Source of the DNA: Bacteroidaceae bacterium
Lineage (GTDB): Bacteria; Bacteroidota; Bacteroidia; Bacteroidales; Bacteroidaceae
Assembly (NCBI GenBank): GCA_017551925.1
Contig: JAFZKA010000100.1
Coordinates: 1 to 64,000, forward strand
DNA length: 64,000 nucleotides
Reading direction: 5' to 3'
Part shown: positions 1 to 64,000 of the stretch, in pieces
Layout: the number at the start of each line of letters is the position of its first letter
How positions within the stretch are numbered: position 1 is the first letter of the stretch
Translations under genes and position numbers: made by a program
The notes under the pieces: generated by a model
What the model was told of the DNA's origin: nothing
Seen by the model: only the letters and a program-made list of their open reading frames with translations
Database searches by the model: none

Positions 1-1273
1 GCTTGCGGTCAGCACGCTCCTGCTCCAGAGCATAGAAGCAACGGGCCACCTTCTTGGTGTTCTCCGTAACTGGCTCCTTAAGGTTACCGCCGGCAGGTGA
101 TACAGTACCTATAAAGGTAATTGAACCCGGCTGGCCGTTGTTCAGATACACGTAACCTGCACGTCCGTAGAAGTTTGCAATGATAGATGAAATATCCATC
201 GGGAATGCATCGGGACCAGGCAACTCCTCCATACGGTTGGACATCTCACGCAGAGCCTGTGCCCAACGTGAAGTGGAGTCAGCCATAAGCAGAACTCTCA
301 GACCCATAGAGCGGTAGTACTCCGATATGGCCATAGCCGTATAGACCGATGCCTCACGCGCAGCAACCGGCATGTTTGATGTATTTGCAATGATTATGGT
401 ACGTTCCATCAACTTGCGGCCTGTGTGCGGGTCATCCAGTTCCGGGAACTCTGTGAAGATCTCCACAACCTCATTGGCACGCTCACCGCAGGCAGCGATT
501 ACCACGATATCGGCCTCAGCCTGCTTGGATATGGCGTGCTGCAGCACAGTCTTACCCGTACCGAACGGACCGGGGATGAATCCCGTACCGCCCTCAACTA
601 TCGGGTTCAGCGTATCAATTGAACGTACACCAGTCTCAAGCAGTTTGAATGGACGCGGTTTCTCGCGATAGTTGGTCATAGCCACCTTCACGGGCCATTT
701 CTGGATCATGTTCACGCTAACCGTATCGCCCTTGGCGTTCTCCAGCACCGCAATCTCATCAATTATGCGATACTCACCCTGGGGCGCAATCTTCTTGACG
801 GTATATTCGCCCTCCAGCTGGAACGGAGCCATAATTTTGAGCGGCTGGAAGTTCTCCTCAACCTTACCCAGCCAGTCCGATGAACGCACCTTGTCACCCA
901 CCTTAACGATAGGCTCAAACTTCCAGAGGCGGTCATTATCAAGCGGATAAGTGTATTCACCGCGCTTGAGGAACACGCCCGTCATCTTGTCCAGGTCATT
1001 CTGCAGACCGTCAAAGTTGTGTGACAGCATGCCGGGGCCAAGCGTAACCTCAAGCATGTGACCGGTAAACTCGGCGGGTGAACCAACCTTAAGGCCACGG
1101 GTACTCTCAAACACCTGGACGAACACGTTTTCGCCCTGCACCTTGATGACCTCTGACATCAGTTTGTCGCCGCCGGTCTCAATATAGCAGATCTCATTCT
1201 GCGCAACAGGGCCGTCAACTTTTAACGTCACCATGTTCGCAATGACTCCGCGTACTGTACCTTTTGTACTCAT
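1..1273 (-). CDS. atpA: V/A-type ATP synthase catalytic subunit A (3' end outside window)
   Basis: This is the nucleotide-binding catalytic A subunit of the peripheral V1 sector of a V/A-type rotary ATPase, which couples ATP turnover to ion movement across the inner membrane. The reading frame starts at an ATG read from 1273 and runs off the left edge, so 424 codons are visible (full subunits are near 580-600). The protein begins MSTKGTVRGVIANMVTLKVD. The Walker A loop GPFGTGKT lies near residues 233-240, followed by the conserved stretches VVIAACGERANEV, NTSNMPVAAREAS and MADSTSRWAQALREM, which are characteristic of A subunits. It is third in a minus-strand operon after subunit E and a DUF2764 gene, and is separated from the latter by 118 bp that contain an inverted repeat. 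Subunits B, D, I and K would be expected beyond the left edge, as in other Bacteroidales. Confidence 0.97.
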   Translation of the reverse strand, partial: MSTKGTVRGVIANMVTLKVDGPVAQNEICYIETGGDKLMSEVIKVQGENVFVQVFESTRGLKVGSPAEFTGHMLEVTLGPGMLSHNFDGLQNDLDKMTGVFLKRGEYTYPLDNDRLWKFEPIVKVGDKVRSSDWLGKVEENFQPLKIMAPFQLEGEYTVKKIAPQGEYRIIDEIAVLENAKGDTVSVNMIQKWPVKVAMTNYREKPRPFKLLETGVRSIDTLNPIVEGGTGFIPGPFGTGKTVLQHAISKQAEADIVVIAACGERANEVVEIFTEFPELDDPHTGRKLMERTIIIANTSNMPVAAREASVYTAMAISEYYRSMGLRVLLMADSTSRWAQALREMSNRMEELPGPDAFPMDISSIIANFYGRAGYVYLNNGQPGSITFIGTVSPAGGNLKEPVTENTKKVARCFYALEQERADRK

Positions 1274-1288
1274 ATATCTCGTTTTTGA

Positions 1289-1381
1289 TGCAATTGGGGA
1301 CAGTCCCCTTTTGCACGTTTTTTTATTTTTCAACTATCGCAATCCTTTAGAACGTGCAAAAGGGGACTGTCCCCAATTGCA
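1289..1381. repeat. Perfect 31-nt inverted repeat with a nested GGGGACAGTCCCC palindrome
   Basis: The left arm (1289-1319) and right arm (1351-1381) are exact reverse complements over 31 nt, separated by a 31-nt AT-rich spacer. Each arm contains the internal palindrome GGGGAC-A-GTCCCC, so the unit can form one long hairpin or two small ones. It fills the gap between the DUF2764 gene and atpA. GGGGACWGTCCCC cores are familiar as dispersed palindromes in many bacteria, some of them linked to REP-associated (IS200-like) transposases; that assignment is inference. In RNA it would give a very stable stem that could modulate A-subunit expression relative to upstream genes. Confidence 0.9.
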
Positions 1382-1391
1382 CCTTTTCAAC

Positions 1392-2243
1392 TCATCTGAA
1401 CTCTGCGGGAACGCTGGTTTGTGCCTTCAATTCTCCAATCAGTTTGCGGAAGAGTTGCTGCCCCTTCTCCTTGTCAAGGGTAGTCCAGCGCTCCACCATC
1501 CCCAGCCGCACCATGTAAGAGAACAAACGCTCCACAGTAAAGTAATCAAAGAACGTATGCTCCTCAAGCCAGTGCCAGCGTATCAGGTCTGTCTTGCGCT
1601 CACGCTGTGACAGATCATCCTCCTCAAGCAACCGCATCACCTCATCAAAAAAGTCCACCTCCTGGCTGAGCCCCCAGTCTCTTGCACCGCTGGTGCGCAG
1701 AGCCTGTGCCGTAGCATTTGAGCCCACAATAACTTTCTGCGCATCCAGATTGTACTTGCGGGCGGTCATTGCTGACAGAATATTGTTCAGATCCAGGTTG
1801 AACTCATACCAACTGCGCACAAACTCATTTTTGGAGTTCATGGCATACTCATAGAACAGGCTCCACAGACGATCCTCGGCAAAAGCGGCCTTGTCACGCC
1901 AACTCTCATCCTGATACTCCTGTACAAAATTGTACATGAACTGGGGGATTCCGGCGGGGCACTGCTCCTGGGTTTTCACGCAGGCTATCAGGTCCTGCAA
2001 CTGCTCCTCGCTGAAAAGGGATGAATTTCTCGCAGAAACCGCAGAAAGCGCAGAAATTTCAGAAAGCGCGGAAAGGAGATTGCGGCAATCGTTCTCCAGC
2101 AGGAGCATATCCATAACCTTGCGGTCAGCCGCGTCAAGAGCCTCATAGAGTTCTTCACGCAGTGACTCCACTGATGCAGGAGCCTTGCTGTCATCTAGAC
2201 TGATGTCAGCCAGTCCGGCTATAAGATAGTAGTATTTGCCCAT
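1392..2243 (-). CDS. DUF2764 protein of the V-ATPase operon
   Basis: This 283-residue cytosolic protein begins MGKYYYLIAGLADISLDD and belongs to the DUF2764 group, which in Bacteroidetes sits between V-ATPase subunits E and A. Its biochemical role is not established; it is presumed to be an ATPase accessory or assembly protein, possibly related in function to subunit C, which these operons appear to lack. It starts 14 bp after the stop of subunit E. No signal peptide or membrane segment is seen, and the protein is rich in acidic residues and predicted helices (for example the motif LIRWHWLEEHTFFDYFTVER near residues 215-240). Residues 57-71 are a low-complexity tripeptide repeat encoded by a 9-nt tandem repeat. 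The assignment rests on position and overall sequence character. Confidence 0.82.
   Translation of the reverse strand: MGKYYYLIAGLADISLDDSKAPASVESLREELYEALDAADRKVMDMLLLENDCRNLLSALSEISALSAVSARNSSLFSEEQLQDLIACVKTQEQCPAGIPQFMYNFVQEYQDESWRDKAAFAEDRLWSLFYEYAMNSKNEFVRSWYEFNLDLNNILSAMTARKYNLDAQKVIVGSNATAQALRTSGARDWGLSQEVDFFDEVMRLLEEDDLSQRERKTDLIRWHWLEEHTFFDYFTVERLFSYMVRLGMVERWTTLDKEKGQQLFRKLIGELKAQTSVPAEFR
2031..2075 (-). repeat. Five-copy 9-nt in-frame tandem repeat inside the DUF2764 gene
   Basis: On the plus strand five consecutive 9-mers read cgcagaaac, cgcagaaag, cgcagaaat, ttcagaaag and cgcggaaag. Because 9 is a multiple of 3 the repeat stays in frame, and on the coding (minus) strand it gives the Leu/Ser/Ala-rich stretch at residues 57-71 (LSALSEISALSAVSA). 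Confidence 0.85.
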
Positions 2244-2257
2244 CTTGCCGATTAAGG

Positions 2258-2848
2258 TCAGAAAAGAGTCTGGGTCAACTGCGGACGCAGAATTGACTTA
2301 AACCAGTTCTCAAACTCCTCAGTGCCAAAGTTCACCTTGTAAGCACCATCGGCAGGCTGTATTGAGAATTCAGCAGCCTGACCGTTCACCTCAGTAATCT
2401 TTACTCCGCCGTCAAGCAACTGCTTGGCCTTGGCAGCAAAATATTTCTTGAGTTGCTCGGCATCCTGAGCCTTGATCTCAATGCTCTGTTTCTTTCCCCA
2501 CTCCTGGGCAAGGGTAAGTATAAAATCGTTGAAAACCTTCTGGTCAGCGGTAAAGCCCTTGACTGATTCTGAAACAATCCTGTCAGTAATCACAGTTGCA
2601 ATCTCACTCTTGAGAGCCTCAACTGCCTGAGTGGCATAAAGTTTCAGTTCCTTGCGTACATTTTCCGCATTGTCTGCACTCTCTTTTTGTGCGGCAGCAA
2701 GAGCAGCGGCAGCCTCCTTACGGGCATCGGCAATAATCTTATCAGCCTCAGCACGGGCATTGGCCAGAATCTGGTCGGCCTCAGCCTGACCTTTTGCTAC
2801 ACCTTCATTATAAATAATGTCGGTCAGTTCCTGGATTTTGGTATTCAT
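2258..2848 (-). CDS. atpE: V/A-type ATP synthase subunit E
   Basis: This 196-residue protein begins MNTKIQELTDIIYNEGVAKG and is the peripheral-stalk E subunit of the V/A-type ATPase. Residues about 15-75 form a long Ala/Glu/Lys-rich helix (GQAEADQILANARAEADKII and onward) of the type that pairs with the other stalk subunit in a coiled coil. The C-terminal half is a globular domain that caps the A/B hexamer. Length and layout match the family. It is the first gene of the minus-strand ATPase operon, with the DUF2764 gene 14 bp downstream. A candidate promoter element sits about 50 bp upstream of its ATG, between it and the end of the AraC-type gene. Confidence 0.92.
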   Translation of the reverse strand: MNTKIQELTDIIYNEGVAKGQAEADQILANARAEADKIIADARKEAAAALAAAQKESADNAENVRKELKLYATQAVEALKSEIATVITDRIVSESVKGFTADQKVFNDFILTLAQEWGKKQSIEIKAQDAEQLKKYFAAKAKQLLDGGVKITEVNGQAAEFSIQPADGAYKVNFGTEEFENWFKSILRPQLTQTLF

Positions 2849-2898
2849 AGGTTAATATTGATAATTCTCATTTGGTACGTCTTTCACGTACAGATTCG

Positions 2899-2906
2899 CA
2901 AATATA
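2899..2906 (-). promoter_or_regulatory. Candidate -7 box for the V-ATPase operon
   Basis: Read on the minus strand the sequence is TATATTTG, an exact match to the Bacteroidota -7 consensus TAnnTTTG, 50 bp before the subunit E start codon. No good TTTG -33 box is present at the usual 19-21 nt spacing, so this is a moderate call. Confidence 0.5.
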
Positions 2907-2933
2907 GGCAAATCCGCGGTACAACCTTACGTA

Positions 2934-3440
2934 TTAACATATTTTTAAGTCACCTTGCAATTTGCCCGCTCGCCACACTGCCGGCGTAGAGCCCTCCAAC
3001 TCCCTAAATTTTCTGACAAACTGATTGGACCCCAGGAATCCGCACCTGCCTGAAACAGACACGATTGTCGCCTTTGGGTCATCAAGAAGCATCTTTTTTG
3101 CGTATTCAATCCTGAGTTTGTTCACCAGATCTCTGAAAGACATTCCGTATTTTGTATTGATAATCTCAGATAAGTATGTACGGTTGGTGTCAAGCCGTTT
3201 TGCAACACTTACAATAGTAATATCCGGATCAAGATAACCCTGCTCCTCTATAAAACTCTTATCAAATTTCAATTGAATCTTTTCAATTATCCGTTCGTGC
3301 AATTCACGGCTAATGATTTCATTCTCCAATTCACGCACCTTGTCATTCTTTAAAGAGCCGTATTTTTTCCTTTTCAGGTAAACCGGCAAGAAAACGATTG
3401 TCAGAATCAAAATAACGTACAAAACAATCAAAAATGCCAT
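2934..3440 (-). CDS. Membrane-anchored AraC-family transcriptional regulator (short form)
   Basis: This 168-residue protein has one N-terminal membrane helix (about residues 3-22, ILTIVFLPVYLKRKK at its end), a short charged linker and a C-terminal AraC-type helix-turn-helix domain (about residues 65-165). The motif SVAKRLDTNRTYLSEIINTK is the first HTH, and RCGFLGSNQFVRKFRELEG matches the second, with the usual 'F.r.Fk...G.tP' ending. Many Bacteroidota carry longer proteins with periplasmic TPR repeats, a membrane helix and a cytoplasmic AraC domain; this one looks like only the last two parts, so the sensing half is missing or lies elsewhere. It is divergent from the fimbrial gene train and is a natural candidate for its regulator (inference). 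It has a good promoter of its own upstream. Confidence 0.85.
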   Translation of the reverse strand: MAFLIVLYVILILTIVFLPVYLKRKKYGSLKNDKVRELENEIISRELHERIIEKIQLKFDKSFIEEQGYLDPDITIVSVAKRLDTNRTYLSEIINTKYGMSFRDLVNKLRIEYAKKMLLDDPKATIVSVSGRCGFLGSNQFVRKFRELEGSTPAVWRAGKLQGDLKIC

Positions 3441-3473
3441 ATAGTCCTTTTTTATGAGTGATATTCAATTTGA

Positions 3474-3505
3474 CAAAAATAGTCAAGAATGCCTTAAAAG
3501 CCAAA
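3474..3505 (-). promoter_or_regulatory. Bacteroidota-type promoter for the AraC-family gene
   Basis: On the minus strand a -33 box TTTG (3505-3502) is followed after 20 nt by a -7 box TATTTTTG (3481-3474), matching TTTG-N19-21-TAnnTTTG. Transcription would start near 3467, about 25 nt before the ATG at 3440. Confidence 0.7.
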
Positions 3506-3714
3506 TAAAACATAAAAAAATTGTATATTTCCCAAAAGATTCAGCCAAAAACAGCCCTGAAATTTTACGAATTGAATATAAAATTTACGTTTTGACAACA
3601 AACGCCGCCACTGACGCGCCAAGAATATGTTAAAATTTGCATATTAAGTAATGAAATTTGCGCGCACACGCGCATTTTTAATCAGTAAAATAAAACTATA
3701 TAAAAATTAAAGTA

Positions 3715-3722
3715 TATTTTTG
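3715..3722 (+). promoter_or_regulatory. Candidate -7 box for the fimbrial / giant-protein locus
   Basis: TATTTTTG matches TAnnTTTG and lies 45 bp before the ATG at 3768. There is no TTTG at the expected -33 position (3691-3695 is A-rich), which would fit a promoter that needs an activator; this is inference. Confidence 0.5.
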
Positions 3723-3767
3723 TAACGTAAAACACATACAGAAAGGATATCCTTAAACGAGAGCTCA

Positions 3768-5006
3768 ATGTTAAGCAACGTGAAATTGTCAAGGACTATT
3801 GGCAAGATGCAGGTTTTCCTGTATCTGCTTCTTTGTATCCTTACAAATTCCGCTTGCCAAAGAAAAGATCTGTACCTGAGAGTTGATGACGTAAGTATTT
3901 CTATTGCCGTCTATGATGTACGCCTTGACCTGTTATGGGGTGTCGGTTGGCAAACCGAATGGCTGTACGAATGGGATGAGTCTTTAGCAGACTTTGGAGT
4001 TTTGGGCTACACCAAGCCTGATTACGTAAAGGGAACAATCTACAATGTCAACCCCACAACGCTAAAGCGATTCAGTTCCTTCAACAAGATTTTCAATTCA
4101 AACGGAGGCCGCGTATCACTTACCACCGGAGCCACGTATGACATGCTGTTCTACAACTTTGGTACAGAGTGGACCTCATTCAACCAGTCAGAGGACTATG
4201 AGACCTACACAGCCACAACCCGTAGGAGTTCACAGTCATCATGGATACGCACCCAGTCTGACAGCCAGTTCAGTGACAAGCCCGCCAACTCCAAGTCATA
4301 CATTGACTACAACCAGCCCGATGAACTGTTCGGTACCTTGGTAACAGGCCTTCTAATCAGTGACAACCCCGCATACTATGACAAAGAGGTTGATGAGGAG
4401 GGCAATATCACATACATCTACAAGATAGACGCCAACCTGCGTCCCTACTCGTTCATTTACGTATTCCAGATAATTCTGCTCAACAATTATGATGATGAGG
4501 GAATACGCGTAACAGGCGGACGTGGCATAACCGTAACAGGCCTTTCACAGGGAGTTGACCTGTTCACACGCCAGACCCTGACAAACACCATTTCACTTAC
4601 AACCGATGATGTCAAGCCCACGCAGCACGTCAAAAACGTACAACTTGAAAACGGCCAGGTTGCTGACAGCGCCGATGTATTTGCAGTGCGCATACTCACA
4701 TGGGGCCTGCCTAAAGCCGACATACTTGAACTCAGCAGTAAGGCCGGATCAAAAGCAGAAATGGTTGATGACAACTACATAGGAATAGGCCTTGCACTGC
4801 GCAACGGTGGCACATTTACTATAACCCGCAACATTACAGACATATTGCATAATGAGAAACCCGCAGGAGGTATAGTAACCATATACATTGACTCATCACA
4901 AATCCCCAGCAGCGCATTTGAAAAGCCCAAACCCTCAGGCGGCGGAGGCTTTGACGCCAACGTAGAGGATTGGGCCGATGAGGTGAATGCAGAAGTAATA
5001 ATTTAA
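3768..5006 (+). CDS. DUF5119-like lipoprotein, first gene of the fimbrial locus
   Basis: This 412-residue predicted lipoprotein has a hydrophobic leader ending LLLCILTNSAC, with the lipobox cysteine at about residue 30, so it is exported and lipid-anchored. The mature start, CQRKDLYLRVDDVSISIAVY, resembles DUF5119 proteins, which in Bacteroides precede fimbrillin genes. Features in order are a beta-rich N-terminal part, a Thr/Ser-rich stretch near 145-170, and a second beta domain containing GGRGITVTGLSQGVDLFTRQ near 247-266. It ends in a Gly-rich linker (PKPSGGGGFDANVEDW) and a short tail. It starts 45 bp after a -7 box and is followed after 49 bp by the first fimbrillin gene. An ATG at residue 14 (MQVFLYLLL) is an alternative start and would give a more typical leader length. 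The function is unknown; it may be an accessory or anchor fimbrial subunit. Confidence 0.75.
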   Translation: MLSNVKLSRTIGKMQVFLYLLLCILTNSACQRKDLYLRVDDVSISIAVYDVRLDLLWGVGWQTEWLYEWDESLADFGVLGYTKPDYVKGTIYNVNPTTLKRFSSFNKIFNSNGGRVSLTTGATYDMLFYNFGTEWTSFNQSEDYETYTATTRRSSQSSWIRTQSDSQFSDKPANSKSYIDYNQPDELFGTLVTGLLISDNPAYYDKEVDEEGNITYIYKIDANLRPYSFIYVFQIILLNNYDDEGIRVTGGRGITVTGLSQGVDLFTRQTLTNTISLTTDDVKPTQHVKNVQLENGQVADSADVFAVRILTWGLPKADILELSSKAGSKAEMVDDNYIGIGLALRNGGTFTITRNITDILHNEKPAGGIVTIYIDSSQIPSSAFEKPKPSGGGGFDANVEDWADEVNAEVII

Positions 5007-5055
5007 AAGATTTTCACACATATATAAATAAAGGTAAAAATAAAAACGAAAAAAT

Positions 5056-6282
5056 ATGAGAATTATGGAAAAAAGACATCTGATCATCTTTGCTGCAGCT
5101 GCCATGGTAGCGTGCACCAACCAGGAGGTATTGACCGATGCCTTGAGAGATTATGATTCTGCGCCCAGCGCAATCGGTTTTAACTCGTATTCTGAAAAAT
5201 CCACTAAAGGAGACGTCAACAATGCGAATAACCTTGAGTACTATCACAATTCATTTGTGGTATATGGTACAAAACAGTCTGTAAACAATCCCGCTATAAC
5301 AGATTCTGTATTTGGCGGTTGGGCACATCAGGCAGGCATGCCTAATGGCACCAACTGCTATTACCAGAACCCAGACCTGAACGCGAATCTTGGAGACTGG
5401 CGTTATGAGCACGCCCGTTATTGGGACAAGCAAGCCGAATACTACTTTATTGCATACGCACCGGCAAGCGCCAAGAACCCGTTGCGCTACTATTATCATG
5501 ACGCCGATGCATTGGTAGGTGATCCCTTGAACAAGATCATCACATCTGCCCCATATGTACTTCAGGGCACCAACATTCAGAGCACGCCCACACAAGCAGA
5601 AAAAGTAAAAGGCTTTACTACAACTGCAAACGGTGATCTTGACCTGATGGTGTCCGATACCGTACATGAACTTGGCAAGAACCATGACAGCTACAAAGGC
5701 GTAAACAACGCCGTATCATTCATATTCCGCCACATACTGGCCAAGTTGAATGTTAAGATTGACAAGACCGAGGCCGTTGACAAATCAATTGTCACATTAA
5801 AAGAAATAAGGATTGAAGGCCTTAAGGACTGCGGCAGTTATGACGCAACACAATATGTTAGCAACGCTGACACCACAATCAGCGGTTGGGATGCAAGTTT
5901 CTCTGCCACTCCTTCAACATATTCCATCTCTTATTCAGGCTCAACAGCCCTGAACAACGGATCATATGTTAGTGAGGTCTATAAGAAAGGAACACCCATC
6001 TACTTTATAGAGTCACTGGTAATGCCGCAGCAGATTACTGCCGCAAACCAGGTTAAGATGTACATTTCATACACCATCCAGGAGGATAAAGCCGGAGCCC
6101 CAGTACAGTCATTTGACAATCAGGAGATTGACATGTATGACATTGCAGAGTTCCATCAGCAGTTCCTTGACGGTTACAACTACACACTATGTTTAACCAT
6201 TGGACCGGACTTGATAATGCTTAGTCCAAACATTTCAACATGGACCCCATTATCATCTGACTACAGAATTGGAGACGAATGA
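5056..6282 (+). CDS. Fimbrillin family lipoprotein 1
   Basis: This is a predicted FimA/Mfa1-type pilin subunit of 408 residues, exported as a lipoprotein (leader ending AAAMVAC) for assembly on the outer surface. The family hallmarks are in the usual order: a Thr-Lys segment after the leader (EKSTKGD), YWDKQAEYYFIAYAP near residue 122, the central HILAKLNVKI strand near 224, a late LVMPQQ strand near 318, and a C-terminal strand ending STWTPLSSDY. In FimA/Mfa1 pilins the leader is removed after lipid modification and a protease then frees a groove for donor-strand exchange; this is family knowledge. The first Met (MRIMEK) and the Met three codons later are both possible starts, and the second gives the cleaner leader. 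It is separated by 49 bp from the genes on both sides. Confidence 0.86.
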   Translation: MRIMEKRHLIIFAAAAMVACTNQEVLTDALRDYDSAPSAIGFNSYSEKSTKGDVNNANNLEYYHNSFVVYGTKQSVNNPAITDSVFGGWAHQAGMPNGTNCYYQNPDLNANLGDWRYEHARYWDKQAEYYFIAYAPASAKNPLRYYYHDADALVGDPLNKIITSAPYVLQGTNIQSTPTQAEKVKGFTTTANGDLDLMVSDTVHELGKNHDSYKGVNNAVSFIFRHILAKLNVKIDKTEAVDKSIVTLKEIRIEGLKDCGSYDATQYVSNADTTISGWDASFSATPSTYSISYSGSTALNNGSYVSEVYKKGTPIYFIESLVMPQQITAANQVKMYISYTIQEDKAGAPVQSFDNQEIDMYDIAEFHQQFLDGYNYTLCLTIGPDLIMLSPNISTWTPLSSDYRIGDE

Positions 6283-6331
6283 GTTTTTCAAAACACTATA
6301 AACGCGATTTAATAATTAAAAAACAATTAAT

Positions 6332-7690
6332 ATGAAAAAGAGTTATCTTTTAGCAGCCGCAGTCACAATGCTGACAGCCTGCACAAACAACGAGAGACTG
6401 ACCAACGACCTCAGCTATGACGGTCCAGTTATGATTGGTTTTGAGACCTTCCATGAGAAGACCACTAAAGCCACAGGTGAAATCACCGCACCCTCCAACC
6501 TGACCATAGGCAATGGAGGTTTTGGAGTTTGGGGATATAAAGGAGCTCCTGACGACATAGTAGAAGCTGCAGTTGTCAACAATGAAGGACCTGCTATCGT
6601 AAACATTAACGACGAAAGCAAATACACAAGTATCTTTAACAATGTAAAAGTCTGGTGGAAAGAAGATATCAATTATACCCAAAATGAAAACAATGCTGTT
6701 CATTCGCATTTCACTTATGCTGTTCCAAAATACTGGGACAAAGGTTCAGAATACATATTCTTTGCTTATGCCCCGTATGATGCATCAAATGCAGAACTGA
6801 TTAAAAATAAAGGAAATATCAAAATCAAAAATATTCCTTCCATACAAGATATCAGTGCAAGCAGTGGAAGCGCAAAAACACTGAAATTCTCAGGAACAGA
6901 AAACAAGACTGTAACCGATTACCTTATGGCAACATATGTTACAAACCAAAAATACTCTGCTGACCCATGGACAAATCAGCATGGAAAGAGTTATACCGAC
7001 GCGGAACAGACTGTAGGCTTCACCTTCGGTCACATGCTATCTAAACTTACAATCAATCTTGAAGCATATGATCAATATGAAGGTATTGAAGAACTGTCTG
7101 TTAATAGTCTTTCTATAGAAAATATGCCTGCAAAATCTGCAGACAAGACCATTTTCACACAAACTTCCCCCACTGGCCCCGCAGGCATATATGACGACAA
7201 GGCTTATACATCAGAATTATTAATAATAAAGGATAACGCTGGTGAAAACGAAGTGGTTACATCAAATTCAAAGTTGTACATTCTGACAGGCGGCAAAGGA
7301 TTAAAAGAAAATGGAAGCGATGCAACAACAGTTGATGAAATACATCATTTCAAGAAACCTGATCATAACAAGCAGGATTTCAATTACTACGTAGCGCCTA
7401 ATGATCCCAACGAAAACTCTAATGTTGCAAATAAAAAATATCTGGCAAACCTCAACTATACCATAAAATATGTAGATGGTACAACCGAAGATATCACTGT
7501 TTCCGACATTGATATTACCACAAATCTACTCACAAAACTTGAGCAGAACTACTATTACATCCTAACAATCAAAATCAAGATGAATCAGATTCTGTTCACC
7601 GTAGATAGAGTCATTGACTGGGCTCCGAGAGATCCAAATACTGAAGCTGGCAACAACAATACACAAGCAATAGAAGTTGCAATTAATTGA
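6332..7690 (+). CDS. Fimbrillin family lipoprotein 2
   Basis: This 452-residue fimbrillin-like protein has a lipoprotein leader (MKKSYLLAAAVTMLTAC). Motifs are FGVWGYK near residue 66, YWDKGSEYIFFAYAP near 134 and FGHMLSKLTINL near 231. It ends with the strand LFTVDRVIDWAPRD followed by a short polar tail. It is about 45 residues longer than fimbrillin 1, mostly through loops between the HMLSKL strand and the C-terminal strand. It is most similar in layout to the next gene, fimbrillin 3: both have IENMPA/ITNLPA, a YILTGG/YILDGG segment and a YYVAPN/FFVAPN segment. This suggests the pair arose by tandem duplication. It is likely a fimbrial shaft or accessory subunit; which one cannot be told from sequence. 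Confidence 0.85.
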   Translation: MKKSYLLAAAVTMLTACTNNERLTNDLSYDGPVMIGFETFHEKTTKATGEITAPSNLTIGNGGFGVWGYKGAPDDIVEAAVVNNEGPAIVNINDESKYTSIFNNVKVWWKEDINYTQNENNAVHSHFTYAVPKYWDKGSEYIFFAYAPYDASNAELIKNKGNIKIKNIPSIQDISASSGSAKTLKFSGTENKTVTDYLMATYVTNQKYSADPWTNQHGKSYTDAEQTVGFTFGHMLSKLTINLEAYDQYEGIEELSVNSLSIENMPAKSADKTIFTQTSPTGPAGIYDDKAYTSELLIIKDNAGENEVVTSNSKLYILTGGKGLKENGSDATTVDEIHHFKKPDHNKQDFNYYVAPNDPNENSNVANKKYLANLNYTIKYVDGTTEDITVSDIDITTNLLTKLEQNYYYILTIKIKMNQILFTVDRVIDWAPRDPNTEAGNNNTQAIEVAIN

Positions 7691-7744
7691 AGATCTAAGT
7701 GATCCAAGCTGAATTATTAATAAATGAACTAAACATAACCAACT

Positions 7745-9169
7745 ATGAAAAGGATTAATATACTAATCGCAGCCACCGCCACAATACTGGCGGGGTGCAG
7801 CAATGCGGATATCCTCAATACTATCAATGAGGAGAAGCCGGCATTGATTACGTTTGATACATACCACTCCGCAGGAACAAAGGCCCCCATATATAATGAG
7901 ACAAGCCTCACCAAAGAAAACGGAGGTTTTGGAGTATTTGCATTCAAACACGCTGACGCAAAAACCATCAGCGACGGAAAGATAGATTTGAGTGGAGTTT
8001 CAGATGACTACGCAGTGTTTGACAACACAAAGACTTGGTATAACCCCAATTATGTTGAAACTACTTCACCATTCTTCACAAAGTACGAGTATGAGTACCC
8101 CAGATATTGGGATAAGCAGATGAACTACACGTTCTTTGCATATGCTCCTTATACACAAAAGGCTGCTACTGGAGTTAAAGGTGTTTCACTGGATAAAACA
8201 ACCGGTAAGATTACCCGTGATGACATTCACAAGATACAGGCTGCAAGCAGTGCTACAAATGTCACTATCGGAAGTGGAGATAATGCCAAAACAAGAGCGA
8301 AATACAATGTCAGCGACGCAGATGTTATAGACTATTTGCTTGCTCCTTGTGTTCCTGGACAGAAATGGCATGCGACAAACCAAACAGTTGCTGAAACCGA
8401 CCCTAAATACTATGAGAATTCAGAAATTACAGTTGGTTTCATTTTCCACCACATTCTCTCACAACTTAACGTTAGCATCAACGCTAAGAATGAAGAGAAT
8501 GATCCCGATGACAACACAAAGAACGGCCATGAGTACAAAGGCATAAAGGACATTTATGTATCAAAACTTGAAATAACAAACCTGCCTGCTCTTACAGATT
8601 TGTCAAGCAACTACATAACATGCCAGCAAAACAAGATTGATTTTGCAGCCATCTACAACACTGCAACTGAGACTCCTTTGACTTTTACGCCAGGAAATTA
8701 CAGTGAAAATCTGGAGATAGTCAAATCTATTGCCGGTGCTACAGCCACTGACCCCACCACATACTCCATTAATGGTGAGGAAGCAACAACCAAGCCGTTG
8801 TACATACTTGATGGTGGAACAACATTAGATGCTAAAGCAGCAGGAAGCACTGAAATAAACGGTTATATTGACCAGAAGTTCCAGTTCTTTGTTGCCCCCA
8901 ACAAGCCGTCAGTTTCAGGTGAGACACATAAGCATGATCTCAACATTGATTACTATATTGAATATCTGGATAACAAGGCAGAGAAATTCAGCCGCACCAT
9001 TCAATTGGATAATGCCACATTCAACTTTGATGAGATGCTTGCCAGTTACATATACAACATTAACATAACCATCAGCCTGGATCAGATATACATTACAGTT
9101 GATGATGTTCTTTGGAACAGCGGGCCCAACACACCTGCCGATGTAAATGTTAATGGCGACGAACTTTAA
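7745..9169 (+). CDS. Fimbrillin family lipoprotein 3
   Basis: This 474-residue fimbrillin-like protein has a lipoprotein leader ending ATILAGC. Motifs are GGFGVFAFKH near residue 59, YWDKQMNYTFFAYAP near 121, FIFHHILSQLNVSI near 230, KPLYILDGG near 350 and FQFFVAPNKPS near 380. The C-terminal strand YITVDDVLWNSGP ends the domain. Its match to fimbrillin 2 in motif order and in the YIL-D/T-GG and VAPN segments marks them as close paralogs. It lies 54 bp after fimbrillin 2 and 59 bp before fimbrillin 4 on the same strand, as expected for one transcript. Confidence 0.86.
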   Translation: MKRINILIAATATILAGCSNADILNTINEEKPALITFDTYHSAGTKAPIYNETSLTKENGGFGVFAFKHADAKTISDGKIDLSGVSDDYAVFDNTKTWYNPNYVETTSPFFTKYEYEYPRYWDKQMNYTFFAYAPYTQKAATGVKGVSLDKTTGKITRDDIHKIQAASSATNVTIGSGDNAKTRAKYNVSDADVIDYLLAPCVPGQKWHATNQTVAETDPKYYENSEITVGFIFHHILSQLNVSINAKNEENDPDDNTKNGHEYKGIKDIYVSKLEITNLPALTDLSSNYITCQQNKIDFAAIYNTATETPLTFTPGNYSENLEIVKSIAGATATDPTTYSINGEEATTKPLYILDGGTTLDAKAAGSTEINGYIDQKFQFFVAPNKPSVSGETHKHDLNIDYYIEYLDNKAEKFSRTIQLDNATFNFDEMLASYIYNINITISLDQIYITVDDVLWNSGPNTPADVNVNGDEL

Positions 9170-9228
9170 TGAACCCTTAAAAGTCAAATGCAACAAGGTT
9201 AAAATAAAATAAGGTGTAGAAAGCAGCA

Positions 9229-10335
9229 ATGAAAAGTTTTGTAAGACATATTTACTTTTTATTGATGACTGGACTAATATTCACCGGTTGTGAAAAGGAC
9301 AGCGTGCTCATTGAGGTGGTTCAATCAAATATGGAGAACCCCAATAACATGCTCATAAATTTCAGCAACGGCATGATTGACAACCCGGTAGGCACACGCA
9401 GCGTAGTATCCATGCTGAGTGACCACAACCAGACCATGGGCGTATGGGGTTGGCAATACACACCCGATGTTGACACCACCCGTCTGTTCAATAACCACAT
9501 TATATCATATGATGCAACTACAACAGACTGGACATACAACCCGGTAAAGTATTGGAACCGCACCAGCACTTATAAATTCTTTGCATACGCGCCGCATAAC
9601 AGTTCTGTTCAAAACGTGTCTGTAACAATTGATTCAGTAACACATAGAATCGGCATAAACGGCATTACACTTTCCGGCTGCAACAATGTTCCCGCCAACG
9701 GCACATATATTCCCGGAAACTTCAGTAATGTATCAGACACAGATTGGCTCATAGACAGAGCCGGGCAGGAATCAACTGGCATCACCAAGGGAAAAGTCAC
9801 CTTTATAATGCAGCACATACTTTCAAAAATCAACGTGAGAGTATTCCGTGATGAAAGTGTAGCCGATGATCAGGTGGTTCCCGTTGTGGTTGACAGTATT
9901 ATGATTGGCGATTTTGTTTGCCAGGGCAATTTTAGCCAGGCACTTATGCAGAACCCGCTGGTGGAGACCCAGACAGATATTGATGAAAAGATATCAGAAT
10001 GGACATTGGTTGATACACTGCCCCGCTATACCCTGAACGGTATAAAGGGAGTTACAATACCCAACCATTCAACAACATATCTTATAGAATCACTGCTCAT
10101 ACCTCAGGCCGTCCAGGGACAGACAGTACAGATCTGGTACACTGTTGGACGTGATGGAGAGCAAAAGTCACATAATTATGCAACGACCACTCTTGATACG
10201 CTGTTTGACAGGTTTGTGTCAGGAAACAGTTATGTAGTGAACATAGTACTCAACAAATCAGCAGACCTTATAAGGTTTGACAGTGGAGTAACTGAGTGGG
10301 ACAGCAAAGCAGCATACAGGATTATTGAAATTTAA
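9229..10335 (+). CDS. Fimbrillin family lipoprotein 4
   Basis: This 368-residue fimbrillin-like protein is the smallest of the set. The lipoprotein leader is MKSFVRHIYFLLMTGLIFTG followed by the lipobox Cys. Motifs are MGVWGWQYTP near residue 72, YWNRTSTYKFFAYAP near 108, FIMQHILSKINVRV near 192 and TYLIESLLIPQAV near 285, with a C-terminal strand LIRFDSGVTEWDSKAAY. Compact size and complete motif order make it a typical FimA/Mfa1-like subunit. It resembles fimbrillin 1 most in its C-terminal half (YFIESLVMPQQ compared with YLIESLLIPQA). Confidence 0.86.
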   Translation: MKSFVRHIYFLLMTGLIFTGCEKDSVLIEVVQSNMENPNNMLINFSNGMIDNPVGTRSVVSMLSDHNQTMGVWGWQYTPDVDTTRLFNNHIISYDATTTDWTYNPVKYWNRTSTYKFFAYAPHNSSVQNVSVTIDSVTHRIGINGITLSGCNNVPANGTYIPGNFSNVSDTDWLIDRAGQESTGITKGKVTFIMQHILSKINVRVFRDESVADDQVVPVVVDSIMIGDFVCQGNFSQALMQNPLVETQTDIDEKISEWTLVDTLPRYTLNGIKGVTIPNHSTTYLIESLLIPQAVQGQTVQIWYTVGRDGEQKSHNYATTTLDTLFDRFVSGNSYVVNIVLNKSADLIRFDSGVTEWDSKAAYRIIEI

Positions 10336-10370
10336 ATAGATATTTAACAATTAAAAAGGAGAGAATAATT

Positions 10371-11903
10371 ATGAGAGTTACAATCAAGACAACAGCAGCG
10401 TTGCTTATGACCGCTGCAATCATCGGATCATGTACAAATGATTCTGTAATCACTGAGGTAAGTCAGGTGAAAAAGGACTTTAATTCTGAGATTATCTTTG
10501 GAAACTTCGTTGGCAACAGCACACGTGCATCAAAGAAAAGCGTTGGAGAGCAGAACTTTGTCATTGGCGAGTCAATGGCAGTTTGGGGTATGCAGTTCAC
10601 CGGTGCCCAGGAGGACAGCCTTTTCATAAATCAGAAAGTTGATTATGAGGGCAATAGTGAATGGTCATATCAGAACAAGAAATACTGGAACGTAGGTTCA
10701 ACCTATGCATTCTACGGTTTCTTCCCCTACTCCAAGAATCTTTATACACTGGGTGACAACTTCTACATTAGCGTACCCAGTTACACCACCCCCAACGATC
10801 CTGACCAGCAGGTTGACCTTATGGTGGCTGAAAGAAAAGTCAACGTATCACCCTTCAACGTGGTTGATATGACTTTCCATCACATTCTGAGTAATGTGAA
10901 CATCTATGCCAAGATTGCAGGTAACCTTGACATGACCGGCATTAAACACATCCAGTTGAGCAACCTTGAGATCAAGGGCATCAAGAGCAGCGGTTCATAT
11001 GCTCAGAATGACTGGGACGAGATGGACCTCCCAGTAGGCGCATGGAGCAACCAGAGCGGTCTGATGTCAATAGATCCGTTCAGAATGGAGATTCACAAAA
11101 AGGCTGACACAATTCTGAATGACTACCTTATGATCCCGCAAAAGTTGTTTGACCTTGAGAACTCTGCCAATGACGCTCATATTGACGTAGTATTCAGGGT
11201 TGAATATACTGACGGTTCTGCCGCAACCTACACCAAGAACAACATCAGGTTTGCAGGTATGGTTTCAAATGCCAACAACATTATCTCAACATGGGAGCCC
11301 AACTACCGCTACAACTACACACTGTCATTCAACCCCGGTGCATCAACCGTTATCTGGGATGCCGATGGTGATGGCAGCCTTATCATTGATCCGCTCACAG
11401 GAGACACCCTTACCAAGACCAATGATACTCCCACCCCGGGCAGCATGAAGTATGATCCCGATGATCCAGACAACGTCCTGGTATTTGAGGATACCGATGG
11501 TGACGGCAAGCCAGACACATGGAACAAGTATCCTATCGCATGGGAGAACATTGATGATGATGACATGCTTGAGGCTGGTATAGACCGTGACGGTGACGGC
11601 AAGATTGACAACGTTGACGGTGACAACATTACCCAAATGGGTGGTGACAACCAGCACGATCCTACCGATGGCAATGCCAACAATCCCGGTGGCAAGGACG
11701 TTATTCTGGTATTCCATGACAGCGATGGTGACGGCGTAGCCGATGAGTGGATCCAGATCCAGAAAGATCCCACTAACGGTAAGATCTATCCTGAGAGAGA
11801 GACTCTGAACGCTACCATAGAGTTCACCGCCAAGGTAACAGACTGGAACGAGACCGAAGTTATCAACTACGAGGTTCGTCGTGAAGGTATAATTGGCGAA
11901 TAA
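10371..11903 (+). CDS. Fimbrillin family lipoprotein 5 with four inserted DxDGDG calcium-binding loops
   Basis: This 510-residue lipoprotein (leader ending AAIIGSC) is preceded by a GGAGAG ribosome-binding-like stretch about 10 nt before its ATG. The fimbrillin core is clear: MAVWGMQFTG near residue 65, YWNVGSTYAFYGFFP near 105, FHHILSNVNIYA near 168 and DYLMIPQKLF near 250. After the strand YNYTLSFNPGA the usual last strand is delayed by about 140 residues holding four acidic loops (DADGDG, DTDGDG, DRDGDG and DSDGDG, from about residues 327 to 455). The normal terminal strand IEFTAKVTDWNE then follows. Such loops bind Ca2+ in thrombospondin type-3, dockerin and EF-hand-like repeats. The insert would give this subunit a calcium-stabilised extension, perhaps at a fimbrial tip or branch (inference). 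Confidence 0.87.
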   Translation: MRVTIKTTAALLMTAAIIGSCTNDSVITEVSQVKKDFNSEIIFGNFVGNSTRASKKSVGEQNFVIGESMAVWGMQFTGAQEDSLFINQKVDYEGNSEWSYQNKKYWNVGSTYAFYGFFPYSKNLYTLGDNFYISVPSYTTPNDPDQQVDLMVAERKVNVSPFNVVDMTFHHILSNVNIYAKIAGNLDMTGIKHIQLSNLEIKGIKSSGSYAQNDWDEMDLPVGAWSNQSGLMSIDPFRMEIHKKADTILNDYLMIPQKLFDLENSANDAHIDVVFRVEYTDGSAATYTKNNIRFAGMVSNANNIISTWEPNYRYNYTLSFNPGASTVIWDADGDGSLIIDPLTGDTLTKTNDTPTPGSMKYDPDDPDNVLVFEDTDGDGKPDTWNKYPIAWENIDDDDMLEAGIDRDGDGKIDNVDGDNITQMGGDNQHDPTDGNANNPGGKDVILVFHDSDGDGVADEWIQIQKDPTNGKIYPERETLNATIEFTAKVTDWNETEVINYEVRREGIIGE

Positions 11904-11915
11904 TTTTCACATAGG

Positions 11916-11941
11916 CCTGAAGGGATTGAAACCCCTTCAGG
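11916..11941 (+). terminator. Intercistronic hairpin, possible attenuator or processing site
   Basis: A perfect 9-bp stem (CCTGAAGGG at 11916-11924 with its complement at 11933-11941) and an 8-nt loop begin 12 nt after the stop codon of fimbrillin 5. No U-run follows, so full intrinsic termination is unlikely; it may stabilise or trim the upstream message. Its position also argues that the next gene starts downstream of it. Confidence 0.55.
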
Positions 11942-11973
11942 TCACCAGGATTGGCAAAACAAACGCCTCATTT

Positions 11974-13272
11974 ATGATTAAGAAAATATTTGACATAATT
12001 AACGCAAACACAATTATCAGAAGGCCGCTCTCAAAAGTTGGCCCGCTGATGTTATTTGCTATTATCATATCTGTTTTGCCAATACTCACATCATGCAACA
12101 AGGAGCATAATGTAACAAGCATTGAAGAGGCTGACCAACTTAAAATAAAGCTAGGTTGCTCTGTTGGCACAAAGGCCGTGGTCAACAGCAAAGAGGACCT
12201 CATCAGCCAGATGAGAGCCAACGATAAAGGATTTGGAATTGTAGGATTCAAGATGGTGACAAACCCAAACGACCCCGATGACGTTGAAACAACAACACTG
12301 TTTGACAACTTTGAAGTTAAACCTGTTGACGATGCAGCATCCGCATGGGCATACAGTCCCGTCCGTTACTGGGACACCAGATCTAACGTTTTATACCAGT
12401 TCATTGGATACTGGCCAAAATTGGGTAATACTGCAAATAGCGATCAAAGCATATCAGACCCGTACGTTACCATTAATGACGACGATAAGGTTCTGACTAT
12501 CCACAATATTCCCAACTGGCAGCGTGTTGCTTTAAATGATCAAGGTGTTGCAAGTGGCAGCGGTTCTGAAATAGATTTCCTGACCTCAATCAGAGAGGGC
12601 AGTTACGCTGATTTCAATTCAGACGTAGTTGACCTGACATTCTCGCACCTGCTCTCTAAGTTCACCATCAAGGCCTACTACATTGGTCCTAAAGTTGAAG
12701 TGACACAGGAAAATCCATATGGTGTCAGGATAAAAAAGATTACGCTCAAGTCTCCCGGAGAGAATGACAAGAATGTTCTTGATGGAGTAAAAAATACCAA
12801 CAATTCTACACCTGCATCAACAGATTTCAAACGCAGCACGACTGACCTTCTTGCCACCCAGGTTACAACCGATCAGGACGTCAACGCCAACACCGTTGAC
12901 ATGGTAAACTCATACGTGTTGTTCAATGAGGAAAGTGCCAACATACAGTACAAGGATGAAATCAATGATGAGAACAACCCACACTTTACGCCCACCACAG
13001 TAGCGCAATGGCTCATGATTCCGCATGTCTGGAAAGACGTTCAGTTTGTGGTTGAGTATTCCAAAGGTTCAAGTAACGCCAGCGACACAAAGACTCAAGA
13101 GTCATCGCCCGTAACCATCGGCAAGGAATATGACGATTATGCCACACTCCCCGGCCACTCATATACTGTAACACTGTATTTTGACGTGTCAAACAGCGGG
13201 TTAAAGGTTGAATCAGTTGCAGTTGAGGAATGGACAGAGCATAATGTGACGAGAGAATTTTACAATTGGTAA
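11974..13272 (+). CDS. Fimbrillin family lipoprotein 6
   Basis: This is a 432-residue fimbrillin-like lipoprotein counted from the ATG at 11974. An in-frame ATG at 11893 overlaps the preceding gene and would add 27 residues across the hairpin, so the later start is preferred. The leader is long, MIKKIFDIINANTIIRRPLS, then a hydrophobic core ending ISVLPILTSC. Motifs are GFGIVGFKM near residue 86, YWDTRSNVLYQFIGYWP near 131 (a variant of YWD..Y.FFAYAP) and LTFSHLLSKFTIKA near 222. QWLMIPHVWKDVQFVVEY lies near 345 and the terminal strand VESVAVEEWTEHNV closes the domain. The core is complete though more divergent than fimbrillins 1-5. Confidence 0.8.
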   Translation: MIKKIFDIINANTIIRRPLSKVGPLMLFAIIISVLPILTSCNKEHNVTSIEEADQLKIKLGCSVGTKAVVNSKEDLISQMRANDKGFGIVGFKMVTNPNDPDDVETTTLFDNFEVKPVDDAASAWAYSPVRYWDTRSNVLYQFIGYWPKLGNTANSDQSISDPYVTINDDDKVLTIHNIPNWQRVALNDQGVASGSGSEIDFLTSIREGSYADFNSDVVDLTFSHLLSKFTIKAYYIGPKVEVTQENPYGVRIKKITLKSPGENDKNVLDGVKNTNNSTPASTDFKRSTTDLLATQVTTDQDVNANTVDMVNSYVLFNEESANIQYKDEINDENNPHFTPTTVAQWLMIPHVWKDVQFVVEYSKGSSNASDTKTQESSPVTIGKEYDDYATLPGHSYTVTLYFDVSNSGLKVESVAVEEWTEHNVTREFYNW

Positions 13273-13338
13273 CCGATAAATACATAGTATTTAAATTTGG
13301 AGAATTAATTTATATTAACTAAATTTGCGATTATATTT

Positions 13339-14622
13339 ATGACGGTCAGGAACAACATACGCATTGCAGCGCTCAAGTCCACTTGGATTTGGGTAACATG
13401 CATTGTACTGACACTGTTCTCATGCGTACAAGACTCAACAAATACCAGCGCAGAAAACGGTGTCACCATCTACCCTGCCATAGCAAACAGAGTAGAGACC
13501 GCCATAGTAACCCGTACCCGTCTTGACGTAGGCAACACTACTGACAAATATGATGACGCGCTGATATCTGACGGCACAGTATTAAGGGCATACGCCGTAG
13601 AAAACACAGGAGCATCCCAGCACAATTACGGAGGTTCATTCAGATACAGCAATCATTCATGGCGCTCTTCAGTGACTGTTGAGAGCGGACACGGATATAG
13701 CATCTACGCCTTTACCCCTATCACAATGCCGGGTGCCACAAACCAGGAATTCAATTTCGGGGTAACCCAAAATAGCAACAATGAGGATGTGTTCAACCTT
13801 AATTCCACAGCCCTTTCATTTACCGGTATTGACATTCTGACAACCACTGACCCCATGGTAAGCGTAGCCGTAGCAGGCAGACAGGCACTCCTTAACAGCA
13901 ACGGGCAGGAACTTGACAACCAGGGTCATGTGATTGAGAATGAAAATATTGAGATACCTGTAATCAACAAGGGCAGTTTCAACATAGGGACAGTCACCAC
14001 TGATGTTGGAAACAATGAGGTTGAGAATCACACTTACCACAAAATATGGATGGCCATGGACCACCTGTACGCCAAGGCGACCATATCATTCTGCATAGAC
14101 CAGACATATCATCAGATTCGTGACATCCGCCTTAAGCAGGCGTGGATTACGGTAAGCAACGGTTCGTTATCGGGCAATCACGTCTATTCGTTCACGAACG
14201 GACTGACGCTTGATCCAAACGCAGCATTCAGCAGCAAAGACCTGACGATAGACCTCATGACAGGTCCGACAGCAAAAGAGAACCGTGATCATGAAAAGGA
14301 TTACGCAACACTTACAGAGGAGTACAAGGAATATTCATGGTTCTGTTTCCTGCCCATATCATACGTCCCGGAATTAACCTACCCCATGGTAACGCTCCAT
14401 GTCACGTATGATGTTTATGACAGGGACGGCAATGAAGTCAGGCTTAACCAGCCGGCACAGAACACATTCCCGCTGAATGAGTTCATAAGGGATGACCTGG
14501 CCAGGATTGTCCCCAAACCGGCGGATCATTTCAAGATAAAAGTGAAGATAAAACCATCATATCTGTATCAACTGATTGATGATGATGCTGAGATAAAACT
14601 GGATATTATTAGAACGGACTAG
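13339..14622 (+). CDS. Divergent fimbrillin-like lipoprotein 7
   Basis: This 427-residue lipoprotein has a leader with the core TWIWVTCIVLTLFSC. It lacks the clear YWD...FFAYAP strand of its neighbours and has instead a segment with GHGYSIYAFTPITMPG near residue 117. The central strand is represented by IWMAMDHLYAKATISF near 235, and a late strand WFCFLPISYVPELTYPMVTL lies near 335-354. Position, leader, size and beta-rich character make it a probable distant fimbrillin or tip/minor subunit. It ends 13 bp before the first giant gene, the closest spacing in the train, which hints at coupled translation of the two. Confidence 0.68.
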   Translation: MTVRNNIRIAALKSTWIWVTCIVLTLFSCVQDSTNTSAENGVTIYPAIANRVETAIVTRTRLDVGNTTDKYDDALISDGTVLRAYAVENTGASQHNYGGSFRYSNHSWRSSVTVESGHGYSIYAFTPITMPGATNQEFNFGVTQNSNNEDVFNLNSTALSFTGIDILTTTDPMVSVAVAGRQALLNSNGQELDNQGHVIENENIEIPVINKGSFNIGTVTTDVGNNEVENHTYHKIWMAMDHLYAKATISFCIDQTYHQIRDIRLKQAWITVSNGSLSGNHVYSFTNGLTLDPNAAFSSKDLTIDLMTGPTAKENRDHEKDYATLTEEYKEYSWFCFLPISYVPELTYPMVTLHVTYDVYDRDGNEVRLNQPAQNTFPLNEFIRDDLARIVPKPADHFKIKVKIKPSYLYQLIDDDAEIKLDIIRTD

Positions 14623-14635
14623 ACAACCATATAAG

Positions 14636-17600
14636 ATGAAGATATTCAACCATATATACAAGCCGTTACCCTTCGACCTCAAGTCGTGGGGGTTGCTGCT
14701 TTTATTGACTATCGGCGCTTTTATGCACGCGCAGGCGCAGTTGGTCATAGGCGGTAATGTATATGGCGGCGGTGACAAGGGTAACGTGGGCGGCTCCACT
14801 TCAGTCCAGGTCATTTCAGGTGACATTGAGGGCAGTGTATTTGGTGGTGCACGTATGGCAAATGTAAGCGGGAACGCATCTGTTGACATTGACGGTGTAA
14901 CAGAGGGTTCATCAAACTACACCCTGATTGACCGCGTATATGGCGGAAATGACATAGCGGGAACCATTGGTACAGCCAGTGCAATACCCGCCAACCTGAA
15001 CAAGGCAACTGCCGATGAGGTTGACAACACATGGAACACATTCGTTCATATCTCTGACGGCGGCAATGACAATCAAGGCAATCCCAACAAGAAAATATAC
15101 ATCGGCCAGTTGTTCGGCGGCGGAAACGGCGAATATGATTACGACTCTCAAGAACTTGCCAACGGTGATGTAAGACACATAATTTACCGGAAATCACACG
15201 CTGTTGGTGACGCTCCGGTTGCCGAAGTGACAACTCCCGCGAATGGTGCAGGTTTTGTAGTACCTGACCTGCAAAAGACTTATGTTGACATTCAGGGCGG
15301 CTCAATTGTGTACGCTTACGGAGGTGGCAACAATGCTACTGTAACCGAGAGCACCGTTATCCGTGTTGAAAACCCCAGTTCCGTTATTAACAGCATAGTT
15401 GATGAAAGGATTCTGAATGATGAGATAAACAACACTATCTCTGCCCAAGGAGAACTGCTTACTGACGCCCGTTTCAAGAACCAGATGGGTATAAACACCG
15501 GTTTCTCCAAGCCCAACAGTGACGAATTCCAGATTGAACGTCTTTTTGGCGGCAACAATATGGCTGAAATGGCAATACGTCCCTTGTGGCATCTTCAGAG
15601 CGGTAAGGTACGCAACATTTACAGTGGCGGTAACCGCGGTATGATGTCCAGCCCTGAAGGTCTGCTGCTAGACATTCAGGAGGGCTCAACCATCATAGTT
15701 GACAATTTGTACGGCGGCTGTCGTATGGCCGATGTGCGTCCGTTGCAGTTTGACCATAACGGCGAGCATATCCTTGACGAACAAGGCCATGTTCAGGATA
15801 TGGATGTCATCCAGTTGACACATCCCGTTTACACATTCCCGGCAGGATTTGCAGCCAGAACAGTGATTCACGGCGGCGATGTTAACAACGTATATGGCGG
15901 TAACGATATTACCGGTCAGGTTTATGGAGGTAATGCCGTAGGTCTGTACACCAGCATTCGCGGAAACCTGTATGGCGGCGGAAACGGTTCATATCCCTAT
16001 ACTGACAAACCGGCCATGAAAGGTCATGACATATATGGTGATTTGTATTATGACCCGGATCAGATCCTGGCCGATGCAGGTATTACGGAATTTGATCCTA
16101 ACCTGAAATCAGTAACCGCCCTTAATGAATTCCGCCCCGATGCAGAGCAGGTATCTATACACCTGATAGGTACCGACGAGGACCACCCGACCATTATCGG
16201 CGGATCAGTTTATTGCGGCGGCAACAGCGCCACGATAAAGTCAAAGAGCATCACAGGTGACCGCAAAGTAGAACTCAAGGTCGGTTCATACGTTATTGCC
16301 GATAATGTTTTCATGGGCAACAACGGTGAAAACATGATTGACACCGACATCCTTAAGTTCTACTCAGGGAGCATTAACCCGGAAACAGGAGAACTGGTAG
16401 AAAACGGCACAGAAGGATCTGTCGATTACAGTTCCATGAACCTTTTGGATCCTGGTCAGTTCGCCACTTACATGGATGGAGCAGCCATGGATCTTATTCC
16501 TAACGTAACCTTTGACAATACCCAAAACGGGCTGGACCGTTTTGATTACGTTGACTATTCCACTTACATTGGCTCATTCTACTGGGGCGGTAACGTAGGC
16601 AGTATGACATATGCCGGCACCAACAAGATGGACATGTATGCCAAAGTTGTTGTTTATAACAAAATTGTTGGAGGCTGCAACAGCGCTTATGTAGTTGCTA
16701 CAGACTATAATGCTGAATATGATGGTGGACTGTTAGGTGCCAAAGATGAGGACAATTATACCGGTAACCGTCTGATAATGAATATTGACGGCCCCAAGAT
16801 TGAGCCCAAAAGGTGGGCCGATGACACCAAGACTGAACTCGTATGGAACACATTCAAGTGGGATGACGATACTGATAACGGATTCATTCCTATAGGCACA
16901 GACAACAGTAATGAAGACATTGACCGACGTCTGTTAGGCGGCAACATATATGGCGGATGCTACAACAGCGGCCATGTGAACGGCAACATAGTCATAAACA
17001 TCAACAATGACCTGATAAACAGGGATGAGGTCTTTGCAGAACTGGCATATGAGGATGAAGATGATCCTGAATCATACTATATTGACCCCAACGGTGAACG
17101 CAACTCTGGCGTAATACTTGATGAGCAGGCATTTGACGTAAACACCGTGGCACTGACGGTATTCGGAGCCGGTAAGGGTAAGAACACTGAGGTTTGGGGT
17201 AGCACTACCGTAAACCTTAACAGTGGCTATGCGTTCCAGATATTCGGCGGCGGCGAGGAAGGCGTGGTTGGCAAGGGTAACGTCAAACTTGACAACAACC
17301 AGGTGGTCAAGGATGAAAACGGATATCCCGTTAAAGAATATGCTTTCAACCTTGCTTACAGCACCACGGTCAACATGAGCGGCAGTACCCCATACTACCC
17401 GGGCGATGAAAATATGCCCGAAGGCCTGCCTCAGAGCGAATATCTGTACGGAGCAGGCAATGAGGGCGACGTTTGCGGTAACTCAAACGTATATCTGGGC
17501 AACGGTCTCATATATGATGCATTTGGCGGCGCCACTAATGCGAACATACTTGGCCAGTCCAGGGTTTATATCGGACGTCAGATTGACAGTGAAGGCAACA

Positions 17601-20600
17601 TTACAAGCGGATTCCCGAATGTAACTGATATTGTCTATGGTGGAAATGACTTTGGCGGCCACATTGAGGGTGAGCATACTGATAGTTATAGTTTTACAAG
17701 CCGTGTTAGGGACTGGGATAATGACAAAACCATGATTTACGGCTATGACAATACGCAACCCTCTAAAGTTCCCAATGTCCTCAAGGCTGCATCATATGTA
17801 GAATATCTGCAAGGAAGCGTTGACACCATATTTGGCGGGGCATACGGCAACTATGATTATGATGATCCCGAATTCTACGTTGATCACCACAAGGCAGATA
17901 TGCCTTATGTACACAGCACATTCGTGAACTTCAGGCCTGACAACGTCAATCAGAATACCGTAAACGCTGTTTTCGGCGGTAGCACCGGATACCTTGGCAA
18001 CCGTGACGGAGATAAATCACTTGACCACAGTTATGTGCTGGTAGATATCCCTTATAATGTTGAAAACTACCGCAATACGGAGTTTTTCGGCTCCGGAAGT
18101 TATGGAGGACTTGGTATGAGAAAGACAGTCCTGCCTATGAGCAAACCGGCAGACAATGCAACTGATGAGCAAAAAGCCGAATATAGCGAATATCTTGAAG
18201 AGTTGGACGAGTCATCAGCAATAATAGACCTGATTCGCGGTAAGGTAGGTGCTGCATACGGCGGCAGTTACAATGAGGGTATAACCCGCCGTTCAGTAGT
18301 GAATGTTCCGCAAGGTTCAACAATTGACATAGGCAGCATATTCGGCGGCGCTTACGGCAACGTGACCTTAAGTCCGTGTGATGTATATGAGGCTAACGTA
18401 AACTATCACAGTGCCGATGCCGTGCTCACAGCCAGTCCGCGCAGATTTGATTCGCAGACAGGTAAATATATTGGCAATGACTTACTTAGAGGCGCAATCT
18501 ACGGTGGCAACAACAACCGTCGCCGCACTCTGTACAGCAAGGTAACCATTGATGCTCCGGTTCGTCAGAATCACTGGAATTACGGAAACACAACCGGCAC
18601 TGTATATGGAGCCGGTTGCGGTAACAACACCTGGTCAGAATACACTGAGGTCAACCTGTTGCCTGGAGCAGAGGTTTATGAGGTTTACGGTGGCGGTGAG
18701 GACGGATTGGTCATTAACGCTCAGAGTATCCAAAAATACATCAACGAGTTTGCAGCCATTCAGGGTCTTGGACTGCCCAAGGATGGTGAAACTCCGTCTC
18801 AAGCAGCAAGCCGTTTTGAAGATGAACTGGAACAATGGAAAGACGGTTGGACTCTTGGTGGAGGTTACGATTCCGGTCTTGAAGCTGAAATTGACAACTT
18901 CACTTCATTTACAGGCAACAACGGCACATATTACAGGACCAACACATACACCAATCTTGAGAACCCGTTGGTACGCAGAGCCGTTGAGTATGACAATGGG
19001 ACATATAACACCAACGTTATTATCCATCAGGGTGCAACCGTTGACGGTTATGCATACGGTGGTGGTCTGGGACACAAAGGCAAGGAACAGTCAGGAAACA
19101 TTTACGGAACGACATACATTGCACTGCTTGGCGGAACTGTAAGCAAGGACCTTTATGCTGCAGGTACAACCGGTGCCATTATGGATGCATTTGGAGTTGG
19201 TTCCCAAGGTGAAGGCGGATATACTGCCGGCACAACAGCATACATTGAGGGTGGTTCTGTACGTAACGTGTATGGCGGCGGATGGGAAGGCAACGTAGGA
19301 TACCACGTCGGCACAACAGAGAACCCCAACAGTACTGCAACCGATGTACCGGGACGCACCAATGTGGTTATAGGCATACGTCCTGAGGTGGCTCAGACAA
19401 CATACTACAAGGGTGATCCTGCCATCCAGCGTAACGCATACGCCGGTGGTGAGGGCGGTGCCGTAATCGGTCAGGCAAATATCACCATAAACAACGGTCA
19501 TATAGGATATATCCACCTTGCAGACGGCCAGGCCATTGGCGAGAACGGCAAAATCATCAGTTCACCGGGTGCCACAGCACAATATGTTGAAAAAGTTGAT
19601 GATGAGACCTACTATGACAGTAACGACAAGAACCGTTGGTTGGGCAAGAACCGTCTTGAAGATTACGGCAATGTATTCGGTAGCGGATTTGATGACCTGA
19701 GCAGTGTTGATGAATCAAACGTATCTATTTACGGCGGTGTTATCCGCAACAGCGTATTCGGCGGCGGTGAGATTGCTACCGTAGGTCGTGGCGCATCAGC
19801 CGGTGAACTTGGTCAGGTTAACATTTACAAGGCCGGAAAGACCAACATTTACATGTACAACGGCCTTGTAAAGCGCAACGTGTTCGGCGGCGGCAAGGGC
19901 TACAATAAACTTGGATACGGAAACTCTCATTCTCTGTACACCCAGGGTTACGTATTTGGCCAGACCGATGTTAACATATACGGAGGTGAGATTGGAACAG
20001 ACGAAGGTATCGCTCAAGGTTACGGTAACGTATTTGGCGGTGGAGACCAGGGATTTGTATTCAGTGCATATGACTACCCCAACGGACGCCTTGGTCTGGG
20101 TAAGAAATACGGTGCAAGATATGATGACGGTGAAGAAGGTTATTACTATAAGACTCTGAACGGCGTACCTACTGACAATAACGGCAACACCTTGACAGCA
20201 AATGCAGAAAAGTACATGACAGAGGACTGCCACGTACTTATTGAGCCATGGCTACAGATAAAGCCAGGAGCAGGAAGCATAACCATAGGCGGTAAGACAT
20301 ATAATGAGGGTGACTATGTTCCCACATCTTATCTTAACACTCTGCCCAAGAAAGGTGATGCATGGAGCGGTAACTGGACAAAACTTGATGTCGGTGACCT
20401 GCAGCGCGGTGAGCGCGGTGTTATAATTCATAATGCCGTATTTGCCGGAGGTAATGTATCATCGGGCAGTGATATAAGTGCAAATACAAAGACCGTTTAC
20501 GGTAATGCCACCGCATCAATCAATGATGTTTATCACCGTGACCTGATAACCATTGGTACCGGACGTATCGGAGGCCTGTACGGTGATGGCAACCTGACTT

Positions 20601-23600
20601 TTGTTGACGGTTACCGCGAGTTGAACATTACCAACTACGGAACTGACTTCTATCACATTGATCCGGATATCAACATTGACGTCTATGAAGGTCTGCCTGA
20701 ACGTGAAAAGGCATACTACGAACTTAAGTACAAATGCGTAAAAGAGTGTATTGACATTGAGGGCACCAAATACTCGGTAGGCTCATCCATACCTCAGGAT
20801 CAGTTGGTAGCATTATTTACCGGCAAGGATGACATCTTGAACGCTGACGGCACTCCCAACCAGACTTATTGGGTCAAGAGCGGTATTCTGCTTAGAGCAC
20901 CCGGTCGTACAATGAACACCTTGCAGAGAGCAGATTTCTGCGGTGTATTCGGCAGTCGCCTGGTTATGCAGGGTGCACGTGACCGCGTACCTGAGGTGGT
21001 TGATTACACCAACTACACCATTAACCGTGTACGTGAGGTTTCTCTGAACAAGCGTGTATCAACAGCAGGTGACACTGATGACAAGGACAAGGAGCACGGC
21101 AACTACTTTGGTATTTACAGCGTAGTTAACTATCTGGGCGCCTTGACCAGTGACGTTGATTTTGGTGATGAGACCAATACCGGTGCAAAACGTGTAACTG
21201 AAAATCAGGATGCAGTAACATACAAATCAGACATCACTATTGGAGGCAACACCTATCATTATACTGATGACCAATACACCTACTACAACTGGAAGAAAGC
21301 GCACATAACAGACCGCACACGTAACAATGGTAGCAGTCATAATCAGGTGGCTCTTGCATCGGGTGTATATCTGGAACTGACAAATGAGAAAGTTCTGACC
21401 GAGGAGAACACTACCGGCATTGACCTGTATGACAAGGATTGGGGTATCATTACCGGTGTTGTAGAATTGGATCTTATCAACGTTTCCACCGGTTTGGGAG
21501 GCGGCTTTGTATATGCCAAGAACGTTCACGGAACACGCAGCAACACAGGCAAGAGACAGACTACACTTTCTGCGCTTAATGAAGGTGCCGCAACCAAAAA
21601 GAAATACAGATATTCAGGCGCAAACTCCAATGACCACTGGGAGTCTTCAGGTAACTTTGTACACAGTACCCAAACTATCATTGATGACTGCTACAACATG
21701 AGTGGCCGTTTCTATGATGATGAATCAAATGAAATAGCAGCAGTTCCTGCCCACTACTGGTTCATCAAGGGTCAGATTTATCTGTATGACCAGGTTATTT
21801 CAGCATATACAGGTGCGCCTAACGCATACAGTGAGCAGGTTAACATACCGCTTACCATATCGGCAGGAGCAAACGGAAGAATGAAACTGCTTGAAGTTCA
21901 GCCTAACCTGTACGCATACTACCAGACATACAATGAAAATGTCAAAACGCCGCTTACACCAACAAGCAAACTGGTGCTGAATGATATTACATACGGTCTG
22001 AATGACCCCATCAGTTACTGGGAATGGCAAAAGTTAAGCAAGGCAGAGCAGAAACTCTTTGTACCTGAGACCTATGTGGTAATTGAAGACTGCAAGATTG
22101 GTGATGACACATTCTATGAAGGAACAGTACTGCTTCAATCACAGTATGACGCATTATTTGTAAATAATGCCAAGCCCACCAACGTTACTCACAAGAAAAT
22201 GGTTGATGGCGTAGAAACCGATGTGGCTGTTGACTTTGACTTTGTATTCCGCTCATCAAACAACCTGAGCCACAACACAGGTTACATACTGACTTACAAT
22301 GTTGACAATCCTTTGGCTTGGGATAAGTGGTACTCGCCTGTAAGCGGTTCATCAAGTCAGGACAAGGTTAATTCTGAAGTAATCAAGACAAAAGAACAGT
22401 CCGACTATAATGACGGTCCTACATATACGCCTGTTCAGTCAGGTCTATACGGGCAGTATGAGTACAATCCGGCCGACATTATTGCAAAAGAAATATATGA
22501 CAAATACAATACAGCCTGGGGTAAATACACAGCCACAACTGACTGGACAGGACTGACAGATGCCCAGAAAGAGGAGAAACAGGCAACACAGGCAACATTT
22601 GAGCGTGCCTATGTTACTACAGCAGTTGTTAATGCGAACAAGTTGAGAGGTAACGGAACAGGCGCCATACATCTGCAAAAGGGTGCAGCCTTGGCTATGT
22701 CAGAATACAGTGAAAGTCTTGAAAATCCTTCATGGCCGTCTGAACTGACAGGCAATGTTGAGCCTGCATTTGTATGCACCAGCACCATCAAATTATCAGA
22801 TTCGGAGTTCATTACTGCCGGAGAACTCATGACCGAGGCCAAGAAGAACAGTTATATAACCGCCATTGATGCCCGCATCAACAGCCTGCCAGAAGGCGAT
22901 CCTGGCAAGTCAACACTGCAGACCATCAAGAAGGAAATCAACAACTTTATTGTTGAGGCTTACTACTGCACTTCAGATACCAAGAAAATGTATGGCGGTG
23001 ATTACTACGAGAGTGGTCATAACTATCGTGCCCTTAACGCCTGGAGTTCAATGTCAGAGTCCGACAGGGAACACTTTAAGTTCAACTATGATGCCCTTGA
23101 CCTGCTCATTGATCCAGCATATTCCGGAAACTCCGGTCATAAGTATCAGTATGATTCTGAACTTGCGACTTTTGAAGCGGCTCAAGCCAACAAGGCACAA
23201 TACTCATTGGATAACGCCCTTGACTATACCGCCCAGTACAACGGAGCTGAGTCTTTGCAATATAAGACCGATGCCGACACTGATAGTACCGCAACTCAAG
23301 GTACCATCCTTAGCCGTACAGAATTTGAGCGTCTGCCCAATGAGCAGAACAACTACGCACCAATTAAGGTTGGCAAGGAAGGTGCTCTGTATATTGTGAA
23401 CACAGAATTCACCCATAACGAGCCGTTTGCAGTAGGTCAAATCATATCCAAGGATACCTATGACAACCTGACTGTCAATGAAACTCTCAATGAGAAACAG
23501 TTTGTTACCACGCTTACATTTGCCACAACTGACATAGGCAAGACATACTACTATTGCCGCAGGAAATACACCATTGACACTAACGTAGGTAAAGCTGTTA

Positions 23601-26600
23601 AGGCTGTTTGGGATAATGGTAGCATAAAAGCCGGTACAATCAAAGAACCCGGACAGGAAGTTCCCGTTGGTTTCATTATCAGCCAGACAGGCAATGATAC
23701 TGAACCAGCATATCAATATCAATATGGTTACCTCAGCCTTATAAACCAGCAAAAGAACTTCAGCATACACGGCAAGGCACCTGTTGAGACCAGTACATTG
23801 TATGTAAGCCGTAACTCTGACATTTATGACCTTAGTCAGGAAAAGATAATAACTGTAGTTTATCAGTATGACTATGAGGAGAGTGATGAGACTGGCTACA
23901 ATATCACTCCTGTAAGTGAGCGTCACGTGCTTAACATTCACCTGCAGTTCAAGAGTGGTATTCCTACCATTGATGACATTATGAGTCCTGACCTTGTATT
24001 GCCTGGAACAAGCGTTGCTCTCCGCACTCCTGAGATTACCCCGGGAGCATATGAGATCATTGACCGCGGATGGGAACTGTTCGAGAGAGAAAGTTTTGCT
24101 GAGAGTCATGTAAACGGTGTAGAATACGCACCTGGCGCAGACCCGCTATACTGGTATCAGGACGGTTACTACGTTGCATTCTACGCCAAGACATATCTGG
24201 GTAAGACCTACTCCAATTACGTGCCCGTTAGCGTAGCCAACTATCATGACCTGCGTAGCGTGATGGCTGATAAGGAGAACCACATGTTTGTAGATTATGA
24301 TCGCACCAAACTGAAACGCAACAGTAAGATTTACATCAATGACTACAGTTCAGTTAATCAGAACGGACTTGACCTGCTCAAGGATCTGTATGACTTGAGT
24401 CTTATCTCTGAGCAATCAGCCGGAGTTGACCAAGGTGTGGTTAAGATTGCCGGTAATCTTTATGATCACGCAATACTTAACACCAGCACAGAGACCGGCA
24501 ATGACTTGTCAGGCAAGAGTGTAGTTAAGGGCGTAAGAGGCGCAACCAACCTTGACTTTATACTGCGCACCAATTTAGATCATTCAGGCAGCAGTTGGAC
24601 ATCAATAGGCACAGATGATGCTTGCTTCAACGGTACTCTGCATGGTGACGGTTACACGATAAGCGGCCTTACCAGTTCACTCTTTGACCACCTGTGCGGT
24701 GATGTCTATAACTTGGGTGTTACCGGTTCATTTACCGGCTCAGGTATTGCCGAAAGCGGTGACGGTTACGTGGAGAACTGCTGGATAAGCACAACTTCAA
24801 CTGAGGCTAAGACCTCTAAGCCAATCTATGGTGGTAATCCTACTACCGATAGAATCCAGATTGTCAACAGTTACTACATGGAGAATGACAATGCCACGAA
24901 TCCATACACTGTTACCAGCACGAACGGTACTCCTATCCGCAAGACTGAACAACAGTTCTATAATGGTGAGGTTGCATACAGTCTGAACGGATTCTATCTG
25001 AACCGTCGCTACTATAACGGCACCAACCAGAGTTCAGGTAATGCATACCACTACTTAGACTCAAAGAACAGCAACAGTCTGGAGACCATCTACTATCCCA
25101 ACAATGCAAATGCCAACTTCGGTTATCTGGGTTACGTTGAGGACCGCTACGCCGATGGTGACTACCGCTTTGCTGCCGGAAACACTGAGACTGAAAATGA
25201 CCAGCATCAGGTATATGAGCATGAGGAAGATACCAAACCTATCTTTGCTCCTGTATGGCCCGATGACTACATCTACTTTGGTCAGAACCTGACATTCGGC
25301 TATGAAGACAACAAGCCTCATCAGTCAGAACCTGCCCACTATTATACTACTGCCGTAACATCGAACCGCGTATATCGTGCACCCGCATACTACGGCAACA
25401 GTACAATGAGTGTTGCATACTTTAACCCCGATGCAGTTCTGCCTGCTACAATAAAGAGCGATGCAACCAAACCTGCATATAAGGGATTGACAGCCATTGA
25501 CTTTACCGGTTATAATGACAGGAGTTATGAGCAAGGCCTGAACAGTGACATGTTCTATGCTCCGTTGCTTGACTTTGACGTATTGCGCAGTCTGCGTACC
25601 GACGGTCAGACACAGAACATGCTGGCATATACTTTGGCAACCGATGAAGCAACAACTGCTGTCATCAATGACTACTTTGTAGAGCCTGAATATGCAATGT
25701 ATGCAAACATACTTGATGACAACGGCACACCCACAAACAATGCTAATGAGTATGAGAGCATACGCAAGGTTGATGACAATACCGTAACCAAGGTACGCGG
25801 TCACCTTGTAATCAAACAGGAGAACGGCACATATCAGGCTGCTCAGGATCAGTTCCTGGTTGACAAGCAAGACTTTAACGCTCCTATCAGTTACATTATG
25901 GGCACAAGGACTCAGAACAGCAATACATATGATAACATCATATGGTATCAGCGTACACCTGACGTATTTGTCCGCAATGCCGGTAATGGCTGGGAGAGCA
26001 TAAGCCTGCCGTTCACTGCCAAGAGAGTTACCACCAGCCAGAAGGGTTGGATAACCCACTTCTATCAGGGCAGTAAGACTGGTCATGAGTACTGGCTGCG
26101 TACACCTGACAAGATGGATGAAACCGATGCAACAGGCAAGAAGGTATTGTTCAAGTCAATTGCCAAAGCAAGTGCTGATGATATAGCAAACGGCAACGGT
26201 GCTGACATCACATACAACAACAGATTCCTGAGCAAGTACTACTACAACAAGAACTTAGGATATGATGCCAACTCTGACACATACCACCAGGAGTACTACA
26301 GTTCAGATGTTGAGTATGAAAAGTATCCGTTCGCTGCCGCAACTCAGCCGTACCTGATTGGATTCCCAAGTGAAAGGTATTATGAGTTTGACATGAGCGG
26401 TAACTTTGAACCTCAGAACACCGCAGCAACCACACCTGACAAGCTTGACAGGCAGACTATCACATTTGTATCAGACTGGAACAACGCTAATGTTACAATT
26501 AACGTAACAGATGATGATTACCTGACTGAGGCAACAGTTGAAGGAGCCGACTACAAGTTCAAGCCCACATATCAGGTTCAGGTACTCCCAGGCGCCAACA

Positions 26601-27007
26601 CCTATCTGATGAATGATGATGGTACCGCATTCCTGAATGACATTGTTAACAGCACGGTTGAAACCGTTCCGTTCCGCGCATACTTCACTACCCCATCGGG
26701 CAGTCATGCACAAACTCGTTCGGCTATCACCCGCTCTGCAGTTGCGAACGCCCTGTACATTGGCTACGCAGGTGATCAGGATGACCTTGAGGATGTTGCA
26801 TCACACGGAGGTCTGTTCATCTACGGACAGGATATGAGCATCTACATTGAGAGCAGTCTTGACTACGAGACTCATGTAACCATAACCACCGTAGCCGGTA
26901 AGACTCTCAAGCAGTTCACCATCCAACCCGGCGCCAAGGTTCAGGTACCGGTCAACAGCCGCGGTGTTTACATTGTAAACCACAAGAAGATTGCAGTTAC
27001 AAAATGA
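14636..27007 (+). CDS. Secreted giant YGGG-repeat protein, 4,123 residues, with sorting-like C-terminus
   Basis: This giant exported protein begins with a signal peptide (hydrophobic GLLLLLTIGAFMHAQAQ at about residues 19-35). Its mature part opens with the solenoid unit GGNVYGGGDKGNVGG. Residues about 36-1,800 are glycine-rich beta-solenoid-like units built on [VI][YF]GGG with intervening V.I.GG strands. Residues about 1,860-3,000 hold a second, Tyr/Cys-richer repeat with segments such as GKTYNEGDYVPTSYLNTL, GTKYSVGSSIPQDQLVAL and FAVGQIISKDTYDNL. Residues about 3,270-3,420 contain a GLUG-like stretch (GTLHGDGYTISGLTSSLFDH). The last 500 residues include GWESISLPFTAKRV and end in a beta domain, VTITTVAGKTLKQF to RGVYIVNHKKIAVTK, that resembles type IX secretion sorting domains or related Bacteroidales C-terminal tails. 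It is probably a cell-surface adhesin or stalk; the family is otherwise unrecognised. Confidence 0.85.
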   Translation: MKIFNHIYKPLPFDLKSWGLLLLLTIGAFMHAQAQLVIGGNVYGGGDKGNVGGSTSVQVISGDIEGSVFGGARMANVSGNASVDIDGVTEGSSNYTLIDRVYGGNDIAGTIGTASAIPANLNKATADEVDNTWNTFVHISDGGNDNQGNPNKKIYIGQLFGGGNGEYDYDSQELANGDVRHIIYRKSHAVGDAPVAEVTTPANGAGFVVPDLQKTYVDIQGGSIVYAYGGGNNATVTESTVIRVENPSSVINSIVDERILNDEINNTISAQGELLTDARFKNQMGINTGFSKPNSDEFQIERLFGGNNMAEMAIRPLWHLQSGKVRNIYSGGNRGMMSSPEGLLLDIQEGSTIIVDNLYGGCRMADVRPLQFDHNGEHILDEQGHVQDMDVIQLTHPVYTFPAGFAARTVIHGGDVNNVYGGNDITGQVYGGNAVGLYTSIRGNLYGGGNGSYPYTDKPAMKGHDIYGDLYYDPDQILADAGITEFDPNLKSVTALNEFRPDAEQVSIHLIGTDEDHPTIIGGSVYCGGNSATIKSKSITGDRKVELKVGSYVIADNVFMGNNGENMIDTDILKFYSGSINPETGELVENGTEGSVDYSSMNLLDPGQFATYMDGAAMDLIPNVTFDNTQNGLDRFDYVDYSTYIGSFYWGGNVGSMTYAGTNKMDMYAKVVVYNKIVGGCNSAYVVATDYNAEYDGGLLGAKDEDNYTGNRLIMNIDGPKIEPKRWADDTKTELVWNTFKWDDDTDNGFIPIGTDNSNEDIDRRLLGGNIYGGCYNSGHVNGNIVININNDLINRDEVFAELAYEDEDDPESYYIDPNGERNSGVILDEQAFDVNTVALTVFGAGKGKNTEVWGSTTVNLNSGYAFQIFGGGEEGVVGKGNVKLDNNQVVKDENGYPVKEYAFNLAYSTTVNMSGSTPYYPGDENMPEGLPQSEYLYGAGNEGDVCGNSNVYLGNGLIYDAFGGATNANILGQSRVYIGRQIDSEGNITSGFPNVTDIVYGGNDFGGHIEGEHTDSYSFTSRVRDWDNDKTMIYGYDNTQPSKVPNVLKAASYVEYLQGSVDTIFGGAYGNYDYDDPEFYVDHHKADMPYVHSTFVNFRPDNVNQNTVNAVFGGSTGYLGNRDGDKSLDHSYVLVDIPYNVENYRNTEFFGSGSYGGLGMRKTVLPMSKPADNATDEQKAEYSEYLEELDESSAIIDLIRGKVGAAYGGSYNEGITRRSVVNVPQGSTIDIGSIFGGAYGNVTLSPCDVYEANVNYHSADAVLTASPRRFDSQTGKYIGNDLLRGAIYGGNNNRRRTLYSKVTIDAPVRQNHWNYGNTTGTVYGAGCGNNTWSEYTEVNLLPGAEVYEVYGGGEDGLVINAQSIQKYINEFAAIQGLGLPKDGETPSQAASRFEDELEQWKDGWTLGGGYDSGLEAEIDNFTSFTGNNGTYYRTNTYTNLENPLVRRAVEYDNGTYNTNVIIHQGATVDGYAYGGGLGHKGKEQSGNIYGTTYIALLGGTVSKDLYAAGTTGAIMDAFGVGSQGEGGYTAGTTAYIEGGSVRNVYGGGWEGNVGYHVGTTENPNSTATDVPGRTNVVIGIRPEVAQTTYYKGDPAIQRNAYAGGEGGAVIGQANITINNGHIGYIHLADGQAIGENGKIISSPGATAQYVEKVDDETYYDSNDKNRWLGKNRLEDYGNVFGSGFDDLSSVDESNVSIYGGVIRNSVFGGGEIATVGRGASAGELGQVNIYKAGKTNIYMYNGLVKRNVFGGGKGYNKLGYGNSHSLYTQGYVFGQTDVNIYGGEIGTDEGIAQGYGNVFGGGDQGFVFSAYDYPNGRLGLGKKYGARYDDGEEGYYYKTLNGVPTDNNGNTLTANAEKYMTEDCHVLIEPWLQIKPGAGSITIGGKTYNEGDYVPTSYLNTLPKKGDAWSGNWTKLDVGDLQRGERGVIIHNAVFAGGNVSSGSDISANTKTVYGNATASINDVYHRDLITIGTGRIGGLYGDGNLTFVDGYRELNITNYGTDFYHIDPDINIDVYEGLPEREKAYYELKYKCVKECIDIEGTKYSVGSSIPQDQLVALFTGKDDILNADGTPNQTYWVKSGILLRAPGRTMNTLQRADFCGVFGSRLVMQGARDRVPEVVDYTNYTINRVREVSLNKRVSTAGDTDDKDKEHGNYFGIYSVVNYLGALTSDVDFGDETNTGAKRVTENQDAVTYKSDITIGGNTYHYTDDQYTYYNWKKAHITDRTRNNGSSHNQVALASGVYLELTNEKVLTEENTTGIDLYDKDWGIITGVVELDLINVSTGLGGGFVYAKNVHGTRSNTGKRQTTLSALNEGAATKKKYRYSGANSNDHWESSGNFVHSTQTIIDDCYNMSGRFYDDESNEIAAVPAHYWFIKGQIYLYDQVISAYTGAPNAYSEQVNIPLTISAGANGRMKLLEVQPNLYAYYQTYNENVKTPLTPTSKLVLNDITYGLNDPISYWEWQKLSKAEQKLFVPETYVVIEDCKIGDDTFYEGTVLLQSQYDALFVNNAKPTNVTHKKMVDGVETDVAVDFDFVFRSSNNLSHNTGYILTYNVDNPLAWDKWYSPVSGSSSQDKVNSEVIKTKEQSDYNDGPTYTPVQSGLYGQYEYNPADIIAKEIYDKYNTAWGKYTATTDWTGLTDAQKEEKQATQATFERAYVTTAVVNANKLRGNGTGAIHLQKGAALAMSEYSESLENPSWPSELTGNVEPAFVCTSTIKLSDSEFITAGELMTEAKKNSYITAIDARINSLPEGDPGKSTLQTIKKEINNFIVEAYYCTSDTKKMYGGDYYESGHNYRALNAWSSMSESDREHFKFNYDALDLLIDPAYSGNSGHKYQYDSELATFEAAQANKAQYSLDNALDYTAQYNGAESLQYKTDADTDSTATQGTILSRTEFERLPNEQNNYAPIKVGKEGALYIVNTEFTHNEPFAVGQIISKDTYDNLTVNETLNEKQFVTTLTFATTDIGKTYYYCRRKYTIDTNVGKAVKAVWDNGSIKAGTIKEPGQEVPVGFIISQTGNDTEPAYQYQYGYLSLINQQKNFSIHGKAPVETSTLYVSRNSDIYDLSQEKIITVVYQYDYEESDETGYNITPVSERHVLNIHLQFKSGIPTIDDIMSPDLVLPGTSVALRTPEITPGAYEIIDRGWELFERESFAESHVNGVEYAPGADPLYWYQDGYYVAFYAKTYLGKTYSNYVPVSVANYHDLRSVMADKENHMFVDYDRTKLKRNSKIYINDYSSVNQNGLDLLKDLYDLSLISEQSAGVDQGVVKIAGNLYDHAILNTSTETGNDLSGKSVVKGVRGATNLDFILRTNLDHSGSSWTSIGTDDACFNGTLHGDGYTISGLTSSLFDHLCGDVYNLGVTGSFTGSGIAESGDGYVENCWISTTSTEAKTSKPIYGGNPTTDRIQIVNSYYMENDNATNPYTVTSTNGTPIRKTEQQFYNGEVAYSLNGFYLNRRYYNGTNQSSGNAYHYLDSKNSNSLETIYYPNNANANFGYLGYVEDRYADGDYRFAAGNTETENDQHQVYEHEEDTKPIFAPVWPDDYIYFGQNLTFGYEDNKPHQSEPAHYYTTAVTSNRVYRAPAYYGNSTMSVAYFNPDAVLPATIKSDATKPAYKGLTAIDFTGYNDRSYEQGLNSDMFYAPLLDFDVLRSLRTDGQTQNMLAYTLATDEATTAVINDYFVEPEYAMYANILDDNGTPTNNANEYESIRKVDDNTVTKVRGHLVIKQENGTYQAAQDQFLVDKQDFNAPISYIMGTRTQNSNTYDNIIWYQRTPDVFVRNAGNGWESISLPFTAKRVTTSQKGWITHFYQGSKTGHEYWLRTPDKMDETDATGKKVLFKSIAKASADDIANGNGADITYNNRFLSKYYYNKNLGYDANSDTYHQEYYSSDVEYEKYPFAAATQPYLIGFPSERYYEFDMSGNFEPQNTAATTPDKLDRQTITFVSDWNNANVTINVTDDDYLTEATVEGADYKFKPTYQVQVLPGANTYLMNDDGTAFLNDIVNSTVETVPFRAYFTTPSGSHAQTRSAITRSAVANALYIGYAGDQDDLEDVASHGGLFIYGQDMSIYIESSLDYETHVTITTVAGKTLKQFTIQPGAKVQVPVNSRGVYIVNHKKIAVTK

Positions 27008-27068
27008 TGAATATTAAGTAGCACAAAGAGTTGAACAAAACATAATAGAAGTTGATCAGAAATAGAAG

Positions 27069-30000
27069 ATGATTATTATGATAAGTAACAACTGTATTAC
27101 AAGACATATCAAACACACAATACTATTCCTACTGCTTGCTGCGGGAACCACTCCCGCGTGGGCGATTGACATAACCGCGTTGAGTGATATCACTGATATG
27201 GAAGGCCAATATCGCCTGACTAGCGATGTCTCAGGCTCAGGACATACGACCATCACAGGTCCATTCAACGGTACACTTGAGGCGGCTATAGACCCGACCA
27301 CGCACATGCCATATAAGATAACCAACCTGTCTGCCCCACTCTTTACTACCCTTACCGGTACGGTAAAGAACATCGTGCTTGAAAATGTAGGAATCAGCAG
27401 TAATACCGGTAATACCGGTGCAATAGCCTGCACTGCTAATGGTGCAGCCCGTATTTATAACGTAGGAATTATAAGCGGATCTGTTGGCGGTACCGCATAT
27501 ACAGGTGGTCTTGTCGGTCTGCTTGACGGCACAGCCCGAGTAATCAACTGCTATAGTTTTGCAAACATCACTGGTGGTAGCGTTCGGGCTGGCATAGTAG
27601 GTTACAATAACTATGCTTCCAAATACAATGACTTGAAGACCATGGTCATGAACTGTATGTTCTATGGTGACATTGCCACTGGCAGTACCATTGTCCCTAT
27701 CTATGGCGGTGAAGAAATAAGCAACGACTACAACAAAAATAAAGACAGTGGTCCTGACAACAAAAACAACCGTTTGAACAACTATAACTATTTCCTCTAC
27801 GAGGCACCATTCAGCAAAAACAATACTACTGCTAATCCAATCATCACCTCCTACAACTGTGCCTTGGCTGCTGAAGAGCGTTTCTTGGTGCGTTTTGAGT
27901 TCTACCGTCACCTGCTTAACTCTACCCGTGAATTGGCCGCTTGGTATGCAACTGATTCTCCCACCCAAAGCAGCATGCTCAAATGGGTGCTAGACAAGAG
28001 CATTGCACCTTATCCCATTCTTAAGCAGCAGGGGAAGTATCCATCAGTAGTGAATTATGATCCTGACTATACTTTTGACTCGGGACAGAAAGTCAGTCGC
28101 ACTTCCGTCACTGAGCGCAATAAGGGAAAGAACCTGGGCACCTTAACGGTGAATATCAGCAAGCCTGCAACACCCACTGCCGGTCAAATTTGGCCTTCGG
28201 ATGTCACGATAGTATCTTCGATCACTATTCCCATACTTGACAAAGACACTGCCAACTATAACTTCAACTATAGGAAGATTCAACTACCCTACTATAACGA
28301 CGTGGGTGACAAGAACTACACCTCAAACAAGGTGGTGACGGGATGGATGATTACATCAATGGAGGGTGGAACCCAAGGCAGCTATACTGAGACCAACTAC
28401 GACTACCCCAATTTCAACTATGCCGACCGCAGCACTTACGCCAAGGACCTCTACAGCGTCAGCCACCGCATCTTCTCTCAAGGAGGCTATTTCAATGTAC
28501 CTGACGGGGTGACGGCAATAACTATTGAGCCTTACTGGGGCAAGGCCGCCTACCTCTCTGACGCCTGCTATGACCGTTATGGCTATAACACCACCGATAA
28601 CCTTACACAGGTGGGTGGCGGACAGCGCTACACTAACAATACCGACTGCCCTCTGCTTACGGGTGAACAGAAGGTTTACACCACCGTCAGCAACGCATTG
28701 AGCGCACTGTCTGGCGTAACCAATCCCACGGTCTACGACTATGCCGTAGTGCTGGTGGGCAACTACCACCATCATACCACAGAAGGCAAAGGTGGTGCTG
28801 AACTATCAAAAGATTCCAAGCCTTTTACCATCATGTCCATCGACCTCAATCAGGACAACGAGCCCGACTATTGCCTCATCTATCGTAGCGGGAAAAACCA
28901 ACCAATTTCTCCTATCCGATTCGACTTTATCACCGTGCCTGGCATGGTAATGGCTCACAAGATGGCTCAGGCAAGTTCAGAAAGTAAGGATAGAGATCTC
29001 GGCATACCTGGCAACTGTACACCCATGGGATGGTTCGAGATTACCACTACGGGGTTAATCAGATACGGTCAGTTTGAGCATAGCTATCCAAGCAAGAATC
29101 TTGCTCCAGTCATCTTTATGGGAGGTGTCATTGACCAGTTTGTTGCCAACAACACTGCAGGTGCCAATGGTGATAAACCTGCCAATAACAACAAAACCAA
29201 ATTTTTTCTTTTTGGTGACAATGTATGGTTCAAGATGCTCAGTAATGGAACCCATATGGACAATAAAAGTCCCACACCGCACCGTCCAATTTCGTTGACC
29301 GGAGGTGATTATGTCAAGCTCTATCTCTCCGGCTATTTCCGTCCCGACGCTACAGTTTGTACGGCTTCAAACGGTGATAACAATGCCGAATGCTATATCG
29401 ATGGCGGCCGGTTCGGAGAAGTTGCGGGTGCAGGTCAAGAAAATGTTTCCGGAAATGTCACATGGATGGTTAACCATGCCGATATGAACAGTTTCTATGG
29501 CGGAGGTATCAAAGCCAGCGATGCTAACCAGATTACGGGAAACATCACAACCACCATCAAGAACAGCCATGTAAACCTTTTCTGCGGAGGACCAATGTTT
29601 GGAGATGTGGCCAACGATAAGACTGTCACCACGACCGCTACCAACTGCGTTTTTGGTACCTATTTCGGTGCCGGATTTGGTGGCACCTCAATCTACCGAC
29701 AATATGTCAACAATGAGTATCAACAAAAAAATTATAGCTGGAACTCATGGGTCAATTCTTCATATGATAATAGCGGTGGAGATAATTATCGTGGCAAATA
29801 CTACTCCGGAAGGGGTGTTTCTTGTGGTTATGAATACGAGTTCTTTGGAGGTTCCGGTGGTAATGTGGCACGTCTATATCTCAAATACGCCTCTTTCTCT
29901 TTGGCACAGTGCAATGATGTCAGTTCAACATTGACTGGATGCACGGTGCAGAAGAATTACTATGGCGGTGGATCGTTAGGCGCCGTAGTTGGTGATGCCA

Positions 30001-30473
30001 CCTCGACATTGACAGATTGTTCTGTCTATGGCAGTGTGTTCGGTGCAGGATTCTCTGCCACCATCCCTAAAGCAAGTGTTTTTAATTTAGGTGGTTTCGA
30101 TCCTATCCCAAACTATAATGAGAAAACTGGTGTTTATGAACCTGAAGGCTTTCCTGCTTCTTCCGAGTTCACATGGGTTCATGTAAACTCTCTCAACAAT
30201 AAAGCTCAGGCCTTAGACGGCTCTTCTATCAAGACTACCAAAGACCTTTCTGGGCTAGGAACTGTATCCGGCAACGTAACACTCACCATAACAGGCGACT
30301 CCCATATTTACGGCAGTGTATTTGGCGGTGGTGAATCAAGTGATGTAACCGGCAAGGACAAAACCGTTACAGTCACGCTTGGGGGTAACACAACTATTGA
30401 TCATGACGTATTTGGCGGCGGAGACCAAGGTGAAGTTCGTGGAAGTACAGAATTGAACATAATAGATGAATAA
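27069..30473 (+). CDS. Secreted GLUG/YGGG-repeat protein A, 1,134 residues
   Basis: The leader (core TILFLLLAAGTTPAWA) predicts export. Residues about 35-170 hold GLUG-like beta-helix units (VPLFTTL-type and GGLVGLLDGTARVINCYSF). Residues about 200-560 are a conserved region with LVRFEFYRHLLNSTRELAAW, KWVLDKSIAPYPILKQQG and VTERNKGKNLGTLTVNI. Residues about 560-760 include YDYAVVLVGNYHHH and QPISPIRFDFITVPGMVMAH. The last third is YGGG solenoid (CYIDGGRFGEVAGAG, FYGGG, FCGGPMFGDV), and it stops abruptly in a solenoid unit (FGGGDQGEVRGSTELNIIDE) with no sorting domain. It is a clear paralog of the protein at 31582-35226, with most blocks matching at more than half of positions by eye. The start at 27069 is followed by an alternative ATG three codons later. 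It is followed by the HEPN-type gene. Confidence 0.85.
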   Translation: MIIMISNNCITRHIKHTILFLLLAAGTTPAWAIDITALSDITDMEGQYRLTSDVSGSGHTTITGPFNGTLEAAIDPTTHMPYKITNLSAPLFTTLTGTVKNIVLENVGISSNTGNTGAIACTANGAARIYNVGIISGSVGGTAYTGGLVGLLDGTARVINCYSFANITGGSVRAGIVGYNNYASKYNDLKTMVMNCMFYGDIATGSTIVPIYGGEEISNDYNKNKDSGPDNKNNRLNNYNYFLYEAPFSKNNTTANPIITSYNCALAAEERFLVRFEFYRHLLNSTRELAAWYATDSPTQSSMLKWVLDKSIAPYPILKQQGKYPSVVNYDPDYTFDSGQKVSRTSVTERNKGKNLGTLTVNISKPATPTAGQIWPSDVTIVSSITIPILDKDTANYNFNYRKIQLPYYNDVGDKNYTSNKVVTGWMITSMEGGTQGSYTETNYDYPNFNYADRSTYAKDLYSVSHRIFSQGGYFNVPDGVTAITIEPYWGKAAYLSDACYDRYGYNTTDNLTQVGGGQRYTNNTDCPLLTGEQKVYTTVSNALSALSGVTNPTVYDYAVVLVGNYHHHTTEGKGGAELSKDSKPFTIMSIDLNQDNEPDYCLIYRSGKNQPISPIRFDFITVPGMVMAHKMAQASSESKDRDLGIPGNCTPMGWFEITTTGLIRYGQFEHSYPSKNLAPVIFMGGVIDQFVANNTAGANGDKPANNNKTKFFLFGDNVWFKMLSNGTHMDNKSPTPHRPISLTGGDYVKLYLSGYFRPDATVCTASNGDNNAECYIDGGRFGEVAGAGQENVSGNVTWMVNHADMNSFYGGGIKASDANQITGNITTTIKNSHVNLFCGGPMFGDVANDKTVTTTATNCVFGTYFGAGFGGTSIYRQYVNNEYQQKNYSWNSWVNSSYDNSGGDNYRGKYYSGRGVSCGYEYEFFGGSGGNVARLYLKYASFSLAQCNDVSSTLTGCTVQKNYYGGGSLGAVVGDATSTLTDCSVYGSVFGAGFSATIPKASVFNLGGFDPIPNYNEKTGVYEPEGFPASSEFTWVHVNSLNNKAQALDGSSIKTTKDLSGLGTVSGNVTLTITGDSHIYGSVFGGGESSDVTGKDKTVTVTLGGNTTIDHDVFGGGDQGEVRGSTELNIIDE

Positions 30474-30593
30474 ATCATTTGAAACGACAACGTGGCAAAA
30501 TATATAGGACATAGCAAAGCATCGCAAGCGGCAATGAAGAAACAAGCTGCAACACCGCAGAATGTCGGCGCAAAAATAGCGCAGACCGACTTC

Positions 30594-30623
30594 TTTGCGT
30601 ATATATGTATGTTCTTAACCTTG
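30594..30623 (+). promoter_or_regulatory. Candidate promoter of the Abi/HEPN gene
   Basis: TTTG (30594-30597) is followed after 18 nt by TAACCTTG (30616-30623), one mismatch from TAnnTTTG, about 73 bp before the preferred start codon at 30696. Independent transcription would be expected for an inserted gene. This is a weak-to-moderate call. Confidence 0.35.
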
Positions 30624-30695
30624 TTTAATGATACCATTTATCGTGAATGCAATCTTGAACCCAGAAAACATAGTCCATACCAATTAATTGAATAT

Positions 30696-31415
30696 ATGAA
30701 ATACACAGAATTTGAAAGAATCATCTCACAGAAGCGTTTAAGACGCTATGTGCAAGCCTGCGGCGGCAACACCCGCAAAGCCATGACTCTGTATCGGTAC
30801 AATTCTGAGCTTGCTCAATCAGTGTTTGCTATTGTTGGTCTTTTTGAGGTTGCATTAAGAAATGCCATAGATAGAGAACTAACAAAGTCATTTGGTGATC
30901 AATGGTTAAAAGATTCATGTTTACCTAACGGTATCTTTGACATTCCTAATACCCATAAGACATGCACCATTATAAGCAATGCATATAGCAGGCTTAGTCG
31001 AGATGGTTTATACTCACATACAAAACTTTTGGCCGAGATGGAATTCGGCATATGGAAGTATATGTTTTCACCTGTTCAATATAGACAAACAGGAAGGACA
31101 TTGTTGCATATATTCCCCAACAGGCCACGTTCATCGGCTCAAGCACAATATAACTCATCATATGTTTTCAATGAGTTAGATAAAATCAACACCCTACGTA
31201 ACAGGATTGCTCACCATGAGCCAATATGCTTCCATACGCAGGGATGTGATATTTACACGGACTACATTCTAAATGAGTATAGAAAGATTATAACTCTGCT
31301 TGAATGGATGGGAATTGATAGTATGGGTTTATTATATGGATTAGATCATGTGACAAAAGTTTGTAACAAGATAGACAGATTAAGGCCACATATAAAACAA
31401 AACCCACCAGCTTGA
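30696..31415 (+). CDS. Abi_2-family protein with HEPN RNase-type motif
   Basis: This 239-residue cytosolic protein begins MKYTEFERIISQKRLRRYVQ. It matches Abi family (Abi_2 / AbiD-F type) proteins, which have HEPN-like folds and are known or suspected RNases in abortive-infection phage defence. Family landmarks are LYRYNSELAQSVFAIVGLFE followed by VALRNAIDREL near residues 29-60, and the HEPN motif R-x4-H as RNRIAHHEP (Arg 168, His 173). An in-frame ATG at 30492 would add 68 residues, but that part has no family resemblance and precedes a candidate promoter, so the later start is chosen. It sits alone between two paralogous surface-protein genes, has no exported signal and looks like an inserted gene. 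No separate antitoxin is seen beside it. Confidence 0.8.
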   Translation: MKYTEFERIISQKRLRRYVQACGGNTRKAMTLYRYNSELAQSVFAIVGLFEVALRNAIDRELTKSFGDQWLKDSCLPNGIFDIPNTHKTCTIISNAYSRLSRDGLYSHTKLLAEMEFGIWKYMFSPVQYRQTGRTLLHIFPNRPRSSAQAQYNSSYVFNELDKINTLRNRIAHHEPICFHTQGCDIYTDYILNEYRKIITLLEWMGIDSMGLLYGLDHVTKVCNKIDRLRPHIKQNPPA

Positions 31416-31581
31416 CGATTGTCAGGGGCTGATGGGAATCAACAATGCAAATATAAGCATTGATACAATACAAACCAAACAAAACTGAGAGAATTTGATT
31501 AAAACAAAGATATAGAGCCAATAGTTAACCTAAACATAACAGATTGACTTGAAGCAAAGAAGAGGATAAGGAGATAAGATT
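31416..31581. other. Intergenic spacer before protein B
   Basis: This is 166 bp of AT-rich DNA with no gene. It ends with AAGGAG (31568-31573), 8 nt before the ATG at 31582, the best Shine-Dalgarno-like sequence in the window. No clear promoter or terminator is seen. Confidence 0.55.
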
Positions 31582-34500
31582 ATGTGGAGAAGATTGATTG
31601 TGGAGAACAAGAAGATGTATAGAAGAAAAATGGAAGGTTGTACTTGTGCAGCTCGCTCCTCCGGGCGCGTGGCACAGATAGCTATTGCAGTGCTGATGCT
31701 GATTCTGAGCACGAACTCTATATTTGCACAAACACCTATCACATCTCTTAGCAGTATTGAGGGAAGTGGCAATTATATTATCACTTCAGATATTGATGCA
31801 TCAAATTTCTCCAGCAGTATTGCTTCATTTGATGGAGTACTGGAGGGCGCAATTAATCCTACCACTCATATGCCCTACAAAATCATAGGTCTAAACGTAC
31901 CTCTTTTCACTACCCTTACAGGAACTGTGAAGAACTTGGTGATTGAAAACGTAAATATTAGCAATGGTACAAATGTTGGTGCAATTGCTTGCTATGTTCA
32001 AGGTACTTCCGCCAACCCAGCTGTTATTTACAACTGCGGAATTCTTTCTGGCAACGTAGGAGGAACGGGTCACGTAGGAAGTTTAGTGGGTGACTTGGGA
32101 CAAGGGGGCAATACTACAGCTACCAATAATAATTGTTATGCACGTGTCATCAACTGTTATAGTTTTGCCAATATCACGAGTGGTACAGAAAAAGGTGGCA
32201 TCGTCGGTCATAATTATTATGCTTCAAAATCGGGAACAAATACTATTCGCACCATGGTGATGAACTGCATGTTCTATGGTGATATTGACTATACTAGTGG
32301 CAGTGTCTATCCAATCTATGGTGGTTCGGAAATAAGTAATGAAGATAGCAATGGTAAACTAAACAATTATAACTATTTTCTCTATGAAGCCGATTTCAGT
32401 GAAGGAAAACATATAACTGCTTATAATCGTGCCTTGGCCGCTGAGAAACGTTATTTGGTTCGTTTTGAATTCTATCGTTATCTGCTCAATTCGACACGTG
32501 AGTTGGCAAGTTGGTATGTGTTTGGCTCAGTGCAGTCTGATGCACATACAAAAATGTTCAAATGGGTTCTGGATAAAAGTATAGCTCCCTATCCTGTCCT
32601 TAAGCAACAGGGAACCTATCCGTCAGTGGTGAACTATGACCCAGAAAATACGTTTGATGCATCTACCGGGCATATGGTTAGCCGCAGCGATGTAACCGAA
32701 CGTAATAAAGGCAAGAACTTGGGAACACTGACGGTGAACATCGGTCTCGGTACTGGAGCACCAGAGGGAGCTGGCATCAAATCAGGCAAGACCCAGATAA
32801 CCTTAAAACGAATAGATAAGGATGTTGACAACTTCAATTTCAACTACGATAAGGTTCAGCTCCCTTACTATAACGAGGTGGGTACTGGTAATTGCACGTA
32901 TAACAAAGTCGTAACAGGTTGGAAGATAACAAGCATCACGGCTTCGGGCGAAGGTGCTGCAACCCAAGGAACTTTTACCAAGTCCGATACATGGGATGGC
33001 TATAATTTCGCCGACCGCAGCCACTATGCCAAAGACCTTTATTCTGAGAGTGGACAAGTTTTCTCTCAAGGCGCCTATTTCGATGTGCCCGACGGTGTTA
33101 CCGCTATCAACATTGAGCCCTATTGGGGTACAGCTGCATATCTTTCTGATCCTTATTATGATGCATATGGTTATTATGCCAATGAGAATACTTCAGACAA
33201 ATTAAGAGCCGTAACGGATTTTGGCATCCGATATACCAATGGCGAATCCTACTACATTTGCGGCAATAGTCAAAAAGTATACACCTCTTTTGCCAGCGCC
33301 TTGGGTCAACTTCCAAATGCCAGTACTGTCTATGACATTGCTGTAGTATTGGTTGGAAATTACCACCAGTATAAAGCCCCCTCAAACGCAAACAAGCCTT
33401 TTACTATCATGTCCGCCGATTTAGACGAAGACAACGAGCCCGACTATAGCTTCATCTATAATAGTGGTAAGGGTGAAAAGATATCTCCTATACGTTTTGA
33501 CTTTGTCAATGTGCCCGGAACTGCCATGGCGCATAAGAAGACCTCTACCACCTATATGGGTATTATGGGTAACCACAAATGGAAAGGCTGGCTTGAAGTT
33601 ACAAACACTGCATTTATACGTTTCTCTCAATTGGAGTACGATGACAAGGATACTAAAGCGGCTAACTCGCCTGTTATATTGCTAGGCGGCGTGGTTGAGC
33701 AGATAGTTTCCACCAATGGCGCGAACAAATCATTGACAAGTACTCCTTACATCCATGTGGGTAGCAACGTTTGGTTCAAGCTCTTCAATAATGGATGTCA
33801 CATGGATAAAACAAGTGTCGCTACTCCTCATATACCAATATCTGTGACAGGTGGTGAGTATGAGAAATTTTATCTCTCTGGTTATTTTAAACCCGATGCT
33901 CCGGCAAACACGAATGATAACGCCGAGTGTTACATTGACGGTGGCAAGTTTGGAGAGGTTGCTGGTGCTGGTCAGGAGAAAATTGACGGCAATGTTACAT
34001 GGGATATCAAGAATGCAGATATAGAGAGCTTTTTTGGCGGAGGAATTAATGATGCTAAACCAGTTACGGGCAATATCAGTGTTACCATAAAGGATAGTCA
34101 TGTGGGGCTATTTTGCGGCGGACCGAAATTTGGCAACATGACAGGTGTTGATACTCCCAATAATCCAAATGATGACAAGACGGTAAGCACCACTGCTGAA
34201 AGATGTACCTTTGGAAACTTCTATGGAGCCGGTTATGGTGGAACAGCTATATATAGGGATATCTGGAGCCCGGGACAAGATGGAGGACATAACAGATATG
34301 GGGCAGTCAATTATGATTGGATGACTTGGCTCAATGATAATCGTGGTTATAGTACAACAGGTGGTACGCGTGGTCAATATGATTCTAATAAAGGTATAGC
34401 TATCGGTTTTGAAACAGAACAATTTGAAGGATCAAGCACAAATACCGTAGCTCGTTTGTATGTGTATTTCGCCACTTTGTCTGTTGCAAAAACTAATGGA

Positions 34501-35226
34501 GTGACTTCCAGATTGACCGATTGTACCATCAAAGAGAACTATTATGGTGGTGGAAATCTTGGCGCAGTGAATGGAAATATTACATCTACCCTCAATAATT
34601 GTATAGTCAAGGGTAGTGCGTTTGGTGCAGGATGTTCAGCAACAGTGCCAACTGCAGATGTCTTTGATTCGCCAACTGAAACTAATTTTACGGGTATATT
34701 ATTCAACACGAGTACAGGTATCTTTGAACCAACAAAGTATCCTGATAGTTACGAATACACCTGGTCAAATACCAAAGGAGCTAATGACAATACACTTGTC
34801 GTTGATAGCGAAGGTAAATGGATACATGTTGACTCTTATGACCCCAGTACTAAAAAAGGTATAAATCTTGGTGAACTTGGTACTGTAACAGGCAAAGCAA
34901 CAATCAATATAACTGGTAATACCCTTGTTCAAGGATATATCTTCGATGAAGAAGGTAATATCACAAACGTTCAGTCAGGCGGTATATTTGGTGGTGGTGA
35001 TGCTTCAGCAGCATTGGGTGATACTGAGGTTAATATCAATGTTTCTGGTCAAAAGACTAATTACACTTATAATACCTACAATGTCTATGGCGGTGGCAAT
35101 TTGGCTGGAGTTGGAGGCAATACCACCGTAAACCTGCAGGGCAACACAGAAGTATATGGCAATGTGTACGGCGGAGGCAATCAAGGTGTAGTTAGTGGAA
35201 GTACTACAGTGAACATTATGGAATGA
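31582..35226 (+). CDS. Secreted GLUG/YGGG-repeat protein B, 1,214 residues (paralog of protein A)
   Basis: A long N-region precedes the hydrophobic core IAIAVLMLILSTNSIFAQ, so export is predicted. ATGs at codons 12 and 17 are possible starts, but AAGGAG 8 nt before the first ATG favours 31582. The order of regions copies protein A: GLUG-like units (residues about 50-190; VINCYSFANIT), the region with LVRFEFYRYLLNSTRELASW and KWVLDKSIAPYPVLKQQG, then IAVVLVGNYHQY and the ISPIRFDFVNVPGTAMAHKK block. YGGG solenoid units close it, ending FGGGDASAALGDTEVNI and VYGGGNQGVVSGSTTVNIME. Like protein A it has no visible sorting domain and ends inside a solenoid unit. It differs from A mainly in linker lengths and lower GC. 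The next giant gene starts 32 bp on. Confidence 0.85.
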   Translation: MWRRLIVENKKMYRRKMEGCTCAARSSGRVAQIAIAVLMLILSTNSIFAQTPITSLSSIEGSGNYIITSDIDASNFSSSIASFDGVLEGAINPTTHMPYKIIGLNVPLFTTLTGTVKNLVIENVNISNGTNVGAIACYVQGTSANPAVIYNCGILSGNVGGTGHVGSLVGDLGQGGNTTATNNNCYARVINCYSFANITSGTEKGGIVGHNYYASKSGTNTIRTMVMNCMFYGDIDYTSGSVYPIYGGSEISNEDSNGKLNNYNYFLYEADFSEGKHITAYNRALAAEKRYLVRFEFYRYLLNSTRELASWYVFGSVQSDAHTKMFKWVLDKSIAPYPVLKQQGTYPSVVNYDPENTFDASTGHMVSRSDVTERNKGKNLGTLTVNIGLGTGAPEGAGIKSGKTQITLKRIDKDVDNFNFNYDKVQLPYYNEVGTGNCTYNKVVTGWKITSITASGEGAATQGTFTKSDTWDGYNFADRSHYAKDLYSESGQVFSQGAYFDVPDGVTAINIEPYWGTAAYLSDPYYDAYGYYANENTSDKLRAVTDFGIRYTNGESYYICGNSQKVYTSFASALGQLPNASTVYDIAVVLVGNYHQYKAPSNANKPFTIMSADLDEDNEPDYSFIYNSGKGEKISPIRFDFVNVPGTAMAHKKTSTTYMGIMGNHKWKGWLEVTNTAFIRFSQLEYDDKDTKAANSPVILLGGVVEQIVSTNGANKSLTSTPYIHVGSNVWFKLFNNGCHMDKTSVATPHIPISVTGGEYEKFYLSGYFKPDAPANTNDNAECYIDGGKFGEVAGAGQEKIDGNVTWDIKNADIESFFGGGINDAKPVTGNISVTIKDSHVGLFCGGPKFGNMTGVDTPNNPNDDKTVSTTAERCTFGNFYGAGYGGTAIYRDIWSPGQDGGHNRYGAVNYDWMTWLNDNRGYSTTGGTRGQYDSNKGIAIGFETEQFEGSSTNTVARLYVYFATLSVAKTNGVTSRLTDCTIKENYYGGGNLGAVNGNITSTLNNCIVKGSAFGAGCSATVPTADVFDSPTETNFTGILFNTSTGIFEPTKYPDSYEYTWSNTKGANDNTLVVDSEGKWIHVDSYDPSTKKGINLGELGTVTGKATINITGNTLVQGYIFDEEGNITNVQSGGIFGGGDASAALGDTEVNINVSGQKTNYTYNTYNVYGGGNLAGVGGNTTVNLQGNTEVYGNVYGGGNQGVVSGSTTVNIME

Positions 35227-35258
35227 ATATAGAGGACAAGAGATAGGAGATTTTACAG

Positions 35259-38200
35259 ATGAAACATCTACGATATATGAACAACAGATATAGATTGACC
35301 GTTACTTTTTTATTAGCAACTCTACTGGCGGGGATTGACGCTTGGGCAGGAGTAACTATTAAAGGTTCTGTTTACGGAGGCGGAAACCTGGCCGATGTAG
35401 GTGGCAGAGTTGAGGTGAATATAAAAGGTGGCACCATAGAACAAGACGTCTATGGCGGCGGTGCTTTGGCTAATACCAATACTGGTAACTGGGATGAAGA
35501 TAATAGTCTTTTACTCGATTATGATTCCAGATTCTGTCAAGTTTCTGTTGCAGAAGGTTCATCTTTAGAAGGTTATTATACAAAACAGGGAGATACATAT
35601 ACTCTTTTAACAAGTGGTACAGCCGTATCCGGAACCGCATATTTCATGAGGAGAAACACCGCCGTAAACCTGACAGGAGGTAAAGTAATTGGTGATGTTT
35701 ATGGCGGCGGCCTTGGACGACAGGCATCAGGTGAAGGAGCAAATGCTGTTTCAGCAGTTGAGGCAAAAGTATATGGTGATGTGTTTGTAACAGTTAACGG
35801 CACACAATTTGATAACAGCAATGTATTTGGTGCAAACAACCTGAACGGAACGCCATTAGGTCATGTCAAGGTAATAGTAAATAAAACTTCCGAAATTGAA
35901 GGGCAGGCAATAGACTTGGCCGCAGTTTTTGGTGGCGGTAACCAAGCTGCCTATAATCCATTCAATTCAGGAGATTATGCTGAGGTTGAAATAGAAAAAA
36001 CCGGTAACCGTCTTATTGTAGGTAATGTATATGGTGGCGGCAATGAGGCCGGTATCACAGGTGTTCATGATGATGCAGGAACACTGGTTACAATAAAATC
36101 AGGTGATATAAAGAATGGAGTTTACGGTGGATGTAACTCTAGCGGTACAGTTAGTGGCAATGCTTCAGTTACTATAACTGGCGGTACCATAGGTTCCGGA
36201 ACTATTACTCCCGAAACTGGAGCATTTGCATATTCTGATAAAGCTAACGTTCATGGTGGTGGTTACGGACAGAACACGTATGTTAAGGGAAATGTGACCG
36301 TTAACATAGGTACTGATGCCACAACAGGTGATGCCACCATTTGGGGTGATGTGTATGGTGGTGGAGCCTTGGGTCATGTAAATGCCGTAACAGGAGAAAC
36401 TGAACCAACATTCCAGACTAGCAATACAACGACCGTTAACCTGTTTAAGGCCACCATGATTTATGGTGATGCATACGGCGGCGGTCTTGGTCAGAAAAAC
36501 GGCTTTAACAGTGCCCAATCAGATATTTCTGCATACGTTGGTGGTAATGTATTTGTCAACCAGTATAAGGTACCTTTCTACATAGATTACGATACTGATA
36601 ATAATGCGAAAGTAGTTAAGAGTGGCCGCATATTTGGTAGTAACAACCTGAACGGCTCACCTCAAGGTGACGTTACAGTAACCATTTACGGCACAGCAAG
36701 TGGCAATGTTACCAGAACGGCCGAAGATCCAAATAACACAGGTGTTCCCCAGAAAGGAGCAAACGTTACTCCTACATATGAACTGGCCGCAGTGTATGGC
36801 GGTGGTAATCTGGCTGACTATTCGGCAACCGGAAAGAAAACAAATGTCATTATTCAGACTTGCGATGTCAGTGTAAATGAGGTTTATGGTGGCGGTAATG
36901 CCGCAGCGGTTCCTGAAACTGACGTTCTCATTAACGGTGCCTATGAGATAGGTTACGTTTTTGGTGGCGGTAACGGTAAAGACAGATTCAGGAATGACAA
37001 CGGATGGCAGACCAATCCCGGTGCAAATGTAGGCGGTAACACCAACACACTCCTTAAAGGTGGTTATGTACATGAGGCCTACGGTGCAAGTAATGAAAAG
37101 GGTAATATAGCCGGTACTGTATCCATAAACGCCGGTACAGGTGGTGATTGCGCCCTTGAAGTAGGAAAGATGGTAGGTGCCGGTAAGAATGCAGACCTTA
37201 ATGGAGATGTAGTTCTTGTACTTGGTTGTATGCCGGAGGCAAAGATAGACCAGATTTTTGGCGGTGCCGATAATGCCAATGTAAATGGTAATGTAGAACT
37301 TACCATTACAAGCGGCAATTATGGCAGTGTATTTGGCGGTAACAACCTGGGTGGTATCATTAAAGGTTACATAAAACTGAATATTGAGGAAACTGGAGAG
37401 TGCGACGTTCCTATCACCATTGATAATCTGTATCTTGGTGGTAATCAGGCTGCATACTCCAAGTTTGGTTATTATGTAAAGACCTCTGAAGCAAATGGTC
37501 TTGGTGATCCGTCTGAAACACCGGTTCTGACTAACAACAAGCTTACTTTAGAACCAAGAACATCAGCAAATGACTCTCACAAACCAGTAAAGACCATTAC
37601 AGGAAACACTTGGACTGTCTATTCCGGAGAACAAGGTGATGAATATCCCACATACAATGACCCAATTCTGAATGTCATTTCATGCACCAGAATAGATAAC
37701 GTATTTGGAGGTGGACTTGGTACAGATGCTGTAATGTACGCCAATCCCACAGTCAACCTTAACATGATTCCAGGTAACCATGCCGATCAGATAGATCCTA
37801 CAGACCCCGATAAGACCAATCTTCTTGGTGTAATAGGCAATGTCTATGGTGGTGGTGAGCAGGCCGATGTTTATGGTAAAGCAACCATCAACATTGGTAC
37901 AGAATCAACAGTTACATTAAATTCAGTTCCCGATGACCCTGCCACAGCAGATATCCATGAGAATGTATTTAATGTCAAGGGTGCCAATGTCTCAAACGTA
38001 TATGGTGGCGGTAAGAACGCTAATATTAATGGAGATACCGAGGTTAACATAGGTACACTTGAATATTCCTCAGAGCACCACGGAGGTATAAGCATTGCCC
38101 ATGACGTATATGGTGGTGGTTATGGTGAAAGTACCAATGTTACAGGTACAGCCACTGTTAATCTCGGTACAACGGGAGTCGGTAACAGTATTGTCAATGA

Positions 38201-41200
38201 TGACATATACGGCGGCTCAGCATTTGGTACCGTTAATACCGCAGTGGTCAACCTCCACAAAGGTACTGTAAGTCGTGTATTTGGTGGCGGTAAGGGACAA
38301 AACGACCCGGATTTGACAGACCAGACTGATGAAAACATCACAGCCATTGTTACAACAAGTACAACTGTTAATCTTGACAATGCAACTGTTACAACAGCAA
38401 TCTATGGTGGAAGTAACCTTAACGGAACCATTGGAACTACTGCCACAGTTAACCTGTTAGGCGGATTAGTGGGTAACAGTGCATTTGATGCAAACTCCAA
38501 CAACTGGGCGACTGTTAACGCAGTATTCGGTGGCGGACTAGGTGAGAACACCCATACAAGTGGCCTTACCACTCTGAATGTCGGTTCAAAGACAACAACA
38601 CCGTCAGTTTCATACTCTGGAGCCACCCAGATATACGGTAACATATATGGTGGTTCTGAGAATGGTGAGGTTGGTGCTGTTGCTATCAACCTATACGGTG
38701 ACGACAATACGACTGAGACCATTCACGGTAACGTATATGGCGGTGGATATGAGACCGCTACGGGCAAGACTGCAGCCACAACTGTAAACGTAACTCTTGA
38801 CGGTGCCACATTTGACCTTACAAAGACCGGCATTGGACAGATATTCGGTAGCAACAACGTTCAGGGTTCACCTACAGGTCATGTTACCGTTCAGGTATTG
38901 AACACAGGTACTGACGGCACCAACGGTTATGGTGTAGAGAATGTATTTGGCGGCGGTAATGTTGCCGATTATAACCCCACATCCTCAACTGAAAAACTTG
39001 AGGTCATCATTAACGGCAGCACTGCAAAAGTTGGCAATGTATTCGGTGGCGGTAACCAGGCAGGAACAAAGAACAGCGCAGGCACAGATGTCAAGATGCA
39101 GGCCGGTACTGTTGTTACAGCAATTTACGGTGGTAACAACGATAGCGGTACTGTTGACGGCAGCACATCAGTTACTGTAACTGGCGGTACTGTTGGCCAA
39201 AATTGGCAGGACAACGAGCCCACAACCATGCCTCAAAAAATCTTCGGTGGAGGTTATGGTAAAGAGACTCTTGTAAAAGGCAGTGTCAACGTTAACATTG
39301 GAGAGAATAACAGTGGTACAGCTAATATTTGGGGTGATGTTTACGGTGGTTCTGCCGAAGGTAAAGTAAATGCAACCCAGAACGGAGCAAACTATTCAGC
39401 GACCAATGGTGCAACTACTAACGTCAATTTGATAAAGGGAACCATTCATGGTGACCTGTATGGCGGTGGTCTTGGTAAATTGGAAATTGCTGCTGATCCT
39501 GATAACGACATTGAGCATGAGGACCCGATTGCAGCCGATGTTTACAGCCCTGTAACAGTGACAGTAACTGGCGGTACAGCCCGTGATGTATTCGGTGCAA
39601 ACAACCTGTATGGTATGCCAAAGAGTTCTGTATCAGTACAGATAAACGGAACTGATGATGCCACAGCACCGTCCTATGCTATCCGTAACGTCTATGGCGG
39701 CGGTAACCTGGCAAACTACACCGGCAGTACAACAAGTCCTTCTGTATCAATGACAGCAGGATTTGTGAATAACGTGTTTGGCGGCGGTTATGGTTCAACG
39801 GCAGTTGTTACCGGTAATCCAAATGTCACCATATCTGGCGGAACTGTTAGGACCAACGTATTTGGCGGTGGTAATGAGGCAGGTGTTACCGGCACTCCTT
39901 CGGTCACTATTTCTGGAACAGGCCTTGTAAGCAATAACGTATTCGGTGGCGGTAATGAGGCTAATGTTACCGGTAGTACCAGCGTAAGCATTCAGGGCGG
40001 AACAGTAACAAAAGATGTATTTGGCGGCGGTAATCTGGCCGATGTCACCAACAACGTTAACGTTCAAGTTTCAGGCGGTCAGATGAATGATGTCTATGGT
40101 GGTGGCGCTCTGGCTCACACCAATACAGCCAACTGGAACACCGAAGGTATATCTGACGGAACCGGAACATGGGCAACAGGCAATAGTTCAAACACAAACA
40201 CTACTACCGTAAGCATTACAGGTGGTACCATACATGACGTATTTGGCGGTGCCTTGGGTAACACCACAACTGCTCCGTTCGTTTATGGTGATATAACCGT
40301 TAAACTGAATGAAGGTGTAGCCGAGGACAGCAAGGGTGCCATTCTCAACCGAATCTTTGGTGCCAACAACCTGAACGGTACTCCTAAGGGACATGTCAAA
40401 GTACATGTATTTGCTACTCAGCATCCTGACAAGGAGACTATAAATGACAAGACCACTCTTGGAGATAATCCTGCTGCCGATGCAGATGGCAGATATGATG
40501 TCCTTGCAGTCTATGGCGGTGGTAACCTGTCAGCATACGAACCAAAAGAAACAACAGAAAAGACAGAGGTAATAATTGAAGGTTGCGATATTACCAGCAT
40601 AAAGCAGGTTTATGGTGGTGGTAATGCCGCTTCTGTTCCGGCATCAGAGGTTACGGTAAACAGCGCATATGAGATTTATGAGGTGTTTGGCGGTGGTAAC
40701 GGCTATGATGACTACACGCTTATAGAAGGGAATAACACTGTCTGGTACAAGAATCCAGGTGCAAATGTTGGTTACAAGAACTATACACACTGGGTAAAGG
40801 ATGGAAGTAAGGGCGACGGAATCTCTCAACTTACAGCATACGAACCAGTTGACAACGATGGCGTTTCAACAAAAGAAAGCAGACTTATAAGTGCCTATGT
40901 TTACGGAACAGGTATAGCCAAGACAAATATAAACGGCGGTAGAATACATCATTCCTACGGCGGAAGTAACAGTAAGGGTAATATCCGCATAATTGCCCAA
41001 TCAATCTATAATGGTGACGGACAATATGGTTGCGATCTGATTGTTGATGAAACATACGGTGGTGGTAAGGACGCTACTATGGATGGCTCCATAGATTTGC
41101 AAATGAACTGTATGCAGAACAATGTTGACATGATTTTTGGCGGTTCGCAGAATGCCGATGTTAACTCTGACATTGTTCTCACCATAACCAACGGCCATTA

Positions 41201-44200
41201 CAACAAGGTATTTGGTGGTAACAACACTGGCGGTAATGTTTACGGAACAATAACCGTCAATATTGAGGAAACCGATCCTTGTAATGACATTGAGATAGGC
41301 TCACTGTATGGTGGCGGTTATCTGGCTCCCTACTCTGTATATGGTTATGACAATAATGATCCCATTAATAGGGCTGCTTATAAGGCCAACCTCATATCAC
41401 AAAACCCAGATTTATCTGGTGATGAGATTGAGGCACTGATTCAGGCCAAAGAACAATATCCTGTTGTTAACGTAATCTCTGCGACAAGCATAGATAACGT
41501 GTTTGGCGGTGGATATGGTGCAGGTGCCGATGTCTATGGTAACCCTATTGTTAACATAAACATGGTTCCCGGTCTCCATGCAGATAAAATTGACAGGAAT
41601 GGAGATAATACCGCAGATAATAATCCTCATCATCTGGGTGCAATAGGCAATGTTTTTGGCGGTGGTGAGGAGGCCCATGTATTTGGTAATGCAACCATAA
41701 ACATTGGTACACTGTCTCAAGTCACATTGGCATCGGTTAATACCAATCAGACCAGGAATGTTGAGGGTGCTTATATAACCGGCAACGTATATGGCGGCGG
41801 TAAGGATGCTGACATAAATGGCACGGCTGATATCAATATTGGTACAGTAGCATACACTGGAACTGATTATGAGGGCGTAACCATACGCGGCGATGTCTAT
41901 GGCGGCGGCATGGGTACCAATACCCATATTACAGGCCATACAACTGTAAATTTGGGAACTGAAGGAACAGGTAACAGCTCCGTTTTAGGTGACATTTACG
42001 GAGGATCTGCTTTCGGTACAATAGAAACTGCACAGGTTAACCTCTACAAGGGTACCGTAAGGAATGTATTTGGTGGAGGTAAGGGACAAGACGCTGACGC
42101 TAATGCAGATCCCGTTAAATTAGAATACACAGCACACGTTACAACCAGTACAGAGGTGACACTCTACGGTGCTACCGTAACAAACGCACTGTATGGTGGT
42201 AGTAACATCAGAGGTGAGATAGGTACTTCTTCAACTGCTGATGATGCTGCTTCAACTACCATCACGCTTTTGGGAGGTTCTATCGGCAGTAATGTAAGTA
42301 CCTCTACAGATTGGTTGGCAGACAATGCAGAGTTACAAACTGTATTTGGTGGCGGATATGGTGCAAGTACTCACACATACGGTCTTACAACACTGAATGT
42401 AGGTTCAAAGACTGTAACAGGAGAGGAGCCCTCTGTAACAACGACATATAACGGTAATACCGTAATTTACGGAAACGTATATGGCGGCTCAAAGATGGGT
42501 CGCGTCAGTGCAGCAAATGTGAACCTGTATCGCGGAACCATTCACGGAAATGTATTCGGTGGCGGTTACCAGACACACAATTCAATACTGAATACTGCAG
42601 CAACCAATGTCAATGTTACACTTGATGGCGTAACATTTGATCTTGCCAAGAATGGCGGATACGTATTCGGTGCCAACAATAAGGCAGGTTCGCCTTCAGG
42701 TCACATTAAGGTTGAGGTACTGAACACAGGCACCATAAGCGGCAACTATGATGTAGCCAATGTATTTGGTGGCGGTAACATATCAGACTACAGCCCCGCA
42801 TCCTCAAATGAATACCTTGAAGTTCTTATCAACGGCAGCAATACTACCAGAATTGGTCAGGTATTTGGTGGAGGTAACAATGCAGGAACACTGAACGGTG
42901 TCGGCACCAATGTAACACTGAATTCAGGAAATGTCTATACCGCTATATACGGCGGTAACAATGCCAGCGGAACCATTGACGGTAATACATCAGTTACTCT
43001 CATGGGTGGAACGGTTGGAGCAGACTGGGGCAACTCAGTTCCTACTGACGCAAATATGCCAAGAACAGTATTTGGTGGTGGTCTTGGTGAATCTACTCTT
43101 GTCAAAGGTAACGTAGAGGTTAACATCGGTGCCAAGTCCGATACTGATGTGCTGTCTGGCAGCACTGTTGTATGGGGCGATGTTTATGGCGGCTCTGCAA
43201 AGGGTAATGTTAACGCCTACCAAGAAAACAACCAACTTAATGCCACAGATAATACAACAACCCGTGTAAATCTCTATGGAGGTGATGTCAAGGGTGACAT
43301 ATATGGTGGCGGTTTAGGTGATGCAAATATATCTGCAAACGTTTACGGCCCTGTTACCGTTGCAGTTGAAGCAGGTACAGCACGTAACGTATATGGAGCC
43401 AACAACATACAAGGTGCTCCACAGAGTACGGTCAACGTATCAGTTTCAGGTACAGCCCAGGGCACTGAGCAAGCACCTTCAATCAATAGTGTATATGGAG
43501 GTGGTAACCAGGCTGCATATGCTGGTACTCCTACCGTAAATGTATCAGGAGACTCATACATAGCAAACGTATATGGTGGTGGTAACCAGGCTGGTGTTGG
43601 AGCATCAGATGTTACCATCAACACGACAAACAATAACGGCAATACCGTCAGTTCAATTATCAACAAGGTATTTGGCGGTGGTAACCAGGCCGGTACAACA
43701 GGTAATGCTACCGTCAGGATGACATCAGGTAATATCACTGGTGCAGTTTACGGTGGTAGTAATGCTGCCGGTAACATTGGCGGAAATGCAACGGTAACAG
43801 TAACCGGCGGTACATTAGGCAACGCAGCAACCGCAACTGAGAACAATGTTCTGTTTGGCGGTGGCTACGGTGAAAATACAAGTGTTTCAGGTAACGTTAC
43901 CGTATTCGTTGGTTCAATGACATTAACTCAGAATTCCACAGAATTTACCGGTAATGCCACTCTCAATGGTAGTGTTTATGGCGGTGGCGAACAGGGATCT
44001 GTTAATACTGAGAACGGCAACAACACAACTACAGTTAACCTGTTTAGGGGAACCATTAACGGTTCTGCATACGGCGGTGGACTTGGCACAAACAGTGTAG
44101 CAGCATTGGTTTACGGTGATGTATTTGTAAACCTGAACGGTATTACTGTTACTGACAATAATGGAACAAACAAACATCTGGTTCCCACATCATCAACTCC

Positions 44201-47200
44201 GGGCTGTATAGTAAATGAGGTATTCGGCGCCAACAATGTAAACGGTACTCCTAAGGGTAACGTAACAGTGCATGTATATGGCACACAGCACTCCAAACTG
44301 CAAAGCATTTCGGCCAAGTACGATCCTCCGTATTACGATGCAACTCAGGGAATCGCCGAAGACTTAAAGGCATACCTGCAACGTCTCATTGATGCCGCAA
44401 AGCCTAATGGCACTCTCACTGCAGGCATAACAGAGTCTGTTATCACCAGTGCCCAGGGAACTCATGATGACTCATCTGCAAGTCAAGATGCATTGAACAA
44501 TGCCATCAGTTCCGTAAAACAGGAACTTGACAATCTGTATGATGTCAAGGCTGTGTATGGTGGCGGCAACAACGCTGCATATGTACCAACTACAGCATAT
44601 GATCCCACAAATGCACCAACAGGTTCAAAGAGCCAGGTTATTATAGAAGGAGAATGTGAATATACAAGCATCCAGTATGTATATGGTGGCGGTAATGCTG
44701 CACCTGTTCCTGAAACTAACGTATTGATTAAGGGTAACAAGATTATTGATTACGTGTTTGGTGGCGGTAACGGTACGGTAAGTGCTGCTAATGTAGGTTT
44801 TGACGGCAATGGTGCTGACCAAGGTACCGGTATTGCACTCACGCAATTGATGGGCGGTAACATACATTATGTATATGGTGCCAGCAACAACAACGGTAAT
44901 ATACGTGGTGAAGCAATAATTCAGAACCTCACCCCTGACGGTGATGGTTCTTGCGCACAATTAGTTGTAAACAAGATGTATGCTGCCGGTAAGAACGCTG
45001 ACATTGAAGGCGGTTCAGTGGTAGTATTCAGCAACTGTTCTGGCACAAAGATTGAAGAGTACTATGGAGGTGCTGAGAACGCGAATGTAGGTGGTGACGC
45101 CATCTTGACCATATCAGGTGGATCATTCGGTAAGGTCTTTGGAGGTAACAAGACAAGCGGTGCCATATTTGGACGCATTATTGTCAACATTGAAGAGACC
45201 GGCTGTGAGCCTATTGAAATTGACGAGTTATATGGTTGCGGAAATGAGGCTCCATACTCAATCTATGGTTTCTATCAGGAGGGAACATATCCCGGCTCTA
45301 GCAAGCCTTTCTATAGGCCAAGAACACAAGCACAATATGAGGCAATGACTCCTGAACAGAGAACAGCTGCAGGCATTTCAACTCCATATAACAATCCTGA
45401 AATCAATATTATCTCTGCCACAAGAATCGGTAAGGTATTTGGCGGTGGTTTAGGAGAAAATGCTATTGTTTATGGTAGTCCTATCGTTAACGTCAACCAG
45501 AATTACGGTAAGCATGCCGATGATTTAGGAAACAAACTACTTGCTGATATTGGCGATGTATTTGGTGGCGGTAATGAGGCTAGAGTCTATGGTAACCCGG
45601 TAGTGAACGTAGGTACTGAGACTTCGGTTTCAATGGTAACAGAACCCACATATCTTGGAACAAGTGGAACTGACTATACTTATAATGAGACAACTCAAAA
45701 ATACACGGTAGCGGTCCAGGGTGCAAAGATAACCGGTAGCATATATGGCGGCGGTAACCTGGCTGACATTAACGGTTATACAACCGTAAACATTGGAGCC
45801 AAGAAAGTTAATGATACATATTCCAATGTTACACTCCCGGCGGGCATTTCAATAGACGACAATGTATTTGGTGGTGGTCACGGTTCTGAATCAGACGCAG
45901 CAAAGGCTCTTGTAAGTGGGAACACAAACATTCATATTGGAAACGGTTCTATTCTAAAGAGCGTATATGGTGGTGGTGAATATGCACAGGTTGGAGGTAA
46001 CACTGACATTAATGTAAGCGGAGGTACTATCGGTACCAAAAATCTGGGCGGCGCCACATACGGAAACATTTATGGCGGTGGATTTGGTAGCACCAGCGGC
46101 GTTCTGTTCGGTCTTATCAAAGGTAACACCAAGGTCAGCATAAGCGGCTCTCCCACTATACTTCATAATGTTTATGGCGGTGGCGCATATGGCTCTGTAG
46201 GTACTTACACTTATGGTGAGAATTCTGTAATAACAGATCATACCGACAACACCGGAACAGCCGAGGTTTATATAACAGGAGGTACAATTGGTACAAACGG
46301 CATTGAGAACGGTATGATATTCGGTTCTTCACGCGGTGATGTTGCTGCCCCGGATGCTATTCATGACCAACTGGCATGGGTATATGACACAAAGGTTGTC
46401 ATTGGAACCGAGGGCTCAGGTACAGACTTTACCACTCCGTTGATTAAGGGCTCCGTTTATGGTAGTGGTGAGAACGGACATACCAAAAACAACGCTGAGG
46501 TTTATGTTCACAGCGGCACAATAGGTACTACCCCTGATGGTTCTACTGCCGATGAAACCCGTGGTAATGTTTATGGCGGTGGTTGCGGTACAGATACTTA
46601 TACCGGAACTGACAGCAAGGAGCACTACAACCCGTTGTCTGGTATCGTATTGAATGATGCCAAAGTTTATATTACCGGTGGTCACATTATGCGTGACGTT
46701 TATGGTGCCGGTGCTATGGGTTCTGTAGGTACAGCAACAGTTGGTGATAATCATGAAGCGATTAAGCATGAATATCAATTTGGAACTGATCCTACTTGGT
46801 ATGGCGCATATTATAACTTTGGTCTTAGTTGGCCGGTTGAGTTGGTTTATCCGACTGAGAATTCTCAAACATATACAGGTAAAACTACTGTTGAGATTAC
46901 CGGTGGTCGCATAGGTTATTTGAGAAATGATGGATCTGTCTATGGTGGCGACGTATTTGGAGCCGCCCGCGGTGAAGCCGGTGACAGATTTGAATTTGCT
47001 CCGTTTGCCAATGTAAGGGAAACTGAAGTTACAATTAACTATTCAGGTTCCACCTTAACACCTGCTAATGTTGCAGGAAATGCTGACGCCCAGTACATTT
47101 TAGGTTCAGTTTACGGTGGCGGTGCCAATGGACACGTATCAGAAGATACCAAGGTAACACTTACAGATGGTCTGATAGGTGGTAGTGTATTTGGTGGTGG

Positions 47201-50200
47201 CGATGGTACCGGCACCTATACGTCTGTATTATGGGAACCGGATCCAAATGATAAAGACAATGACAACGCACATATTGAAACTGCAGGTAAGGTTATTCAT
47301 AGTTGGACAGCCGGTAAGGTATATGGCAACACCAACGTTGTGATGAATGGCGGTTATGTAACGCTGAATGTATATGGTGGTGGAAAGTATGGCTCTGTAG
47401 GTATAGGTAACTACTCAGGTGGAACTGATGACTACTCGCCTATTGGCTATGGTGAATTGCCACCATCAGATAACCTTGATCTTTGGAATAATGATGATTT
47501 CACTAATACCGGTATTGCAACAGTAACTATCAATTCCGGTACTATCGGTACAGAAAGCGGAACATTTGATGACATGCCTACCGGTAACGTATTTGGCAGT
47601 AGCCGTGGTAAGGCAGCAAATGATGTTGGACGTCGTTCACCCCGCTACAAGTATGTTCCTGACTTTATGCTGGGTTATGTAAATGAGACCGCCGTAACCA
47701 TTGGTGATGGAACCAAAGAGCCTAGACTGTATGGTTCTGTATATGGCGGAGGCCAGGATGGTCATGTACGCCGCAGTACGACTGTCACTATCAACAGTGG
47801 TATAATTGGTGTCATTAATGGTGGTGAAGACCGTGGTAATGTATTCGGTGCCGGTTCAGGTCTTGGAAAGAATACAGAGCAGAATGATTTGGGTGGTCTA
47901 TTCAACAACTCATCCGGTTCAGTTACTTGTACTACTGACGTAATTGTTAATGGTGGCACCATTTACCAGAACGTATATGGTGGTGGTGCAATGGGTAGTG
48001 TAGGTCCTCCTAATACAGGTCCTTTTACCGGACTTGGTTTTGACGAGTTGGACAACACGAGCGACGATTATCCAAGACCAGAAGGACAATACAGCACCTT
48101 GACAACACATGCTTCAAGTTCATACACAAAGGTAGAGATTAAGGGAGGTGTAATTGGCTCTAATGACAACGCAGATGGCTATGGCGGTAACGTATATGGA
48201 GCAAGTCGTGGTACAAATGAAAGCAACATCCAGTTCACGAATCCTAAATATAAGTACGCTACTGACATCTGGTCAAAGGTTGATGTAAGCGCAGGTCAAA
48301 TCCATGGTAACGTATTTGGCGGCGGTGAGAACAGTATTGTTCTTAAGAGTACCGATGTCAAAATACGTGGCGGTGTAATAACAAAGTCGGTATTTGGCGG
48401 AGGTAAAGGTCAAGATGCCCTTATACAAGCCAACACAAAGGTTGACATGAGTGCAGGCACCGTAAACCAGAGTATTTACGGTGGCGGTATGTTGGGATCA
48501 GTAGGTACAATTGCCTCACAGGTTAAGCATGAACCGACAGCTAAATCAGATGGTGCACTATATAACTTTGCTCTCAGTTGGCCGTATGAATTCACCTATG
48601 CAAATACAATTATCGGAAACGGCGCATCACTCTATACCGGTGAGACTACTGTCAATGTAAGCGGTGGTACTGTTGGCGGTGATGTTTACGGAGCCGGTCA
48701 GGGTCAAGCCCACGGTGACGTAACACAAAAGACGGGTGATGACAGATGGAATTACCGTTATGATGAAGCTCTGATTGCAAATGTCAGGAAAACAAATGTC
48801 ACTGTTAATGCCGATATTGCCGGTTCAGTCTATGGCGGCGGTGAGGATGGTCACGTATATGAGGATACCAAGGTTACCATTGACGGCGGTACGATTAACG
48901 TTAGCGTCTATGGTGGCGGTAAGGGCTACGGTGATTACAAGGGATTACTACTTGAAGGTGAAGCCGTTGAGCAACCTGCTCATGACCATATTCCAAACTG
49001 GTTGGCCGGTAAGGTTTATGGCAACACAGAGGTTGTTATGAACGGCGGTCATGTATTAAAGAACATCTATGGTGGTGGAGACCTTGGTTCAATAGGTAAG
49101 GGAAGTTACTCAGGCGGTACTGATGATTACTCTGTAGTCGGATATGGAGAATTACCTCCTAAAAACAACGATGATACTGAAGCAACGTTATGGGATGAAA
49201 ACGGGCCTTTCATGACAAGTGGTATTGCCACTGTTTCCATCAATTCAGGTGAGATTGGAACCAAGTATGGTGTTGATGCTAATGGATTCCCGACCGGTAA
49301 TGTATTTGGTAGTAGCCGCGGTAAGGCAGCAAAAGATGTAGGTCAGAAATCACCTCGTTACAAATACGTTCCTGAATTCTTCTTGGGTTATGTAAACGAG
49401 ACATCTGTAACAATTGGTGATAACACCCATGATGCACCAGTTATTCATGGATCTGTTTATGGCGGTGGTCAGGATGGACACGTTCGCCGTAACACTGCTG
49501 TTACCATAAACAAGGGTGTTATTGGTGAGGAATATAACAGTAGTAGCAGTCTCACTTCGGCCCAATGGAAGGAGATAGGTAATGTGCTTGGTGCAGGTTC
49601 CGGTTTAGGACTTAACAGTGAAGACAACAAATACAACAATTCATCGGGTTCTGTAACCGGTACCACAACGGTTAACATCAATGGTGGTACCATATACCAG
49701 AACGTATATGGTGGAGGTGCACTGGCCATGGTAGGTCCTCCTAACACCGGAGCACCTAACGGACAAGGTTTTGATGAGTTCAACAATACTGCGACACCTT
49801 ACACGAGAACAGGCAGTTTTGCATCATATACAAATCATGGTTCAAAAACATACACTGAAGTCAATATCAATGGAGGTACCATTGGTCAGACTGATTTTGG
49901 CGGCAATGTTTATGGCGGTAGCCGTGGTTATGATGATACTGAGGTAAACAACATTTACGCAGGATCAGCCTACTCTACTGACATCTGGTCAACCGTAAAC
50001 ATCAATAACGGTACCATAAATGGTAGCGTATTTGGTGGTGGTGAAGCCGGTGATGTGAAAGACGGCGTTGTAGTCAACATAAAAGGCGGTGAGGTCAAGA
50101 AGGATGTTTATGGAGGCGGTGCATTAGCCAACACGAATACAAGCAACTGGGTACTCAATAGAGCCACTAATGAATGGGGCTGGGCAAACAGCACTCAAAA

Positions 50201-53200
50201 GACCGCGCTTTACACTACAACTGTCAACCTGACTGGAGGTAAGATTGACGGCAATGCATATGGTGGCGGATTAGGCCGTATGGCTGCCACAGGCGTTGAA
50301 GCCGTTGCTGCGACCGTATGGGGTGATGTAACTGTAGAACTTAACGGTAGTACTGAACAAGGAGCAACAAATAATTGTTCTGTTGACAAGATATTTGGTG
50401 CTAACAACTTGCAGGGAACTCCTAAGGGTGATGTTACTGTAGCAGTATATAAAACTCAGAATGCAGATCCTGACAAGAACAATAAACCTGCTGGTCTGAC
50501 ATCAATCAATGATCGTGAAGATGTTTCCAAATATGGCATTTATGATGTTTCAGCTGTATTTGGTGGCGGTAACAGAGCAGACTACGAACCCGCCAGTTAT
50601 CAGGCACCGAATGTAATCATAGACGGATGCGATGATATAAGCATCAATGAAGTTTATGGAGGCGGCAATGCAGCTGCCGTACCTGCAACCAATGTGGAAG
50701 TAAAAGGTGCATATCTGATCAATTACGTGTTCGGTGGAGGTTGCGGTACCGACAATACCACAAGAGGTGCTAACGTGGGATATAAGACTTTCCCAGCATA
50801 CAATTATACTGGAGACAAGACACCATATCTTTATGAAGGTGGTTCAGGTAACACTTTGGTAAACCTTAGAGGTGGTTATATTATCAACGCATTCGGTGCA
50901 AGTAACACCAATGGTGATATAAGCGGTTCGGCCAATCTTAACATCAGTGAAATAGACAATGGCTGTACATTACAGATAGGTAGTATTTACGGTGCAGGTA
51001 AGAACGCTGACGTAGATAAAGACGTAAACACCCAGATTGACTGCCCAAGTAGCAGTATCCAGAATGTATATGGCGGTGCTGAGGAGGCCAACATCAATGG
51101 TAATGTCACATTGACTATCACCGGAGGTACTTTTGAGAGAGTATTCGGAGGTAATAAGACTAGAGGTAACATTAGCGGTAACATCACTGTTAACATTGAG
51201 GAGACTGATGCCGGTTGCCGCCCCATCAGAATTACAGATGCTCTGTATGGTGGATGTTATAATGCACCTTATTCAGGCACAAACAATAATGGTCTCATTA
51301 CTGTAAATGTCAAGTCATTCACAGAGATTAATAACATATACGGAGGTAGTTTTGGTGAAAGTGCAACTGTTAATGGTAATACTGTTGTAAACATCAACGA
51401 GGCTAAGGGTTATTGGGCTAACAAGACTTATGATAACGTAGCAATACCTGATAAGATAGGTGGCATAACAGGAAATGTATATGGTGGCGGTGAGAAAGCT
51501 AATGTAATAGGTAACACTACTGTCAATATCGGTACGTTAACTCAAGTGCCTTTGGTTTCAAAGCCTGTTCTTGACGCAAACAACCAACCTACATTTGATG
51601 CCCAAGACAATCCTGTTTACACCATGGCCGACGTGAAGGGTGTAGATATAAGCGGTGATGTCTATGGTGGTGGTAACTTGGCCAATGTTGATGGTAACAC
51701 CACATTGAACATAGGTTTTGAGAACCTCACAGCCGGAACAAGCATTGGTGGTAGCGTATATGGTGGCGGTAAGGGTCAAACCTCACACGTTACCGGCAAC
51801 GTTGACGTCAACATAGGTAATGAAAACGGCGGCTATGCTACTATCACACATGATGTTTATGGTGGTAGTGCTTATGGTAGCACCAACACTGCAAACTGGA
51901 ATACAACCACCAACACTTGGGTAACAGGTCTGACACAAGAGAACAAGAAAACAACTCACGTCAAGCTGTTAGGAGGTACAATTGGTGGCAGCGCATTCGG
52001 TGGCGGTCTTGGACAGCAAGAAGTTAAGGCCGGCGATGTAGTAACTACACCTGCCATTGTCTCTATGGTTTATGGTGACGTTCTTGTTGATTTGAACGGT
52101 ATAACCACATCAACTATTTCAAGAACATCTAAGGGTTGTATCGTTGACCAAGTATTTGGTGCAAACAACTATAATGGTACACCTTTAGGTGATGTTACCG
52201 TTCACGTCTATGGCACACAGCATGCCGATGCAGGCAAGGCTACTATAAGCGACAAGTATGATGTACCGTACTATGATGTTGATAAAGCCGTAAATGAAGG
52301 TTATAAGGTATATTTGCAAAGACTTATTGATGTTGTAAAGACCGGCAATACTGTATTAGATGGAATTGATGCCAGTGTAGTCACTACCGCTCAGACGCTC
52401 CTTACCAGCCTTGAAAATGTTGATGAGGCTAATCTGACTGATGACAATAAGACTGCTATCACAACCGCAGCAAACAACATCAATGCACAAGTTAGCAGAT
52501 TGTATGATGTTCATGCTGTATATGGCGGAGGTAATGAGGCCGCATACATACCTGAAGGTGATAACAGATCTACACACGTCATAATTGAGGGTTGCGATTA
52601 TTCCAGCATCCAGTATGTATATGGTGGAGGTAATGCTGCTCCTGTTCCGGCAACCAATGTATTGATAAAGGGTAACAAGATTATCGACTACGTATTTGGT
52701 GGAGGTAACGGTACAGTCACCGGTGCCGATGTTGGTTACTATGTCTTGAACAATACTCAGCAGCAGCAAGGTTCAGGTATTGCAACCACCCAGTTGATGT
52801 CTGGAACTATACATTATGTATATGGCGGAAGCAACACAAGAGGTAACATACGTGAAACCGCTCTGATTGAAACTGTTGACAATACACATGAAGATGGTTG
52901 TTGCCAAACACTGACTGTAAACAAGATGTTCGCAGCAGGTAAAGACGCCGACATTGAAGGTAGTACCGCAACTATTTTCTGTAACAATGAGACTAAAGTT
53001 GACGAATACTATGGAGGTGCTGAAAATGCAAATGTAGGAGGTAATGCAGAATTGACTATCTCCGGTGGTTCATTTGGCAAGGTCTTTGGTGGAAATAAAA
53101 CAAGTGGTGCCATATTTGGACGTATTATTCTGAATATTGAGGAGACAGATTGTAAACCAATAATCATTGATGAGTTGTATGGTTGCGGCAATCAGGCTCC

Positions 53201-56200
53201 CTACTCTATTTATGGATATTACTTAGACGGAGAGAGCAACTTGCATCCCAGAGAATCAGCAACAGATGGAAATACGCCTGTAAGATTAAGACGTCAAAAC
53301 GAGGATGGTGATGGAACTTATGTGGCATACACAGGAACATTCACTACATACGCTAATCCTGTGGTCAATATAATTTCTTGCACAAGCATAGGCAAAGTAT
53401 TTGGTGGTGGTCTTGGAGAGTATGCCATAGTTTATGGCAGTCCTACAGTCAACCTCAATATGACACCTGGTAAATATGCAACCAGTATTGACCGCGACAA
53501 CAATGGTAGTCCCGATGAAAATGCTCATAGACTTGGAACTATCGGTAATGTCTATGGTGGAGGTAATGCTGCTGATGTAATTGGTAATTCAACCGTTAAT
53601 ATCGGAACAGTCACAACAGTTGAGATGAACTCATTGCCTAAAGTCGGCGCTGTTGATGAGAATAATGATCCCATTTATGAATATGAAATAGACGAACAAG
53701 GTAATTATGTTTATGAACAAGATGGAATAACACATAAACTTGTTCAAAAGATGATATATCAGACAAAAGATGTTGAAGGTGCTTATATAAATGGAAATGT
53801 CTATGGCGGTGGCCTTGAAGCAACAGTAAGCGGAAATACAAGAGTTAATATCGGCATTAATAATAATAATAATAGCGTCACCTATACCGGTGAAGGCTTT
53901 GAGAACATTGTCATAACAGGTAGTGTTTATGGTGCCGGTCAAGGTTTGGCTACAGATATTACATCTGCTCAGGTAAGAGGTAACAGTACCGTCAGAATTG
54001 GTAGTGGCTGGATAAAAGAGAGCGTCTATGGTGGCGGTGAAAAAGCAAGCGTAGGTAACTTTACTTATGATGCCAATAACAATATCACAGCCTGCGCTGC
54101 AAATACCGGCTTGAGTACAGTATATATCATCGGTGGTAGGGTCGGTCCTTCAATACTTACCATGCCAATGTTTACCGGTCATGTATTCGGTGCAGGTAAG
54201 GGTATGACAGGTGCCGAAGCAATTTATCCTAAACTGAACTACGTACAGAATACTGATGTGACCATAACCGGTACAGCATTCATCAAGGGTTCTGTTTATG
54301 GTGGTAGTGAGAACGGTCACGTGCGTGGTGATACATACGTCAAGATACAGGGCGGTCAGATAGGTAGCGGATATAATACTTCAAATAATACTGATATAGA
54401 TAGACCTTATGGCATTAATGCTGACGGAACGCCAAATGATGAATGGTCAAGCGATCCTACTGATGCTGTTAACCCCAGGTTCCTGTATGAAACCAATAGC
54501 TGGACATACGGTCAGGCAGCCAATGCAGCCGACAAGTATGCTCCATACGACCCGTACGCAGGTACCAACGGTTATGACTCCAAGGGCGGACGTTTAGTTG
54601 GTGATGACGGTCATACATTCTATGGTAACGTATTCGGCGGCGGTTCAGGTTATTTCCCGTATGCCGCAGGAACATGGTCAAGAACTGCCGGTGCTGTTGA
54701 AGGTAACACCCACGTGGAGATTTCCGGCGGACATATCCTGACCAACGTATATGGCGGTAATGAGTTGACCAATGTAGGTGGCACATGTACTGTTGAGATG
54801 AGTGGCGGTACACTTGGTGTGCCCAGAACAATTGAACAAATCATAGCCCACCCCGTAACCTGCTACTTGTTCGGTGCAGGTAAGGGTGACGAACGAGTGC
54901 TGTTCAATAAAGAAACCAATGTAAAGGATGTTGTCGTCAACATCACAGGCGGATGGATTTACGGTTCTGTATTTGGTGGCGGTGAGGATGGTCACGTGCT
55001 TCGTGATGTATCCTTGACCATCAGCGAGCCGGAGGGTAAAACCACTAAGATAGGTACATGGGGAACCAGTTATGTGGATGGTAACGTATTTGGCGGTGGA
55101 CGTGGATTTGGCGCCGATGCTTACACTGCAGGTAATGTGGCCGGTAGTGTAACCATGAACATATCCGGCGGTACCATGCTAGGTTCTATCTATGGTGGCG
55201 GCCGATTGGGTTCAGTAGGTTATGGCCTGTATGATGAGACTACAAATAACGCTCCTACACCAGGTTACGGAGAGATTCGTGATGATGGCAAGTTAGATGA
55301 CGGAACTGACGGTTCAACTTACTTTACCAATGGACGTGGTCACGTTACTATAGCAATCAGTGGCGGTACAATAGGTAACGACCTGGAGTACAAGTATCCG
55401 ACTGATGCTGACAAGTCAGGTAACCTGAGATTCACATCATACGACTCAAGCAACCGCTTGACGCATACCAAAGGCGGTAACGTATTTGCCGGCGGTATGG
55501 GACGCAGATTGCAGTTAGACGGTGTGACACCTATTTCAGGCATAGACTGGAAGAAACTTGGTAATGTAAAGAGTACCAAACTTACAATAACTGGCGGTAC
55601 CATCAAGAGTAATGTATATGGTGGCGGTGAGCTGGGTGCTGTAACAGCATTTGCCGACGGCAGCACCATCCAAGGCGGTTCTACTGAGATTAACATTCAG
55701 GGTGGTACAATAGGTACACTGATACAGGCATCAGGTGAGAACGGTGAACCTGCCTACTATTATGGTAGCGTATATGGTGGCGGTATGGGTGAAATCTATA
55801 CCGAAAACTCAAGCAAGGTATTAGGCGGTGGTAATGTGACAGGCAACACCAAGGTCAGCATGAGCGGTGCCAATACTGCTGTCATGGCAAGCATTTATGG
55901 CGGCGGTGAACTGGCTCAGGTTTATGGAAGCACCGATGTAGCCGTAAGTGGTGGTACCATAGGAGTATCAGGATTTGGAGGTATAGAGTATGGTAACATT
56001 TACGGCGGCGGTAAGGGTAGTACCGATATCGTTAATGCAGGTCTGGTCAAGACTGACACCAAGGTTACCGTAAGCGGTACTTCAACAAGGATATGGCACA
56101 ATGTATATGGCGGCGGTGCATACGGCTCTGTAGGTACATATACGTATAATGCCAATGATGAGATAACCGGCCATACTGACAATACCGGTACTGCATCAGT

Positions 56201-59200
56201 CTATATTACCGGCGGTACTATAGGCCGCAACGGTCAGGAGAATGGTATGATCTTTGGCTCATCACGCGGTGATGTAGGCGCTCCCAACAGCATCCATGAC
56301 CGTCTTGCTTGGGTTTATGACACAAAAGTTATCATTGGTGATACCACTAACGTTGCTGCTACTACCCCATCTATTATGGGTTCCGTATTTGGCGGCGGTG
56401 AAAATGGTCACAACTTCCATGATGCATACGTTCGTGTTCACAACGGTACCATAGGCATTTATGAGGAGAATTCTGCTCTCAACGCAACACGTGGTAACGT
56501 ATATGGTGGTGGTTGCGGTACAGACAAGTATGAATCTGATCCTGTCAATCATGTTTGGGCTTATAACCCACAGGCTGGTATTGTAATGAACAATGCCACA
56601 GTAAGGATTACCGGCGGTAACATTAAGCGTAATGTATATGGTGCAGGTGCTATGGGCTCGGTAGGTACAATAAGCAACCTTAGCACTATTGACCAGTATA
56701 AGCACGAATCAGTGAAAGAAAATGATGGTGCATTCTATGACTTTGGTCTTAGTTGGCCTGTTGAATTAGTTTATCCTACCACAACCGGTGAGAATGCTCA
56801 CACATATACAGGTAAGACTACCGTTGAGATTATTGGCGGTACCATTGGTGTTGACGGTAATGACAACGGTTATGTATATGGTGCAGCACGTGGTGAGGCC
56901 GGTGACCGCTATGAAATGGCCAAGTATGCAAACGTAAGGACCTCACAGGTTACAATTGGTAACGTTAATAGTACCAGCACACCAGACATTAAGGGTTCTG
57001 TATTTGGAGGTAGTGCAAACGGCCATGTATATGAGGACACTTACGTAACCATCAATAAGGGTTCTATAGCCAAGAGCGTATATGGTGGCGGTAACGGTGA
57101 AGGCACATATCATGGAGAGCAATGGATTCCTGTGGTTGATCCTAATAATCCCAACAATCTGTCTCAACATGATGTGGTTAATGATGCTGAACTGCATAGT
57201 TTCACTGCCGGTAAAGTATATGGTAACACACATGTCACCATGTACGGCGGTCAGGTTAAGCAGAATGTATATGGTGGTGGTAACTATGGTTCTGTTGGTA
57301 AGGGTAACTATGCCGGCGGTATTGATGATTACTCTGAAAGCGGATATGGCGAACTGCCGCCCACAACCGGCAGCAATGCCAATAAACTCTGGAGCAACCA
57401 GGACTTCATTACCAGCGGTAAGGCTACCGTAAATATATATAGTGGTATAATTGGTACTACAAATGAAGATGACCTTGATGAAAGCGGATTACCTTATGGT
57501 AGTGTATTTGGTAGTAGCCGTGGCATAGCCGCTCTTGATGTTGGCAGACGCTCACCTCGATACAAATATGTTCCTGATTTCTTCTTGGGCTATGTAAATG
57601 AGACCGAAGTTACAATCGGTGACAACACCCATACCCTACCTTCAATCTATGGTTCAGTATATGGTGGCGGTAAAGATGGTCACGTACGCCGAGGTACGAA
57701 CGTCACTATCAATAATGCAGCCATAGGTATTGAAGGTAGTACAAATCTTGACCGCGGTAATGTATTTGGAGCCGGTTCAGGTATTGGAACATACACTGAC
57801 AATGGACTTAAATGCAACACCTCTTCAGGTTCAGTAACTACTACAACAAACGTAGAGATTAATGGAGGTATCATAAGACGTAACGTCTATGGTGGTGGTG
57901 CATTGGCATCAGTAGGTCCTCCATTTGCCGGCAACATGGATTCCAATGGAAAACCATACGATGAATTAAAAGAGACTACAGACAGTCATAAATCAAATTC
58001 ATACACCAGGGTTAACATTAAGGGTGGAAACATAAGCGGTAGCGTTTATGGCGCCAGCCGTGGTCCAAGTGATGCCCTAATCTCCAATGTATTTACTGAA
58101 AACAATGTAAATGTATATGATGATACAAAGTTTGCTACAGTTATCTATGCCGATGTAAATGTAAGCGGTAACGCCAACATAACAGGTAGCGTATATGGCG
58201 GTGGTGAAAAGGGTATCGTTAAGCATGCTACGCTTGTAAATATTGGTACAACAGGTAATAGTGGCACATACACCGGTACCATAGGTCAAGATGTATATGG
58301 CGGTGGCCAGGAGGCATTAGTTGGTGGTAATGTAACCGTTAACGTCAACTCCGGTACAGTAACACAAGATGTATATGGCGGTGGTGCCCTGGCTAACACC
58401 AACACTAACACTCATGAGACAAAAGAAGTACCGATTTATGGCGTAGTTAATACAAGTAGCGCATACAATACATCTGACGAAATTGATGGCCATGTTCAGA
58501 CAATTGTCAATGTCACTGGTGGTAAGATGCGTGATGTCTATGGTGGTGCCCTGGGACGCTTGGCATCAGGTACAGGCAATGATGCTGTTGAGGCTGTGTA
58601 TGCACAAGTATATGGTAATGTAACCGTTAACCTGAATGAGGGCGTATCAACAAGCAGCAATGGTGCTGTCGTTAACAGGATCTTTGGTGCGAACAACTTG
58701 AACGGTACTCCTGGAGGACACGTTAAAGTTCATGTATTTGCTACACAAAATGCCCACAAGGCTACAATTGCCAAGGCAGATAAATATGAGCATCGCATAC
58801 AGAGACAGGACGAGTCCTTAACGGATTATCTGACTTATCTTGTTTCGAGTTCAGTAAATGCTCAGACCCATCAGTATGAAGTTGGCATTAACAGTTCATT
58901 GATGGGTTCAGCATTAACTCTCATTGCCAGCGAATCAACAGACCTTGCCCTTTGGGATAACATGATTAAGGCTGTCATTGAGGAACGTGGCAAGTTGTAT
59001 GACGTACAGGCTGTTTATGGTGGCGGTAATCTGTCAGAATATGTACCTACAAGTAATGATGAAAATACTGAAGTAATAATTGATGGTTGTGATCTCACCA
59101 GCATTAGACAAGTATATGGTGGTGGTAATGCTGCCGCTGTTCCTGCCACAAATATAAGAGTCAACGGTTCTTATGAGATTGAGGAGGTATTCGGTGGCGG

Positions 59201-62200
59201 TAACGGTAAGGATGATTACACCATTAATGGCGTAACATATAAGAATCCTGGTGCCAATGTTGGTTATCACAATTACACCGAATATGACAATGAGGGTAAT
59301 GTCGTGATTAAGAGTGACGCCCAAACCAAAGAAAATAGGGAAAGCAACTATGGTTATGGCTCCGGTGTTGCAACAACCGGTATCTATGGCGGTTACATAC
59401 ATGCAGTATATGGCGGTAGTAACCAGAACGGCAACATCAGAAAATCTGTAGTATCCACTTATGAGGATATGGTTGATGATTGTTCTGTTCGCATTGATGA
59501 GACCTATGGTGGCGGTAAGAATGCTACTATGGATGCTGAGATTGTACTGAATTTGGACTGCGTTACCAATATGCCTGATATTTATGGAGGTGCCAAGAAT
59601 GCCGATGTAAATGCAGACATTACCCTTAACATTACCAACGGTACATTCAACAGGGTATTTGGCGGTAATAATACAGGTGGTAACGTTTATGGTTCAATTA
59701 CTGTAAACGTTGAGGAGATGGGCTGCCAGCCTATCCGCATCGGCTCACTGTACGGTGGCGGTTATCTGGCCTCCTACTCTATCTACGGTTATTATCAGGA
59801 TGAGAACCAGAAATGGCAACCCAGGACAAAAGAAATGTATGATGTCCTTACTGACGAGCAGAAGACTGAACTTGGGCTTACCGAGCCTTATAAGGACCCG
59901 CTCATAAATATTATCTCTGCAACAGAAATCGGTAATATTTATGGTGGTGGTTATAAGGCCGAGGTTGCAGGTAGCCCATACGTAAATGTCAACATGCAGG
60001 AAGGTAAGATTCTTGCCAGATTCGTACCAGTAGATTATTCCGGCAATAAAGATAATGCTGGCAACAGAATCCTGGATATTGGTACCATAGGTAACATCTA
60101 CGGCGGTGGTTATGAAGCCACAGTTTACGGTGATACCCATGTTGAGATAGGAACCGGACAAAAGGTTGACTCATGGAACAATGATGGAACACCTGCTTAC
60201 GCCGCTACAGGTGGTAAGACCGCCAAGATAACAGGTAATGTATATGGTGGCGGTAACTTGGGTGACATAACAGGTAACACTTATGTTGACATCAGTGCCA
60301 TTAAAGATGCTGATAACTATGTGGCTGTTGCCCAGCCGGCTGACAACGTGACCATTGGCGGTAGTGTATTCGGTGGCGGTAAGGGCTCTACAGATTCATT
60401 CTTCTGTAATAAAGCCATGATCGGAACTGATGGTGCTGGAGCCAACAATAATAGTTACACTGATGGTAACACCAGAGTTATCATTGGTAACGGTACCATT
60501 GAGAACGACGTATTCGGTGGCGGTGAGATTGGACGTGTAGAAATGAATACCGATGTCATCATTGGAATTGGTGACGGAGACAACGCAAAGACAAGTGCTC
60601 CCTTCATCAAGGGTAACGTATTTGCTGCTGGTAAGGGTGTAGAAACACACGGATACTCAGCTCTGGTTCGTGGTAATCCATCTGTAACCGTTCAGGGTGA
60701 CGCCAAGGTTGAAGGCAGCGTCTATGGTGGTGGACAGATTGCATCGGTAGCAAGATACAATGTTCCTAAAACTGAAGCAGAAGTTGCCGCAGCCATTGCT
60801 GCCGGATATGACGCACACTTAGGAATGCCTTATGCATTGGCCAACAATACCAGTGGTAACTGTATCGTCACAATTAAAGGCAATGCTGAAATTGGTCCTG
60901 ACGACATGAAGATGTATCATGAAGGTGTTGCTGCAATCAATGATGCTCCCGATATTGCAGGACATGTATTTGGTGCTGGTAGGGGTATCACTCCTGGTAA
61001 TTATTCTTATGCAGATATCGCCAATATGCCTAAACGTATGGTGCTTTATGATTCAAACACTCATACAGATGCCGGACAAGGTGTATCTTGGGAATATGCT
61101 GATGATGACCACAAGAACGTTTGGGAGTACTTCACCAATGATGATGATTACCTTGGATTCGTTCGTACGTTGGCTTTGTCAAGCAAAACTATAGTAACTA
61201 TTGAAGGAAATCCATTTATAAAGGGTTCAGTCTATGGCGGTAGCGAGAACGGTATCGTTCAGTACGACACAAAGGTTTACATCAAGGGCGGTCAGATTGG
61301 TAACGGTGACGGCGTGAACCGTCGTTACACTGACGCTGAATGGGCATCGGAATCTCTTGCGGAATGTGCAAGTTGGCCGTATGGTAAAGCAACAACTGCC
61401 GCTGAAAAGTTTGCTCCGTATGATCCGTACGCCAGAGAATATGATTCAAAAGGCGGAAGCATACGTGGTGATGACGGTCATACATTCTTTGGCAACGTAT
61501 TTGGCGGTGGTTCAGGTTACTATCCGTATGCTCCCGGAAAATGGAACTCTGAGGCCGGTGCTGTATATGGCAACACCTATGTATCTGTTACAGGAGGTCA
61601 TATCCTTACCAGCCTATATGGTGGTAATGAAATGACTAATGTCGGTAAACCAGACAATAACAATACAGGTCAATGTACTGTTGAGTTTGGCGGTACCGCT
61701 ACACTTGGCGTACCCAGAACCTTAGAGCAAATAGGCGCTCATCCTGTAACCTGCTATCTGTTCGGTGCAGGCCGTGGTGACCAGCGTGTGCTGTTTAATA
61801 CCTGGACCAACATAAACAATGCTATTGTCAATGTAACTGGCGGACGTATTTTCGGTTCAGTATTTGGTGGAGGTGAGGATGGTCACGTGCTTGAAGATGT
61901 CAAGTTGACCATTAGCGGTAATCCTAAGATTGGTACAACAGGAACATCATACGTTGACGGTAACGTATTTGGCGGTGGCCGTGGATTTAGCGGTGAGGCA
62001 GTGACTGCAGGTACTATCGGCGGTAATGTTGATATTGACATCCAGGGCGGCGAGATGCTTGGTTCTGTATATGGTGGTGGTCGTCTGGCATCAGTAGGTC
62101 TCTACTTTACAGATCCTAATAATGCTCTTTACGGTCAACTTAAGGAGGATGATAATAATGGAACCTACGGTCATGTAAAAATCAAGATAAGCGGTGGTAC

Positions 62201-64000
62201 AATCGGTAATAATCTTGAGTCTATCTTGGTTGAGCATACCAAGGGCGGTAACGTCTTTGGCGGCAGTATGGGACGTATTGAATTGCAGGACGGCAGTGTC
62301 AACCCGCTTTGGCCGGAACTTGCACAGGTCAAGACTACCGAAATTGATATTACCGGCGGTACCATCAAGAGCAATGTCTATGGTGGAGGTGAGTATGGTA
62401 CTGTACGTGAAGATGCAAAAGTAACCATTGATGGAGGTGTTGTTGAACGTGATGTATTTGGCGGCGGCTATGGTAGTGATGATTTTGAGACAGAGACTAC
62501 CATTGAAGTAGCCGGCTATGACAACACTCATTTCACCTTTACGCCTATGCAATGGGCCGGAATGGTTGGTGGAGACACATATGTCGATATCAAGAGCGGT
62601 CAGGTCAAGAAGAATATTTATGGCGGCGGTGAAATGGCGTCAGTAGGTATCATGGACTATACCCAGTCTGTCAAGCATGATGACATTGTGGCTGGAGGCA
62701 CATCTGATGAAAAGATATATGGTTTTGGACTTAGCTGGCCATACGAGTTCAAGTACAGAACCTATAACTCAACAGCAGGTGACCAGAACACAATTGGCGG
62801 TACAACCCATGTGAACATTACCGGTGGACGTATCGGTATTACCGGTAAGGACTTTATGGGTCCATACAATGCTCAAGGCAAACCTATTGACAAGGAAACT
62901 GGTGAGGTAATCGATGAAAGCACTGAAGAAGGTAAGGCTAAGATTAAAAAAGCCAGAATAGACAATGGTGATGTATTTGGCGGTGGTAAGGGTCTTGTTG
63001 GTGACCGTTACGACATGGCATACAGTGCCAACGTAAAGGCCACTCAGGTTGAGATCAATATTACCAGTGATGCTACTCCAGAAAACTACAAGGAGCAGAA
63101 CCACTCATGCCTGCCAGGTTCAGTATATGGCGGTGGTGAAAACGGTCACGTAATTGAGAACACAAGTGTGACTCTCAAGAACGGACTTATTGGCCATGCC
63201 ATCTATGGTGGCGGTAAGGGTAAGGATACATATTCTGTAAGACTCCTTAAGATAGGCAGAACCGCATCAAATAATCCTAATGACTATTATGATGCTGACA
63301 TCTACAGTATTACGGCTGGAAAGGTTTATGGAAACACTGAAATCAAGATGGAAGGCGGTCATGTACTGCGTAACATCTACGGTGGCGGTAATATGGCATC
63401 GGTAGGTAAGGGTAACTATTCAGGCGGTAGTGATGATTACTCCACAAGCGGATACGGCGAATTGCCTCCAAGAACCGGTGATAATGCCAACGAACTTTGG
63501 AGTAACACTGACTTTATGAACAGCGGCAAGACCAAAGTGACCATTACAGGCGGTACAATTGGTTTGCTTGGTGAAGAAAAGGACGGACTGCCCTACGGTA
63601 ATGTATTTGGAGGTTGCCGTGGTGAGGCCGCTCCTAACATCTTTGAGTCACCGCGCTACCATTACAGTCCGCAGTTCTACTCCGGTTATGTCAATGAGAC
63701 CGAAGTTGTTATTGGAACCGCATCCGCAACCGGACCCACCATCTATGGTTCAGTATATGGAGGTGGTCAGGACGGACACGTTCGCAGAGACACCAAGGTT
63801 GAAATTAACAGCGGTCAAATAGGTGTAGCCTATAATGAAGATAACCGTAAGGCTGTTAAGACGTTGAGTACAAATCCCACCCAAGAACAGATTGCAGACC
63901 ATTCAGACATTGACAATCTGCAGTGGCTGCATCGCGGTAACGTATATGGCGCAGGTTCAGGTATCGGTCAGTATGAATATGACTTTAACTACAATAAGCG
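35259..64000 (+). CDS. Giant secreted YGGG beta-solenoid-like protein, at least 9,580 residues, open at window edge
   Basis: The ATG at 35259 lies 8 nt after AGGAGA and opens a frame that remains uninterrupted to the last base (28,742 nt, 9,580 full codons, near 1 MDa so far). The start has a signal peptide (core LTVTFLLATLLAGIDAWA) followed at once by a solenoid unit, VTIKGSVYGGGNLADVGGRV. Almost the entire length consists of units of about 25-28 residues, [NS][VI][YF]GGGN.A.V.G...V.I.GG.[VI], carrying longer loops and a few helical inserts. Landmark segments translated near 36.6, 40.4, 44.2, 50.4, 52.2, 58.7, 61.2 and 63.9 kb all lie in the same frame, so I find no frameshift. The units fall into recurring superblocks listed separately. 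By analogy with the 4,123-residue protein a sorting domain may lie beyond the window. It is likely an extracellular fibre or adhesin; no catalytic motif is seen. Confidence 0.88.
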   Translation, partial: MKHLRYMNNRYRLTVTFLLATLLAGIDAWAGVTIKGSVYGGGNLADVGGRVEVNIKGGTIEQDVYGGGALANTNTGNWDEDNSLLLDYDSRFCQVSVAEGSSLEGYYTKQGDTYTLLTSGTAVSGTAYFMRRNTAVNLTGGKVIGDVYGGGLGRQASGEGANAVSAVEAKVYGDVFVTVNGTQFDNSNVFGANNLNGTPLGHVKVIVNKTSEIEGQAIDLAAVFGGGNQAAYNPFNSGDYAEVEIEKTGNRLIVGNVYGGGNEAGITGVHDDAGTLVTIKSGDIKNGVYGGCNSSGTVSGNASVTITGGTIGSGTITPETGAFAYSDKANVHGGGYGQNTYVKGNVTVNIGTDATTGDATIWGDVYGGGALGHVNAVTGETEPTFQTSNTTTVNLFKATMIYGDAYGGGLGQKNGFNSAQSDISAYVGGNVFVNQYKVPFYIDYDTDNNAKVVKSGRIFGSNNLNGSPQGDVTVTIYGTASGNVTRTAEDPNNTGVPQKGANVTPTYELAAVYGGGNLADYSATGKKTNVIIQTCDVSVNEVYGGGNAAAVPETDVLINGAYEIGYVFGGGNGKDRFRNDNGWQTNPGANVGGNTNTLLKGGYVHEAYGASNEKGNIAGTVSINAGTGGDCALEVGKMVGAGKNADLNGDVVLVLGCMPEAKIDQIFGGADNANVNGNVELTITSGNYGSVFGGNNLGGIIKGYIKLNIEETGECDVPITIDNLYLGGNQAAYSKFGYYVKTSEANGLGDPSETPVLTNNKLTLEPRTSANDSHKPVKTITGNTWTVYSGEQGDEYPTYNDPILNVISCTRIDNVFGGGLGTDAVMYANPTVNLNMIPGNHADQIDPTDPDKTNLLGVIGNVYGGGEQADVYGKATINIGTESTVTLNSVPDDPATADIHENVFNVKGANVSNVYGGGKNANINGDTEVNIGTLEYSSEHHGGISIAHDVYGGGYGESTNVTGTATVNLGTTGVGNSIVNDDIYGGSAFGTVNTAVVNLHKGTVSRVFGGGKGQNDPDLTDQTDENITAIVTTSTTVNLDNATVTTAIYGGSNLNGTIGTTATVNLLGGLVGNSAFDANSNNWATVNAVFGGGLGENTHTSGLTTLNVGSKTTTPSVSYSGATQIYGNIYGGSENGEVGAVAINLYGDDNTTETIHGNVYGGGYETATGKTAATTVNVTLDGATFDLTKTGIGQIFGSNNVQGSPTGHVTVQVLNTGTDGTNGYGVENVFGGGNVADYNPTSSTEKLEVIINGSTAKVGNVFGGGNQAGTKNSAGTDVKMQAGTVVTAIYGGNNDSGTVDGSTSVTVTGGTVGQNWQDNEPTTMPQKIFGGGYGKETLVKGSVNVNIGENNSGTANIWGDVYGGSAEGKVNATQNGANYSATNGATTNVNLIKGTIHGDLYGGGLGKLEIAADPDNDIEHEDPIAADVYSPVTVTVTGGTARDVFGANNLYGMPKSSVSVQINGTDDATAPSYAIRNVYGGGNLANYTGSTTSPSVSMTAGFVNNVFGGGYGSTAVVTGNPNVTISGGTVRTNVFGGGNEAGVTGTPSVTISGTGLVSNNVFGGGNEANVTGSTSVSIQGGTVTKDVFGGGNLADVTNNVNVQVSGGQMNDVYGGGALAHTNTANWNTEGISDGTGTWATGNSSNTNTTTVSITGGTIHDVFGGALGNTTTAPFVYGDITVKLNEGVAEDSKGAILNRIFGANNLNGTPKGHVKVHVFATQHPDKETINDKTTLGDNPAADADGRYDVLAVYGGGNLSAYEPKETTEKTEVIIEGCDITSIKQVYGGGNAASVPASEVTVNSAYEIYEVFGGGNGYDDYTLIEGNNTVWYKNPGANVGYKNYTHWVKDGSKGDGISQLTAYEPVDNDGVSTKESRLISAYVYGTGIAKTNINGGRIHHSYGGSNSKGNIRIIAQSIYNGDGQYGCDLIVDETYGGGKDATMDGSIDLQMNCMQNNVDMIFGGSQNADVNSDIVLTITNGHYNKVFGGNNTGGNVYGTITVNIEETDPCNDIEIGSLYGGGYLAPYSVYGYDNNDPINRAAYKANLISQNPDLSGDEIEALIQAKEQYPVVNVISATSIDNVFGGGYGAGADVYGNPIVNINMVPGLHADKIDRNGDNTADNNPHHLGAIGNVFGGGEEAHVFGNATINIGTLSQVTLASVNTNQTRNVEGAYITGNVYGGGKDADINGTADINIGTVAYTGTDYEGVTIRGDVYGGGMGTNTHITGHTTVNLGTEGTGNSSVLGDIYGGSAFGTIETAQVNLYKGTVRNVFGGGKGQDADANADPVKLEYTAHVTTSTEVTLYGATVTNALYGGSNIRGEIGTSSTADDAASTTITLLGGSIGSNVSTSTDWLADNAELQTVFGGGYGASTHTYGLTTLNVGSKTVTGEEPSVTTTYNGNTVIYGNVYGGSKMGRVSAANVNLYRGTIHGNVFGGGYQTHNSILNTAATNVNVTLDGVTFDLAKNGGYVFGANNKAGSPSGHIKVEVLNTGTISGNYDVANVFGGGNISDYSPASSNEYLEVLINGSNTTRIGQVFGGGNNAGTLNGVGTNVTLNSGNVYTAIYGGNNASGTIDGNTSVTLMGGTVGADWGNSVPTDANMPRTVFGGGLGESTLVKGNVEVNIGAKSDTDVLSGSTVVWGDVYGGSAKGNVNAYQENNQLNATDNTTTRVNLYGGDVKGDIYGGGLGDANISANVYGPVTVAVEAGTARNVYGANNIQGAPQSTVNVSVSGTAQGTEQAPSINSVYGGGNQAAYAGTPTVNVSGDSYIANVYGGGNQAGVGASDVTINTTNNNGNTVSSIINKVFGGGNQAGTTGNATVRMTSGNITGAVYGGSNAAGNIGGNATVTVTGGTLGNAATATENNVLFGGGYGENTSVSGNVTVFVGSMTLTQNSTEFTGNATLNGSVYGGGEQGSVNTENGNNTTTVNLFRGTINGSAYGGGLGTNSVAALVYGDVFVNLNGITVTDNNGTNKHLVPTSSTPGCIVNEVFGANNVNGTPKGNVTVHVYGTQHSKLQSISAKYDPPYYDATQGIAEDLKAYLQRLIDAAKPNGTLTAGITESVITSAQGTHDDSSASQDALNNAISSVKQELDNLYDVKAVYGGGNNAAYVPTTAYDPTNAPTGSKSQVIIEGECEYTSIQYVYGGGNAAPVPETNVLIKGNKIIDYVFGGGNGTVSAANVGFDGNGADQGTGIALTQLMGGNIHYVYGASNNNGNIRGEAIIQNLTPDGDGSCAQLVVNKMYAAGKNADIEGGSVVVFSNCSGTKIEEYYGGAENANVGGDAILTISGGSFGKVFGGNKTSGAIFGRIIVNIEETGCEPIEIDELYGCGNEAPYSIYGFYQEGTYPGSSKPFYRPRTQAQYEAMTPEQRTAAGISTPYNNPEINIISATRIGKVFGGGLGENAIVYGSPIVNVNQNYGKHADDLGNKLLADIGDVFGGGNEARVYGNPVVNVGTETSVSMVTEPTYLGTSGTDYTYNETTQKYTVAVQGAKITGSIYGGGNLADINGYTTVNIGAKKVNDTYSNVTLPAGISIDDNVFGGGHGSESDAAKALVSGNTNIHIGNGSILKSVYGGGEYAQVGGNTDINVSGGTIGTKNLGGATYGNIYGGGFGSTSGVLFGLIKGNTKVSISGSPTILHNVYGGGAYGSVGTYTYGENSVITDHTDNTGTAEVYITGGTIGTNGIENGMIFGSSRGDVAAPDAIHDQLAWVYDTKVVIGTEGSGTDFTTPLIKGSVYGSGENGHTKNNAEVYVHSGTIGTTPDGSTADETRGNVYGGGCGTDTYTGTDSKEHYNPLSGIVLNDAKVYITGGHIMRDVYGAGAMGSVGTATVGDNHEAIKHEYQFGTDPTWYGAYYNFGLSWPVELVYPTENSQTYTGKTTVEITGGRIGYLRNDGSVYGGDVFGAARGEAGDRFEFAPFANVRETEVTINYSGSTLTPANVAGNADAQYILGSVYGGGANGHVSEDTKVTLTDGLIGGSVFGGGDGTGTYTSVLWEPDPNDKDNDNAHIETAGKVIHSWTAGKVYGNTNVVMNGGYVTLNVYGGGKYGSVGIGNYSGGTDDYSPIGYGELPPSDNLDLWNNDDFTNTGIATVTINSGTIGTESGTFDDMPTGNVFGSSRGKAANDVGRRSPRYKYVPDFMLGYVNETAVTIGDGTKEPRLYGSVYGGGQDGHVRRSTTVTINSGIIGVINGGEDRGNVFGAGSGLGKNTEQNDLGGLFNNSSGSVTCTTDVIVNGGTIYQNVYGGGAMGSVGPPNTGPFTGLGFDELDNTSDDYPRPEGQYSTLTTHASSSYTKVEIKGGVIGSNDNADGYGGNVYGASRGTNESNIQFTNPKYKYATDIWSKVDVSAGQIHGNVFGGGENSIVLKSTDVKIRGGVITKSVFGGGKGQDALIQANTKVDMSAGTVNQSIYGGGMLGSVGTIASQVKHEPTAKSDGALYNFALSWPYEFTYANTIIGNGASLYTGETTVNVSGGTVGGDVYGAGQGQAHGDVTQKTGDDRWNYRYDEALIANVRKTNVTVNADIAGSVYGGGEDGHVYEDTKVTIDGGTINVSVYGGGKGYGDYKGLLLEGEAVEQPAHDHIPNWLAGKVYGNTEVVMNGGHVLKNIYGGGDLGSIGKGSYSGGTDDYSVVGYGELPPKNNDDTEATLWDENGPFMTSGIATVSINSGEIGTKYGVDANGFPTGNVFGSSRGKAAKDVGQKSPRYKYVPEFFLGYVNETSVTIGDNTHDAPVIHGSVYGGGQDGHVRRNTAVTINKGVIGEEYNSSSSLTSAQWKEIGNVLGAGSGLGLNSEDNKYNNSSGSVTGTTTVNINGGTIYQNVYGGGALAMVGPPNTGAPNGQGFDEFNNTATPYTRTGSFASYTNHGSKTYTEVNINGGTIGQTDFGGNVYGGSRGYDDTEVNNIYAGSAYSTDIWSTVNINNGTINGSVFGGGEAGDVKDGVVVNIKGGEVKKDVYGGGALANTNTSNWVLNRATNEWGWANSTQKTALYTTTVNLTGGKIDGNAYGGGLGRMAATGVEAVAATVWGDVTVELNGSTEQGATNNCSVDKIFGANNLQGTPKGDVTVAVYKTQNADPDKNNKPAGLTSINDREDVSKYGIYDVSAVFGGGNRADYEPASYQAPNVIIDGCDDISINEVYGGGNAAAVPATNVEVKGAYLINYVFGGGCGTDNTTRGANVGYKTFPAYNYTGDKTPYLYEGGSGNTLVNLRGGYIINAFGASNTNGDISGSANLNISEIDNGCTLQIGSIYGAGKNADVDKDVNTQIDCPSSSIQNVYGGAEEANINGNVTLTITGGTFERVFGGNKTRGNISGNITVNIEETDAGCRPIRITDALYGGCYNAPYSGTNNNGLITVNVKSFTEINNIYGGSFGESATVNGNTVVNINEAKGYWANKTYDNVAIPDKIGGITGNVYGGGEKANVIGNTTVNIGTLTQVPLVSKPVLDANNQPTFDAQDNPVYTMADVKGVDISGDVYGGGNLANVDGNTTLNIGFENLTAGTSIGGSVYGGGKGQTSHVTGNVDVNIGNENGGYATITHDVYGGSAYGSTNTANWNTTTNTWVTGLTQENKKTTHVKLLGGTIGGSAFGGGLGQQEVKAGDVVTTPAIVSMVYGDVLVDLNGITTSTISRTSKGCIVDQVFGANNYNGTPLGDVTVHVYGTQHADAGKATISDKYDVPYYDVDKAVNEGYKVYLQRLIDVVKTGNTVLDGIDASVVTTAQTLLTSLENVDEANLTDDNKTAITTAANNINAQVSRLYDVHAVYGGGNEAAYIPEGDNRSTHVIIEGCDYSSIQYVYGGGNAAPVPATNVLIKGNKIIDYVFGGGNGTVTGADVGYYVLNNTQQQQGSGIATTQLMSGTIHYVYGGSNTRGNIRETALIETVDNTHEDGCCQTLTVNKMFAAGKDADIEGSTATIFCNNETKVDEYYGGAENANVGGNAELTISGGSFGKVFGGNKTSGAIFGRIILNIEETDCKPIIIDELYGCGNQAPYSIYGYYLDGESNLHPRESATDGNTPVRLRRQNEDGDGTYVAYTGTFTTYANPVVNIISCTSIGKVFGGGLGEYAIVYGSPTVNLNMTPGKYATSIDRDNNGSPDENAHRLGTIGNVYGGGNAADVIGNSTVNIGTVTTVEMNSLPKVGAVDENNDPIYEYEIDEQGNYVYEQDGITHKLVQKMIYQTKDVEGAYINGNVYGGGLEATVSGNTRVNIGINNNNNSVTYTGEGFENIVITGSVYGAGQGLATDITSAQVRGNSTVRIGSGWIKESVYGGGEKASVGNFTYDANNNITACAANTGLSTVYIIGGRVGPSILTMPMFTGHVFGAGKGMTGAEAIYPKLNYVQNTDVTITGTAFIKGSVYGGSENGHVRGDTYVKIQGGQIGSGYNTSNNTDIDRPYGINADGTPNDEWSSDPTDAVNPRFLYETNSWTYGQAANAADKYAPYDPYAGTNGYDSKGGRLVGDDGHTFYGNVFGGGSGYFPYAAGTWSRTAGAVEGNTHVEISGGHILTNVYGGNELTNVGGTCTVEMSGGTLGVPRTIEQIIAHPVTCYLFGAGKGDERVLFNKETNVKDVVVNITGGWIYGSVFGGGEDGHVLRDVSLTISEPEGKTTKIGTWGTSYVDGNVFGGGRGFGADAYTAGNVAGSVTMNISGGTMLGSIYGGGRLGSVGYGLYDETTNNAPTPGYGEIRDDGKLDDGTDGSTYFTNGRGHVTIAISGGTIGNDLEYKYPTDADKSGNLRFTSYDSSNRLTHTKGGNVFAGGMGRRLQLDGVTPISGIDWKKLGNVKSTKLTITGGTIKSNVYGGGELGAVTAFADGSTIQGGSTEINIQGGTIGTLIQASGENGEPAYYYGSVYGGGMGEIYTENSSKVLGGGNVTGNTKVSMSGANTAVMASIYGGGELAQVYGSTDVAVSGGTIGVSGFGGIEYGNIYGGGKGSTDIVNAGLVKTDTKVTVSGTSTRIWHNVYGGGAYGSVGTYTYNANDEITGHTDNTGTASVYITGGTIGRNGQENGMIFGSSRGDVGAPNSIHDRLAWVYDTKVIIGDTTNVAATTPSIMGSVFGGGENGHNFHDAYVRVHNGTIGIYEENSALNATRGNVYGGGCGTDKYESDPVNHVWAYNPQAGIVMNNATVRITGGNIKRNVYGAGAMGSVGTISNLSTIDQYKHESVKENDGAFYDFGLSWPVELVYPTTTGENAHTYTGKTTVEIIGGTIGVDGNDNGYVYGAARGEAGDRYEMAKYANVRTSQVTIGNVNSTSTPDIKGSVFGGSANGHVYEDTYVTINKGSIAKSVYGGGNGEGTYHGEQWIPVVDPNNPNNLSQHDVVNDAELHSFTAGKVYGNTHVTMYGGQVKQNVYGGGNYGSVGKGNYAGGIDDYSESGYGELPPTTGSNANKLWSNQDFITSGKATVNIYSGIIGTTNEDDLDESGLPYGSVFGSSRGIAALDVGRRSPRYKYVPDFFLGYVNETEVTIGDNTHTLPSIYGSVYGGGKDGHVRRGTNVTINNAAIGIEGSTNLDRGNVFGAGSGIGTYTDNGLKCNTSSGSVTTTTNVEINGGIIRRNVYGGGALASVGPPFAGNMDSNGKPYDELKETTDSHKSNSYTRVNIKGGNISGSVYGASRGPSDALISNVFTENNVNVYDDTKFATVIYADVNVSGNANITGSVYGGGEKGIVKHATLVNIGTTGNSGTYTGTIGQDVYGGGQEALVGGNVTVNVNSGTVTQDVYGGGALANTNTNTHETKEVPIYGVVNTSSAYNTSDEIDGHVQTIVNVTGGKMRDVYGGALGRLASGTGNDAVEAVYAQVYGNVTVNLNEGVSTSSNGAVVNRIFGANNLNGTPGGHVKVHVFATQNAHKATIAKADKYEHRIQRQDESLTDYLTYLVSSSVNAQTHQYEVGINSSLMGSALTLIASESTDLALWDNMIKAVIEERGKLYDVQAVYGGGNLSEYVPTSNDENTEVIIDGCDLTSIRQVYGGGNAAAVPATNIRVNGSYEIEEVFGGGNGKDDYTINGVTYKNPGANVGYHNYTEYDNEGNVVIKSDAQTKENRESNYGYGSGVATTGIYGGYIHAVYGGSNQNGNIRKSVVSTYEDMVDDCSVRIDETYGGGKNATMDAEIVLNLDCVTNMPDIYGGAKNADVNADITLNITNGTFNRVFGGNNTGGNVYGSITVNVEEMGCQPIRIGSLYGGGYLASYSIYGYYQDENQKWQPRTKEMYDVLTDEQKTELGLTEPYKDPLINIISATEIGNIYGGGYKAEVAGSPYVNVNMQEGKILARFVPVDYSGNKDNAGNRILDIGTIGNIYGGGYEATVYGDTHVEIGTGQKVDSWNNDGTPAYAATGGKTAKITGNVYGGGNLGDITGNTYVDISAIKDADNYVAVAQPADNVTIGGSVFGGGKGSTDSFFCNKAMIGTDGAGANNNSYTDGNTRVIIGNGTIENDVFGGGEIGRVEMNTDVIIGIGDGDNAKTSAPFIKGNVFAAGKGVETHGYSALVRGNPSVTVQGDAKVEGSVYGGGQIASVARYNVPKTEAEVAAAIAAGYDAHLGMPYALANNTSGNCIVTIKGNAEIGPDDMKMYHEGVAAINDAPDIAGHVFGAGRGITPGNYSYADIANMPKRMVLYDSNTHTDAGQGVSWEYADDDHKNVWEYFTNDDDYLGFVRTLALSSKTIVTIEGNPFIKGSVYGGSENGIVQYDTKVYIKGGQIGNGDGVNRRYTDAEWASESLAECASWPYGKATTAAEKFAPYDPYAREYDSKGGSIRGDDGHTFFGNVFGGGSGYYPYAPGKWNSEAGAVYGNTYVSVTGGHILTSLYGGNEMTNVGKPDNNNTGQCTVEFGGTATLGVPRTLEQIGAHPVTCYLFGAGRGDQRVLFNTWTNINNAIVNVTGGRIFGSVFGGGEDGHVLEDVKLTISGNPKIGTTGTSYVDGNVFGGGRGFSGEAVTAGTIGGNVDIDIQGGEMLGSVYGGGRLASVGLYFTDPNNALYGQLKEDDNNGTYGHVKIKISGGTIGNNLESILVEHTKGGNVFGGSMGRIELQDGSVNPLWPELAQVKTTEIDITGGTIKSNVYGGGEYGTVREDAKVTIDGGVVERDVFGGGYGSDDFETETTIEVAGYDNTHFTFTPMQWAGMVGGDTYVDIKSGQVKKNIYGGGEMASVGIMDYTQSVKHDDIVAGGTSDEKIYGFGLSWPYEFKYRTYNSTAGDQNTIGGTTHVNITGGRIGITGKDFMGPYNAQGKPIDKETGEVIDESTEEGKAKIKKARIDNGDVFGGGKGLVGDRYDMAYSANVKATQVEINITSDATPENYKEQNHSCLPGSVYGGGENGHVIENTSVTLKNGLIGHAIYGGGKGKDTYSVRLLKIGRTASNNPNDYYDADIYSITAGKVYGNTEIKMEGGHVLRNIYGGGNMASVGKGNYSGGSDDYSTSGYGELPPRTGDNANELWSNTDFMNSGKTKVTITGGTIGLLGEEKDGLPYGNVFGGCRGEAAPNIFESPRYHYSPQFYSGYVNETEVVIGTASATGPTIYGSVYGGGQDGHVRRDTKVEINSGQIGVAYNEDNRKAVKTLSTNPTQEQIADHSDIDNLQWLHRGNVYGAGSGIGQYEYDFNYNK
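36633..37912 (+). repeat. Superblock A, copy 1
   Basis: This copy runs from FGSNNLNGSPQGDV to a NIGTES unit. The ordered landmarks are AVYGGGN, VII.(G/T)CD, EVYGGGNAA.VP, VFGGGNG, NPGANVG, YGASN..GNI, GAGKNAD, FGGADNANV, VFGGNN, NIEETG.C, INVIS-CT-type and VFGGGLG. Confidence 0.8.
39771..40088 (+). repeat. Purest four-unit stretch of the solenoid repeat
   Basis: Four consecutive coils of 28, 27, 26 and 25 residues begin NVFGGGYGS, NVFGGGNEAG, NVFGGGNEAN and DVFGGGNLAD, each followed by V.I.GG-type strands and with no long loops. This defines the basic unit (75-84 nt). Confidence 0.88.
40356..41730 (+). repeat. Superblock A, copy 2
   Basis: This copy starts FGANNLNGTPKGHVKVHVFA and repeats the same landmark order as copy 1 through NIEETDPC, LYGGGYLAPYSVYGY, VISATSID and a closing NIGTLSQV. 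It starts 3,723 nt after copy 1. Together with the shared flanking units it forms a near-tandem duplication with a period of about 3.8 kb. Confidence 0.8.
44223..45632 (+). repeat. Superblock A, copy 3 (with helical insert)
   Basis: This copy starts FGANNVNGTPKGNVTVHVYG, then carries an insert of about 80 residues without GGG motifs (LKAYLQRLIDAAK). It resumes with AVYGGGNNAAYVP, GNKIIDYVFGGGNG, YGASNNNGNI, AAGKNADIEG, NIEETGC and YGCGNEAPYSIYGFY. Confidence 0.8.
47313..48014 (+). repeat. Superblock B, copy 1
   Basis: The ordered landmarks are GKVYGNT, GGYVTLNVYGGGKYGSVG, YSGGTDDYS, GYGELPP, GNVFGSSRGKAA, RSPRYKYVPDF, GYVNET, SVYGGGQDGHVRR, VFGAGSGLG and SVGPPNTG. Confidence 0.78.
49008..49743 (+). 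repeat. Superblock B, copy 2
   Basis: The landmark order is the same as in copy 1 (GKVYGNTEV, GDLGSIGKGSYSGGTDDYS, GYGELPP, KSPRYKYVPEFFLGYVNET, GGGQDGHVRR, VGPPNTG). It starts 1,695 nt after copy 1. Confidence 0.78.
50394..51548 (+). repeat. Superblock A, copy 4 (compact)
   Basis: This copy starts FGANNLQGTPKGDVTVAVYK. It keeps the order AVFGGGN, VIIDGCD, EVYGGGNAAAVP, VFGGGCGTDN, RGANVGY, FGASNTNGDI, GAGKNADVD, VYGGAEEANI, VFGGNKTRG and NIEETDAGC, and closes with NIGTLTQV. Confidence 0.8.
52155..53625 (+). repeat. Superblock A, copy 5 (with helical insert)
   Basis: This copy starts FGANNYNGTPLGDVTVHVYG and carries a helical insert related to that of copy 3 (YKVYLQRLIDVVK). It continues with HAVYGGGNEAAYIP, GNKIIDYVFGGGNG, AAGKDADIEG, NIEETDC and YGCGNQAPYSIYGYY. 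It is closest to copy 3, whose start lies 7,932 nt upstream. Confidence 0.8.
54285..55227 (+). repeat. Superblock C, copy 1
   Basis: The ordered landmarks are KGSVYGGSENGHV, KYAPYDPYAG, DSKGGRLVGDDGHTFYGNVF, GGGSGYFPYA, GGHILTNVYGGNELTNVG, GVPRTIEQI, HPVTCYLFGAGKGDERVLFN, SVFGGGEDGHVL, SYVDGNVFGGGRGF and GGRLGSVG. Confidence 0.82.
57210..57924 (+). repeat. Superblock B, copy 3
   Basis: The landmarks are GKVYGNTHV, YGGGNYGSVGKGNYAGGIDD, GYGELPP, RSPRYKYVPDFFLGYVNET, GGGKDGHVRR, VFGAGSGIG and SVGPP. It starts 8,202 nt after copy 2. Confidence 0.78.
58683..60170 (+). repeat. Superblock A, copy 6 (with a different helical insert)
   Basis: This copy starts FGANNLNGTPGGHVKVHVFA and carries an insert with YEHRIQRQDESLTDYLTYLV. 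It then follows the order AVYGGGNLSEYVP, VIIDGCD, QVYGGGNAAAVP, VFGGGNGKDDY, NPGANVGY, YGGSNQNGNI, ETYGGGKNATMD, LDC, VFGGNNTGG, NVEEMGC and LYGGGYLASYSIYGYY. Confidence 0.8.
61221..62106 (+). repeat. Superblock C, copy 2
   Basis: The landmarks and order match copy 1 (KGSVYGGSENGIV, KFAPYDPYA, DSKGGSIRGDDGHTFFGNVF, GGGSGYYPYAPG, GVPRTLEQI, HPVTCYLFGAGRGDQRVLFN, SYVDGNVFGGGRGF, GGRLASVG). It starts 6,936 nt after copy 1. Confidence 0.82.
63318..64000 (+). repeat. Superblock B, copy 4 (cut by the window edge)
   Basis: The landmarks are GKVYGNTEI, GGGNMASVGKGNYSGGSDDY, GYGELPPR, ESPRYHYSPQFYSGYVNET, GGGQDGHVRRDT and VYGAGSGIG, then the end of the window. It starts 6,108 nt after copy 3. Confidence 0.75.

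Follow-up and report, generated by a model that had tools for sequence, protein, structure and literature searches.

A fimbrillin of a Bacteroidaceae bacterium carries a conserved, probably calcium-binding domain directly before its final strand

The stretch of DNA analysed here (the window) comprises 64,000 nucleotides of contig JAFZKA010000100.1 from a Bacteroidaceae bacterium and contains a fimbrillin operon. Its first gene, a candidate anchor, matches DUF5119 (3768..5006, plus strand) and is followed by four fimbrillins and then by the gene under study (10371..11903, plus strand), which encodes a protein of 510 aa. Downstream, likewise on the plus strand, lie a fimbrillin-like gene whose product ends in YNW (11959..13272), a gene without a terminal Trp, the product of which ends YLYQL..DDD.. 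(13339..14622), and the gene for a giant glycine-rich repeat protein of 4123 aa (14636..27007), a candidate tip adhesin with a weak T9SS-like tail, for which no Pfam family was found at E 0.01. In all five named loci (5/5), one or more genes bearing the inserted module described below are likewise followed by the YNW gene, then by the Trp-less gene and finally by a similar large gene. A single match to C25 peptidases is present in the genome; the open frame concerned is 1251 residues long, and we take it to be PorU-like by its length only. Elsewhere in the window, a 307-aa gene (30492-31415) sits between giant repeat genes, and its product is presumably Abi-like, judged by eye. An open frame without interruption, about 11,860 codons long and encoding a giant protein, runs from 35259 to 63998 and on to about position 70844 of the contig (G000:C104; L068), following two glycine-rich-repeat proteins of 1134 and 1214 aa.

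The product of 10371-11903 belongs to the type V pilins. Residues 51-324 (10521..11342) form the Mfa_like_1 core, delimited by Pfam and by structural comparison, with a match to PF13149 at E 6.5e-24 and 85.7 bits against a curated cut-off of 27, and the list of whole-protein structural similarities was topped by type V pilins, the best being 4qb7 (VIA-align, Z 19.3, rmsd 3.1, 265 residues). A lipoprotein signal extends to the lipobox residue Cys21 (10371..10433), and a T-R-A-S motif at residues 51-54 (10521..10532) is a candidate processing site by analogy with Arg49 of Mfa1, as given in the available text of PMC5789003. C21, T51, R52 and S54 are invariant in 14/14 orthologs, and the product would thus be a surface lipoprotein that is cleaved at an Arg. 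At the other end, the final strand, IEFTAKVTDW, comes after the insert (11814..11846) and closes with Trp492, which is invariant in all 14 orthologs and lies where the aligned range of our model with Mfa1 5nf3 ends (492 / 554). The C-terminal tail beyond this Trp (11847..11900) is a candidate donor segment, based on its sequence and on analogy with the tail of Mfa1 in the accessible part of PMC5789003.

Between the core and the final strand lies the inserted module, residues 323-481 (11337..11813), as delimited by the ortholog and module alignments and by the module model. The original prediction of a fimbrillin with four DxDGDG loops inserted ahead of its final strand was confirmed by the motif positions together with the Pfam match; the insert does lie between the last two strands, but its length had been put at about 140 residues, and the net insertion is nearer 150 relative to the closest insertless relative (L051), in which nine residues separate the NP motif from the final strand, compared with about 160 here. 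DxDGDG motifs start at residues 330, 374, 405 and 450. They correspond to Loop 0 (DADGDGSLIID, residues 330-340, 11358..11390), Loop 1 (DTDGDGKPDTWN, residues 374-385, 11490..11525), Loop 3 (DRDGDGKIDNVD, residues 405-416, 11583..11618) and Loop 4 (DSDGDGVADEWI, residues 450-461, 11718..11753), all on the plus strand. Loop 2 (NIDDDDMLEAGI, residues 393-404, 11547..11582, plus strand) is degenerate in this protein, reading NIDDDD at residue 393 where many relatives read DIDGDG. Loop 3 has the exact EF-hand loop spacing of 1,3,5,9,12 and conforms to the 12-residue pattern DxDxDGxIDxx(D/E). When the insert was shuffled 20,000 times, 19,694 shuffles contained no DxDGDG and the maximum was two per shuffle, compared with the four observed; DNA sites fitting the motif number ten in the whole genome, four of them inside this gene. 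All six sister fimbrillins lack DxDGDG, and a looser form of the motif, Dx[DN]x[DN]G, matches once in gene 7745. Antisense open frames over the insert (e.g. 11315-11773, minus strand) were set aside as a by-product of repetitive codons.

The loop residues expected to hold the metal are also those that are kept. Taking EF-type positions 1, 3, 5, 9 and 12 as predicted ligands, we find D, N or E at the 19 ligand acids in 95% of the 35 module copies, compared with 54% at the 20 other acids of the insert (Mann-Whitney p 7e-7, a generous value because the module alignment leans on the motifs). The insert is probably a calcium-binding domain; its sequence does not distinguish a structural from a regulatory calcium.

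An acid-rich insert might instead be disordered, serving as a linker or spacer that has no specific metal sites, and the 33 Asp within residues 324-481 would suit such a role. However, the insert folded alone from the 35-copy alignment was predicted with confidence (pLDDT 81.7, pTM 0.79) as strands and loops throughout, so that the disordered linker envisaged beforehand as the refuting outcome did not occur. Confidence was low for module residues 20-36 (protein residues about 340-356), which speaks for disorder. Together with the nearly fixed ligand positions and a conservation above that of the core, the fold prediction makes a mere linker very improbable. The full-length model was moderate (pLDDT 68.6, pTM 0.53), with blocks of the insert at 48-78 and the tail below 50.

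A second possibility is that a known calcium domain, namely an EF-hand pair, a dockerin or a thrombospondin type 3 repeat, has been inserted into the pilin. The EF-hand spacing of Loop 3 is supportive of this, as are weak Pfam matches to EF-hand and a weak TSP_3 profile match in 1/35 module members (E 0.044), and a PDB sequence search with the 35-row module alignment, while returning non-significant matches only, placed calmodulin first (E 0.56) with parvalbumin among the best. Against this, the first module member had no Pfam family over the cut-off and the other members gave weak E-values only, with no dockerin family among the Pfam matches listed for the 35 members. The module model moreover has no helix of four or more residues, by which an EF-hand pair and a dockerin were ruled out. 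The full protein and its 14-row alignment matched nothing in the PDB sequence search up to E 1. Foldseek with the module gave a best E of 1.4 in the PDB and of 1.7 in a viral library, and VIA-align gave a Z of 2 or more in none of 261 chains, a missing fold match that is no proof of a new fold. On this evidence we regard a known calcium domain as unlikely.

The position of the insert seems to be of particular interest, as it coincides with the joint between subunits. In VIA-align comparisons, of which the ranges give the first and last aligned residues only, the alignment of prepilin FimA (6jzj, 6jzk, 4q98) reaches model residue 493 or 494, while that of FimA from the polymer (6kmf_A) stops at residue 323, where the insert begins; Trp554 of Mfa1 5nf3 aligns at residue 492. 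The two FimA end points fit the last strands swinging out to the next subunit, as described for type V pilins by Xu et al. (cited in PMC5789003) and by Shibata et al. (cited in PMC8795688). According to the models, the insert site would thus be the point at which polymerised FimA sends its donor arm out of the body. In Mfa1, according to the available text of PMC5789003, a proline-rich segment (residues 503-539) shortly ahead of the last strand and its Trp holds a metal that was modelled as Ca2+, and the last six residues are essential for polymerisation. The Mfa1 metal segment lies at the same site, so that this site is known to accept a metal-binding insertion in a type V pilin, and the module represents such an insertion in a far larger form that is folded and, in relatives, repeated.

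Across relatives, the insert is the most conserved part of the protein, with a mean pairwise identity among the 14 orthologs of 0.64, compared with 0.51 for the core and 0.41 for the tail. A search of the genus gave matches in 20/37 genomes and 14 full-length genes, the present one included, all of which carry the insert. For wider searches, we built a profile of 35 module copies. Fourteen come from the orthologs, two from a different genus and one from a protein that is no fimbrillin, and 18 are slices cut from tandem copies. Among 399 genomes sampled from the family, this profile found the module in 17, spread over 3/30 genera. In 16 of the 17 it lies inside fimbrillins, in one to about five copies. 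That none of the six sisters has the insert holds within the window. In related genomes, however, longer versions often occur as tandem neighbours, in genes of about 560-913 residues with between two and about five modules and up to 15 loops. Beyond the family, the 35-copy profile detected the module in 345 phylum-wide genomes only in the source genome itself, a 14-row profile detected it in none of 393 genomes of the order beyond the source genome, and plasmid and phage records gave no match at 1e-8. Five named records bear the module, from sheep reticulum, reindeer and yak reticulum and from two isolates named RUG and RUI, which we presume to be of ruminant origin as well. A fimbrillin of another genus (L054, open frame 1456-2598) has a single DxDGDG loop, DTDGDGDIDDDDD, in the same hairpin.

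In the seventeenth genome (G013), the module lies in frame within an otherwise unrelated secreted protein (L017 / L052, G013:C34:29460-29966) and is 81% identical in DNA to a copy in G033, which suggests transfer of the module between genes, with the reservation that the contig ends within the module-bearing gene and that an assembly fault is possible. Between G027 and G003, the first ~850 bases of the gene are 96-100% identical; identity is then 74-86% across the module and for the most part 50-72% in the gene that follows, a pattern that reads as an exchange break near the module start. In this comparison, L009 and L011 are mosaic, with a near-identical pilin core and a sharp drop in identity at the module, about base 2300 in gene orientation, indicating a recombination break inside the pilin gene. 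In the core tree, which leaves out L022 (anchor motif not found), partial duplicate rows and L017, the insertless close relative L051 is nested among module bearers. Over its 31 rows the module label needs two changes, with four long branches unsure, so that one origin of the module with one loss is possible.

These distributions bear on what the calcium might do. Given the location of the insert exactly between body and donor arm, the module could be a hinge that frees or holds the arm by Ca2+ and thereby controls polymerisation of the subunits (control of assembly by calcium was raised in the original prediction), and PilY1 of type IV pili offers a precedent for calcium-dependent pilus biogenesis. 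However, all six sister fimbrillins and the nested relative L051 do without the module, and a range of one to about five copies would hardly be tolerable for a tuned switch. Calcium in the gut is probably saturating, which we also count against gating. Because copies vary and relatives do without, an assembly switch is less likely than display, and we consider calcium gating improbable. Of the original reading, the conserved calcium-loop insert directly before the donated strand has stood, while calcium control of assembly received no direct support, the change in copy number and the nested insertless relative pointing to display.

If the module is displayed, it might be so at the end of the filament. 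It could be a ligand-binding head near the distal end that works with the giant protein of the operon, a reading that overlaps with the one we favour and differs in the place along the filament. Two points are supportive of this: the gene neighbours the last two fimbrillins and the giant protein both in the window and in 5/5 named loci, and there is the precedent of Mfa5 in Porphyromonas gingivalis, described in the available part of PMC7835359 as a T9SS-exported tip protein with metal-binding parts from a five-gene pilus cluster. On the other hand, the protein retains Trp492 and an intact C-terminal tail, a trait of shaft proteins that donate a strand (PMC5789003, as far as available), and by this analogy it would suit a strand donor in the shaft or in a subterminal position. 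The match of the giant to a T9SS tail is weak (E 0.94), and we know of no ligand for the module. We thus see a tip or near-tip adhesin as a possible but somewhat doubtful role.

Comparison with known systems places the protein close to, but apart from, each of them. With the shaft pilin Mfa1 of P. gingivalis (5nf2, 5nf3) it shares the type V pilin fold, the conserved Trp, the C-terminal tail and a metal site just before the final strand, predicted here and modelled as Ca2+ in Mfa1 (PMC5789003, available text). Mfa1 has a 37-residue proline-rich segment with one metal, whereas here a folded domain of ~150 residues carries four or five DxDGDG-type loops and is tandemly repeated in relatives. FimA (6jzj, 6jzk, 6kmf) has the same fold and strand-exchange architecture and, to our knowledge, no comparable insert. 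Mfa5 is likewise a pilus-cluster protein with metal-binding insertions, with a vWF domain inserted in an Ig-like domain, Mg2+ and a Ca2+-binding loop, but it is exported by the T9SS and the available part of PMC7835359 does not describe a DxDGDG module for it. The loops resemble in motif and spacing the Dx[DN]xDG calcium loops of calcium blades, EF-hands and thrombospondin, which are mostly extracellular according to the accessible text of PMC3123361, although the module as a whole matched no family or fold in our searches. The same source describes a Dx[DN]xDG calcium site that regulates pilus function in PilY1, a beta-propeller protein of an unrelated pilus type and fold. Judging by titles and abstract openings in the open-access literature, we found no description of a fimbrillin with a DxDGDG insert.

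On balance, we favour the view that this protein displays a Ca2+-stabilised domain at the subunit joint of a type V pilus, which we hold to be moderately probable. By family resemblance, the processed lipoprotein subunit would enter the filament by strand exchange, with a compact beta domain of ~150 residues inserted at the turn that leads from the last body strand to the final strand with its tail. Four or five loops, presumably occupied by Ca2+, would hold this domain together. In the polymer, the insert would link the subunit body to its donated arm, which would place the domain at each joint, probably projecting from it. The Ca2+ would most likely be structural, being saturated outside the cell and locking the domain in its folded state, and the domain may be displayed for adhesion or as a spacer rather than act as a switch; the change in copy number and the insertless nested relative speak for such a displayed, structural role. 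Here we also offer the more speculative and quite unlikely proposal that a new calcium-loop fold in the joint, on folding with extracellular Ca2+, puts the donor arm under tension or frees it and so permits polymerisation only outside the cell. In this proposal, tandem copies would set how far the joint reaches, and the module would spread between proteins as a unit.

Type V pili are the pili of the Bacteroidales, a major group of gut bacteria, and in the structures compared here the subunit body is joined to the donor arm by a turn or a short segment. A conserved, repeated and probably calcium-held domain at this joint may offer a handle on whether cargo can be loaded there and on whether ions influence assembly. 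In addition, the module is a candidate new calcium-loop domain, and it could mark the lineage of a group with named relatives largely of ruminant origin.

Follow-up and report, generated by a model that had tools for sequence, protein, structure and literature searches.

A reading frame that opens at position 35259 of the window (the whole 64,000-base stretch analysed, bases 1-64000 of the 72,055-base contig C104) encodes a protein that, in ruminant Bacteroidaceae, probably serves as a beta-helical adhesin or as the fibre of a surface structure linked to fimbriae. The protein, called the giant below, represents a family that is new and unnamed, though its fold is of a known kind. This reading rests on computational support for the open frame, its repeats, its predicted fold and selection on it, for conservation of the locus, for fusion and fission of its parts, and for the presence of a type IX secretion system (T9SS). 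The source assembly (G000) is a draft genome of 2.6 Mb in 127 contigs, and the features of the locus are listed in Table 1.

Table 1. Features of the locus, in window positions unless stated otherwise.
Feature	Position	Strand	Remarks
AraC-type HTH protein, divergent	2934..3440	-	possible cluster regulator (role inferred)
Eight-ORF type V (Mfa/FimA-like) fimbrial cluster	3768..14622	+	Pfam
4,123-aa partner protein	14636..27007	+	signal peptide, N-terminal YGGG units, T9SS type A-like tail
Head-module paralogue 2	27069..30473	+	55% identical to head at 31582-35226
Head-module protein	31582..35226	+	first ~800 aa GLUG/M26_N-like; YGGG units at the end
Giant, predicted beta-helix protein gene	35259..64000 in window; 35259-70847 in contig	+	11,862 aa
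Signal peptide of the giant, MKHLRYMNNRYRLTVTFLLATLLAGIDAWA	35259..35348	+	read by eye
Segment with regular ~26-aa unit, modelled as right-handed beta-helix	39579..40628	+	
Best-conserved internal superblock	46059..47858	+	66% aa identical to copy at 55989-57779
Long-unit segment with recurrent SVYGGGQDGHVRR motif, modelled as beta-rich solenoid	62499..63938	+	

The first-pass annotation had described a single frame of at least 9,580 codons that begins with a signal peptide and stays open to the last base of the window. The first 9,580 codons (frame 35259..63998), starting with ATG, were all open. Extension along the contig, a check proposed with that claim, made the frame longer still: it was closed by a TAA at 70845-70847, after 11,862 codons with zero internal stops. 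The in-frame stop that would have spoken against the claim did not appear in the assembled frame. The computed mass was 1,231,175 Da (1.23 MDa) and the pI 4.67. Proteins larger than 1 MDa are rare in bacteria.

The signal peptide was visible by eye. The N-terminus, MKHLRYMNNRYRLTVTFLLATLLAGIDAWA followed by GV, has the form of a Sec/SPI-like signal peptide with an AWA cleavage site, and the first ~91 residues are free of Cys (none before residue ~92). At the other end, the gene is followed on the minus strand by a small gene resembling a ParE-type toxin, beyond which the contig ends in sequence that looks like 5S and 23S rRNA (both read by eye).

The protein had been described as made almost wholly of YGGG units. 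The literal tetrapeptide occurred just 100 times, and the description held for a degenerate form of it. The core [YF]G[GAS][GACSN] occurred about 250 times, against a mean of 17 and a maximum of 30 in shuffled sequence, and no stretch between cores exceeded 142 aa. The median spacing of the cores was 40 aa, with 25-26 and 33-34 aa as common spacings. The shortest common repeat unit was 25-26 aa long, and the simplest unit resembled TVRTNVFGGGNEAGVTGTPSVTISGG.

A second motif, SVYGGGQDGHVRR, with its variants ([QED][DN]GHV, often QDGHVRR), was found at 11 places between residues 4165 and 11551 and includes positions that are invariant across 54 aligned segments. The SVYGGGQDGHVRR/QDGHVRR motifs may be binding sites (for a ligand or metal) or structural sites. 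At one [QED][DN]GHV site, the D, G, H and R were invariant across relatives.

On a larger scale, blocks of a few hundred residues recurred within the giant at 55-70% aa identity, displaced by about 590, 1,260, 2,040, 2,650 and 3,310 residues. The last ~3,400 residues were collinear with the giants of G025 and G028, at offsets of about 5,700 and 5,430, respectively, and much of the region from residue 800 to 8,400 matched other parts of the giant itself at least as well as it matched relatives. The extra length appears best explained by internal block duplication, a reading based on best matches and not on a tree.

Models of two segments of the giant, of 480 aa and 350 aa (830 of its 11,862 aa), were made with AF2 from alignments of 54 and 34 sequences, respectively. 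Both were predicted with high confidence as beta-solenoids (62499..63938: pLDDT 86.7, pTM 0.89; 39579..40628: pLDDT 88.5, pTM 0.90). This agreed with the solenoid proposed in the first-pass annotation, which had suggested the modelling of coils as a check.

Foldseek searches of both models against the PDB gave no match at E<=0.001. Structural realignment was run on the Foldseek candidates, and the high-scoring rows were nearly all right-handed beta-helices. The 350-aa model aligned with EtpA (Z 12.6, rmsd 4.0, 249/350 residues), the Pam1 tailspike (Z 12.4) and polygalacturonase (Z 12.3), and the 480-aa model with the TPS domain of HxuA (Z 10.0). Model and structural alignment place the modelled segments in the right-handed parallel beta-helix fold. 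Since no Foldseek E-value was significant, we interpreted the likeness as a probable sharing of arrangement, not as homology; the empty Foldseek result was given no weight as a sign of a new fold. A beta-helix rises 0.48 nm per coil. If each motif makes one coil, we estimate that about 250 coils would form a rod of roughly 120 nm.

As the first-pass annotation had supposed, the repeat had no named family. When the giant was scanned with Pfam and NCBIfam, nothing beyond chance matches came up, with no family covering the repeat, and a profile search of PDB sequences with the repeat gave no match. No paper on a YGGG-type repeat was found in the open-access literature searched. The family, its size, its modular build of head and rod and its linkage to fimbriae are undescribed in the literature and databases searched.

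Matches were found in 6 of 37 genomes at the genus level (source genome included), in 28 of 301 genomes and 8 of 30 genera of the family-level sample, in 3 of 344 genomes of the order-level sample, and in 1 of 395 of the phylum-level sample, which was the source genome itself. The few matches in the last two samples suggested that the protein family hardly extends beyond this bacterial family. The source genome's frame was the longest seen, the other frames in the genus reaching 7,957 codons. Within the source genome there were no paralogues elsewhere, every match lying on C104. The 61 named loci were from Bacteroidales, nearly all of them metagenome-assembled genomes, and carried for the most part the label Bacteroidaceae, Prevotellaceae or Prevotella; many were titled with a ruminant source (rumen, reticulum, abomasum or omasum). 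A phage or viral origin was rejected, as no viral contig in IMG/VR matched the giant.

The linkage to fimbriae was seen in the gene order. The giant is preceded by twelve genes in its own direction, spaced 4-166 bp apart. In the fimbrial cluster, one ORF matched DUF5119, four matched Mfa_like_1 and three had no Pfam match. The tandem fimbrillin-like lipoproteins make this a type V fimbrial locus, an assignment that applies to the locus and not to the giant itself. Genes for V-type ATPase subunits (2-2848, minus strand) lie upstream and divergent; ATPase-like genes also adjoin the cluster in G027 (by eye).

The 4,123-aa partner was conserved in all relatives examined. TIGR04183 was its sole NCBIfam match (E 4.8e-4; 20.1 bits against a cut-off of 23). 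It was also the top match in the homologues of 5 of 5 relatives scanned, above the cut-off in G170. We took the partner to carry a T9SS type A tail, with the score just below the cut-off in this genome.

The head proteins matched the N-terminal region of IgA1 protease M26 (PF05342) and GLUG repeats weakly, over about 90 residues. No HExxH motif was found in the giants, the heads or the partner, and identity as an M26 metalloprotease was rejected, the match being limited to the N-terminal region. The head (~800 aa) was a separate gene in G000, G025, G028 and G057, and in G003, G027, G180, G170 and G255 it formed one gene with the giant; the fusion in G255 is 2,453 aa long. These fusions speak clearly for a joint function of head and rod. 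Among the separate giants, those of G000, G025 and G028 had similar signal peptides, which argued that the split between head and giant is not a sequencing error. Between the two head genes lies an Abi_2/HEPN-type gene (30492-31415, plus strand); an ORF in the equivalent neighbourhood of G003 (C41:49381-50487) resembled it in N-terminal sequence (by eye).

The layout of the cluster was largely kept across several genera. The order of fimbrillin-like genes, ~4,000-aa T9SS-tailed protein, head and giant was found in G025, G027, G003, G057, G170 and G255, and parts of it in G028, G180 and G128. Pfam matches of the relatives' fimbrial genes were similar in G025, included DUF5119 just under the cut-off in G057, and FimA in G170; the proteins in the fimbrial position upstream in G255 had no Pfam match.

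The proposed mechanism is weakest where the giant would have to cross the outer membrane. The protein had been called secreted, and the signal peptide, from which we infer export by Sec, fits this in part. The search for a sorting domain, proposed for the extended contig, gave a negative answer: no T9SS type A or type B CTD model matched the last 200 aa, the Por_Secre_tail models TIGR04183 and PF18962 included. The end of the giant was conserved within the genus and differed between genera. At contig positions 70700-70844, a low-complexity Pro/Ala/Gln linker came before a terminal motif that is conserved in the genus and resembles NAATEAPQNRT...Q; this could be an anchor or sorting signal. The giant at G057:C4:43090-61893 ended in ~90 aa of non-YGGG sequence that looked BACON-like by eye; an NCBIfam scan did not confirm this.

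The source genome encodes the T9SS protein SprA (2676 bits), and six other proteins in it had Por_Secre_tail above the cut-off. The presence of SprA would suit a different reading, to which we give a minor share of the probability, that the giant is a SprB-type T9SS substrate, a motile or static adhesin exported through SprA by means of a diverged C-terminal signal of its own. SprB of Flavobacterium johnsoniae, another Bacteroidota protein, is a highly repetitive T9SS surface adhesin of 669 kDa (PMC9143113). The giant is likewise repetitive and comes from a Bacteroidota host with a T9SS, and a tail resembling N.A.EAP..R....Q is kept within the genus. On the other hand, the giant (1,231 kDa) has about twice the mass of SprB and sits in a fimbrial locus. 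SprB bears a type B CTD and depends on SprF, whereas the giant had no recognised CTD, and no SprF/PorP-like gene was found among the Pfam matches of the cluster. The ends of the giants also vary between genera, some stopping directly after a YGGG unit, which argues against this reading.

The structural matches to EtpA and HxuA, among the closest found, suggested two-partner secretion, in which the giant would be a TpsA/FHA-like exoprotein that leaves by a TpsB Omp85 pore with its N-terminus leading and is then held at the surface or released. The TpsA exoproteins (EtpA, HxuA and the FHA class) are secreted right-handed beta-helix adhesins, and the giant has its N-terminal signal directly before the beta-helix and lacks a C-terminal sorting domain, as this route would allow. 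TpsA proteins, however, depend on a TPS domain at the N-terminus and on a TpsB pore, and neither was found. The mature N-terminus had no TPS-type motif by eye, and there was no detectable sequence homology to TpsA. A search of the source genome for TpsB (ShlB family) gave only one sub-threshold match of 19.5 bits, on another contig, and no Omp85-like gene was among the Pfam matches of the cluster. We consider this route improbable.

A signal peptide combined with no known outer-membrane export signal would also fit a scaffold kept in the periplasm or within the envelope, not displayed at the surface. A rod of ~250 coils, which would exceed 100 nm, fits the periplasm poorly unless it lies along the cell. 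The conserved linkage to surface fimbriae and to a T9SS-tailed protein with YGGG units of the same kind also points away from such a location, which we regard as doubtful.

The possibility that assembly or repeats created the frame, or that it is a pseudogene in decay, is largely refuted and retains a very small chance: the genome is a draft and the frame of one relative is broken, but the array is free of long exact repeats, its stops are missing, its dN/dS is low, and intact giants occur in eight other genomes, as detailed next.

The longest exact DNA repeat inside the giant was 30-34 bp, with none of at least 35 bp, so that collapse or false expansion by assembly is unlikely. Related frames of about 2,450-7,957 codons were found in independently assembled genomes, and with the short exact repeats these argue strongly against an assembly artefact. 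Intact giant frames were present in G025, G027, G028, G057, G180, G170, G128 and the single-contig genome G255. In G003 (C41, near 69070) the frame was broken and resumed in other frames, by decay or assembly error.

Purifying selection, which the first-pass annotation had argued from the missing stops, was supported. In a simulation, 5% of neutral divergence brought in about 57 stops, against 0 observed, and the openness of the frame far exceeded chance. The proposed comparison of superblock copies was made on nine pairs of internal blocks and gave dN/dS of about 0.19-0.25; against three other species the ratio was 0.13-0.23 (both NG86). These ratios are approximate, dS being 1-2 and near saturation. 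The differences piled up at third codon positions.

The reading we prefer, that of a fimbria-linked beta-helical adhesin or fibre, would then work as follows. One continuous polypeptide of 11,862 residues would be exported by Sec and fold as a very long right-handed parallel beta-helix, with each YGGG-type motif making about one coil and roughly 250 coils forming a rod or bundle on the order of 0.1 micrometre. The array would have grown through internal block duplication, with selection keeping it intact. The upstream genes would supply type V (Mfa-like) pilins, and the two separately encoded GLUG/M26_N heads would form a distal or capping part. The 4,123-aa T9SS type A protein carries coils at its N-terminus that resemble those of the giant. 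Having both the shared coils and a T9SS tail, it would be a natural candidate for carrier or anchor, and the giant would perhaps pass the outer membrane together with it. At the surface, the giant would assemble with the fimbriae and bind plant fibre, host or microbial surfaces. We infer outer-membrane passage, surface display, export route, fimbrial assembly and ligand binding; adhesion is the likeliest function, judged from the gene neighbours.

A known counterpart for the proposed partner is Mfa5 of P. gingivalis, a tip accessory protein of Mfa1 (type V) fimbriae and a T9SS substrate (PMC5954841). The 4,123-aa protein would resemble it as a T9SS-exported accessory of type V fimbriae, but Mfa5 is much smaller and has a von Willebrand A domain and no YGGG beta-helix. 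We know of no megadalton protein associated with Mfa5.

Clustered genes for very large proteins are also known from Apilactobacillus kunkeei, in which Giant1-5 are extracellular proteins of 3,000-8,000 aa, and Giant1-4 carry a beta-solenoid domain (PMC12863079). These proteins belong to a Gram-positive organism, their beta-solenoid is only N-terminal and followed by alpha-helical repeats, and they are not known to have a fimbrial linkage like that of the present locus.

More speculatively, and with rather low probability, the giant could be the shaft of a new class of surface appendage. This would be a single-polypeptide beta-helical fibre of more than 100 nm, mounted on or beside type V pili, which crosses the outer membrane without a sorting signal of its own by coil-to-coil pairing with the YGGG-sharing, T9SS-exported partner.

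The way in which giant proteins evolve can be followed directly here, in the fusion and fission of head and rod and in the lengthening by duplication, from about 2,450 residues to 11,862. Rumen Bacteroidaceae are central to fibre digestion in ruminants, and the giant belongs to an unnamed, widespread family in them. If displayed at the surface, it would be a candidate means of holding plant particles, host tissue or other cells.
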